DNA of 40,366 nt, taken from positions 1-40,366 of the forward strand of contig QKCF01000079.1 in NCBI GenBank assembly GCA_003246935.1, given 5' to 3'. Shown here piece after piece: positions 1 to 40,366 of this stretch (positions are counted from its first letter, which is position 1; each line of letters opens with the position of its first letter). A program made the translations under genes and the position numbers. The stretch comes from Sunxiuqinia sp. (GTDB lineage Bacteria > Bacteroidota > Bacteroidia > Bacteroidales > Prolixibacteraceae). The notes under the pieces are model-generated. The model had not been told where the DNA came from, ran no database searches, and saw only the letters and a list, made by a program, of their open reading frames with translations.

Positions 1-2
1 TG

Positions 3-248
3 AAGGATTACGTCAAAGTTTTCCTGGCGCACGAAGACAAGCCAATTCTGTCGCTTAGTTCCATGAAAGCGATGGAGGAAAAATTGCCGGCTGATCATTT
101 TATGCGTGTGCACCGCTCATTTATCGTCAATCTTGATAAAATTGAAGTGATTGAACGCAGCCGAATCGTCTTCGGAAAAACTTACATCCCTGTTAGTGAT
201 CAGTATAAAGACAAGTTTCAGGAATTTTTGAATCAGAACTTCTTGTAA
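3..248 (+). CDS. LytTR-type DNA-binding domain response regulator, C-terminal fragment (5' truncated by window)
   Basis: Open frame from base 3: KDYVKVFL...KPILSLSSMKAMEEKLPADHFMRVHRSFIVNLDKIEVIERSRIVFGKTYIPVSDQYKDKF, a typical LytTR domain pattern (FMRVHRSFIVNL). Confidence 0.9.
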   Translation, partial: KDYVKVFLAHEDKPILSLSSMKAMEEKLPADHFMRVHRSFIVNLDKIEVIERSRIVFGKTYIPVSDQYKDKFQEFLNQNFL

Positions 249-299
249 CTCTTGAATCAAAAGCTTGGAGTCTGGAACTCTTCTGAATATCTGGTTGAA

Positions 300-614
300 A
301 TGATTCTCTTGTTTGGGATTGTCATAATCCTAAGGGATTTTGCCTCAATCCGATACTGGATTGCCTCAAAAGAGTTTAGAATCGGGTTCATCCGGAAGGT
401 TAGAATGATTCTCCTGTTTGGGATTGTCATCATCCTGAAGGATTTTGTCTCCATCCGGTACCGGATTGCCTCAAAAAAGTGTAGGATCGGGTTCATCCGG
501 AAGGTTAAAATGATTCTCCTGTTTGGGATTGTCATCATCCTGAAGGATTTTCCCTTTATCCGATACCGGATTGTCTCAAAAAGGTGTAGGACCGAGACCA
601 TCCTGAAGGTTAGA
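300..614. repeat. Three tandem copies of a ~105 bp repeat unit containing palindromes
   Basis: 'atgattctcytgtttgggattgtcat' begins at 300, 405 and 510 (period 105). Units contain ATCCTGAAGGAT and the 14-bp palindrome ATCCGGTACCGGAT. Confidence 0.9.
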
Positions 615-637
615 ATGGCTATCCCCGATGTTTGTAC

Positions 638-645
638 TATCTTTG
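638..645 (+). promoter_or_regulatory. Bacteroidota -7 like element (TAnnTTTG) upstream of fmt
   Basis: TATCTTTG at 638-645, about 24 bp before the fmt ATG. Confidence 0.4.
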
Positions 646-668
646 CATAAATTCATTCAAGACAAATT

Positions 669-1631
669 ATGACCGGAAAAGATTTACGGATTGTATTTAT
701 GGGAACGCCCGATTTTGCCGTGGCTAGTTTGAAAGCCTTGGTTGAGGGTGGGTATAATGTTGTTGGTGTGATTACCGTCCCCGATAAACCAGCGGGCCGT
801 GGTCGCCAGTTGCAGCAATCGGCAGTGAAACAATATGCCGTTGAGCAAAAACTGTACGTGATGCAACCCGAGAAATTGAAGAATCCGGAGTTTATTGCCG
901 AGCTCGAAGCGTTGAAAGCAGATTTGCAGGTTGTGGTTGCTTTCCGCATGTTGCCTGAGGTGGTTTGGCGTATGCCTCGCTTGGGAACTTTTAACCTGCA
1001 CGGATCACTGTTGCCGCAATATCGCGGAGCTGCTCCGTTGAACTGGGCGGTGATTAATGGAGACAAGGAGACAGGTGTAACAACCTTCCTGCTGTCGCAC
1101 GAAATTGATACCGGGGCTATTCTTTTCCACGAAAAAATAGCTATCGGAGAAAAAGATACGGTGGGTGATATCCATGATAGTTTGATGGAGATTGGTGCCG
1201 GGTTGGTAATGAAAACAGTCGATGCTTTAGCTGAAGGCAATTATAAATCAATCGAGCAGGATGAAATTCAGTCAGAGAATTTGAACCCTGCTCCAAAGAT
1301 CTTTAAAGAAGACTGTAAAATCGATTGGAACAAGCCGGCTGTTGAAGTACGCAACCTGATCCGTGGCTTATCTCCCTATCCTGCTGCATGGACTGAATTG
1401 GTTGATGCTAAAGGGAAGGTGCTGAGCCTGAAAATATTTATGGCTGAAATTGAACTGAATAATGGTGTTGTTCCCGGAACCCTGGAAACCGATGGGAAGA
1501 ACACATTTAAAATTGCTGCTAAAGATGGCTGGTTAGTGATTAGTGATTTGCAGCTGTCGGGGAAGAAGCGGATGACAACTGCGGATTTCCTGCGCGGAGT
1601 GCACGAGCCGGAAACTTTTAAGTTGCAATAA
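669..1631 (+). CDS. fmt: Methionyl-tRNA formyltransferase
   Basis: MGTPDFAVASL..., NLHGSLLPQYRGAAPLNWAVINGDKETGVTTF: formyltransferase signature. Confidence 0.97.
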   Translation: MTGKDLRIVFMGTPDFAVASLKALVEGGYNVVGVITVPDKPAGRGRQLQQSAVKQYAVEQKLYVMQPEKLKNPEFIAELEALKADLQVVVAFRMLPEVVWRMPRLGTFNLHGSLLPQYRGAAPLNWAVINGDKETGVTTFLLSHEIDTGAILFHEKIAIGEKDTVGDIHDSLMEIGAGLVMKTVDALAEGNYKSIEQDEIQSENLNPAPKIFKEDCKIDWNKPAVEVRNLIRGLSPYPAAWTELVDAKGKVLSLKIFMAEIELNNGVVPGTLETDGKNTFKIAAKDGWLVISDLQLSGKKRMTTADFLRGVHEPETFKLQ

Positions 1632-1650
1632 AAGCCAAGATACTCTAAAA

Positions 1651-1690
1651 GAAAAATGCTGATGATCTCAATGAGATATCAGCATTTTTC
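1651..1690 (+). terminator. Intrinsic terminator after fmt
   Basis: Stem GAAAAATGCTGAT ... ATCAGCATTTTTC followed by a T-run. Confidence 0.8.
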
Positions 1691-1723
1691 TTTTTTTGAA
1701 AGTTATGCTAAAGATTTATGATC

Positions 1724-2686
1724 CTAGTCTCTTGGCGATTTGTCGTGCAGGTAAAGAACAGTGCCTGCTACTGGGCGCTCGCCGTAGCGCATTCGATTTA
1801 ATCGGTATAGCTTCTTCAAGCGGATGCCAAAGCGTTGTGATACGTAATGCATGGTTTCATCTGCCAAAAAAACGTGTGTTTTGAAGTTTCTCAGCGCCTT
1901 GTTGCGTTTTGGAACGATATACAGAATCTCGTTTACCTGCAAACGGTGATTATCCGGTAGGTCGTTGTATTTATATAGCTCCCAAATGCTCATGTTGAAC
2001 TCATCAGTAATACTTTGTGGCGTATCCCCGGTTTTTACAACAATCGATTTCAACCCGTTGCGGAAAACAACCTTGCGGGTTTGGTACGGATTAATCAGGT
2101 TTTTAGTCGATTCCTGGTTGTGGTTGTCGTTGCTTACGATCATGTCCAGTTGTTCGCCGTCCAGAACATTGTCGTAATCGTACAACTTAAAATCTTCAAT
2201 AATTTTAATCAGCGATTCGGCATAATGAGTTGCCGTGGCGTATCCTGCTTTTTTCAATCCGCGAGCCCATCCTTTGTAGTCGGTAATATCCAATTGAAAA
2301 AGATCGGCGTACCTTGGGTTTGCGACCAGAAAGTCGCTGTGGTCAATGTATGAATCCTCCACCGAATTATAATGGCGAAAACATTCATTGCGCATATCAT
2401 CGTCGTGATAAACGCGTTTGCCTGTCCAATTGCTTTTGCATTTAATACCAAAATGATTATTCGATCTGCGGCTAAGATCACTGTTTCCGTTTCCCGATTC
2501 CAAACAACCTTGAGCCAAGGTTATACTGGCGGGAATTCCGCAGCGTTGCATCTCGTGAATTGCTAATTTTCGGTATTTCTGAATATATTCTTCGCGGGTA
2601 AGTACCCGTTGTGCCAAACTTAAGATTGTCAGCGAACAAAGGAATAATAGTAAAACTGTTTTCTTGAGCATAGTTCTTGTCTTCAA
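1724..2686 (-). CDS. Secreted glucosaminidase (mannosyl-glycoprotein endo-beta-N-acetylglucosaminidase-like) with LysM repeats
   Basis: N-terminal signal peptide; ITLAQGCLESGNGNSDLSRRSNNHFGIKCKSNWTG; LysM-like VVKTGDTPQSITDEFNMSIWELYKYNDL...VNEILYIVP. Confidence 0.88.
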   Translation of the reverse strand: MKTRTMLKKTVLLLFLCSLTILSLAQRVLTREEYIQKYRKLAIHEMQRCGIPASITLAQGCLESGNGNSDLSRRSNNHFGIKCKSNWTGKRVYHDDDMRNECFRHYNSVEDSYIDHSDFLVANPRYADLFQLDITDYKGWARGLKKAGYATATHYAESLIKIIEDFKLYDYDNVLDGEQLDMIVSNDNHNQESTKNLINPYQTRKVVFRNGLKSIVVKTGDTPQSITDEFNMSIWELYKYNDLPDNHRLQVNEILYIVPKRNKALRNFKTHVFLADETMHYVSQRFGIRLKKLYRLNRMRYGERPVAGTVLYLHDKSPRD

Positions 2687-2743
2687 TAAAATAAATTCCT
2701 CACAAACCTCGTTTTTGCGCTAATACAATTTAAAGCTGTATTT

Positions 2744-3256
2744 TTGATAAAAAGCTTTCTGACAATGCGAACAAAAGAAATCAAAATATTGGTATCCGAA
2801 TACAAAAATGCCGAAGAGTTAATAACAAACGATCGTGAATTAGTTTTGGCTGCAAGGGAAATTGCAGCTACAGCTTACGCTCCGTATTCGCATTTTAAGG
2901 TCGGTGCCGCACTAAGATTGTATGATGGAAGCATTGTTCGGGGAAGTAATCAGGAAAATGCAGCTACTCCCGTTGGTATTTGTGCAGAGCGTTCTGCTTT
3001 GTTTTGGGCTAATGCCAATCATCCGGATCAGGCCGTTGTGGCAATTGCTGTTTCTGCCATTGATCAGAAAGGAGAACATGCGAAGAATTTGAGCCCGTGT
3101 GGTATTTGCCGGCAAGCGTTGTTGGAAGCACAGCATCGCTATAAGCAGCCGATTCGTGTTATATTGGATAGCCGTGAAAAAATAGAGGTATTAAATAATG
3201 TGGAGTGTCTGTTGCCGCTCAGTTTTAACGGGAATTCGTTGAACGGTGTAAAATAA
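2744..3256 (+). CDS. cdd: Cytidine deaminase (start may be the ATG at 2765)
   Basis: YAPYSHFKVGAAL...GICAERSALFWA...SPCGICRQALLE: zinc-binding CDA motifs. Confidence 0.93.
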   Translation: MIKSFLTMRTKEIKILVSEYKNAEELITNDRELVLAAREIAATAYAPYSHFKVGAALRLYDGSIVRGSNQENAATPVGICAERSALFWANANHPDQAVVAIAVSAIDQKGEHAKNLSPCGICRQALLEAQHRYKQPIRVILDSREKIEVLNNVECLLPLSFNGNSLNGVK

Positions 3257-3281
3257 GAAACAAACCAGTCGATATAGAATG

Positions 3282-3315
3282 AAAAAACTCCGTCAGGTAG
3301 CTGGCGGAGTTTTTT
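3282..3315. terminator. Bidirectional terminator between convergent cdd and pseudouridine synthase genes
   Basis: AAAAAACTCCG ... CGGAGTTTTTT inverted repeat. Confidence 0.8.
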
Positions 3316-3321
3316 AGTTAT

Positions 3322-4014
3322 TTAGTCTTTCAAATCTTTAATCTGTACAAGTTCATCCCAAATGGGGTCACCTTTAGGAGGACGGGCTACGATGGTAATC
3401 GGTTCCTTCTTTACCGGGTGAATGAACTCCAGCTTACGGGCATGTAAGTGAATACCTCCATCCTCGTTGCTGCGTGCGGCACCGTATTTCAAGTCACCTT
3501 TAATATGGCATCCAAGAGTTAGCAGCTGTGCACGAATTTGGTGGTGACGACCGGTTTGCAGGTCGATCTCCAATAAGTGGTAGCGGTTAAGGGTGGCTTT
3601 GTGCTTGTAGCTTAAACTACACAATTTCGAGCCTTTCTTTTGTTTTGTTGAGGCAAAGCTTTTGTTCTTCTCTTCATCTTTCCATAGATAGTGCTCGAGT
3701 GTGCCTTCCTCTTCTTCTGGTAATATGTCGACAACAGCCCAGTATGTTTTTTTGATGGCTGTTTTATCCTGAAACATCTCGTTCAGTCGCGTAAGCGCTT
3801 TGCTGGTACGCGCAAAAAGTACGATTCCGCTTGTTGGACGGTCCAGGCGGTGAGGAGAGCCCAGGTAAACATCACCGGGCTTATTGTATTTCTTTTTAAT
3901 ATAGGCTTTCACCTTATCAATCAAAGGTTCGTCGCCGGTTTTGTCACCCTGTACAATTTCGCCACACGCTTTATTGACAGCTATCAGGTGGTTGTCTTCG
4001 TATATTACTTGCAT
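3322..4014 (-). CDS. RluA-family RNA pseudouridine synthase
   Basis: SPHRLDRPTSGIVLFARTSKA and LQTGRHHQIRAQL motifs. Confidence 0.92.
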   Translation of the reverse strand: MQVIYEDNHLIAVNKACGEIVQGDKTGDEPLIDKVKAYIKKKYNKPGDVYLGSPHRLDRPTSGIVLFARTSKALTRLNEMFQDKTAIKKTYWAVVDILPEEEEGTLEHYLWKDEEKNKSFASTKQKKGSKLCSLSYKHKATLNRYHLLEIDLQTGRHHQIRAQLLTLGCHIKGDLKYGAARSNEDGGIHLHARKLEFIHPVKKEPITIVARPPKGDPIWDELVQIKDLKD

Positions 4015-4093
4015 ACATTGAAAGTTAGAAGTTCCATGCTTTTGGTTCCAGGTTTCGCAATTTGGAACCTAAAACTTAGAACTGGAAACTGAA

Positions 4094-4909
4094 TTAATAT
4101 TGTTCCCGTTCGTTCGGGAAATCCTTCGATTTTACATCGCTAATGTAATGAGAAACGGCACCTTTAATATCTTCGGCCAGGTTTGCGTAGCGACGCAGGA
4201 AGCGAGGAGAGAACTCCTGGGTGAGGCCTAACATGTCATGAATTACCAGCACCTGTCCGTCAACACCATTTCCGGCACCAATACCGATCACTGGGATACG
4301 CAACATTTCTGCTACTTGTTTTCCCAAATTGGCCGGGATTTTTTCAAGTACTACTGAGAAACAACCGGCTTCCTCCAATAATTTGGCATCGTCAATCAGC
4401 TTTTGTGCTTCTTCTTCTTCCTTGGCACGTACCGAGTAGGTTCCATAGCGGTTAATTGATTGTGGCATCAATCCTAGGTGACCCATGATTGGGATACCGG
4501 CCGACAGAATACGGTTTACCGATTCTATGATTTCTTTACCACCTTCCATTTTTACTGCATCAGCTGCAGTTTCCTTCATAATACGGATGGCCGATTTTAA
4601 AGCTTCTTTGCTGTCGCCCTGGTAGGTTCCAAATGGCAGGTCGACTACAACTAATGCGCGGTTTACAGCTTTGCGAACTGAAACACCGTGATATATCATT
4701 TGATCCAAAGTCATTGGTAAGGTCGTCTCGTTTCCGACCATCACATTCGACGCCGAGTCGCCGACTAGGACCACGTCAATTCCTGCTTGGTCAACTAATT
4801 TTGCCATACTGTAATCGTAGGCGGTCAACATAGAAATTTTTTCTCCCTTCAGTTTCATCTCAGACAAAACATGAGTGGTTACCCTTTTTACTTCTTTATG
4901 TACTGACAT
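4094..4909 (-). CDS. panB: 3-methyl-2-oxobutanoate hydroxymethyltransferase
   Basis: [36 protein letters not shown]...[17 protein letters not shown]...[23 protein letters not shown]. Confidence 0.96.
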
Positions 4910-5163
4910 CTCACAATAAAATTAATACAACATGCAAAGTAAGTAACTTTTATTGAATGTGTCGGTATCGCTAAGGGATAATGAGATGACATGTGTTTAT
5001 ATGTCGTTTTGTCATTTATCCTGTCATGCTTAAAAAAGAAGGTTGCAGCGATTGTGTCAATTTTTCACCCGAATTACCGAAAATTTCCTTGGCATGGTGA
5101 TTGAATAAATGAGACCGAGTTCACAATTGAATTAGTAAGTAAAATTTAAAAACTATAGATAAA

Positions 5164-7074
5164 ATGGGAAAGATTATTGGTATCGACTTAGGAACAACTA
5201 ACTCTTGCGTTGCCGTAATGGAAGGTAATGAACCAGTTGTAATTCCTAACAGCGAAGGAAAACGTACGACTCCGTCAATCGTTGCTTTCGTAGAAGGTGG
5301 AGAACGCAAAATTGGTGATCCTGCAAAACGTCAGGCAATCACAAACCCACATAAAACGGTTTATTCAATCAAACGTTTTATGGGTGAAGGTTTCGGACAG
5401 GTTAGCAAAGAAATTTCACGTGTACCTTATACAGTAATTCAAGGTGACAATAATACACCTCGTGTACAGATTGACGATCGCAAATATTCACCACAAGAAA
5501 TCTCAGCAATGGTTCTTCAAAAAATGAAGAAAACAGCTGAAGATTACTTAGGTCAGGAAGTTACAGAAGCGGTAATTACTGTTCCTGCTTACTTTAACGA
5601 TGCACAGCGTCAGGCGACAAAAGAGGCCGGCGAAATTGCAGGTCTGACAGTTCGTCGTATCATCAACGAACCTACTGCCGCTTCATTGGCTTACGGTTTG
5701 GATAAGATGGATCGTGACATGAAAGTTGCCGTATTCGACTTAGGTGGTGGTACTTTCGATATCTCAATCCTGGAATTGGGTGACGGTGTATTCGAAGTAA
5801 AATCAACTGATGGTGATACACACCTTGGTGGTGACGACTTCGACCAAACGATCATTGACTGGTTGGCACAAGAATTCCTAAACGAGGAAGGTATCGACTT
5901 GCGCAAAGATCCTATGGCTTTGCAACGTTTGAAAGAAGCAGCAGAAAAAGCAAAAATCGAGTTGTCAAGTTCAACTTCAACTGAGATCAACTTGCCATAT
6001 ATTATGCCGGTTAATGGTATTCCAAAACACTTGGTGAAAACTTTAAGCCGTGCAAAATTCGAGCAGTTGGCTGATACGTTGATCAATGCGACAATGGAGC
6101 CTTGCCGTAAAGCATTGAAAAATGCAGGTTTGTCAGCTTCTGATATCGACGAAGTAATTTTGGTTGGTGGTTCAACCCGTATCCCTGCCGTTCAGGAAAA
6201 AGTACAGCAACTGTTTGGAAAAGCTCCTTCAAAAGGTGTTAACCCCGACGAAGTTGTGGCAATCGGTGCTGCGATCCAGGGTGGTGTATTGACAGGTGAA
6301 GTGAAAGATGTATTGTTGTTGGATGTTACTCCGCTTTCATTGGGTATTGAAACAATGGGTGGTGTAATGACTAAATTGATCGAAGCGAACACTACGATCC
6401 CAACTAAAAAATCAGAAACCTTTACTACTGCTGCTGATAACCAGCCTTCAGTAGAAATTCACGTATTGCAAGGTGAACGTCCAATGGCGAACGGTAACAA
6501 AACAATCGGCCGTTTCCACTTAGATGGTATTCCTGCTGCGCGTCGTGGAGTTCCTCAGATTGAAGTGACATTCGATATTGACGCGAACGGTATCCTGCAT
6601 GTAGGTGCTAAAGACAAAGCTACCGGTAAGTCACAGTCAATTCGTATCGAGGCTTCTTCAGGTTTGAGTGATGACGAAATCAAACGTATGCGCGAAGAAG
6701 CAGCTGCAAACGCAGATGCAGATAAAGCTGCTCGTGAGAAAGTGGATAAATTGAACCAGGCTGATAGTATGATTTTCAATACTGAAAAACAATTGGCAGA
6801 GATTGGTGATAAGCTTCCGGCTGACAAAAAAGCTCCGATTGAAGCTGCATTGAATAAATTGAAAGAAGCTCACAAAGCTCAGGATATTGCAGGTATCGAT
6901 GCTGCAACTGAAGAGCTGAACCAAGTATTCCAGGCTGCTTCTCAGGAAATGTATAATGCTCAGGCAGGACAAGCTGGCGGTCAACCAGGACCTGATGCCG
7001 GTGCTCAGTCAGGTAACGCACAATCAGCTCAAGATGGAGAAGTTACTGATGTTGACTTCGAAGAAGTCAAGTAG
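5164..7074 (+). CDS. dnaK: Molecular chaperone DnaK
   Basis: [21 protein letters not shown]...; full-length Hsp70 ending in ...[12 protein letters not shown]. Confidence 0.99.
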
Positions 7075-7106
7075 GGTACGATAAATAACAATTACGAATA
7101 ATTGCC

Positions 7107-7145
7107 AAAGCGCAGTAAGTCTTTTACTTACTGCGCTTTTTGTTT
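7107..7145 (+). terminator. Intrinsic terminator of dnaK
   Basis: AAAGCGCAGTAAGT-CTTTT-ACTTACTGCGCTTT followed by T-rich tail. Confidence 0.9.
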
Positions 7146-7272
7146 TTGTTAAATTATTGTTTCAGGCGAATTTTCATTGAATTTTGGCCTATATTTGTAC
7201 CATATCTGTACCGGAACTTAATTCACGACGAAGTGGAACTTATGAGTCCTTAAGGATAATGGTGAGACTTAA

Positions 7273-7836
7273 ATGATGGTGAAGATGGTGATAAATAAAA
7301 TTCAAAAACAATGTGAAGTATGTAACGAACTGTTCACTCCGAAGACGGTGACTTCTGTTTATTGTTCGAGGCATTGTAGCGATGTTGCATATCGCAAAAG
7401 GAAAGTACAGAAGAAAAAGGAAGATCAAAGGAGAGCTGTAATTGAAAGCATTCCAGATGACCGTCCTTATATTTCAGTACCGGAGGCAGTTGCTCTTTTG
7501 GGTATTGCAAAAAGCACTTTGTACCGACTTGTCCGCCAAGGAAGAATTCCGGCGATCAATTTAGGTACTCGTCTTGTGAGAATTGATCGTGTTACAGTAG
7601 AACAAATGTTTCCGGATCAACCGAAGACATTGCCAACAAAAGAGAATCCGGCAGTGAAATTATATCGTCTAGAGCGAGAGGATTGCTACACGATCGGTGA
7701 AATTGCTAAAAAATTTGGCATTTCTGATAGTTCCGTTTATAAACATATTCGTAAATTCTCTATCCCAATTCGACAAATTGGAAAATTTGTTTACGCGCCA
7801 AAAACAGAAATCGATAGTATTTACAACTCTAGATAA
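7273..7836 (+). CDS. Zn-ribbon + double helix-turn-helix protein (excisionase/MerR-like), adjacent to integrase
   Basis: CEVCNELFTPKTVTSVYCSRHCSDVAYRKRK Zn-ribbon; ISVPEAVALLGIAKSTLYRLVRQGRIPAINLGTRLVRI HTH; second HTH YTIGEIAKKFGISDSSVYKHIRKF. Confidence 0.75.
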   Translation: MMVKMVINKIQKQCEVCNELFTPKTVTSVYCSRHCSDVAYRKRKVQKKKEDQRRAVIESIPDDRPYISVPEAVALLGIAKSTLYRLVRQGRIPAINLGTRLVRIDRVTVEQMFPDQPKTLPTKENPAVKLYRLEREDCYTIGEIAKKFGISDSSVYKHIRKFSIPIRQIGKFVYAPKTEIDSIYNSR

Positions 7837-7850
7837 TAGGAGGACACCTC

Positions 7851-9113
7851 ATGAAAGAACTATCAAACACGAAGGTTACGGTGAGACTTCGGAAAGCTGA
7901 AGATCGCAAGGAGTGGTATGTTTATATTGAGAGCTATCCGGTATTTGTTCCCGGTAAAAGTAAACCGCAACGAAAACGAGAATATTTGAACAGGATAGTT
8001 ACCTCTGTTGAATGGGATAAGAAGAGAGTGGCTCGTTCTTCTACTGATGGAGAGAAGACATACAGGCCCAAACGAGATGACAACGGTGTTGTTATTTGCA
8101 AAAGTGAGCTCGACAGAGAAACGATGTTGTATGCAGATGGTGTACGCAAGCTCAGACAGCGTGAATATGATAATGTTGATTTGTACAGTGATTCAGAGAA
8201 AGCGCTGTCAGAACAAAAAGAGCGACTTCAACAAAATTTTATCGATTATTTTGAAAGGTTAATTGATCGACGCCACGGGAAGAATAGTTCAAAGTCTATC
8301 CGAATTAATTGGGAACGAGCTCATGTATTTTTGAAACAGTTTGCCGGTGACACCCTTCTGTTTTCGCAAATTGATACCCGTATGGCCGAAGAATTTAAAC
8401 AGTTTCTTTTGTCTGCTCCAGCGGGGCATAAGAAAAGTGGAACAATCTCACATAATACGGCTGGGACTTATTTCTCTATTTTTAAGGCTGCTGTCAAACA
8501 AGCTTTCATTGACGACTATTTGACTGTAGATTTAGCTGCTAAAATGAAAGGATTGAGGGATCAGGAATCGCGTCGAGAATATTTGACCGTTGACGAACTT
8601 AACACCCTTGCCGCGACTCCTTGCGAAAGGGATATTCTCAAAAGAGCAGCTTTGTTTTCTGCACTAACAGGATTACGTCACTCGGATATTCAGAAACTTC
8701 AGTGGAGAGAAATTAGCAAAAATGGGAAACAAACCTTACTCCAGTTTACTCAGCAAAAGACAAAGGGTGTTGAGTATACTCCTATATCAGAACAAGCCCT
8801 GGAACTTTGTGGACCTCCAAGATCCCCGGAGCAATATGTTTTTGAAGGTTTACCTGACCCTTCATGGATATCACGCCCACTCAAGCAGTGGATTACAGCT
8901 GCAGGGATTAAAAAAAATATTACATTCCATTGCTTTCGTCATACATTCGCTACCTTGCAACTGTCTAGTGGAACTGATATATACACCGTTAGTAAAATGC
9001 TTGGACATACAAATGTTAAAACCACTCAGATTTATGCTAAAGTAGTAGACGATAAGAAAAATAAAGCCGCACAGGCTATTCAATTGGATACCGTTAAAAA
9101 TAAGAAAGACTAG
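7851..9113 (+). CDS. Tyrosine-type site-specific recombinase/integrase
   Basis: C-terminal catalytic residues: ALTGLRHSDIQKLQW (R), HCFRHTFATLQL (HxxR), LGHTNVKTTQIYAKV (H...Y). Confidence 0.95.
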   Translation: MKELSNTKVTVRLRKAEDRKEWYVYIESYPVFVPGKSKPQRKREYLNRIVTSVEWDKKRVARSSTDGEKTYRPKRDDNGVVICKSELDRETMLYADGVRKLRQREYDNVDLYSDSEKALSEQKERLQQNFIDYFERLIDRRHGKNSSKSIRINWERAHVFLKQFAGDTLLFSQIDTRMAEEFKQFLLSAPAGHKKSGTISHNTAGTYFSIFKAAVKQAFIDDYLTVDLAAKMKGLRDQESRREYLTVDELNTLAATPCERDILKRAALFSALTGLRHSDIQKLQWREISKNGKQTLLQFTQQKTKGVEYTPISEQALELCGPPRSPEQYVFEGLPDPSWISRPLKQWITAAGIKKNITFHCFRHTFATLQLSSGTDIYTVSKMLGHTNVKTTQIYAKVVDDKKNKAAQAIQLDTVKNKKD

Positions 9114-9266
9114 AAAAGTCACTTCCCTGAGTTATGTTTGGCTTTTTTCTGTGTTCACGAATAGATCAGATGAAAATTTGACTGCTCTCAATTTGCAGTA
9201 GGACAATATAGTTCTGTTTGTTGAGGTTATGGTATTAGAAAATTAAATACAATATTTAAATAAGTA

Positions 9267-9947
9267 ATGCACTCCGGTAAACATTTTGATTGGATTATTA
9301 AATATGTGTCTGTTTTCGTCGTATGTGTCATGATTGGTGCAATAGGCAGACTTTCAGTGATTCAACTTGGCTTCGACGAGTTTACAGCAAATATTAGTTT
9401 CGTGGTCGTAACATCTTTGATGGTTATAGTATTTGCGGTTGTTAGAACACTTCTTGAGGCTGTGTTTTTCGGAATAGGAAAGCTACTTTATTTATCTAAA
9501 AAGAACATGAAAGCACCTGAGACTAAATCTAAATTGGGCAGTGATATTGATAAAATTAAGGCAGAGCAGGAAAAAATAATAAAAGACAAGGTACAAGAGC
9601 AGAAGGAGAGTCTCATTGCTTATACCAAGAAAACGTTTGCTCCCTATATTTCCAAAGAAGACTTGATTCTGCTTTGTAGCTATATTGAAAAATATTTTCA
9701 AAAAGAACAAATATCGAAGTTACATCCCATACCTGTAGACGGGTTAGCACCACTTGATATTTACCATTTTGGATGGAATATCTGGAATTTCAAAAAAGTC
9801 AGCAATCAGACTGAACTTGCTTTATTCCTAAAAAGTGTATTTCAAGATGTACTCAAAGATGCAGAGGTTGAAACGATAAAGCGACATCTGAAAGACGACG
9901 AGTCAAAAGGAATCATCAAAATTGAGAAGGATATTTTAGCGGAATAA
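9267..9947 (+). CDS. Hypothetical membrane protein of the mobile element
   Basis: Two N-terminal TM segments (VFVVCVMIGAIGRLSVI; ISFVVVTSLMVIVFAVV) followed by a charged cytosolic region. Confidence 0.5.
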   Translation: MHSGKHFDWIIKYVSVFVVCVMIGAIGRLSVIQLGFDEFTANISFVVVTSLMVIVFAVVRTLLEAVFFGIGKLLYLSKKNMKAPETKSKLGSDIDKIKAEQEKIIKDKVQEQKESLIAYTKKTFAPYISKEDLILLCSYIEKYFQKEQISKLHPIPVDGLAPLDIYHFGWNIWNFKKVSNQTELALFLKSVFQDVLKDAEVETIKRHLKDDESKGIIKIEKDILAE

Positions 9948-10059
9948 AGATTAGAAATTATCACCATCCGTAGTGTTTTTTGCGTGTTTTTTCTGTGGCA
10001 TTACAAACACACTGAAAACACGGGCTTCATTTGCAGCATAACGATCAAAAACAAAAGTT

Positions 10060-10413
10060 ATGAATGCAAATGAAATTTCCTTTGAGAATCTTCCGAAAGC
10101 AGTTGCTCATTTGGTCAACGAAGTGGCCGAAATAAAATCACTAATGGCAAAAGAGCATAAGCCATTAAATCCTCCCAAACGCATACCTATCGGTATTGAT
10201 GATGCCTGCCGGATTATCGGCAAAGCTAAACCAACCGTTTATACCCTCGTTCGCAAGCGATTGCTGCCATGCTACAAAAATGGTAAGAAGCTCTATTTTT
10301 TTGAAGATGAGTTACTGGACTGGATTACCCATGGGAAAAAGAAAACGATTCAGGAGATTGAACGGGAAGCAAGCTCAGAATACCAAAAACGTTATAAAGG
10401 CCTACGAAGATGA
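10060..10413 (+). CDS. Helix-turn-helix / excisionase-type DNA-binding protein
   Basis: RIPIGIDDACRIIGKAKPTVYTLVRKRLLPCYKNGKKLYFFEDELLDWI. Confidence 0.75.
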   Translation: MNANEISFENLPKAVAHLVNEVAEIKSLMAKEHKPLNPPKRIPIGIDDACRIIGKAKPTVYTLVRKRLLPCYKNGKKLYFFEDELLDWITHGKKKTIQEIEREASSEYQKRYKGLRR

Positions 10414-10802
10414 ATCTGTTCGAACTGATCACTAATTTCTGGCGAGTTGATGAACAGAAGAACTTTTCAGGAAACGAGACCCGATTGTTTTTCTTCCTGA
10501 TTCACGTAGCAAATCGTTCGTATTGGCCGAAATGGATTGAATTTGCGGATAAACGAATGGTTGCTTATGCGAATATTTCGTTACAGGTACTGAAATCTGC
10601 ACGGAATCGACTGAAAGAAGCTGGCTTGTTAGACTTCTCCCCAGGGGGTGGATTTAGGGTCAAAACTAAGTATCAGATTCTGACACCTAGGTCGAACCTT
10701 AAACTCTCACCATACAATAGTAAGACAAAAGACAGAAATTTTAATATCGATTCTAATGGAGAAAAGAAAGGATTTGTCCACACCGGAAGTGATTTTGACT
10801 AA
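10410..10802 (+). CDS. Replication-initiation/winged-helix-like protein of the element
   Basis: NFWRVDEQKNFSGNETRLFFFLIHVANR...LQVLKSARNRLKEAGLLDFSPGGGFRVKTKY, resembles DnaD/replication-protein N-domains. Confidence 0.45.
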   Translation: MNLFELITNFWRVDEQKNFSGNETRLFFFLIHVANRSYWPKWIEFADKRMVAYANISLQVLKSARNRLKEAGLLDFSPGGGFRVKTKYQILTPRSNLKLSPYNSKTKDRNFNIDSNGEKKGFVHTGSDFD

Positions 10803-11481
10803 TCGTGGATTTTGTGGTGCTCTGCTTGAAGATGCTCAAAAAATTATCATCGATGAAAGAGAAAAGATAACCCAGCGGCGTTTGTTTCTTTCTCTGGAAT
10901 ATTCCGACTTCCTGAAGCTGTTTCTGACATTCGGAAGCATTTGCCTACTGAAGCGAAACCAAGACCAGAATTTTATCATTGATGATAACAACGAACCAAT
11001 AATCAAACAGTTCTACTTTTATACGACCAATAATCCTTCCTTTTTTGGTGATTTAGCAAAGGGGATCTTACTGCAGGGCAAATACGGTTGCGGCAAGACT
11101 GTTCTGTTGGAAACCTATTCAATTCTTCATAATCACATTGTAAAAAAGTATAGTCTTAATTACCCCTTGCTGCTGTTTGTGAAATCGGTTGAATTGCAAG
11201 ATCAAATTCGAAAGCAGTCGTTGGCAACATTTGTAAGAAGACCGCTAATCATTGATGAATTTGGCCGTGAACCCAAAGCGATTCAGGATTACGGGAATAT
11301 TACCCGCCCCATTTCCGAGTTATTAAGTCTCAGAAGTGATGTTGGAGCGATCACCCATGGAACTTCGAATTTTGCACTGAACACGCTTTCATCTGATGAA
11401 TTTTATGGCGGGATGATTGGAGATCGGCTTAAGGCCATGTTCAATTTTATCACCTTACCAGGTGAGAGCAGAAGGGGGTAA
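10756..11481 (+). CDS. P-loop ATPase, DnaC/IstB-like helicase-loader type
   Basis: Walker A GILLQGKYGCGKTVLLE; Walker B-like RRPLIIDEFGRE. Confidence 0.6.
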   Translation: MEKRKDLSTPEVILTNRGFCGALLEDAQKIIIDEREKITQRRLFLSLEYSDFLKLFLTFGSICLLKRNQDQNFIIDDNNEPIIKQFYFYTTNNPSFFGDLAKGILLQGKYGCGKTVLLETYSILHNHIVKKYSLNYPLLLFVKSVELQDQIRKQSLATFVRRPLIIDEFGREPKAIQDYGNITRPISELLSLRSDVGAITHGTSNFALNTLSSDEFYGGMIGDRLKAMFNFITLPGESRRG

Positions 11482-11552
11482 AATGAAGATTGAAAATCGA
11501 ATGATGAGATTATTGGAAAGGACTCTATTGGTTAGCGAAGCAAGTTTGTGTA

Positions 11553-11585
11553 TCGGTCAGACCGAAACCTTGCTCCGAGGAGCAA
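11553..11585. other. Candidate origin of transfer (oriT): two adjacent perfect inverted repeats upstream of mobC
   Basis: TCGGTC-A-GACCGA (11553-11565) and TTGCTCC-GA-GGAGCAA (11570-11585) just 5' of the MobC/relaxase operon. Confidence 0.5.
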
Positions 11586-11628
11586 AAAACATCCCGTCGG
11601 TCTCAATTATTTTTAAATTCCATTTCAA

Positions 11629-11991
11629 ATGAAAACAATTAAAAACAGAAATATAAATGGGAGACCAGCCAAAAAGCCTTCGGAGAAGAAGGCCTATAAA
11701 GTAACTCTCAAGATGGCTACTGAGGAGTATTATTCTCTTAAAGCTAAAGTAGGAACAGCTGGTGTAAACCGGAGTGAATTTATTCGTCGATGTATTCAGT
11801 CGGGAGTGGTGAAAGAGAGGCTTACTCCGGAACTTGTAGGATATATTCGCAAGCTTTCCGGTATGGCGAACAATATCAATCAGATCGCACGAACGGCTAA
11901 TGCTGCTGGATTTTTGGAAGTCCAGAAACATTTGTTTTCGATGACTGAGCAATTAGATCGTTTGATTAAGCGTATTGAGGATGATTGCTAA
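11629..11991 (+). CDS. MobC-like relaxosome accessory protein
   Basis: MATEEYYSLKAKVGTAGVNRSEFIRRCIQSGVVKERLTPELVGYIRKLSGMANNINQIARTANAAG, MobC/RHH pattern; overlaps the relaxase start. Confidence 0.8.
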   Translation: MKTIKNRNINGRPAKKPSEKKAYKVTLKMATEEYYSLKAKVGTAGVNRSEFIRRCIQSGVVKERLTPELVGYIRKLSGMANNINQIARTANAAGFLEVQKHLFSMTEQLDRLIKRIEDDC

Positions 11992-12916
11992 AATCGTACA
12001 GGGGCAAGGATTCCGGGGAGCAGTGAACTATGTTCTCAATAAGAAGGATGCCGATCTAATTTATGCAGAAGGAGTGCGGTTAAAAGATAATGCATCCATT
12101 ACACAGAGTTTTGTCACCCAAAGCAAGTTAAGACCAAACGTGACAAAGCCTGTCGCACATATATCACTGGATTTTTCGGTCCAGGATAAGGGGAGGTTGA
12201 CAGATCGGTTTATGGTCGATGTTGCACAGGAATATTTGCAAAAGATGGGTTACGAAAATACACAGTATATTATTGTTCGGCATCATGACACAGCACACCC
12301 ACACGTTCACTTGATAATAAACCGAATTGACAATGATGGCAGGAGGATTTCGGATCAGAACGAAAAACTGCGGAATTCCAGGATTTGTATGGGATTAACG
12401 AAGAAACACGGTCTTTATATTGCCGCTGGAAAAGAGAATGTGAAGGAACACCGACTGAAAGGATCGGACAAAGTCAAATATGAAATTTATAATGCTTTAA
12501 AATCGTCTTTGCCCAATTGCCGAAATTGGCAGGAGTTGAAAATTGAACTTTGGAAATCCGGTATTTCTCTCGATTTTCGGAAGAATGGGAATACGGATAA
12601 GATTCAAGGCGTGCGGTTCCAGAAGGATGAATATGAATTCAATGGTTCAAAAATTGACCGGGCTTTCAGCTATTCCAAGATTAATTATCAGTTGCAGCAA
12701 AATGCCAGGTTGATGCCTGTTCTGTCCTTTTCGGGTTCCACAAATAAGCTTCACAATGGGACGGCATTTTCTTCTTCATGGGGAACAGCTGCTTCTGTGA
12801 TGGGAGATTTGTTGAATATGCTGAAAGCTTCTCCAGGGAATGCCGGAGACAACAGGGAACAATTACGAGAAGAGGCACAAAGACGGAAAAGGCGGAAAAA
12901 GGGGCGCAGGTTGTAA
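11975..12916 (+). CDS. Relaxase/mobilization nuclease (MOB_P-like)
   Basis: AKIVQGQGFRGAVNYVLNKKDADLIYAEG...YIIVRHHDTAHPHVHLIINRID (HxxxxHPHVH metal-binding motif). Confidence 0.9.
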   Translation: MRMIAKIVQGQGFRGAVNYVLNKKDADLIYAEGVRLKDNASITQSFVTQSKLRPNVTKPVAHISLDFSVQDKGRLTDRFMVDVAQEYLQKMGYENTQYIIVRHHDTAHPHVHLIINRIDNDGRRISDQNEKLRNSRICMGLTKKHGLYIAAGKENVKEHRLKGSDKVKYEIYNALKSSLPNCRNWQELKIELWKSGISLDFRKNGNTDKIQGVRFQKDEYEFNGSKIDRAFSYSKINYQLQQNARLMPVLSFSGSTNKLHNGTAFSSSWGTAASVMGDLLNMLKASPGNAGDNREQLREEAQRRKRRKKGRRL

Positions 12917-12934
12917 CGAATTAAAATTAGGATT

Positions 12935-13636
12935 ATGGGAACAGGGAAAATGGATTCTTCAGTAGTTTATGCTCTTTTTGAAGAATTAAAACAAAAGATT
13001 GATGAATTGGGCAAGAGAAATACCGAAAATGATCAGTCAAATCCAGCGGCTGGTATCGAGAAATCGAGGGGACAAACGGATGGCTTCCAAGAACCCGTTA
13101 ATCAGAAGGATTTTTCAGCAGAACAAATGAAGGAACTCAGGAGTGATATCGCCCGGGTCACGGCCTATACCATCGAAAAAATTCATGGTAAGTTATTTAT
13201 GGTGTCAAATGAGTTAAAGTCTATCCTTAATGGTCTCGGCAGGAAGATTGAGCTATCACGAGCTAATGAAAATGTTACCGTCCGCAAAGAGCACGTGTTT
13301 ATCGTCGATTTTCGAAGTAGTAAGACTGCCGTGACCATCATTGCTATGGTTTTGATTATTCTCTCTTTAATTGCCGGTAATATCTGGCAGTTCAATAATA
13401 ATACTCTATTAAAAGATAATGACCTGAAGTATAGATATGTCAAAATGAAAGGAAAGGCAAAGGCTCAAGATCTTTCTCGATTGGAGACTGTTTTTGTTTA
13501 TGAACGAAATCGGGATAGTATTTCGGTTATTCGCAAACAGGTTGAGACCTACGAGCGATTAGTGAAGCTGGAGATGGAAAAATTGGAACTAAAAAAGTTG
13601 GAGGAGAGTGAGAGAATTCGAGCAAAATCAAAATGA
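12935..13636 (+). CDS. Single-TM protein associated with the mobilization operon
   Basis: TM TAVTIIAMVLIILSLIAGNIWQF flanked by coiled-coil/charged segments; directly follows the relaxase. Confidence 0.5.
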   Translation: MGTGKMDSSVVYALFEELKQKIDELGKRNTENDQSNPAAGIEKSRGQTDGFQEPVNQKDFSAEQMKELRSDIARVTAYTIEKIHGKLFMVSNELKSILNGLGRKIELSRANENVTVRKEHVFIVDFRSSKTAVTIIAMVLIILSLIAGNIWQFNNNTLLKDNDLKYRYVKMKGKAKAQDLSRLETVFVYERNRDSISVIRKQVETYERLVKLEMEKLELKKLEESERIRAKSK

Positions 13637-13741
13637 GTATTTGCTGCCTGATTCTCCAATTCGGGCTTCTATGGAAATGAATTTCAGTTGATCAAGTAAC
13701 GATTTTGTCAAAGAAAAGAATGGATGTTCATAAAATATTGT

Positions 13742-13760
13742 TGTTCACGTTCCGTGAACA
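13742..13760. promoter_or_regulatory. Palindromic operator upstream of AbiE-like pair
   Basis: TGTTCACG-TTC-CGTGAACA perfect inverted repeat, plus half-site GTGAACA at 13771-13777. Confidence 0.75.
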
Positions 13761-13763
13761 TCG

Positions 13764-13771
13764 TATATTTG
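13764..13771 (+). promoter_or_regulatory. Bacteroidota -7 element of AbiE-like operon
   Basis: TATATTTG (TAnnTTTG), 20 nt after a TTG at 13741-13743. Confidence 0.6.
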
Positions 13772-13778
13772 TGAACAT

Positions 13779-14750
13779 ATGAAGAAGGAAATAATAAATA
13801 TTGCATTGGAAAATCTTCAAAAGATAGGAGGAATAGAAGGTTTTTGGCAGGATAAAGAAGAGCTTGATGGTTGCCTGAATTTAAAAACCGCAACTAAAGA
13901 GTTTACTCTCGTGGTTCAAATTAAGAACGAGATTCGTCAACATCAGCTACATCAGATTATAGACCTAAATAACGAATATAAAGACCTCATCTTGGTTGCC
14001 TATCGGATATTTCCCAAAATAAAAGAAGAACTCCGGTTGAAGGAAATTCCCTACTTGGAGGCTAATGGAAATATTTTCCTTAAAAAGGGAGATACCCTTT
14101 TACTGATAGATACGAATAAGCCAATCAACTTGGGAAAAGAAAAAGGGAACCGGGCTTTTACGAAGACGGGTTTAAAGGTTTTATTTCATTTACTTCAGAA
14201 CAAAGACGATATCAATTTGCCCCAACGTGAATTGGCCAATGTGACAAATGTAGGGTTGGGGAATATTCCTCAAGTAATTGAAGGCTTAAAAGAGACTGGC
14301 TATCTACTTCGGATAGACAGCAAAACATATACATGGGAAAAACGAAGAGAGCTACTGGATCGATGGGTAACAGAATACGGCACGGTACTAAAACCGAAAT
14401 TAAAGAAAGAACGATTCGCGATAAGCGGTAATTGGGAAGACATCGTTTTCAACAACAGGTTAACTGCATGGGGAGGAGAGCCAGCAGCTGATCTTCTAAC
14501 CAACTACCTGCGACCTGAAAAGTATATCATTTATACCAGGGAAAACCGTGTTGACTTGATGAAAAACTACAAGTTGAAGCCCAGACCTGATGGGGAAGTC
14601 GAGGTCCTTGAAATGTTTTGGGAGCAAAAGGAAACAGAACAAACAGCGCCTCCAATTTTAGTGTATGCAGAATTGTTGCAGGAGGGAGGTAAACGGAATA
14701 AAGAAACAGCAGAAATAATTTTCAATGAATACATCGAACCAAACCTATAA
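13779..14750 (+). CDS. AbiEi-like antitoxin/transcriptional regulator (type IV TA-like)
   Basis: wHTH-like region LPQRELANVTNVGLGNIPQVIEGLKETGYLLRI; overlaps the downstream nucleotidyltransferase gene by 26 bp. Confidence 0.75.
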   Translation: MKKEIINIALENLQKIGGIEGFWQDKEELDGCLNLKTATKEFTLVVQIKNEIRQHQLHQIIDLNNEYKDLILVAYRIFPKIKEELRLKEIPYLEANGNIFLKKGDTLLLIDTNKPINLGKEKGNRAFTKTGLKVLFHLLQNKDDINLPQRELANVTNVGLGNIPQVIEGLKETGYLLRIDSKTYTWEKRRELLDRWVTEYGTVLKPKLKKERFAISGNWEDIVFNNRLTAWGGEPAADLLTNYLRPEKYIIYTRENRVDLMKNYKLKPRPDGEVEVLEMFWEQKETEQTAPPILVYAELLQEGGKRNKETAEIIFNEYIEPNL

Positions 14751-15564
14751 GGAACTGGCTATACCTTATTTCAAAGAGACCTTTGACTGTATCGACCAAG
14801 TTATGGCGGAACATGGGATTCCTTATTACTTGATTGGTGTCAGTGCTATCGCCCTAGAACTGTTAAAAAAGGGTATTAAGCCGAGTCGCGGAACAAAGGA
14901 TATTGATTTTGCTATAATGATTTCAAATATGTCGGAATATGAAAATATTAGCCAAGCGCTAATTAAAAATGGCTACAATAAAGTGAAAGCTCCATGGACC
15001 TTTTATTCCGACAAATATAACGTGGCGATTGATATCCTACCGTTTGGAGAAATAGAAGAGCAACATACAATAAACTTCAATAAACGAAATGCAGATTTAC
15101 ATGTTCTTGGTTTTAGTGAAGTGTTAGAAGAAGCTGTTCAGGTACCAATTGACGAAAAAATTGTGAATGTACCTCCGCTCCCAGGGATGGTGATACTCAA
15201 ATTGATTGCCTGGAGTGATAGACCAGAGGAACGGGAAAACGATTTAGCGGATATTCTAAAGATAATTCAGCACTATTTTGATCTGGAATTTGATGAGATC
15301 GTCGAGTTTCACAACGATACTTTTCCTGAACATGACGACATTGACCCAAAACTAGTAGCAGCTGAGGTCCTGGGCCGAAAATCAAAGATCTTTTTGTCTA
15401 AATCGGAAAAACTGGAGCACAGAATTCTTAAGGTATTGAATGATAATCTTTCCGACGGTTCAAAATCAAAGATTGCCAGGGAGTGGGCCCGAAAGCTTGA
15501 TCGTAGCATTGAGTATTGTCTGACAATTTTGGCCGCGTTTCGGAAAGGGATTTTAGAAAGTTAA
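14725..15564 (+). CDS. AbiEii/AbiGii-like nucleotidyltransferase
   Basis: PYYLIGVSAIALELLKKGIKPSRGTKDIDFAIM ... VAIDILPFGEIE: minimal nucleotidyltransferase acidic residues. Confidence 0.78.
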   Translation: MNTSNQTYKELAIPYFKETFDCIDQVMAEHGIPYYLIGVSAIALELLKKGIKPSRGTKDIDFAIMISNMSEYENISQALIKNGYNKVKAPWTFYSDKYNVAIDILPFGEIEEQHTINFNKRNADLHVLGFSEVLEEAVQVPIDEKIVNVPPLPGMVILKLIAWSDRPEERENDLADILKIIQHYFDLEFDEIVEFHNDTFPEHDDIDPKLVAAEVLGRKSKIFLSKSEKLEHRILKVLNDNLSDGSKSKIAREWARKLDRSIEYCLTILAAFRKGILES

Positions 15565-15656
15565 GTGCGAGGGGTTTTGTAGATTACACCTAGTGATTGG
15601 TTGATACTCTAGTCTACACTTTAATCCTTTATTGTCGGTAAATTTGCAGGCAAACA

Positions 15657-15830
15657 TTGATCTTTACTTTCGTTGGAGCAGTATTTGGTTGTATTGCCAA
15701 TACAACATTACTATTTTGGTTAAATCACCCAAATAGTCCATTCCTATCTTTAGTTTGGATAATTTATGAAATGTTTATGCTTTTTGTTGTAGACTTGTTC
15801 CCTTGTATTGATGTTAAATATTATTATTAA
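15657..15830 (+). CDS. Possible small hydrophobic protein with TTG start (57 aa), not in ORF track
   Basis: LIFTFVGAVFGCIANTTLLFWLNHPNSPFLSLVWIIYEMFMLFVVDLFPCIDVKYYY*; a TAAATTTG element lies at 15639-15646. Confidence 0.3.
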   Translation: MIFTFVGAVFGCIANTTLLFWLNHPNSPFLSLVWIIYEMFMLFVVDLFPCIDVKYYY

Positions 15831-15879
15831 TTTGTCAAGAGTTGTCTTTATGTCAGTAAACTAACAGAACTATACCTAA

Positions 15880-17535
15880 ATGAACTACATAAAATTCTCT
15901 TTATTTTCTCGATCTTTTGTCACAATAGCGATGATGTACATATTGGTTAGCTGTGGATTAAAAGATTTGCCTAAAGATAATTCATTGTCTGAGAGATTGA
16001 CCGAGATAGAAGGGGAAATGTTTCACAATGCTGAAAACCTGGATTCTTTAATAAATGGATTAGATACCACAAACCTCTCACCGATTGCAGCAGCAAGAAT
16101 AAATACGATAAAGGGATTAGCGCAATATAATAAGGAAGAATATCGAAATAGCATTTCATCCATTGAAAAAGCGGAACTGGTTTTTATTGAGGCCAAAGAC
16201 GAATATCATCTCCATATTAGCCGGCTGGTAAAGGCATTTGCTTTCGAACTCCTCCAATTAGAAGGTGTTGCATTGGAAATGTACGTTGACTGTGATGCCT
16301 ATTTTAGCACTAATGGATTTACCACTTTGAGATTCTATTCTTCCCTTGGCCTTTTAAGATATAGCAATCTTATCGGAATCGACGGAGAAGAACTGAAGAA
16401 GAGAATTCAAGAAGACTCCGAAAAATTAAAGGATCCTTTATACGACGGGCTATTCTATGCGACACTTGCTTTTATAGAAAAAAACCAAACTCTCCAAATT
16501 GATTATACTCAAAGAGCGATTGAATCCTTTTCAAAAGGAGACTATTGGGCCAAGGTATATAAATGGGAACTTAACCTTCTGTATAAGATGATGGAGAAAG
16601 ACCATTCAGAAAAGGTGCAGAAATATTACGATCAATTTACAACCAAGAAGTACTCACATACACCTACTTTAAACGAAAGGCTGCGCTATAAATTTGCTCA
16701 AGCTTTTTTGTATATCAAACAAAAAAAGTTTGACGATGCGATTAAAATAGCGATTGAAGTCTTAAACGAAGCCGATAAGGCTAATGATACCAGAGCTATG
16801 AATGAGTGCCTGCAGAATTTGGTTTTTCTGTATGTAAAAACCGGCAACTATAAAAAAGCCTTTGAAATGAGAGAAAAGTTTGTCGTGTTAGATTCCAAAC
16901 GGGTTAGTGAACTGAAACGAAATCAATTATTTGCTTTAGGTGCTCACTACAAATTTTCCGAGCTTCAAAAAGACAAATCTAATCTTAAGCTGAAAGTTCA
17001 ACGCAGTATCCTGATTATAATAGTAGTTAGTTTTCTATCACTTAGCCTGGTCATATTGGGATGGCAACTGCTTCAACGGGATAAGCGTACACGAGAGAAA
17101 TTGCAAAAGGAGAAGATGGAAATTCAAGGGCAAATTGATATTTTACTTTCATCATTTCGGAAATCAGAAAGCGACAACAAACAATTAATTAACCAAATGG
17201 AGGATGTGAAAAGTCGGTATAACAAATCGATCCGAATCTCCGAATTCTTAAGTTCTGTCGAAAATCGAGAGATTAAAAACTGGATGGAATTTGAAGTCCA
17301 CTTTTCGGTATTGCTCCCAAGGTGGGTGGAGAGTTTAAAGCAAAAAGCTCCTGGTCTTACGCCAACGGATATCAGATACTGTATGTGTATCTATTTTAAT
17401 TTGAGCAATTACGTGATCTCTGATTTGTGTAATGTAAGTAATGATGCTATTAAAAGCGCAAAAAAAAGAATCCGTGACAAGTTGTTACTAGCAGACGCGA
17501 CTGAAATCTACCTCTTCCTGAAAGCTATTGAATAA
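15880..17535 (+). CDS. Membrane-anchored TPR protein with C-terminal HTH (putative regulator)
   Basis: Lipobox-like ILVSCGL; TPR-like helices; TM SILIIIVVSFLSLSLVILGWQLL; coiled coil; C-terminal LTPTDIRYCMCIYFNLSNYVISDLCNVSNDAIKSAKKRIRDKL (LuxR-like HTH). Confidence 0.75.
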   Translation: MNYIKFSLFSRSFVTIAMMYILVSCGLKDLPKDNSLSERLTEIEGEMFHNAENLDSLINGLDTTNLSPIAAARINTIKGLAQYNKEEYRNSISSIEKAELVFIEAKDEYHLHISRLVKAFAFELLQLEGVALEMYVDCDAYFSTNGFTTLRFYSSLGLLRYSNLIGIDGEELKKRIQEDSEKLKDPLYDGLFYATLAFIEKNQTLQIDYTQRAIESFSKGDYWAKVYKWELNLLYKMMEKDHSEKVQKYYDQFTTKKYSHTPTLNERLRYKFAQAFLYIKQKKFDDAIKIAIEVLNEADKANDTRAMNECLQNLVFLYVKTGNYKKAFEMREKFVVLDSKRVSELKRNQLFALGAHYKFSELQKDKSNLKLKVQRSILIIIVVSFLSLSLVILGWQLLQRDKRTREKLQKEKMEIQGQIDILLSSFRKSESDNKQLINQMEDVKSRYNKSIRISEFLSSVENREIKNWMEFEVHFSVLLPRWVESLKQKAPGLTPTDIRYCMCIYFNLSNYVISDLCNVSNDAIKSAKKRIRDKLLLADATEIYLFLKAIE

Positions 17536-17612
17536 CAGCCCCTTAATATTCACACAACAAAATACACCCTTTTACACCCCAGCCAGAAATAGAATTTTTA
17601 TTCGTGGTATTT

Positions 17613-17620
17613 TACATTTG
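17613..17620 (+). promoter_or_regulatory. TAnnTTTG -7 like element upstream of first small leader peptide
   Basis: TACATTTG, 42 bp before the ATG at 17663. Confidence 0.4.
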
Positions 17621-17662
17621 TAGCAGATCAGAAAAAACTCATTACTACTAACTAAAATTACG

Positions 17663-17890
17663 ATGAAAAAGAAAATTACTATTTCTTTGTTCGGTGCGTT
17701 TGTTCTTTTAAACTTCTTTATATCCCCGAATTATCGTTCGGAAAGTCACGCACAAATAAATTTGGAGATGCTATCAGCATGCGCAGACGAATCGGTTGAA
17801 GAACCACCGGGGCAAATATATCCTTCGCCTTCTAGCGAAGTTCCATCAGAATCCTGGTTTTGGGAGTTGTTAAATACACTCTTCGAATAA
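17663..17890 (+). CDS. Small NVEALA-like leader peptide 1
   Basis: MKKKITISLFGAFVLLNFFISPNYRSESHAQINLEMLSACADESVEEPP...: short exported peptide with LEMLSACADE at the leader/core boundary. Confidence 0.55.
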   Translation: MKKKITISLFGAFVLLNFFISPNYRSESHAQINLEMLSACADESVEEPPGQIYPSPSSEVPSESWFWELLNTLFE

Positions 17891-17972
17891 AAGTTCAGGT
17901 TTACACAACTGCTATTTTCCGGCAAGAGTTTAATTGGTTTTATCAAACTAACTAATATCGTTGTAACATAAT

Positions 17973-19922
17973 ATGGGGGGTAAGACTGTATCATATTATC
18001 TGCATGTTTTCATCATAATTGTGCTATCGGCAGGGTTCATAGCTCCGTTAATCGTAGATTCAGAGTTGTATGATTCTACACGAATGGGTAAGATATTCTT
18101 TTTTTCTAGGTGGATGATTGTGTTTGTTATTGCATGCTTACCTATCTACTTTATGAATAAGGCGCAGCAAATTGATAAATTGACAATTGCTGTTTTGGCT
18201 TGGGGTATTTGGATCTTAGTCAGAGGGAAAAACGGAGGTATCTGGTATGATGAAAAATTCTTTTGGTTCTCTGGCTGTTTTGTCTTTTATTTTCTGGCAA
18301 CCACATTACTAAAAGAAATAACAACCCGAGGCTGGGAACAACTTATACGAATCCCGTTAGTAGTAATAGTCCTTGTTGCGGCAGTTGAGGCCGCACTAGG
18401 GATACTACAACTTTACGGGTTGGCCCCCATTTACCACGGGCAGTTTAAAATTTCGGGGCACTTTTTTAACCCGGCGCCCTATGCGGGCTTCCTGGTAGCT
18501 TCACAGCCCTTTGCTTTGCTACTTTCGTCAGTTAGGCCTGATACGATAATCAATAAAATTATGCACTGGCTGGGCTATATGTCGGTTTGCTTGATACTGG
18601 TTGCGATCCCTTCCACCCGGAGCCGGGCGGCTTACCTGGGCTTGGGAGCTGTGTTGCTGGTTTGGCTTTTGTTCCGCTATCATCCCTGGATATATATTAA
18701 GCGCGTTTTAAGCACCCAGCTAAAGAGACAACTAGCATTCTTTATAATTCCATTGATTTCTATTATTCTCCTCACAGGTCTTTACCTGCTAAAAAAGGAC
18801 TCAGCTTCGGGACGCCTGTTAATATGGAAAGTAGCAGTACATACAATTGCAGAACGTCCATTATCTGGACATGGTTTTAACACGACACAAGCCACTTTTG
18901 CGCCAGTTCAAGCAGATTACTTTGCTGCTGGTAATGGAACCGAAAATGAAAGTATATTGGCAGGTAGTGTCCGTTGGGCTTTCAATGAATTTTTACAAAC
19001 CGCCTCAGAAACGGGCATTGTCGGGCTTGTGCTATTTTTATTAGTTACTGCATACGCCTTGTTTTTTAAAATACGGATATCACCACAATCTCGAAAACAT
19101 CGATTAATGATAGGCGCCGCCCGCTCATCAATGTCTGGAGTCTTGGTTTTTAGCTGCTTTTCGTATCCGTTTTATTCAATGCCCATTACATTACTATTCT
19201 TTTTCTCGTTAGCTGGGTTAACAACGTTGCATTTCACTGGGGCAAATGAGTTGAAAACAGTTTTAAATATATTCCAGAGGCTTCCAATTTTCGTTGGTAT
19301 TTTGCTGTTGACTATGTTCTATATTGTGGAAACTCCAAAGCTAAAACAAGCTTATGGGCAGTGGAATAAAGCAGAGCAATCATACAAGATAGGAGCTTAC
19401 CGGAAAGCCAATGAAGGCTTTGCCAAAGCCTATCCTACTTTGGTCCATAATGGCTTGTTTTTACAACAGTACGGTAAAAGTTTGGAGATGGAAGAAAGAT
19501 ATCCGCAAGCTATAGCCTTGCTAAAACAGGCCACAAAATATTATAACGACGAATTTACAGCGATTACCCTAGGTAATTGCTACCGGAGCATAGGAGATCA
19601 CGACAAGGCTGAAATGCAATATCGGCTGGCTGCCAACGTCGTCCCTAATAAATTTTACCCTCTGTATTTGCTGGTTAAACTATATGACGAAACGGGACAA
19701 ACAGAAAAGGCAAGAGCAATGGCAAGGGAGCTACTAAATAAAGAAGTAAAAGTTCCCTCGAAGGCTATTGAAGAAATAAAAGCAGAAATGGAGAGACTAA
19801 TACATAAAAATGCAAGCTTGCAAAATTGGGGCGAACTTGAAGGGAGTCAGCAAGAAGTCTGTACGCCTCAAACCGTTTTCTGCCTGCACCCTTCCTATTT
19901 AAGAAAGGAGGTGGCAGTATGA
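17973..19922 (+). CDS. O-antigen ligase (Wzy_C)-like polytopic membrane protein with C-terminal TPRs
   Basis: Many TMs; ISGHFFNPAPYAGFL, STRSRAAYLGLG, GHGFNTTQATFAPVQADYF; C-terminal TPR AEMQYRLAANVVPNKFYPLYLLVKLYDETGQTEKAR. Confidence 0.82.
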   Translation: MGGKTVSYYLHVFIIIVLSAGFIAPLIVDSELYDSTRMGKIFFFSRWMIVFVIACLPIYFMNKAQQIDKLTIAVLAWGIWILVRGKNGGIWYDEKFFWFSGCFVFYFLATTLLKEITTRGWEQLIRIPLVVIVLVAAVEAALGILQLYGLAPIYHGQFKISGHFFNPAPYAGFLVASQPFALLLSSVRPDTIINKIMHWLGYMSVCLILVAIPSTRSRAAYLGLGAVLLVWLLFRYHPWIYIKRVLSTQLKRQLAFFIIPLISIILLTGLYLLKKDSASGRLLIWKVAVHTIAERPLSGHGFNTTQATFAPVQADYFAAGNGTENESILAGSVRWAFNEFLQTASETGIVGLVLFLLVTAYALFFKIRISPQSRKHRLMIGAARSSMSGVLVFSCFSYPFYSMPITLLFFFSLAGLTTLHFTGANELKTVLNIFQRLPIFVGILLLTMFYIVETPKLKQAYGQWNKAEQSYKIGAYRKANEGFAKAYPTLVHNGLFLQQYGKSLEMEERYPQAIALLKQATKYYNDEFTAITLGNCYRSIGDHDKAEMQYRLAANVVPNKFYPLYLLVKLYDETGQTEKARAMARELLNKEVKVPSKAIEEIKAEMERLIHKNASLQNWGELEGSQQEVCTPQTVFCLHPSYLRKEVAV

Positions 19923-19970
19923 TAAATTAATTATATGTGATAAGTTTAGTATTATTGTTAATTTTAAATT

Positions 19971-20228
19971 ATGAAAAATAAAATCAAAATTATTGGAGTC
20001 TTTTCTGCAGTTTTATTAGCTGTGTGTAGCCTATATGTTTCTTCTTCGAATACTCCTAACGGATATTCCTCATTGTCACAATTATTGTTTATCAATTCCG
20101 CACATGCAGAATGTGACGAAGGAACTCGAACTATTTCGAATGCAATAGAAGATACTGATGCCAACGATTGTTGTATCTGTTGGAGCGATCCAGATCCCTA
20201 TAGTAGTAGCACTTGTAGCTGCGGTTAG
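19971..20228 (+). CDS. Small NVEALA-like leader peptide 2 with Cys-rich core
   Basis: MKNKIKIIGVFSAVLLAVCSLYVSSSNTPNGYSSLSQLLFINSAHAECDEG...DCCICWSDPDPYSSSTCSCG; six Cys after AHAE. Confidence 0.65.
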   Translation: MKNKIKIIGVFSAVLLAVCSLYVSSSNTPNGYSSLSQLLFINSAHAECDEGTRTISNAIEDTDANDCCICWSDPDPYSSSTCSCG

Positions 20229-20348
20229 GATACATACCCGTTTCTTTTAAAGAAAGTCTCTTGAAAAAAGCGATATGCTCATACATTTGATTGTTCTGTA
20301 CAAACCAACAGTTCCATTAGTATGCGTATATGCGCAGAATATTACTTA

Positions 20349-20391
20349 TTCCAATATGTCCTGTATGTAAGTTCGATAGGGCATATTGGAG
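20349..20391. repeat. Inverted repeat/RNA hairpin
   Basis: TTCCAATATGTCCT (20349-20362) pairs with AGGGCATATTGGAG (20378-20391): 14 continuous pairs allowing G-U. Confidence 0.6.
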
Positions 20392-20413
20392 TATATTATC
20401 AACAAAAAAGTGA

Positions 20414-20476
20414 AATTGTTAATATACGTTGACTTTGCTAGGGATAGCCCTAATAAACTTACTCATATTAACAATT
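20414..20476. repeat. Nested inverted repeat/hairpin
   Basis: AATTGTTAATAT (20414-20425) / ATATTAACAATT (20465-20476) perfect 12-bp arms, enclosing TAGGG-ATAG-CCCTA (20439-20452). Confidence 0.7.
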
Positions 20477-20534
20477 GTAGATTAATATACCTAAAGCGAG
20501 GTCTATTGCTTAAATACCCCAATACCATAATAAA

Positions 20535-21671
20535 ATGAGAAAAGTAAACATTATTGGAATCTTTATAATTACAACTCTTTGGGCTGGATGCAAAATGAGA
20601 GACGATAAAATGAGATCAGATGTCCCTGTACTTAAGCCTGTTGAGCAAAGTGTAGATAAGATAAAGACTCAATTTAGAACTGTAGCAACGCCTATACCTT
20701 TAGAAACTAATAAAGAATGTGTAGTTGGATATATTACAAATATTCATGCAACTAAAGACAGGATTTATATTATGGATAGAGATAATTTCTATTTATTTGA
20801 CAGTGATGGGAAGTTTTTGAAAATTCTTCCGAAAGGTAAAGGACCAGGAGAAATAACTCGACCTATGACATTTAAGGTTAACAAAGACAAAGATGAAATC
20901 ATTATCTTGGATAACGGCATCTGGATAAATTTGTTTACGTTAGATGGAACGTTTAAAAAGCGATATCAATTAAAAATGTCTATTCGAGATGTAATAAGAA
21001 TTTCAGACACAAAACTATTATTACATACGGGTTATTCTGGGAATAATCAGGACCATCTTTTATATATCTTCGATACCCAGCAAGAAGGTATAACTGCAAA
21101 ATATATATCCAATGAAGATTTGATTCTAAAAGACTTTGCAATCACTACATACAATAATTTTTCAGAGTATAGAGACACTATGTATTACCATTCATCTAAT
21201 TTACAAACCATTTATAAAATAGATGATTTGAAGCCTGCTCCAGTTTTTGATATTGATTTTCAGAATTTTATGCCTCCTACATCGTTCGTGAAGAAATTCA
21301 CAAAAACTAGAAAATTCCTTCAAGAATCAAAGGAAGGAGGCTATATCGGAGCTATTACATATTTCGATAAGTTTAATAAATTTAGTCTATTGGGCGTAAA
21401 GCACAAGAAATATAATTGTGGATTTATAGATAATAGCCAATCTGATATATTTTTAACCAATACTAGTGAGTTGTTCAATTTACCCGACATCCCTTCCCTA
21501 ACAATTCCTAAATGTCAAAGTGACTCCTCGTTATATTTTGTTATAGAACAATATGAACTATTAAAATCCATAAAACAGAATCAAACTAAATTGCCCACAT
21601 GGCTGGAAGGAGTTCACTTAAGTACTAATGACAATCCTATTATCCTTAAATTGGATATTTTAGATATATAA
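20535..21671 (+). CDS. 6-bladed beta-propeller lipoprotein-like protein
   Basis: Lipobox-like TLWAGCKM; IPLETNKECVVGYITNIHATKDRIYIMDRDNFYLFDSDGKFLKILPKGKGPGE, the propeller signature found next to NVEALA peptides. Confidence 0.8.
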   Translation: MRKVNIIGIFIITTLWAGCKMRDDKMRSDVPVLKPVEQSVDKIKTQFRTVATPIPLETNKECVVGYITNIHATKDRIYIMDRDNFYLFDSDGKFLKILPKGKGPGEITRPMTFKVNKDKDEIIILDNGIWINLFTLDGTFKKRYQLKMSIRDVIRISDTKLLLHTGYSGNNQDHLLYIFDTQQEGITAKYISNEDLILKDFAITTYNNFSEYRDTMYYHSSNLQTIYKIDDLKPAPVFDIDFQNFMPPTSFVKKFTKTRKFLQESKEGGYIGAITYFDKFNKFSLLGVKHKKYNCGFIDNSQSDIFLTNTSELFNLPDIPSLTIPKCQSDSSLYFVIEQYELLKSIKQNQTKLPTWLEGVHLSTNDNPIILKLDILDI

Positions 21672-21675
21672 AACC

Positions 21676-22326
21676 ATGCAAAAAAACAAGGCTATTTATT
21701 TATTCTCTGGGATAATTGCATTATTCATATTTGTAGTATTCGGAGTATATTGTATATCAACAATACAAAAAGAACGGAATACGGCAGATATTATTGAAAA
21801 GGACTACAATTCTATCTCACAACAAAACGAATACCTCCAAAGCTTTATTAAAATACAATTGAGCATTGGCAACAGTAGTATTGGGCAAAAAGTAGATGGA
21901 AACATCAGATTAACCCGCGAGGATGGAAAATTATTCAAACTAGGAGAAATCGATTTTAAAAATTATTTATTGATTTTTAGAATGGGCGAAAAGCATTGTT
22001 CAATTTGTGTAGAAAGAGCTTTGGAAAGAGTTTTAAGTAGTGGAATTGATGTTCCATATCAGAATGTGGTCATCCTGGCTTCATACAGCAATATCAGACA
22101 CATTAGATATCTAAAACGAATTAATAAGATTAAATGGCAAATATATAATTTGGATGAACCAATTAGAATCAATGCGGAAGAATACAATTATCCTTATTTT
22201 TTATTAATAAATAAGAACTACGAGGTTGTACATACCTTTTTCCCCGAAAAGGAGCTGCCCGAGTATACAAAACATTTCCTAGACGGAGTTAAAAATATAT
22301 TATACATTAAACATGAAAATAGCTAG
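21676..22326 (+). CDS. Membrane-anchored thioredoxin-like protein with CxxC
   Basis: N-terminal TM; NYLLIFRMGEKHCSICVERALERVLSSG; YFLLINKNYEVVHTFFP C-terminal strand pattern. Confidence 0.55.
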   Translation: MQKNKAIYLFSGIIALFIFVVFGVYCISTIQKERNTADIIEKDYNSISQQNEYLQSFIKIQLSIGNSSIGQKVDGNIRLTREDGKLFKLGEIDFKNYLLIFRMGEKHCSICVERALERVLSSGIDVPYQNVVILASYSNIRHIRYLKRINKIKWQIYNLDEPIRINAEEYNYPYFLLINKNYEVVHTFFPEKELPEYTKHFLDGVKNILYIKHENS

Positions 22327-22547
22327 AAAGTCTAGAATGAAGGTGTTGAATGGGATTAAGAGGAAGGGCTACTCCTAAAAGGATGTAAAATTAACATAAT
22401 GCTCATTTGTTTAGTGAGCCCGTTTAAAGATCTTGTCGAATCTAATTATTTCTTGACAAAATAATATAAATGGGGAAGGTCGAAACTTTGAAGAGATGTG
22501 ATTTCATATTAGTCTCTTAAATATAAATATATCACTAATACGACTAC

Positions 22548-22566
22548 TAAAGTTCAAAGAACTTTA
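22548..22566 (+). promoter_or_regulatory. Perfect hairpin ending on the start codon of the first RND gene
   Basis: TAAAGTTC-AAA-GAACTTTA, 8-bp arms, last base is the A of ATG (22566). Confidence 0.5.
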
Positions 22567-25500
22567 TGCACACTTTAAATAGTTCTGTAAGATATTTCTC
22601 TTATTTCACTATCATAACCACTTTCATAGCCCTGACAATAGTTGGTTTGGGCGTAATACCCCTGCTTAACCTACGTCTATATCCAAGTAAAGCTAAGCCG
22701 GGAGTTACGGTAAGATACCAGATGCAGGGAGCCAGTGCGCTGGTCATAGACAGCGAGGTCACATCCCGACTGGAAGGGCTTTTGTCGCGGGTTGAGGGTC
22801 TGAAAAAGCTTGCTTCGCGGACTTCGGGCGGTAGTGGCTGGATCAGTTTGGAGCTGGATAAGGGGACGGATATGGATGCCGTCCGTTTCGAAGTTGCTAC
22901 TTTAATCCGGCAGGTCTATCCTTCTTTACCAGAACGGGTGAGCTACCCGGAAATCCGGACTAGTCGCCCGGACGAGGAGGAAAAGGCGGAAACAATGCTA
23001 ACCTTTAGTATGAGCGGCCCAGGGCAGATTAGTGAAATCGGCAATTATGCGAATGAATCTCTGGCACCCAGCCTATCGGAACTGCCAGAGATAAACGGCG
23101 TTTTTGTTTACGGGGCCAATTCGCGCCGGATTGATTTGGTGTATAATAAGGAATTGCTCAAAAATATCGGACTTTCCGTTTCTGAGCTTGCATTGCAAAT
23201 CCGGGAATATTATTGCCAGTCCAACCTGGGGAGCGTCGTTGAACAGTCTTTTTCAGGTGATGAAACCTTTGTGCCGGTGACCTTTTCGGGTTGGGCAGCC
23301 GACAAGTTTTACCCGGACGATATCCGTATCAAGCACGAGGGACGTTTGTTCAAATTAACAGACCTGGTTGAGGTGAAAGAGCGGGAAAACGAACCGCAGA
23401 GTTTTTACCGGATCAACGGACTGAATACGGTCAACATCGTGGTGCAATCGGCGCCGGGTACTAACCAGATTGTCACAGCCGGTTTGGTTAAGGACAAGGT
23501 CGGGAAAATGCGTGCCCAATTACCACAGGGTTACAGTATTAATGTGAGTTACGACAGTTCGGTGCAACTGAAAAAGGAACTCAACAAGATTATTCTGCGC
23601 ATCCTTTCGTCGGTGTCCATTTTGTTACTTTTTGTGCTGCTGGTCAGCCGAAGCGGGCGTTACCTGTTGGTAATCAGTTTCAGTATCCTGGCAAACATTT
23701 TGATAGCCTTTATTTTTTACTATTTGCTGGGCGTCGAAATCCACATGTACTCGCTGGCCGGAATCACTATTTCGCTGGGCATCCTCATCGATAATACCAT
23801 CGTTATGGCCGACCACCTGCGCAACGGGCATGGCATTAGCGTGTTCCGGGCCATCCTGGCGGCGACTTTTACAACTATGGGGGCATTGGTGGCCGTTTTC
23901 TTTTTGGACGAAGATTTGCAACTTCGGCTCATTGATTTTACCTGGGTCATCATGATTAACCTGGCGGTATCGCTGCTGGTGTCCCTGTTTTTTATCCCGG
24001 CCCTGCTCGACAAAATGCGCCTTCGGAAAGTAAAAACCAAGAGCACCTACCGGCACATCCGCCGGAAAGTGAAACTGACCCGTTTTTACGGTAAGTCAAT
24101 CCGGCTGATGGCGCGGTTCCGCTGGGCGCTGTTGCTGCTTGCCGTTCTTGGTTTTGGGCTTCCGGTTTATATGTTACCAGCGTATTTGCAGGAAGGCCAT
24201 TGGTACTCTGGCTGGTACAACAAGACTTTGGGCGCCCAATTTTATCTCGAACATATCAAACCGGTTACTGACGTCGCGCTTGGGGGAACGTTGCGCTTGT
24301 TTACCGAGAAAGTACAGCACCAAGCCCTTAGTAGCTCGAACCGCCGGACATGCATTAATATTTCGGCAACGATGAATGATGGCAGCACACTGGAACATAC
24401 CAACGAAGTGTTTGAGAAACTGGAGAGTTTTCTGGCACAATACGATGAAATAGAACAGTTTGAAACCCGGATCTATAGTCCTTCATCGGCGCAGATAACG
24501 GTGTTGTTCAAGCCGGAATACGAATTTGGAGGTTTTCCCTTTACATTGAAAAGCGAAGCAGAAAGTAAAGTCGTTGATTTAGGGAGCGCCGATTGGACTG
24601 TGAGTGGAGTTGGGCGGGCTTTTGACAATTCGCTAAACGAAGGTTACCGCAACAGCCGCATCCAGCTGTATGGCTACAACTTGGAAGCGCTAAAGGGCTA
24701 TGCCCAAAAGATAAAACACTACCTGGAAGAAATCCCCCGGGTGGAAGAAAATTCTATTTTTATTAACGGACGCTCGACCTCAGGGGGCAATATCCACCGC
24801 GAGTATTATTTGGATTTAGATCTGGATAAGATGCGCCGTACCGGTATTTCGCAAGGGACGGTGCTGAGGAACTTGTCAGACCTTTCACGGGAGGAAGACA
24901 AAGTTATATCTGTTTACCGGGAAAGGGAACAACAGAACGTTTATCTGTTACCGGAGCAAACTTCGCTCCCCGATTTCTGGGAAATCAACAACCGACCCCT
25001 TGACTTGAGTAACAGCCGGGTAACCCGATTAAACGGTTTGGGTAGTTTCAGCAAAGAACGGGAGCAAGACCTGATCAACAAAGAAAACATGGAATACACC
25101 ATGGTCGTCGAGTACAACTTTATCGGGAGTTACGGGCAGAAAGAATATATCATCGGACAAGTCGAGAAGCGCCTGGTACAGGAGCTTCCGGTTGGTTACC
25201 GGATTAAGCAACAGTATTTCCGGGGAGGGAGCTGGATGGACGAAAAGACGGATCATACACAGGTATGGCTTCTTTTGCTGGTCGCAGCTATTATCTTTTT
25301 TATCTGCGCTATTGTCTTCGAGTCCCTGTTGCAGCCCCTGGCCGTAATCATCATGGTGCCGCTGTCATTTATCGGGGTCTTTCTCACCTTTTGGTATTTC
25401 GACCTCGGTTTCGACCAGGGAGGCTATGCTTCGCTGCTGCTCTTAAGCGGGTTGACGGTTAACTCAGCGCTGTATATTCTGAACGACCTGAACACTATGC

Positions 25501-25823
25501 GGAAACGTTTTGCCTGCCTCTCTCCTGTGAGGGCGTATCTGAAAGCTTACAATAACAAACTGGTGCCGGTGGTACTCACCCTTTTGTCGACTGTGCTGGG
25601 TCTGGCTCCTTTTCTTTCGGGGGGCAAGAAGGAAGCATTCTGGTTTAGTCTGGCTGCCGGTACCATCGGGGGACTTCTGTTCTCGATGGTGGCCATTGTG
25701 GTCATCCTCCCGCTGTTTGTGCGGGGAATTAAACCGAAGCGGTTAAGGAGTTTTAAATGGCTGAGGAGAAAAGCGACCCGGAAACAACTACGAAAAATTC
25801 TTTTTATAACGATAAAAAACTAA
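22566..25823 (+). CDS. Efflux RND transporter permease subunit 1
   Basis: 1085 aa RND architecture; ISLGILIDNTIVMADHLRNGHGISVFRAILAATFTTMGALVAVFF. Confidence 0.93.
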   Translation: MHTLNSSVRYFSYFTIITTFIALTIVGLGVIPLLNLRLYPSKAKPGVTVRYQMQGASALVIDSEVTSRLEGLLSRVEGLKKLASRTSGGSGWISLELDKGTDMDAVRFEVATLIRQVYPSLPERVSYPEIRTSRPDEEEKAETMLTFSMSGPGQISEIGNYANESLAPSLSELPEINGVFVYGANSRRIDLVYNKELLKNIGLSVSELALQIREYYCQSNLGSVVEQSFSGDETFVPVTFSGWAADKFYPDDIRIKHEGRLFKLTDLVEVKERENEPQSFYRINGLNTVNIVVQSAPGTNQIVTAGLVKDKVGKMRAQLPQGYSINVSYDSSVQLKKELNKIILRILSSVSILLLFVLLVSRSGRYLLVISFSILANILIAFIFYYLLGVEIHMYSLAGITISLGILIDNTIVMADHLRNGHGISVFRAILAATFTTMGALVAVFFLDEDLQLRLIDFTWVIMINLAVSLLVSLFFIPALLDKMRLRKVKTKSTYRHIRRKVKLTRFYGKSIRLMARFRWALLLLAVLGFGLPVYMLPAYLQEGHWYSGWYNKTLGAQFYLEHIKPVTDVALGGTLRLFTEKVQHQALSSSNRRTCINISATMNDGSTLEHTNEVFEKLESFLAQYDEIEQFETRIYSPSSAQITVLFKPEYEFGGFPFTLKSEAESKVVDLGSADWTVSGVGRAFDNSLNEGYRNSRIQLYGYNLEALKGYAQKIKHYLEEIPRVEENSIFINGRSTSGGNIHREYYLDLDLDKMRRTGISQGTVLRNLSDLSREEDKVISVYREREQQNVYLLPEQTSLPDFWEINNRPLDLSNSRVTRLNGLGSFSKEREQDLINKENMEYTMVVEYNFIGSYGQKEYIIGQVEKRLVQELPVGYRIKQQYFRGGSWMDEKTDHTQVWLLLLVAAIIFFICAIVFESLLQPLAVIIMVPLSFIGVFLTFWYFDLGFDQGGYASLLLLSGLTVNSALYILNDLNTMRKRFACLSPVRAYLKAYNNKLVPVVLTLLSTVLGLAPFLSGGKKEAFWFSLAAGTIGGLLFSMVAIVVILPLFVRGIKPKRLRSFKWLRRKATRKQLRKILFITIKN

Positions 25824-25829
25824 CCAATA

Positions 25830-26918
25830 ATGTTGAACCTGAAAACGATAAAATTTGCGACCCTGTTTGTGGGGTTGTTGGGTGTTTCCCTACTGACAGG
25901 CTGTAGCAGCGGCGAAGCCAAACAAGCTCATGCTGCTGGCAAGCGGGAGCATACCGAGGAGGTAAATGTAGTCGTCACCTCGAAAGCCAGGCAGGGTATT
26001 TTTTATAAAGAATTTGAAAATAACGGGAGATTGACAGCCCGGCAGGGTGCAGTTCTGAACTTTGAACAATCAGGAAAAATTGTTGCAGTGAACGTTTCCA
26101 ACGGCGATCGGGTGGAGCAAGGCGATGTGCTGGCCGTCATCGAAGATTCGCAACAAAAGTACAGTTACGAAAAGGCCCTGCGGAACAAGGAGAAGTGCTA
26201 CCTGGCGCTGGAAGAAGCTTTGCTGAACCAGGGGCATTCGATAAACGATTCGGCATCGGTCCCGTCGGCGACCATGAAAATGGCATTGATCCGCTCGGGC
26301 TACCAGGATGCCATAAACGAGGTTATGCTTGCCAAACAGAACCTGGATGAGACCAAAGTGGTAGCGCCGTTTGCGGGGGTTGTTGCCGACCTCGAAGCCC
26401 GGGTTTTCAACGAAACATCAACGTATAAACACTGCTGTAGTTTGATTGATAACCGGGAGTTTGAAGTGAGTTTCCCGATGCTGGAAGCTGAAATGGCCCA
26501 ACTCCAAAAAGGAATGGATGTGGAAGTGGTCCCGTTTGCTTTTGAGGGCGACACGCTGCACGGCCGGTTGTTTGAAATTAACCCCAAAGTGGCCGATAAT
26601 GGCATGGTGGACGTAAAAGCGCTGGTGCCCAATAAAAACGGTCGGTTGACTGAAGGCATGAACGTAAAAGTAATGGTGCGCAAACCAATGGGAAACAAAA
26701 TTTATGTTCCCAAAGAAGCTGTTACCCTTCGGCAGGAGCGGAACGTGGTATTTGTAGAGAAGAACGATACAGCTTTCTGGCGCTACGTAGATGTGGGCGA
26801 GACCAATTCAGAATATACAGTGATTAACAAAAATATCAGTCCTGGGGAAGATGTCATTATCGAAGGTCATTTCAACCTGGCACACCTTTCACCGGTGCAG
26901 GTCATCAAAGAGAATTAA
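25830..26918 (+). CDS. RND periplasmic adaptor (MFP) lipoprotein
   Basis: Lipobox LLTGCSSG; NFEQSGKIVAVNVSNGDRVEQGDVLAVIEDSQQKYSYEKA...VVAPFAGVVADLEARVFNE. Confidence 0.93.
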   Translation: MLNLKTIKFATLFVGLLGVSLLTGCSSGEAKQAHAAGKREHTEEVNVVVTSKARQGIFYKEFENNGRLTARQGAVLNFEQSGKIVAVNVSNGDRVEQGDVLAVIEDSQQKYSYEKALRNKEKCYLALEEALLNQGHSINDSASVPSATMKMALIRSGYQDAINEVMLAKQNLDETKVVAPFAGVVADLEARVFNETSTYKHCCSLIDNREFEVSFPMLEAEMAQLQKGMDVEVVPFAFEGDTLHGRLFEINPKVADNGMVDVKALVPNKNGRLTEGMNVKVMVRKPMGNKIYVPKEAVTLRQERNVVFVEKNDTAFWRYVDVGETNSEYTVINKNISPGEDVIIEGHFNLAHLSPVQVIKEN

Positions 26919-26960
26919 GACAAGCGTTCCCCGTAAACTTTTAAACCTTTAAAACAAGCG

Positions 26961-28463
26961 ATGATACTATTTCAGCTAAGCAAACGACTAATCTTATTGG
27001 CCGGCGCGGTAATGATATGGAATCAGGTACATGCACAGACCATGGAGTTAACGCTGGATGAGGCGATTGCCTTGGGCAAGCTAAAATCGTTCGAGGCTTT
27101 CAGGGCAAAAAACAGCTTTTTATCCAGCGCACTCGATTACCAAACATCTTTAAGGTTGCTGTTCCCCAAAGCGACCCTTTCGGTCACTCCGTCCAATTAC
27201 AGCCGCTCCATCGAAGAGCAATGGGACTCGAACGACCAACAATACCGCCCCTACGAGGTTCAAAGCCTGACCTCAAGCGGACGAATCTCATTGACCCAGT
27301 ACGTTGCCAAGACCGGAGGGACAGTCACCATGACCTCGTCGCTGTACCGGTACAAAACCTTTAAGGAACAGGGGGACGACTATTTAGCTTATATTTCTAA
27401 CCCGGTAACCCTGAGTTATTCGCAAAACCTGACCGGGGTGAATACATTCAAATGGCGAATCAGAATGGATTCGGTAAGCTATCGGCAGGCACGCAAACAA
27501 TATCTGGAGGATGTTGAAAACACCAAGATAAAAACCATCAATCTGTTCTTTAACCTGCTGAATGCCGAGATGAGCTGCAAGATTGCGGAGCTGAACAAAA
27601 GCAACGCCGATACCCTGTTTTTTTTCGGGAAAAAGAAGCTTGATATAGGAGCGATCTCGCGGGATAATTACCTTAAACTGCAACTACGGAAGGTCAATGC
27701 GGGCATTTCGCTCGAAAGTTGCCTGTTAGCACTTGACGAAGCCCGGTTAGCTATGAACAACTTTCTTGAGCTTCCGAGGGAAACGCAAATCCGTTGCCAG
27801 ACCCCTTCGCAAATCCCTGATTTTGTGGTTTCCGCCGCAGATGCGCTATTAAAAGCCTTTGACAATAACCCGGATATGGCAGCGCTGGAAAACAAACTGC
27901 TGATGGCTGAACGCTCGGTGAAAATGGCTAAAGCAAACCGTTTTTCGGCCAATTTCAGTGCGACAGTTGGTTTGAACCAAAACCAGGAGAAGCTGACCGA
28001 TGCTTACCGGGACTTGAAAAACCAGGAATCCCTGTCGCTGACCTTATCGATCCCGCTTGTGGACTGGGGCGATACCAGGCGAGCCATCACCCAAGCCGAA
28101 CTTAACCGAGAACTGGCAGAAGAGAGCGCACGCAAAGAACGGGATGCGATCAGTCTTCAGGTAATCAATTTGGTCAATGGCTTCAACATAAAATACAAAC
28201 AGGTGGCCGCAGCTGCCCAGGCCGACAGCATTGCTCAAGTTACTTACCAGGTGGTGCAACAGCAGTTTATGCTGGGAAAAGCCAGCGTGCTCGAGGTAAA
28301 CAGTTCCTACACCGACATGCAGAACGCCCAAAACAGCTACCTGAATTCGCTCAGCAACTTTTGGGTGCAGCTTTATTCCATCCGCAGGCTTTGCCTGTAT
28401 GATTTTGAGATCGGCGCTGATTTGGAAGCCGATTTCGACAAGATAATAGAAACATATGAATGA
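26961..28463 (+). CDS. TolC-family outer membrane efflux protein
   Basis: Signal peptide; MELTLDEAIALGKLKSFEAFRAKN; C-terminal YQVVQQQFMLGKASVLEVNSSYTDMQNAQNSYLNSLSNFW. Confidence 0.92.
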   Translation: MILFQLSKRLILLAGAVMIWNQVHAQTMELTLDEAIALGKLKSFEAFRAKNSFLSSALDYQTSLRLLFPKATLSVTPSNYSRSIEEQWDSNDQQYRPYEVQSLTSSGRISLTQYVAKTGGTVTMTSSLYRYKTFKEQGDDYLAYISNPVTLSYSQNLTGVNTFKWRIRMDSVSYRQARKQYLEDVENTKIKTINLFFNLLNAEMSCKIAELNKSNADTLFFFGKKKLDIGAISRDNYLKLQLRKVNAGISLESCLLALDEARLAMNNFLELPRETQIRCQTPSQIPDFVVSAADALLKAFDNNPDMAALENKLLMAERSVKMAKANRFSANFSATVGLNQNQEKLTDAYRDLKNQESLSLTLSIPLVDWGDTRRAITQAELNRELAEESARKERDAISLQVINLVNGFNIKYKQVAAAAQADSIAQVTYQVVQQQFMLGKASVLEVNSSYTDMQNAQNSYLNSLSNFWVQLYSIRRLCLYDFEIGADLEADFDKIIETYE

Positions 28464-28512
28464 CCATTCCTCCGCTCCCCTGCACGGGAGATTGGTTTAA
28501 ACTGAATTACAA

Positions 28513-31500
28513 ATGGTAGAATTTCTTGTAAAAAGGCCTGTTGCCGTAATCATGACCTTTATTGCGTTCCTGATTTTAGGATTAGCAGCTATGAACCTGA
28601 TCCCGATCTCGTTATTGCCGGATATTGCGATCCCTGAAATCACCATCCAGGTCTCGGCGCCCGATAAACCTGTGAACGAGATGGAACAGAATTACATCCG
28701 CCCAATACGCCGCCAGATGTTGCAGCTCGGCCATCTTAACGATATTCAGAGCGTGGCCACCAATGAACAGGGCACAGTGCGGTTGACCTTTAAATACGGC
28801 ACCGATATTAATTACGCCTTTGTGGAGGTGAACGAGAAGATGGACGGTTTAATGCCTGCTATGCCTTCCGATTTCGAGCGTCCCCGTATCATCAAGGCAT
28901 CGGCTACTGATATCCCGGTATTCTACATGACCGTGATGCTTAAGCAGGAGTACGCCGATGAGCGCAAAGAGCGTTTTATGGAACTGAGCGAATTTTGCGA
29001 ACAAGTCATCAAAAAGCGGGTGGAACAACTTCCGGAAGTGGCTATGGTAGATATCAGCGGGATGGAGTATCCTGAAATCAGGATTTCTGCCGACCTGGAT
29101 AAGCTCCGGGTTTTGGGCATTGACTATAGTACCATTCAGTCGGCATTGGAAGAAAACAACATTTCGCTGGGCAATATCCGCGTACGCAACGGCATGTACG
29201 AGTTCAATGTAAAATATGCCACGCTGCTTAAAAACCGGCGCGACATTGAGCAGATCAGCATCCGCTCGGGCGACCGTATTTTTACATTGGGTGAACTGAC
29301 GAAAATTGAAGTTCGCCCCAAATCGGGCAAGGGCGTTTTTGTGGATAAAAAAGGGCAGGCCATCATCATGGCAGTCATTAAAAAATCGGATGCCCGGATG
29401 GAAGACCTGAAGGAACAGACCGGGAAACTAATGGACAACCTGAACGAAGATTATCCCCGTCTGCGCTTTGAGCTGTCGCGTAACCAGACTGAACTGCTGG
29501 ATTATTCCATTTCTAACCTTCAAAGCAGCTTGATAATTGGTGGTATCCTGGCCTTCCTGATCATGCTGCTTTTCCTGAAAGATTTAAAATCCCCCATCCT
29601 GATCGGTGTTTCCATCCCGGTCAGTTTGGTGGTTAGTTTGCTGTTCTTCTACTTGTTTAATTTGTCCATCAACATTATATCTCTCTCGGGGCTGATATTG
29701 GGTGTGGGAATGATGATTGACAATTCAATTATCGTCATCGATAACATTTCCCAGTATTATTCGGAAAACAGAAAAGGGGTGATCCAGGCGGCTATTGCCG
29801 GAACCAACGAGGTTATCCGCCCGCTGATCAGCTCGGTGCTGACAACCTGTGCCGTGTTTGTCCCGTTAATTTTTTTGAGCGGCATTGCCGGGGCTTTGTT
29901 TTACGACCAGGCTATGGCTATCACCATCGGGCTGGGCGCATCGCTGATTGTTTCCATCACCCTGATCCCCGTCCTGTACGCTGTTTTTTACAGCAGAACG
30001 GGAAAGAAGCCAAAAGCAAGGGTAGGTAAAAAGCCCAAAGCACTGCAGTGGATGCAGTTTTACCGGAATATAGAGAACAGCTATGCCCGGGGCTACGATT
30101 GGATTTTTGCAAACAGGCGATTATTTCTGCTGGGTACATTTTTACTATTATTGGGAGGGGGCTGGGCGTTTTCTGCTTTGACAAAAGAGCGTTTCCCGAG
30201 TTTTGAACAGACCGAAGCCGAAATTACGATCGACTGGAACCGGAACATTGGGGTGGATGAGAATCAAAGGCGCATGGAGGAGCTGAGGTCAGCAATAGAC
30301 AGCCTGACGGTGCAGTTTTCGTGTATGGTGGGCGAACAAAGCTTTATGCTGGAACAAGGTGATGTGCTGGGGGCATCGGAGGCCAAAATTTATTTTCAGG
30401 CTGAAAATGCTGCGGACAGGAAAGTTGCCTTGAATGAAGTCAGGCAGTGGATGACAGCCAATTACCCGGAAGCGCTCTACGAGGCGTCGCCCCCCGTAAC
30501 GGTTTTTGAAAAGATATTCGGGGATAACGAGTCTCCCCTGGAGGTGCGGTTGTGGACCGATGGCAGTAACCCTGTTCCCGACCCCGAAGTTTTGAATAAG
30601 ATCGCTGCCGACATCACGAAATTGTCGGCCAAATCGCCGGAGAAAAAAGCGCCTTTGCAGGAATATTATGAGATCAGCCCCCGTTTTGACCGGATTAAGC
30701 TCTACGATGTCCCGATAGCCCGTTTGACCAGCGTCCTGAAAAAATCGCTGAACCGGTTGTCGCTGTTTACCCTTCGGCAGGGGCAGTACGAAGTGCCGGT
30801 GGTACTGACCGGCAAACAGCGGGACATCTATGCCGTGATCCGTTCTGTCCGCGTACAGAGCAACGCCAAAGGGCAGGTTCCGGTGGACCAATTGGTCACA
30901 GTAACGCGGATTGCAGGCTACAAACTGTTGCAGGGCGGTAAGGAGGGGGTGTACGCTTCACTGTCGTTTGATATTCCTGACAATGAATTGGGCGTGGTAC
31001 AGAAGCAGATTCAGGAGGTATTGAAAAGCTACCCTAACGTGCATGTCAAATTTGCCGGTGCCTTATTTGCGAACCGCGAGCTGTTTAAAGAACTGGTCAT
31101 TGTGCTGGTTGTTGCTTTGCTGCTGCTCTATTTTATCCTGGCCTCGCAGTTCGAGTCGGTGCTACAACCCTTTATCGTTTTCATTGAAATCCCGATCGAT
31201 ATTGCCGGAGCCCTGCTTTTGCTGTGGCTTAGCGAAAACAGCCTGAACCTGATGAGTATGATCGGCATTGTGGTGATGACCGGGATTATCATCAACGACT
31301 CCATTTTAAAGATCGATACCATCAACGGACTGGTGCGCAGCGGGCAGCCGGTACTGGAAGCCATTCACATTGGTGGCCGCCGACGGCTGAAGCCAATCCT
31401 AATGACCAGCGCCACCACCATCCTGGCCATGGTGCCCTTCATGTGGGGGCACGATATGGGCTCGCGCCTGCAACAGCCACTGGCCTGGGCCATTATTGGC

Positions 31501-31578
31501 GGGATGACCATTGGCACCTTTGTCAGTTTGTACTTTGTGCCTCTGGCCTATTACTATTTAAACCGGAATAAAAAATGA
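28513..31578 (+). CDS. Efflux RND transporter permease subunit 2
   Basis: MVEFLVKRPVAVIMTFIAFLILGLAAMNLIPISLLPDIAIPEITIQV...GLILGVGMMIDNSIIVIDNISQYY...GIVVMTGIIINDSILKIDTIN. Confidence 0.95.
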   Translation: MVEFLVKRPVAVIMTFIAFLILGLAAMNLIPISLLPDIAIPEITIQVSAPDKPVNEMEQNYIRPIRRQMLQLGHLNDIQSVATNEQGTVRLTFKYGTDINYAFVEVNEKMDGLMPAMPSDFERPRIIKASATDIPVFYMTVMLKQEYADERKERFMELSEFCEQVIKKRVEQLPEVAMVDISGMEYPEIRISADLDKLRVLGIDYSTIQSALEENNISLGNIRVRNGMYEFNVKYATLLKNRRDIEQISIRSGDRIFTLGELTKIEVRPKSGKGVFVDKKGQAIIMAVIKKSDARMEDLKEQTGKLMDNLNEDYPRLRFELSRNQTELLDYSISNLQSSLIIGGILAFLIMLLFLKDLKSPILIGVSIPVSLVVSLLFFYLFNLSINIISLSGLILGVGMMIDNSIIVIDNISQYYSENRKGVIQAAIAGTNEVIRPLISSVLTTCAVFVPLIFLSGIAGALFYDQAMAITIGLGASLIVSITLIPVLYAVFYSRTGKKPKARVGKKPKALQWMQFYRNIENSYARGYDWIFANRRLFLLGTFLLLLGGGWAFSALTKERFPSFEQTEAEITIDWNRNIGVDENQRRMEELRSAIDSLTVQFSCMVGEQSFMLEQGDVLGASEAKIYFQAENAADRKVALNEVRQWMTANYPEALYEASPPVTVFEKIFGDNESPLEVRLWTDGSNPVPDPEVLNKIAADITKLSAKSPEKKAPLQEYYEISPRFDRIKLYDVPIARLTSVLKKSLNRLSLFTLRQGQYEVPVVLTGKQRDIYAVIRSVRVQSNAKGQVPVDQLVTVTRIAGYKLLQGGKEGVYASLSFDIPDNELGVVQKQIQEVLKSYPNVHVKFAGALFANRELFKELVIVLVVALLLLYFILASQFESVLQPFIVFIEIPIDIAGALLLLWLSENSLNLMSMIGIVVMTGIIINDSILKIDTINGLVRSGQPVLEAIHIGGRRRLKPILMTSATTILAMVPFMWGHDMGSRLQQPLAWAIIGGMTIGTFVSLYFVPLAYYYLNRNKK

Positions 31579-31630
31579 AAGGAGATAACTCCACAAACAA
31601 ATACTCAATGGGCATTAAACATCAGTTCTG

Positions 31631-31681
31631 GTAGCTCCCCCTTTCGGGAACAAAGGTATCAGAATTTTTTCAGGGAGCTAC
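31631..31681. repeat. Inverted repeat downstream of RND2 / upstream of leader peptide 3
   Basis: GTAGCTCCC (31631-31639) / GGGAGCTAC (31673-31681). Confidence 0.6.
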
Positions 31682-31749
31682 GGCACCCTGCCTGTGAAAT
31701 GATAGAGCAGGTGTTGAATCTAATAATTTTGGTAGAAAAATAATCAAAC

Positions 31750-32019
31750 ATGAAAAAGTTAATACTATTAGGAAGCATAGCTCTGTTGGGATGTTTAGCC
31801 TACGTACAAGGCAATTCAATAATTTTAAACTCACTACCGTCAAAAATTTCCCTGAGTAATATATTGTTAATATCGAATGCTGAAGGTGAGGATTTGCCTC
31901 CTGGTTACATTCTATTAGAAGAATATGGACTTATAGCTGAGGGTTACTATGAAGGTGAATATTGGATAGAACCAGAATATGGCTGCGTAGATGCTAATGA
32001 TAAGTGTTTACATCTTTAA
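31750..32019 (+). CDS. Small NVEALA-like leader peptide 3
   Basis: MKKLILLGSIALLGCLAYVQGNSIILNSLPSKISLSNILLISNAEGEDLPPGYILLEEYGLIAEGYYEGEYWIEPEYGCVDANDKCLHL. Confidence 0.6.
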   Translation: MKKLILLGSIALLGCLAYVQGNSIILNSLPSKISLSNILLISNAEGEDLPPGYILLEEYGLIAEGYYEGEYWIEPEYGCVDANDKCLHL

Positions 32020-32039
32020 GTACTATTTATTAAAACTTC

Positions 32040-32071
32040 AAGTGCAGGTAGGTTGGCAACTGCCTGCGCTT
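32040..32071 (+). repeat. Hairpin between leader peptide 3 and propeller 2
   Basis: AAGTGCAGG (32040-32048) / CCTGCGCTT (32063-32071), 9 pairs with one G-U, followed by a short T-rich segment. Confidence 0.5.
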
Positions 32072-32091
32072 AAGTTTCTTAGTTTAGATCA

Positions 32092-33330
32092 ATGAAATTT
32101 CATATTATGAAGATAAAAAAAAACTATTTCTTTATTCGAGTCATATTGTTTTTGGTATTTGTTAGCTCTTCCTGTAAATCGGATACTGATTTAAAATCTT
32201 TACCTGTGATAGAGATTTCACCTCAATTTTCTGATAACTCTTTTGTATTTGAAGATGTTTTTCAGTCAGTAGATATTATACCATTAGAAACTAACTCTGA
32301 ATGTCTTATTGGAGGGATTACAAAATTAGTTGAAGCATATGATAGTTATTTTATTATGGATAGAGTAAATAACATTGTTGCAAAATTTGATAATAAAGGC
32401 AAATTTATTACTAGACTGGGCGGAGTGGGAAATGGTCCAGGAGAGTATCTTAAGATTGAAGATTTACTAGTAGACAGAGACAACCGAAACATAAAATTGT
32501 ATGATGTCAGGGGGAGAAAAATAATCATTTACGGACTTGATGGTACTTATATAAAGGAGTTCAGATTGGACGCATTTTTGAAATCAATTGCTCTTGCGGA
32601 GAATGGCTATTATTGGGGTTTTATAGGAAATGTTACCAATTCCAACGAAATTCAAGGTAAAAAAGGGGGGGAGTTGAAATTTATTAAGTTTGATGAGAAG
32701 GGGAAAATATTGGCGAAGATTTTTGGGCAGAAAACCGCTGAAATTCATCTTTCTTTTTATGAACACATGTCTCCACAACAAGATGGTAGTATATCATTTG
32801 TAGAACCGCTTAATTGTCAGATTTTCAACCTGCGTGACAATAAGGTATCTTCTAGCTATGATATTAAATTTAATAGCTTTTCCGTCCCAGATAATATCCG
32901 AAATGTATTAAACAAAAGAAGAACGCCGGAAACTGTAACACAGAAGGATGCATTTAGTGATGCTAATAAGAACTATGTTCTAGGGTTTGTTAAGTTTTAT
33001 GAAAATAGTAATTGGATAGTCATGCAATATTCAGTTAAGTACAGGTTTCAATTTGCTTTTTATTATAAGCCTTCCGGTAAGCTTTTTGAGTCGAGCGGAC
33101 TACCTTGGTCTACAATAAATGCCAACTTATTTTTTACGCCATCTTATATAGATGATGAGTTTGTGTATTCTAGTTCATCCGCCTTTTACTTACATGAACG
33201 ATATAAAAAAGAACAGAGCGATAATAAAGTAGGGAAAGAAAGAATTAGAAGTTGGAATAAATTATTAAAGAATATAGGAATAAATGATAATCCAATCATA
33301 TTTAAATACAAATTGCAAAAACGCATTTAG
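32092..33330 (+). CDS. 6-bladed beta-propeller lipoprotein
   Basis: Lipobox VSSSCKSD; DIIPLETNSECLIGGITKLVEAYDSYFIMDRVNNIVAKFDNKGKFITRLGGVGNGPGEYLKIEDLLVD. ATG at 32107 is an alternative start. Confidence 0.88.
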   Translation: MKFHIMKIKKNYFFIRVILFLVFVSSSCKSDTDLKSLPVIEISPQFSDNSFVFEDVFQSVDIIPLETNSECLIGGITKLVEAYDSYFIMDRVNNIVAKFDNKGKFITRLGGVGNGPGEYLKIEDLLVDRDNRNIKLYDVRGRKIIIYGLDGTYIKEFRLDAFLKSIALAENGYYWGFIGNVTNSNEIQGKKGGELKFIKFDEKGKILAKIFGQKTAEIHLSFYEHMSPQQDGSISFVEPLNCQIFNLRDNKVSSSYDIKFNSFSVPDNIRNVLNKRRTPETVTQKDAFSDANKNYVLGFVKFYENSNWIVMQYSVKYRFQFAFYYKPSGKLFESSGLPWSTINANLFFTPSYIDDEFVYSSSSAFYLHERYKKEQSDNKVGKERIRSWNKLLKNIGINDNPIIFKYKLQKRI

Positions 33331-33331
33331 G

Positions 33332-33868
33332 ATGTATAGTTTCTTTAAATTATGTATTGTGGTCCTAGTAGTTAGTGGATTAATGGTGGCCTGCACTAAG
33401 GAATCCAGACAAGAAATGCAACTTCGCCAAAATATTAATAAAGAGTTGCGCATGGATATATTCCCTTCTGTTGTTAGTCAGCAAAAGGTTCAGGCGTATG
33501 ATGATTTTAGAAGGGAATACAAATATATTTCAGTAGTATTTTTGAGAAAGGGGTGTAAACCTTGCGATTTAAAAATTGCTGAGTGGCAGGAAAGAATTGA
33601 AAAAATTAAAGAACTTGAAGATTATTCAGTTCTTTTTATTTTTCAGGGGTACAGCTATAAAGAGATATCACAGTTAGATACAACGCGTTCTCTTAATTTT
33701 ATCTGTGATATACATTGCAGGTATTTAATCTATAATAGAGATATTCCAGAATGGATATTGGACAATACAATACTTATCGATGCTAGAAATCGAATAAAAC
33801 TTGTTGGTGATCCATTTAGTACTGATGAAAAAACTGAACAATTATATTCAATTATTAAAATGGATTGA
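33332..33868 (+). CDS. Thioredoxin-like lipoprotein with CxPC
   Basis: In-frame ATG 33332 (MYSFFKLCIVVLVVSGLMVACTKES) is preferred over 33284 because it removes most overlap with the upstream CDS; ISVVFLRKGCKPCDLKIAEW. Confidence 0.65.
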   Translation: MYSFFKLCIVVLVVSGLMVACTKESRQEMQLRQNINKELRMDIFPSVVSQQKVQAYDDFRREYKYISVVFLRKGCKPCDLKIAEWQERIEKIKELEDYSVLFIFQGYSYKEISQLDTTRSLNFICDIHCRYLIYNRDIPEWILDNTILIDARNRIKLVGDPFSTDEKTEQLYSIIKMD

Positions 33869-33985
33869 TGAATGTCATTTTCTTAATGTGTGTGGGAGAA
33901 GACAATAAAATTGTTTTCTAATTATTCTCCTACAGGTGAAGAATTTCACAAATAATTATGCACTTTTTAAAAGTTGATTATTGTA

Positions 33986-34396
33986 ATGAAAAACATACTG
34001 TTTAATTTGGTTCTTTTTATACTAACCTCATGCTCTTCAACTCCAACCGGAAGTGATGCTATAGTCCATTTTAATGACTTGGACTATAATTTTGCATCTA
34101 TTTCTTATATGGAAAATGCCGAGCACAATTTTGAGTTCATTAATACAGGTGGCTATCCTTTAGTTATTTATGACGTAAAAACCTCCTGCGGCTGTACGGT
34201 GCCGGAATGGACAAAGAAACCTATAAAACCAGGTGGCACAGGGGAAATCAAGATTAAATACGATGCTGATTTTCCAGGAGTGTTCCATAAAACCATCAAA
34301 GTGTATTACAACGGGAAAGATTCACCCAAAGAACTGAGCATAAGAGGAGAAGTGGAGTACCCGGATGATTTGGAAGGGACTCTGGATGAGAAATAA
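33986..34396 (+). CDS. DUF1573-family lipoprotein
   Basis: MKNILFNLVLFILTSCSS lipobox; HNFEFINTGGYPLVIYDVKTSCGCTVPEWTKKPIKPGGTGEIKIKYDADFPGVFHKTIKVYYN. Confidence 0.9.
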   Translation: MKNILFNLVLFILTSCSSTPTGSDAIVHFNDLDYNFASISYMENAEHNFEFINTGGYPLVIYDVKTSCGCTVPEWTKKPIKPGGTGEIKIKYDADFPGVFHKTIKVYYNGKDSPKELSIRGEVEYPDDLEGTLDEK

Positions 34397-35573
34397 AATG
34401 ATTGCGGTAATGGGCGGACTTATCCTGTTGGTAGGCTTTCTTACAAGGCTGCTATGGCTGATCCTTTTGCTGGCTTTGGTCATCGGGGTCTATTTGCTGA
34501 TCAATAAGCTAAAAATTGTTCGGAAACCTGTGTGGCTGGGCAGGGGGATAAAATCCGTGTTCATGTTTATATTCGTTTTTTGTGTAGCTATTTCTGTGCG
34601 GCTATTTTTGTTCGAAGTATTTTCGATTCCAAGCGGCTCGATGGAGAATACGTTATTCCCGGGTGATATTATTCTGGTAAATAAATTAACAGTGGGGCCC
34701 AAAATGCCTCGTTCTCCTTTTGAGATTCCGTGGATAAACATGATCTGTGCTCAAAATAAAAAGGCTTGGTCCCGGCGGAACGAGGTGTGGTGGAAGTACC
34801 TAAGACTTAAAGGGATATCTACGGTTCAACGAAATGATGTGGTTGTTTTTCGCCATCCTTATTCAAGGCGACGAGACTTTTTCCTTGTAAAACGCTGTGT
34901 TGGCCTTCCCGGCGATACGGTCCTCATTGACAATTCCACAGTTACAATTAACCGGAATATTCTTGGTGAAGCTCCGGATGCGAAGAAAATATACGATACC
35001 TGGCTAAAACTCTCGAACAATGTTGACCAAACTTTGAAACAAGAGGAAATAGAAATTCTCCCGGGAAATTATTTCGGTAAGAACACAACGGAGTACTTAC
35101 GTTTAAATTTGAGTGCGAAACAGAAAAATACACTTCAAAAGTACAATTTCATCGATTCGATACGAACAGAGCTAATTCCTCATCATGAAGACAATTATGT
35201 GTATAATAAAGACAAAACGATAGACTGGACAATAGCTGATTTTGGACCATTTATTATCCCTGCCAAGGGGATGACTCTTTTATTAACAGAAAAGAATTTC
35301 GCCATTTACAGAAGTGTCATTTCCCGATTGGAAAAAGAAAAATTAGAATTTATTGATGGCGAGTTCTATTTAAAAGGAAAACAAACCGACACGTTTACTT
35401 TTAAACATGATTATTACTTCATGTTAGGCGACAACCGAAATTTCTCAAACGATTCGAGGTTTTGGGGAGTGGTTCCTGAAGAAGAGATCGTCGGTAAGGC
35501 CAGTCTGATCTTATTCAGCACCACACAAAAAAACAAGAATGCTTCAAAAAGAATTTTTAAACCAATAATCTAG
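34386..35573 (+). CDS. Signal peptidase I (S26)
   Basis: FSIPSGSMENTLFPGDIILVNKLTVGPKMPRSPFEIPW (catalytic Ser), VKRCVGLPGDTVLID (catalytic Lys), MLGDNRNFSNDSRFWGVVPEEEIVGKA. In-frame ATG at 34386 preferred over 34365. Confidence 0.93.
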   Translation: MRNKMIAVMGGLILLVGFLTRLLWLILLLALVIGVYLLINKLKIVRKPVWLGRGIKSVFMFIFVFCVAISVRLFLFEVFSIPSGSMENTLFPGDIILVNKLTVGPKMPRSPFEIPWINMICAQNKKAWSRRNEVWWKYLRLKGISTVQRNDVVVFRHPYSRRRDFFLVKRCVGLPGDTVLIDNSTVTINRNILGEAPDAKKIYDTWLKLSNNVDQTLKQEEIEILPGNYFGKNTTEYLRLNLSAKQKNTLQKYNFIDSIRTELIPHHEDNYVYNKDKTIDWTIADFGPFIIPAKGMTLLLTEKNFAIYRSVISRLEKEKLEFIDGEFYLKGKQTDTFTFKHDYYFMLGDNRNFSNDSRFWGVVPEEEIVGKASLILFSTTQKNKNASKRIFKPII

Positions 35574-35592
35574 TTGTAAAACCTAAAAAAGT

Positions 35593-37533
35593 ATGAAGGG
35601 AATATCTCTGTTTATCTTTTGTTTGTTTCTTATTGCGGAAGCATGTACACCCAAGAACATTAAATTCTCAGACGAAGAAAAGGATTTATTTTTAAAATCA
35701 GCGCAAACAATAAATGACCAAATAATCTCCACTAAAATTACGCTATTGCGTTGCTCATTGGATTCAATCGAAACGATCAACAGGATAATTTCCGATTGTA
35801 GTTACAAGACAATTAATGATTCGTCAAAGAAAAAGCTAAATTCACTATTGTCAAATCAAACAGCAAAGCCCCATGTCCTTATTGACAAGGAGTATATATC
35901 CTCTAGCTTCCTTCAGGCCCAGGATAGTTTAGCTTTTTGGGCATTATCCAAGTCTGAGTGGAGAAATGAAATTTCTGTTAACGACTTTGTTGAGTATATT
36001 CTCCCTTACAAGCAAGAATTAGAATTTGTTGACAATTGGAGGGATTCGCTTTTATCAAGTTATTCCAATTTGGTTTTGCAACAACCTATTCTTAATAATT
36101 TAGATAGCCTGTACTCTTTTCTCCGGAATGGTATCTTTTGGTCTCTATCAAGCAAATTCGAAATAAAGAGTTTGTATCCGTCTGAAAGCAATTTTACGTG
36201 GCTTAATTACAGCGCAGAAGGTGATTGTGTTGCCAGAAGCCGATTAATGATTTATTACTTGAGAGCTGCTGGTGCTCCAGCGACTTTCGACTACATTCCA
36301 GCATGGGGAAATAGGACTTATGCCAGACATGCTTATGTAGGACTCGCAAACAAAAAGATTCAGGTTGACAAATTACTAGATAACGCTAATGACACATTGA
36401 ATTTAGTTGATAACCTGAATGCAGCGATGCAGCCCAAAAACAGACCTAATTTTCACAACGATGAGATTCCTCCTTACTTGACTATCCAGTACGAAAAAAC
36501 TATTCCTAAGGTCTATCGTCGGACATGGAGCATCCAGCCGGAAATAGCGCAAATAATGAATAGAGTGCCGAAAGATCAGTTATATACAAAATTAATTCAA
36601 CCCAATATGCTGGATGTAACCCAAGAATATTTAGTGACCGCAAGTATAGATATGTGGCATAATCCTTTTGAAGGGGTTAAAATCGGCTATCTCGCTACTT
36701 TCGATACTAATGGATGGCGCCCAGTTAGTTTTGCTCCATTTAATTCGCTCGGAGTTGCTCAATTTAGGAAACTGGGAAAAAATATTCTTTACATGCCGAT
36801 GGCCTGTAATAGGCAAGATTTGATTCCAATTGGTAGACCGTTTATTTTAGACAGCCTAGGTCGAAAACGTGAGTTAAAATGCAATATAAATAACAAAATC
36901 AATATGAAACTTTTTCGAAAATATCCACTGTTCTCATATACTGCATCTCATGTTAAAAGTTTAAAAGATTGCATTATTTGGGGCTCGAATGATCGGGAGT
37001 TTGAGACGAAGGAACAACTTGCCATAGTCGACAAATATCCCTTTTTTGTCGAGCAATTTGAAATTAAAACAAACAATAGATATCGGTTCATAAAATTAGG
37101 ATCGAGCAAAAATAAGAAAATCCGACTGGCCTATTTGACTTGCTTTTCGGATAGTGGTGGCAATAAAATACAACATTTTGATGCTCGTTTTCTTAACGGA
37201 GAATTAGATGAAAGATTCCAAAGACTATATGAAAATAATTTTGATAGTTATCTGGTAAGTAATGAATTTGTAATGGATCTAGGAAAGCCTACTCAGATAA
37301 CAGAAGTTCAATTGTGTCCAAGAAATGATACTAATTATATTATCCCAGGAAACAATTATGAATTATTATTCTGGAATGACGGATGGCATTCCGCTGGGCA
37401 AAAAAAGGCGACTGACTATTTTCTCAATTATGAGGACATCCCGTCTGAAACGATATATTGGCTTAGGTGTTTAACAGAAGGAAAAGAAGAAAGAGTATTT
37501 ACATACGAAAATGGGAAACAAATTTGGTGGTAG
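35593..37533 (+). CDS. Transglutaminase-like (cysteine-protease fold) lipoprotein
   Basis: Lipobox-like IAEACTP; WLNYSAEGDCVARSRLMIYYLRAAGAPATFDYIPAWGNRTYARHAYVGLANK (Cys and His motifs). Confidence 0.72.
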   Translation: MKGISLFIFCLFLIAEACTPKNIKFSDEEKDLFLKSAQTINDQIISTKITLLRCSLDSIETINRIISDCSYKTINDSSKKKLNSLLSNQTAKPHVLIDKEYISSSFLQAQDSLAFWALSKSEWRNEISVNDFVEYILPYKQELEFVDNWRDSLLSSYSNLVLQQPILNNLDSLYSFLRNGIFWSLSSKFEIKSLYPSESNFTWLNYSAEGDCVARSRLMIYYLRAAGAPATFDYIPAWGNRTYARHAYVGLANKKIQVDKLLDNANDTLNLVDNLNAAMQPKNRPNFHNDEIPPYLTIQYEKTIPKVYRRTWSIQPEIAQIMNRVPKDQLYTKLIQPNMLDVTQEYLVTASIDMWHNPFEGVKIGYLATFDTNGWRPVSFAPFNSLGVAQFRKLGKNILYMPMACNRQDLIPIGRPFILDSLGRKRELKCNINNKINMKLFRKYPLFSYTASHVKSLKDCIIWGSNDREFETKEQLAIVDKYPFFVEQFEIKTNNRYRFIKLGSSKNKKIRLAYLTCFSDSGGNKIQHFDARFLNGELDERFQRLYENNFDSYLVSNEFVMDLGKPTQITEVQLCPRNDTNYIIPGNNYELLFWNDGWHSAGQKKATDYFLNYEDIPSETIYWLRCLTEGKEERVFTYENGKQIWW

Positions 37534-37766
37534 GGAATTGGTTGGTAACTGGTCGATATATTGGAGTTAGTGTTTTGCATCTTTTATCGACGACATCATC
37601 AGAACAAGAACGAATAATCTTGGCAGTAGTTTCATGGCGTCGTCACTTGATCCCAGATAGGAAATATTTAAGGCAGTGGTTTTGGAATAGTTTGATCAAA
37701 TAATTAGGAGATTGTCTTACACGATATTTTCATCGAGGTTTAAAATCAGGAAAGTTAAATTCGATA

Positions 37767-37798
37767 TTTGCTTGTTTGTTTTGTATTTACTTACTTTG
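37767..37798 (+). promoter_or_regulatory. Bacteroidota-type promoter of the small ORF/GNAT pair
   Basis: TTTG (37767-37770) - 20 nt - TTACTTTG (37791-37798), 20 bp before the ATG at 37818. Confidence 0.4.
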
Positions 37799-37817
37799 CG
37801 TAAAATACTAAGGCATT

Positions 37818-37976
37818 ATGGCTATTGCAATTAAAAGTATACCAACTTTGAAAAGTAAGGATGCAAAGGTCTTTGTGAAAAAGGCCTCGAAAACTTCTGT
37901 TAAACGTGCTTCTGTCAATTTCAGTAAGCAGGTTGAGGTTAGCCATGCCATTTTGAAAAAAGCAAATATGCGCTAA
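37818..37976 (+). CDS. 52-aa basic protein upstream of GNAT, putative antitoxin-like partner
   Basis: MAIAIKSIPTLKSKDAKVFVKKASKTSVKRASVNFSKQVEVSHAILKKANMR*; 10 bp before the GNAT ORF; below the ORF-track size cutoff. Confidence 0.6.
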   Translation: MAIAIKSIPTLKSKDAKVFVKKASKTSVKRASVNFSKQVEVSHAILKKANMR

Positions 37977-37986
37977 AAAAGGCGGT

Positions 37987-38586
37987 ATGGGATTTCTTGC
38001 TGAAAAATGCACCTTTTCCGTATTCGATCAGGAAATTCTGGATACTTCTTATCCTTTCAATTGCGGGCATGCCGATTTAAATGATTTTTTCGCCAACGAT
38101 TCAGTTAATTATTCCAGAGAACTTTTAGGAAAGAGCTATTGTTTTCGGTTAGATGAAAAGCCGGAGATTGTCGTATGTGCTTTTACAATTTCAAACGATA
38201 GTATAAAGGCGAATACGCTTCCCAATAATAGGAAAAAGAAAGTTTCGAAGAAGATTCCAAGGCAAAAGCACTTTAAGAGCTATCCAGCGGTACTTATTGG
38301 CCGCCTCGGCGTGAATACAGATTATAAACGTTTGGGTCTTGGACGCGAATTGATGGATTTTATCAAGGCATGGTTTATTGATACGAATAATAAAACCGGG
38401 TGTCGTTTTGTAGTAGTTGATTCCTATAACGAAGAGGAACCATTGGTTTACTATCAAAAAAACGACTTTGAGTTTCTCTTCTCAACAGAAGAACAGGAAA
38501 AGCAATATATGGGACTAGATAAAGATGACGAACTAAAAACGCGGCTCATGTATTTTGATTTGATTGTTTTGAGTGCATTGCTTTAG
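37987..38586 (+). CDS. GNAT-family N-acetyltransferase
   Basis: FNCGHADLNDFFANDS...AVLIGRLGVNTDYKRLGLGRELMDFIKAWF...VVVDSYNEEEPLVYYQKNDFEFL. Confidence 0.88.
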   Translation: MGFLAEKCTFSVFDQEILDTSYPFNCGHADLNDFFANDSVNYSRELLGKSYCFRLDEKPEIVVCAFTISNDSIKANTLPNNRKKKVSKKIPRQKHFKSYPAVLIGRLGVNTDYKRLGLGRELMDFIKAWFIDTNNKTGCRFVVVDSYNEEEPLVYYQKNDFEFLFSTEEQEKQYMGLDKDDELKTRLMYFDLIVLSALL

Positions 38587-39017
38587 GAGAATCCGTATTC
38601 AACTGTTACGAATTTGCAGGTTGAATTAATAGTATGTGGTGCACTGTAAGAATTATGTGGAAATTGCTTCTCATCTCAGAGCACCCTGGATCACGCACTG
38701 GGTGCCCCTGCAACGTTACACAAGTCCACAAAAATCCCCCAACCACCCGTTTGAGGTGCAAGGCTATGTGTTTTACGGCCATTGCCTGAGGACGCTTCAC
38801 TCCATTCGCTGCAGGACACTTCGGCGCTACGCTATCGCGTAACTGCCTCCGTACCTTCGCTCTTTGCGTTCAGCCACCTCGGCAACCCATGCAAGCTTGC
38901 TACCTCTAATCCATTCCACTCCATTGCATTCCGTTTCATTCCTTTCCGGCAACAAACTTGCCTTTCCCTCCCAAACCAGCGGCAGCCCTGCGGTATTGTC
39001 CATCCCGTAAGGAAGAC

Positions 39018-39095
39018 AATATCAATTCGAACGCTTTATTGATGAGATCCTCGAGTTTCACAACGGTACCTTTGTTGAATATGGAGTGATCCGTA
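39018..39095 (+). pseudogene. Remnant of an AbiEii-like nucleotidyltransferase gene
   Basis: Translates QYQFERFIDEILEFHNGTFVEYGVI, matching QHYFDLEFDEIVEFHNDTFPEHDDI of the intact gene at ~15.27-15.34 kb; DNA shares gatgagatcNtcgagtttcacaacg. Confidence 0.75.
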
Positions 39096-39203
39096 AGAGG
39101 CCGATGGGGAGGTTCCCATTGAATACTGGGCAAAGGGACCGTTACTGCCAGACAAGAAAAAACATAAGGTGCGGAGGTTAGATGTTTTATTCGGCGCAAA
39201 TTT

Positions 39204-39264
39204 CGCGGAGAAAGTTCTGCATGCGGAGAATAAACCTTATATTTGTCGCATAAAATGCGGAGAA
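39204..39264 (+). promoter_or_regulatory. Fic promoter region with three copies of [C/T]GCGGAGAA and a dyad
   Basis: CGCGGAGAA 39204-39212, TGCGGAGAA 39222-39230 and 39256-39264; TATATTTG -7 at 39238-39245; palindrome CGCAT-AAA-ATGCG 39247-39259. Confidence 0.65.
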
Positions 39265-40366
39265 TGAATATCTACTTACACCAGAAAGAAAATTGGACAG
39301 ACTTCACATGGGACAACAAGAAAGTGATGATAAAACTTGGTGAAGCCCGAAACCAACAGGGAAGACTTTTAGGTAGAATGGAATCTCTGGGATTTGATCT
39401 GCAAAATGAGGCGGTTTTAAATACGCTGACATTGGATGTTACTAAATCATCTGAAATTGAGGGCGAGTTTTTGGAAATAGAGCAAGTTCGTTCTTCCATT
39501 GCCCGGCGACTCGGAATTGAGATAGCTGGTTCTGTAGAGTTAGAACGTTATGTTGAAGGAGTCGTTGAAATGATGCTTGATGCTACGCAACGATACGATT
39601 TACCCTTGACAAAGGATAGATTATTTGGGTGGCATGCCGCTTTGTTTCCAACAGGCTGGAGTAATCTTTATAAAATTACGGTTGCCGATTGGCGAAGAGA
39701 TTCAACTGGTCCAATGCAAGTCGTATCAGGACCGATGGGAAAAGAAAAAGTTCACTTTCAAGCGCCTAGTTCTGATAGGATTGAATTTGAAATGAGAAAG
39801 TTTTTAGACTGGTTCGAAAGCGACCATGAAATAGACTTAGTCCTTAAGGCGGCTATTGCTCATTTATGGTTTGTATCTATTCATCCTTTCGACGATGGAA
39901 ATGGACGAATAACAAGAGCAATTATCGATATGATGTTGGCTCGTTCAGATAAGAGTATTAGACGATTCTACAGTATGTCAGCTCAAATTAGAGTTGAAAG
40001 GAAACAGTATTATGAAAAACTTGAAAAAGCTCAAAAAGGAAATTCAGATATCACGGAATGGATTTTATGGTTTTTGGAATGCTTGATTAATGCGATAGAT
40101 TCAACAGAAGAGACATTATCAAAAATTCTACATAAAGCGGAATTTTGGAAATTACATTCCACTACTATTCTCAATGACAGACAACAGAAGATAATTAATC
40201 GACTTCTCGATGGATTTGAAGGAAAGTTGACAACCTCAAAATGGGGGAAAATAAATAAATGTTCTCAAGATACTGCACTTCGTGATATTCAAGACTTGAT
40301 TAAAAAAAATATTTTGCAAAAAGAAGCAAGCGGTGGGCGAAGTACAAATTATGAACTAAAAGAAAT
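39264..40366 (+). CDS. Fic-family protein with N-terminal DUF4172 (3' truncated by window)
   Basis: MNIYLHQKENWTDFTWDNKKVMIKLGEARNQQGRLLGRMESLGF...; Fic motif HPFDDGNGRITRA. Confidence 0.93.
   Translation, partial: MNIYLHQKENWTDFTWDNKKVMIKLGEARNQQGRLLGRMESLGFDLQNEAVLNTLTLDVTKSSEIEGEFLEIEQVRSSIARRLGIEIAGSVELERYVEGVVEMMLDATQRYDLPLTKDRLFGWHAALFPTGWSNLYKITVADWRRDSTGPMQVVSGPMGKEKVHFQAPSSDRIEFEMRKFLDWFESDHEIDLVLKAAIAHLWFVSIHPFDDGNGRITRAIIDMMLARSDKSIRRFYSMSAQIRVERKQYYEKLEKAQKGNSDITEWILWFLECLINAIDSTEETLSKILHKAEFWKLHSTTILNDRQQKIINRLLDGFEGKLTTSKWGKINKCSQDTALRDIQDLIKKNILQKEASGGRSTNYELKE

Follow-up and report, generated by a model that had tools for sequence, protein, structure and literature searches.

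The question raised by this locus is why genes for three small leader peptides stand in one run with a transmembrane regulator, a signal peptidase of their own and a pump built around two RND permeases. The run occupies positions 15880–37533 of the window, which is the whole stretch analysed (Sunxiuqinia sp., contig QKCF01000079.1, 40,366 nt). At a probability of about one half, it represents a Bacteroidota module that would produce, mature, export and sense small secreted peptides. We know of no peptide signalling of this kind in Bacteroidota, and the reading, if true, would give these bacteria a previously undescribed route for peptide secretion and perhaps for peptide sensing.

A gene cluster inherited together with its RND pump

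All 16 ORFs of the cluster are present on the forward strand, with intergenic spacing of −47 to 306 nt, so that the same-strand run described in the earlier note is real. The parts of the module are small leader peptides, PF17170 propellers, CxxC thioredoxins, DUF1573, a second signal peptidase I, a transglutaminase-like protein, a WaaL-like ligase with TPRs, and the set RND1–MFP–OMF–RND2. An Rfam scan gave no match. The idea that flanking repeats link the cluster to the mobile element upstream of it was considered and dropped, as no repeat of at least 12 nt was found between the integrase-side end and the region 13.6–40.4 kb.

The pump consists of the RND1 permease (22566–25823, ACR_tran 3e-98), a divergent HAE-1 protein of a locus-specific family, the membrane fusion (adaptor) protein (25830–26918, TIGR01730 1e-46), a TolC-type outer membrane factor (26961–28463, OEP 1.6e-31) and the RND2 permease (28513–31578, ACR_tran 1.6e-166). 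Both permeases exceed the ACR_tran family score and are of the HAE-1 type. The same inventory turns up in Prolixibacteraceae and as far away as Bacteroides fragilis and Phocaeicola vulgatus, which bears out the co-occurrence of these families proposed in the earlier note, and synteny is seen in the genomes G111, G019, G015, and G094, as well as in gut genomes including P. vulgatus. The cluster is widespread in Bacteroidota, human gut Bacteroides included.

Of 52 further RND1 loci, 28 contain two or more of seven non-pump families, compared with none of 40 unrelated RND loci drawn from the same genomes (Fisher 1e-9), and the RND core is in this way tied to such loci, as had been claimed. The module signal peptidase is present at 23 and the ligase at 20 of the 52 RND1 loci, each being absent from all 40 comparison loci. 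None of the seven families appears in the 10 kb read at 11 of the 52, partly owing to the short read. Leader peptides, processing and thiol proteins, and the RND1–MFP–OMF–RND2 pump are inherited together.

RND pumps can be modulated by small TM peptides, and an ordinary multidrug pump with AcrZ-like membrane accessory peptides, lying beside separate operons, would fit this background and the HAE-1 type of the permeases. Such an arrangement is very improbable. The partners are missing from the 40 RND loci used for comparison, the peptides adjoining regulators are conserved in the mature part past A-x-A, beyond the TM segment alone, and the signal peptidase, thioredoxins and propellers would be left unaccounted for.

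Leader peptides and the proteins that would mature them

The three small peptides with the boundary strings quoted previously were located as ORFs of 75 aa (pep1, 17663–17890), 85 aa (pep2, 19971–20228) and 89 aa (pep3, 31750–32019). The leader of pep1, which contains a TM segment, ends in SACA before DES, and that of pep2 in INSAHA before E, both with A-x-A, while pep3 ends in ISNAEG before ED, with A-x-G (A-E-G). The mature parts of pep2 and pep3 carry six and two cysteines, respectively; past its boundary pep1 continues with an acidic/Pro linker and a C-terminal amphipathic segment, WFWELLNTLFE. A leader HMM from which pep2 was excluded scores pep2 at 23.5 bits, against a null maximum of 12.9, and thus supports its place in the pepII class. 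The 7.0 bits obtained for pep3 do not rise above the null, and this peptide is placed by position and architecture only. The pepI class, to which pep1 belongs, is a family of its own with five members, its HMM having been built with pep1 included. Membership in PF14055 (NVEALA), which the earlier note had suggested, did not hold at the Pfam cut-off for any of the three, nor did a PF14055 search of their own genome give a match.

The same architecture is seen well beyond the window. Of 120 propeller genes, 58 are immediately preceded by a gene for a small TM peptide, and A-x-A occurs about 22 residues past the membrane segment in 45 of 52 propeller-preceding peptides, compared with 10.2 ± 2.6 after shuffling (1000 shuffles, maximum 19). 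Cysteine counts are even in 39 of 44 such peptides, as expected of paired cysteines, and the neighbours are thiol proteins. In the window, pep2 is followed by propeller lipoprotein A (20535–21671, six-bladed, PF17170 2.8e-31) and thioredoxin-like membrane protein A (21676–22326), with the motif CSIC and CxxC kept in 20/20 homologues. Similarly, pep3 ends 72 nt before the six-bladed propeller lipoprotein B (32092–33330, PF17170 8.7e-48), after which come thioredoxin-like lipoprotein B (33284–33868; CKPC, assigned by sequence and position) and a DUF1573 lipoprotein (33986–34396, PF07610 9e-33), whose CxC (SCGC) is present in all 36 sequences compared.

The signal peptidase I that follows (34365–35573, S26 family, PF10502 2e-38) has an intact catalytic Ser92/Lys176 pair, with Ser92 kept in 39 and Lys176 in all 42 of 42 homologues, and a separate copy of 447 aa lies elsewhere in the genome, as expected of a dedicated paralogue. 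Its length had been taken as a sign of specialisation; this argument was dropped, since the enzyme measures 402 aa from the first ATG and the housekeeping copy of the same genome is the longer one (447 aa); the copies in G111 and P. vulgatus measure 448 and 475 aa.

From these features a maturation pathway can be proposed. The precursors would enter the membrane via the N-terminal helix and be cut by the module's own signal peptidase after A-x-A/G, ~22 residues past the helix; the thioredoxin-like and DUF1573 lipoproteins would set disulfides in a product of 30–70 residues, each variable peptide would have a propeller lipoprotein as its dedicated partner, and the RND pair with TolC would pass the product outside. 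Glycosylation, cross-linking, export and sensing are inferred roles of the module.

Two further proteins may modify or anchor the peptides or their partners. The first (17973–19922) has an O-antigen-ligase fold (PF04932, Wzy_C, 7e-17; AF2 pLDDT 80; best Foldseek match WaaL, 7tpg, 8.8e-6) and a C-terminal TPR domain. The second is a transglutaminase-like lipoprotein (35593–37533) with a C-terminal F5/8-type domain, in which all 44 sequences compared keep Cys212 and His246; the window copy is below threshold for Transglut_core (E=0.02), four of six homologues match (best 5.7e-8), and the AF2 model is of low confidence (pLDDT 58), with uninformative Foldseek matches. The WaaL fold, the retention of the ligase in the module, its single fusion to the transglutaminase-like protein (L065, 8199–12155) and the galactose-binding type of the F5/8 domain would also suit the assembly of a surface polymer, in which the peptides are carriers or anchors loaded with glycan by the ligase and attached to the surface by the transglutaminase-like protein, the pump carries precursors of lipid or glycan, and the regulator monitors the state of the envelope. 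This is unlikely, as the mature peptides share no common acceptor motif and several are poor in Ser/Thr, the ligase is absent at many loci with peptides and pump, and the paired cysteines and thioredoxin partners find no place in it.

The peptides fall into two classes, one variable and Cys-rich (pep2, pep3, most NVEALA), the other conserved and adjoining a transmembrane regulator. Mature parts are more alike in the latter, with a mean normalised score of 0.35 for 22 regulator-adjacent peptides compared with 0.06 for 19 others. The variable peptides have hypervariable mature parts beside conserved leaders, and their peptide–propeller–thioredoxin cassettes multiply (eight consecutive propellers in L123, five peptides in L207) and recombine via repeated RND1 5' ends. 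Both features would be expected if the variable peptides were bacteriocin-like effectors, with the propeller lipoproteins providing immunity and the conserved peptide acting as the induction signal. We consider such antagonism still less likely than polymer assembly; Pfam and NCBIfam searches showed no resemblance of the peptides to known bacteriocins, and a PADLOC scan gave no match of note.

Transmembrane regulators and the conserved peptides

The partner of the conserved peptide class is a one-component regulator that spans the membrane. In the window this is the TPR-TM-HTH protein (TPRreg, 15880–17535), which carries a lipobox Cys25, TPRs, a TM segment at about 376–394 and a C-terminal LuxR/sigma4-like HTH. 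Among its homologues TPR_12 is matched in 8/8 and GerE in one (7e-4), Cys25 is invariant, and the TM segment is placed by hydropathy. The gene is directly followed by pepI in four of eight cases. It is rare, as a search of 393 genomes across the order at 1e-30 found the window copy alone. In gut Bacteroides, the conserved class is an NVEALA subclass with the motif C-x-G-x-G-S-V-D-C-P, located beside a TM-wHTH regulator that is unrelated to TPRreg. Of 29 such regulators in 11 gut genomes, 25 have an NVEALA gene no more than 1 kb away (chance 0.1–1.1% each), and the topology TM1, about 170 aa, TM2, wHTH is seen in 22/23. The pairing of regulator and peptide put forward in the earlier note is found in two unrelated forms. 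Peptide and receptor diverge together (mirror-tree r=0.63 for the periplasmic domain, r=0.66 for the wHTH), which shows co-inheritance, not binding, because the signal of the periplasmic domain is no stronger than that of the wHTH.

A direct repeat, TACACCC-TTT-TACACCCC (17563–17580), precedes pep1, as does TACATTTG (17613–17620), a Bacteroidota −7-like promoter element by consensus match only. In the three genomes scanned, exact CACNCTTTTACACCCC, upstream of pep1, recurs only at such loci: once in G000 and twice in the 6.2 Mb G111, both inside the cluster. The CACCC repeat is a probable regulator site, and TACACCCTTTTACACCCC may be a target of the TPRreg HTH domain. With its periplasmic domain, the regulator would read the conserved peptide, in this case pep1, or the state of its processing, and would activate the peptide promoter at this repeat.

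Peptide sensing by the regulator is not proven, because TPRreg occurs in G003, a genome without any peptide module, and in L123 (G019) with no adjoining pepI. Behind the G003 copy, CACNCTTTTACACCCC with one mismatch precedes a gene for an 863-aa thioredoxin-domain protein. These cases would fit a regulator that responds to a periplasmic cue other than the peptide and does no more than control the expression of the latter, a rather unlikely option given that the mature part is strongly constrained in exactly those peptides that adjoin a regulator. Taking the peptide-sensing reading further, we can tentatively propose, at somewhat less than even odds, that Bacteroidota, gut commensals included, communicate through a peptide system peculiar to them, in which a dedicated signal peptidase cuts disulfide-bonded pheromones, the RND pair exports them, and transmembrane one-component regulators of the TPR-TM-HTH or TM-wHTH type read them and control recombining cassettes of secreted peptides.

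Comparison with known systems

Gut Bacteroides are rich in NVEALA peptides and the propellers next to them, and both are now linked to a single module that has a signal peptidase and an RND pump of its own; within it, one conserved subclass stands out by its pairing with a membrane regulator. A literature search on NVEALA, PF17170 and related terms found no functional paper, and a study of RiPP mining in Bacteroidales (PMC10352776) mentions none of six part names of the module. Since the locus is present in the model strain B. thetaiotaomicron, where it is annotated as BT0662–BT0669 (PMC10434189), the module can be tested directly; BT0667 is its lepB paralogue there. For this locus, iron-regulation data list BT0662, BT0663, BT0664, BT0667, and BT0669, with 0.11–0.44 in the second numeric column, here read as significance (PMC10434189).

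NVEALA (PF14055) peptides of Bacteroides share with those described here the membrane leader, Leu-rich segment, A-x-A leader end and Cys-rich C-terminus, and likewise have propeller, DUF1573, signal peptidase, ligase and RND neighbours, the same gene neighbourhood being found in P. vulgatus, B. faecis, B. congonensis and B. sp. 214. They differ in that the family model is not matched by pep1–pep3; a leader-to-leader profile comparison (hhalign 92%) is only suggestive. In the NVEALA motif itself, A-L-A may mark where a signal peptidase cuts.

In RRNPPA systems (PlcR, Rap, Rgg), a TPR regulator gene similarly stands beside a gene for a small secreted peptide. Their classical features are a soluble cytosolic receptor, an N-terminal HTH and a peptide imported into the cytosol, whereas the receptor here spans the membrane, with periplasmic TPRs, a C-terminal HTH and an invariant lipobox Cys, and no imported peptide is implied. 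Double-glycine leaders with PCAT ABC exporters also combine a conserved leader end with dedicated export, as would be the case here, but the leader end is A-x-A/G instead of GG, a signal peptidase replaces C39, and RND replaces ABC, no ABC gene being present in 15880–37533. PEP-CTERM/exosortase loci resemble this one in having TPRs and a protein akin to O-antigen ligases (1.4e-9 here for TIGR03097, short of its cut-off), although neither an exosortase nor a C-terminal sorting signal is seen here. Finally, the permeases have the fold of HAE-1 RND pumps (AcrB, MdtBC) and, as in MdtBC, are two different proteins; what sets this locus apart is that RND1 belongs to a specific family co-inherited with peptide and thiol genes.

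Gene organization of the cluster and its surroundings

The run at 15880–37533 of the window comprises 16 genes on one strand, with intergenic distances of −47 to 306 nt and families assigned with Pfam and NCBIfam. It starts with a TPR-TM-HTH regulator (TPRreg), followed by the small leader peptide pep1, a ligase–TPR protein, pep2, propeller A, thioredoxin A, the permease RND1, and the adaptor MFP. The outer membrane factor OMF, the second permease RND2, pep3, propeller B, thioredoxin B, a DUF1573 protein, signal peptidase, and a transglutaminase-like lipoprotein complete it. The G+C content is 0.48–0.50 in the pump genes, compared to 0.31–0.42 on either side of them. A mobilizable element (7273–15564), comprising a Xis excisionase, a tyrosine recombinase, a MobB-type relaxase, and an AbiEi/AbiEii pair, lies between dnaK and the cluster; no flanking or att repeats tying the cluster to it were found. 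About three imperfect 105-nt tandem units (83–88% identity) at 293–617 are read as a repetitive 132-aa ORF.

Conserved residues include Ser92/Lys176 of the signal peptidase, Cys212/His246 of the transglutaminase-like protein, CxxC of the thioredoxins, and CxC of DUF1573, and the ligase combines a WaaL fold with a TPR domain. The length of the signal peptidase, taken in the earlier note as a sign of specialisation, does not serve as one, since the separate copy in the same genome has 447 aa; the presence of that copy indicates that the cluster enzyme is a paralogue rather than a long housekeeping enzyme.

Conservation and specificity of the gene set

The gene set is found again in genomes of the same family, with a near-complete copy in G111 (L077/L078) and two copies in G019 (L066, L067). 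At another locus of G019 (contig C9, L065:8199–12155), the ligase–TPR and transglutaminase-like proteins are fused in a single 1321-aa open frame. Searching 85,462 species genomes with an RND1 alignment gave at least 80 loci, spread over Bacteroidota. The order in P. vulgatus ATCC 8482 is NVEALA, DUF1573, NVEALA, propeller, transglutaminase-like, signal peptidase, transglutaminase-like, ligase, MFP, RND2, OMF, and RND1, and in B. thetaiotaomicron the O-antigen ligase BT0662, propeller BT0664, lepB BT0667, and RND adaptor BT0669 are near each other (PMC10434189). Between the signal peptidase and transglutaminase-like genes of B. congonensis lies a gene for a ~630-aa protein of GtaA-type architecture (PF16335, PF17168; L249:6858–8744); a B. 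faecis protein (L250:4761–6641) is likened to it by size and position.

With HMMs made from the window's own family, at least two of seven non-pump families were present at 28/52 RND1 loci of other genomes and at none of 40 other AcrB-type loci from six genomes (p = 1.4e-9, a value that overstates independence because the RND1 loci are related by descent). The signal peptidase accompanied 23 and the ligase 20 of the 52, against 0/40 for each, and these counts in 10-kb flanks are too low because Bacteroides pump genes take up most of the upstream side. A pump core mostly without peptides, which the earlier note would have counted against its reading, is not what was found.

Leader peptides and cassette arrays

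Small ORFs encoding a membrane segment at the N-terminus, chosen purely by their place before propeller genes, yielded 52 distinct peptides, 45 of which have A-x-A within residues 27–62 (10.2 ± 2.6 in shuffled sequences). The leader has a median length of 43 residues and the remaining part of 50; cleavage is predicted ~22 residues beyond the hydrophobic stretch, with mostly N, D, E or Q at +1, and Cys counts are even in 39/44 peptides. NVEALA peptides (PF14055) agree with this pattern, having A-L-A ahead of an acidic stretch. With a leader HMM built without it, pep2 scored above all 231 null leaders, and pep3 did not score above them. Pep1 represents a separate class (pepI) of five members, each ending in an amphipathic aromatic helix, and a pepI gene directly follows TPRreg in 4/8 cases. 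In Aestuariibaculum (L207:4926–6876), five leader-peptide genes stand in tandem ahead of a propeller.

Peptide–propeller–thioredoxin units in L149:867–10165, L131:2189–8465, and L133:360–7443 are set apart by truncated RND1 copies, each made up of the 5′ end of the gene and a spacer (201–979 nt, 88–97% identical), upstream of intact RND1. The cassettes thus appear to grow or be exchanged via homologous recombination at the pump gene.

Regulator–peptide pairs and relation to known systems

In gut Bacteroides, a TM-wHTH protein (PF00486) often adjoins an NVEALA gene, which lies within 1 kb of 25/29 matches in 11 genomes, mostly at 66–254 nt. This regulator family (L245:13189–14187 and the regulators of L341–L366) is almost confined to the vicinity of one conserved NVEALA subclass. 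All 22 regulator-adjacent peptides tested carry C-x-G-x-G-S-V-D-C-P-x4-K-V, a motif derived from that set itself; the normalised pair score, independent of the motif, is 0.35 for these 22 and 0.06 for 19 other NVEALA peptides, which share almost nothing beyond the leader. An additional, partial regulator copy (G142, contig C88) is adjoined by a variable NVEALA peptide. The topology, in 22/23 regulators, is TM1, ~170 residues, TM2, and then the wHTH. The window has the same peptide–regulator arrangement with a regulator unrelated to TM-wHTH, a convergence that provides the strongest evidence for a link between a conserved peptide and a regulator facing the periplasm. Elsewhere (L123:2600–12397), eight tandem PF17170-type propeller lipoprotein genes precede a TPR-TM-HTH regulator.

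Upstream of pep1, TACACCCTTTTACACCCC lies ~33 nt ahead of a TACATTTG −7-like box. Exact CACNCTTTTACACCCC occurs once in the window's own genome and twice in G111, where both copies are inside the cluster. A copy with a single mismatch stands behind the TPRreg gene in G003, and when two mismatches are allowed, the sequence is no more frequent than the reversed control pattern. The orphan TPR-TM-HTH gene of G003 (L122:5724–8527) is accompanied by the CACCC site, which precedes a gene for an 863-aa protein with a thioredoxin domain. The peptide module is absent from G003, which calls for caution about the peptide as the sole possible ligand.

Co-inheritance, leader design, and specificity support well the assignment of the cluster as a secreted-peptide module, in which the likeliest proposed roles are peptide export for the pump and peptide sensing for the regulator. 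The cluster is classed with secreted-peptide systems and not as a member of the NVEALA, RRNPPA, or double-glycine families, since each fails at least one tested feature.

Follow-up and report, generated by a model that had tools for sequence, protein, structure and literature searches.

Recurrent peptide, propeller and thioredoxin-fold gene triads beside a two-RND pump in Sunxiuqinia sp. and other Bacteroidota

The class II or double-glycine bacteriocins, including the bacteroidetocins, combine a short leader peptide with a linked partner gene. The NVEALA peptides (PF14055) of Bacteroidales consist of a leader and a Cys-rich tail. The MdtABC-TolC tripartite pump comprises two RND subunits, one adaptor, and one outer-membrane channel. 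The TlpA/ResA/CcmG-type proteins exhibit a thioredoxin (Trx) fold with a CxxC motif, and the DUF5128 proteins (PF17170) are 6-bladed beta-propeller lipoproteins. A literature search outside subscription journals found no published function for NVEALA or for the peptides described here, nothing relevant on PF17170, DUF5128, or DUF4934, and only unrelated Plasmodium papers for PF14055.

A locus that shares traits with each of these was analysed in Sunxiuqinia sp. (contig QKCF01000079.1, positions 1 to 40,366). This whole stretch of 40,366 nucleotides is referred to as the window. The features of the locus are as follows:

15880..17535, +, REG: putative regulator, a lipoprotein-like TPR protein (weakly BT3442-like) with a TM helix and a C-terminal LuxR-like HTH
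17663..17890, +, pep0: leader peptide of 75 aa, the third of the locus, with hardly any Cys and without propeller or Trx partner
17973..19922, +, WZY: O-antigen-ligase (Wzy_C) domain with TPR tail (PF04932 7e-17, and TPRs)
19971..20228, +, pepA: leader end ...INSAHA; 6 Cys in mature part
20350..20391, +, strong hairpin in the pepA/propeller A gap (folding energy of 20229-20534)
20535..21671, +, propeller A: DUF5128 lipoprotein (PF17170 2.8e-31)
21676..22326, +, TrxA: TM helix, helical stalk, and Trx fold with CSIC (AF2, Foldseek)
22566..25823, +, RND1: AcrB family (PF00873 3e-98)
25830..26918, +, membrane fusion adaptor (MFP), HlyD/CusB type (PF16576 3e-13)
26961..28463, +, TolC-type outer membrane channel (PF02321 1.6e-31)
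28513..31578, +, RND2: AcrB family (PF00873 1.6e-166)
31750..32019, +, pepB: leader end ...ISNAEG; 2 Cys in mature part
32040..32071, +, 12-bp terminator-like hairpin in the pepB/propeller B gap (z -4.7)
32092..33330, +, propeller B: DUF5128 lipoprotein (PF17170 8.7e-48)
33332..33868 (alternative start 33284), +, TrxB: lipoprotein, Trx fold with CKPC; family other than that of TrxA
33974..34396 (likely start 33986), +, DUF1573 protein (PF07610 8.8e-33)
34365..35573, +, second signal peptidase I (S26) paralogue (PF10502 2.1e-38); catalytic Ser in SGSM, catalytic Lys in VKR.VGLPGD (VKRCVGLPGD in the sequence)
35593..37533, +, transglutaminase-like / F5-F8-type-C-like protein (Pfam scores under the cut-offs; the same loci contain homologues)

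The six ORFs of modules A and B, each a peptide, a propeller, and a Trx gene, lie where an earlier note on this DNA had placed them, in identical order and on the same strand, and these triads go well beyond a chance arrangement. The window contains one run of two RND genes, one MFP gene, and one TolC gene. This composition is that of MdtABC-TolC, but the pump in the window is encoded together with peptides. RND1 relatives in other loci are 36-72% identical. The peptides also differ from double-glycine bacteriocins, since their leader is not of the double-glycine type and the 15.8-37.5 kb genes include S26 and RND but no C39 ABC exporter. The Rfam search of the window gave no match.

The triad was found to recur across Bacteroidota, where the 55 fetched loci hold 67 distinct copies of it. 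The A-type Trx gene lies directly behind a propeller in 32 of 39 cases, and 27 of these are within a full triad. The modular unit proposed in the earlier note is therefore borne out by the survey. The triads often adjoin a core of two RND pumps, adaptor, TolC, second signal peptidase I, Wzy/TPR ligase, DUF1573, and transglutaminase-like protein. At least two core components were present in 20 of the 36 loci fetched by Trx, compared with 1 of 20 random 20-kb regions from related genomes (Fisher p 1e-4); the other 16 had fewer than two within the fetched stretch. A single RND/MFP/TolC set is accompanied by one to three triads (the window; two in L119/L178; three in L104/L105), which fits the transporter shared between modules that had been suggested. 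A second S26 was identified within the locus in seven genomes (G000, G006, G014, G015, G019, G108, and G111), and the housekeeping copy of G000 lies outside the locus at C317. The same-genus genomes without the system (G001-G003) have one S26, and the propellers, TrxA, and second S26 are all missing from same-genus genomes.

The leader profile of the peptides is homologous to that of NVEALA (hhalign 96.4%, score 46), compared with at most 51% and a score of at most 24 for eight control protein sets. The leader architecture and the Cys-rich tail are also alike, and PF14055 loci from other families contain propeller, Trx, S26, Wzy, TGase, MFP, and RND genes as in the window. However, the window peptides do not have the NVEALA motif. 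The PF14055 HMM gave no match at E<=1 for pepA, pepB, pep0, or 11 triad peptides, and none in genome G000. The number of Cys after residue 38 is even in 55 of 67 peptides (p 5e-8).

Propellers A and B are clear members of PF17170, with 109 and 164 bits against a gathering score of 22.9, and they are the only PF17170 matches in the 4.0-Mb draft genome. Unlike most DUF5128 members, they are fixed between a peptide gene and a Trx gene. Pairwise alignment showed 25% identity over 412 columns (E 4e-18) and the motifs IPLETN.EC, YIMDR/FIMDR, and G.GPGE in both, in agreement with the homology that had been claimed for them. A lipobox was found in 32 of 67 propellers, and no clear surface-export signal (acidic +2..+6) follows it. 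Among the 198 propellers, 134 do not adjoin a peptide or Trx gene, hence the propeller family is broader than the peptide system.

Both third genes were said to carry a CxxC motif. The two motifs are present (CSIC in TrxA and CKPC in TrxB), and a Trx fold is predicted with confidence for either protein (pLDDT 92.4 and 90.7). Their best matches in the PDB include thiol-disulfide proteins of the ResA/TlpA type (Foldseek for TrxA). The two are nevertheless not one family. BLASTP between them gave E 0.22, and an HMM built from 27 A-type proteins scored TrxB at 1.3 bits; this scoring was leave-one-out, and E-values from models containing TrxB were left out as circular. A single family was rejected on this HMM. 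TrxA and TrxB are linked by profile-profile comparison only (hhalign 91%, E 1e-6). TrxA resembles TlpA/ResA/CcmG-type proteins with its membrane anchor that faces the periplasm, but it has a long helical stalk, falls below Pfam thresholds, and is linked with peptide genes. The family of TrxB is a different one, of lipoproteins without the TM-stalk, and TrxB-type proteins are fused to DUF1573 in L156, L157, L160, and others.

These results bear on the word "duplicated" that the earlier note had used, which is misleading. Had a single three-gene unit been duplicated in tandem at this locus, without wider meaning, the matching order and orientation of the modules would be accounted for. However, in the propeller tree propeller A groups with an Alkaliflexus propeller (support 96), and propeller B groups with two array propellers from another genome (support 98) and not with propeller A. 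Modules A and B are thus not a recent duplication, because each propeller groups with those of other genomes. The third genes are different families, and in L157, from another family, an NVEALA-propeller-TrxB/DUF1573 unit adjoins an NVEALA-propeller-TrxA unit. Local duplication is contradicted by the propeller tree and the Trx models, and we rejected it as highly improbable.

Each peptide had been proposed to have one cognate propeller and one redox partner. Of the 8 pairs of mature peptides with z>7, 7 have propellers that are each other's best match, compared with a mean of 0.05 and a maximum of 2 in 2000 permutations; this figure comes from few pairs, some of related genomes. The shuffle z-scores ignore shared Cys spacing, and some pairs near z 7 have propellers that are unrelated. 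Across all triads, global peptide similarity and propeller similarity are not correlated (Mantel r about 0), because most mature peptides have no detectable mutual similarity. The cognate propeller is supported by this co-inheritance. The redox partner holds less well: Trx similarity follows that of the peptides in 5 of the 8 pairs, and the slot is filled by two Trx families. In L241/L109 the propellers are mutual best and the Trx proteins are unrelated (ranks 59/65), and the same is observed in L191/L105 (peptide z 5.9; ranks 44/60).

The gaps between peptide and propeller genes tend to contain hairpins. The region 20229-20534 has a folding energy of -73.5 kcal/mol (z -4.8), and z is below -2 in 38 of 40 such gaps compared with 19 of 79 other gaps (p 7e-13). 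A hairpin 3' of the peptide gene may allow more peptide than propeller to be made.

We consider that the locus is probably dedicated to the secretion and maturation of small peptides rich in disulfides. It looks like an undescribed peptide secretion system and not a local curiosity, because the gene set recurs and similar peptides accompany similar propellers. Each module would provide a single peptide along with its cognate 6-bladed propeller lipoprotein and a single Trx-fold protein. Through its long NVEALA-like leader, the peptide would enter the Sec pathway and stay at the inner membrane. The second signal peptidase I of the locus could then cleave at A-x-A about 20 residues past the hydrophobic core, and the membrane-anchored or lipidated Trx protein may form or correct the disulfides. 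By binding the mature peptide of its own module, the propeller would act as a chaperone, a receptor, or a means of self-protection. Judging from gene order, the shared RND1/RND2-MFP-TolC pump, with two RND subunits and one adaptor as in MdtABC, may carry the peptide out.

For the biological role, we tentatively prefer antagonism between bacteria, in which the propeller is the specific partner, to signalling. Peptide and propeller are tightly linked and co-inherited, like the partners of a toxin-immunity pair. The more explicit version, in which the peptides are antibacterial toxins, the propellers are immunity proteins, and orphan propeller arrays defend against foreign peptides, is rather doubtful. 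It agrees with arrays of up to 14 propellers (L037) and with the array propellers of another genome being the closest relatives of propeller B, but no inhibitory activity is known, PADLOC gave no match for the nine tested proteins, and pep0 has no propeller. Comparably doubtful is a signalling role, in which the Cys-rich peptides are pheromones, the propellers are receptors, and the TPR-TM-HTH regulator at 15880 senses the bound state. The TPR part of this regulator is predicted to lie outside and its HTH inside. It is the first gene of the locus in the window, L105, L120, and L178, and similar regulators come after the large arrays of orphan propellers in L034 and L031. However, it occurs in only 7 fetched loci compared with 45 for Wzy (many loci are partial), and the hypervariable mature parts are compatible with either role.

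It is still less likely that assembly of the cell surface is the task of the RND pump, S26, Wzy, and DUF1573, with the peptides as structural or regulatory surface components. The Wzy_C ligase and the transglutaminase-like protein are recurrent in the core, but such envelope maintenance leaves unexplained both a variable peptide with a matched propeller and the same-genus genomes that do without propellers, TrxA, and second S26.

Returning to peptide secretion and maturation, the locus could represent, although we hold this wider view with reserve, a Bacteroidota-wide class of ribosomal peptides that includes the NVEALA proteins of gut Bacteroidales. These would use Sec, a private signal peptidase I, a two-RND tripartite pump, a private disulfide catalyst, and a beta-propeller as sequence-specific cognate partner (immunity or receptor). 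If true, this would jointly explain abundant "unknown" Bacteroidota families, namely NVEALA, DUF5128/DUF4934 propellers, extra signal peptidases, and peptide-linked Trx proteins. It would also indicate a route of peptide export and, in Bacteroidota of the gut and the environment, a class of secreted disulfide peptides, and the predicted specific binding pair of peptide and propeller would be available for testing.

The peptide pep0 was absent from the leader peptides listed in the earlier note. Its relatives (L032:2086, L105:9000, and L120:8446) are similarly placed, either between REG/TGase and Wzy or adjoining REG, and they align with pep0 in the leader and the F-rich tail. A REG-type gene also starts the locus in L032/L178, L105, and L120.

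Both triads described by the earlier note, each consisting of a leader peptide, a 6-bladed propeller lipoprotein (PF17170) and a Trx-fold CxxC protein, are present in the window at the coordinates that the note gives. They belong to a single gene run on the + strand (15880 to 37533), in this order:

from 15880, +, TPR-TM-HTH regulator
17663-17890, +, pep0, a third leader peptide
+, Wzy/TPR ligase
19971-20228, +, pepA
20535-21671, +, propeller A
21676-22326, +, TrxA
+, RND1, MFP, TolC and RND2, in this order
31750-32019, +, pepB
32092-33330, +, propeller B
33332-33868, +, TrxB
+, DUF1573
+, second signal peptidase I (S26)
to 37533, +, transglutaminase-like protein (TGase)

The pep0 gene was absent from the earlier note. 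It is conserved between the regulator and the Wzy ligase in other genomes and has a conserved F-rich tail.

Propellers A and B are homologous. The two modules had been taken for a duplicated unit flanking the RND core. The tree of 78 propellers, whose placements are provisional (quick method, long branches), pairs propeller A with an Alkaliflexus propeller (SH-aLRT 96) and groups propeller B with two array members from a different genome (support 98). Both propellers group with those of other genomes and are not sisters, which speaks against a local duplication. In L157, a locus from a different family, a unit of NVEALA (PF14055) leader peptide, propeller and TrxB/DUF1573 adjoins a unit of NVEALA peptide, propeller and TrxA; the window is therefore not alone in having two module types next to each other.

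The third genes agree in their predicted Trx folds but belong to different families. The TrxA model (pLDDT 92) exhibits a single long helix (TM and stalk) followed by the Trx fold, and its close PDB matches include ResA/TlpA-class proteins. TrxB, a lipoprotein, is also modelled as a Trx fold (pLDDT 91) and scores 1.3 bits against the A-type HMM built without it. The profile-profile comparison of TrxA and TrxB gives 91% (E 1e-6). The lipobox Cys and the CxxC are invariant in the TrxB family. TrxB-DUF1573 fusions were identified in several Bacteroidales loci (L156, L157, L160, L163, L164, L166, L279, L286-L291, L293 and more). The DUF1573 gene of the window lies directly after TrxB, thus module B consists of peptide, propeller, Trx and DUF1573. 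The fusion may tie DUF1573 functionally to peptide redox handling.

The triad recurs in other genomes. The A-type Trx genes of relatives (39 distinct) belong to a complete triad in 27 cases and lie directly behind a propeller in 32. The wider search identified 67 distinct triads in 55 loci, with TrxA (44), TrxB (20) or another CxxC protein (3) as the third gene; these locus totals describe a non-random sample fetched via Trx, propeller, RND1 or NVEALA genes. The converse association fails, as 134 of 198 propellers have neither peptide nor Trx partner, and many of these stand in arrays, the largest of 14 (L037). L037, L034, L031, L060 and L103 hold head-to-tail arrays of ~6-14 propellers in which peptide and Trx genes are mostly missing. 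A TPR-HTH regulator of the same kind as the window's comes after the arrays in L034 and L031.

Most core genes are present in L119/L178, L104+L105, L116, L118, L120, L108, L102 and L175, and several core-bearing loci nearly match the gene order of the window. At least two core components lie within 20 kb in 20 of 36 loci fetched by Trx only; the same held for 1 of 20 stretches of 20 kb drawn at random from four related genomes (Fisher p 1e-4). Named genomes in which related RND1 loci were found include Puteibacter, Marinoscillum, Alkalitalea, Natronoflexus, Geofilum, Alkaliflexus, Breznakibacter, Parapedobacter and Sphingobacterium haloxyli, therefore the core spans several orders.

Mature peptides (after residue 42) were compared by Smith-Waterman against composition-preserving shuffles. 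Among the 67 triads, eight peptide pairs exceed z 7, few and some from related genomes, and the propellers are mutual best matches in seven of them (permutation mean 0.05, maximum 2, 2000 permutations). The Trx proteins are mutual best in five of the eight. The propellers of L241/L109 and of L191/L105_4812 (peptide z 5.9) are mutual best while their Trx proteins are unrelated; the L259/L103 pair has related Trx proteins that are not mutual best. In L105, which has two triads, each peptide matches a different outside genome together with the matching propeller. Some peptide pairs near z 7 have no propeller similarity, and no global peptide-propeller correlation was found. On these alignments, propeller and peptide appear to form a specific pair, for which the co-inheritance of similar pairs is the strongest evidence. 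An additional leader peptide at L105:6389 lies directly before a triad, and its tail CSGKGPIKCKCHC is much like that of the triad's own peptide CAGDGETECKCYC; the two peptides may share one propeller.

The common leader has a basic start, a hydrophobic core, ~20 residues and an A-x-A-like end near residue 46. Mature parts vary, with 8% Cys compared with 1.4% in propellers, and 55 of 67 peptides have an even Cys count past residue 38 (p 5e-8). The nearly Cys-free pep0, without Trx or propeller, has leader and tail in common with relatives in L032, L105 and L120. The window peptides gave no PF14055 match. Comparison of the leader profile of non-NVEALA triad peptides with that of NVEALA gave a 96% match (score 46); eight other protein sets gave at most 51% (score 24). 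In other Bacteroidales families, NVEALA loci located independently through PF14055 contain propellers, TrxA/TrxB, S26, Wzy, TGase, MFP and RND2. The leader match and this gene content make the window a diverged version of the NVEALA neighbourhood.

Of 40 triads, 38 have a stable hairpin (z < -2, median -4.5) in the peptide-propeller gap; among the remaining same-strand gaps in these loci it was 19 of 79 (p 7e-13). It lies directly after the peptide gene, near-universally. Propeller and Trx genes are mostly within ~10 bp or overlapping. The locus S26 is an additional copy, in which both catalytic motifs (Ser and Lys) are present. G000 (the window's draft genome), G006, G014, G015, G108 and G111 have one ~450-aa housekeeping S26 and the locus copy, and G019 has several extra S26. 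A single S26 is found in G001-G003 (same genus, without the system) and G102 (triads, no locus S26 in the fetched stretch). Judged by what is established for signal peptides, the predicted leader cleavage site, ~20 residues past the hydrophobic core, would be unusual for the housekeeping enzyme.

The analysis shows the architecture, recurrence, leader homology, Cys parity, the extra S26, hairpins, co-inheritance and predicted Trx folds, and a mechanism is proposed from these parts. S26 would cut the leader, Trx would act on the peptide Cys, the propeller would bind the peptide and the RND pair would export it. The role may be antagonism with the propeller as protection, with which the orphan propeller arrays agree, or signalling with the propeller as receptor, with which the TPR-TM-HTH regulator agrees. 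Systems of a secreted peptide and a specific partner are alike in kind, but this system differs by its unusual set of parts. Its families are already known as Pfam entries without function, and no paper in the literature searched deals with the system.

By the RND1 protein of the locus, the nearest relatives are Marinilabiliaceae, Prolixibacteraceae and Marinifilaceae. Propellers A and B are the only PF17170 proteins in the draft assembly (Bacteroidota, 4.0 Mb, 492 contigs, 86% complete) of which the window is one contig. Neither PF17170 nor TrxA gave a match in three genomes of the same genus (99-100% complete), therefore the locus is accessory. Genes to its left (7273-13636), identified by eye from translations as mobile-element-like, include an excisionase-like HTH, a tyrosine integrase-like gene (7851-9113) and mobilisation and relaxase-like proteins (11629-12916). 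A tRNA search of the window found none. An AbiEi/AbiEii type IV toxin-antitoxin pair (13779-15564) lies between the mobile genes and the locus. A 105-bp tandem repeat (299-617; three copies, 88% alike) is open on both strands. A 52-aa small ORF followed by a GNAT acetyltransferase (37818-38586) is a possible GNAT-type toxin-antitoxin pair.
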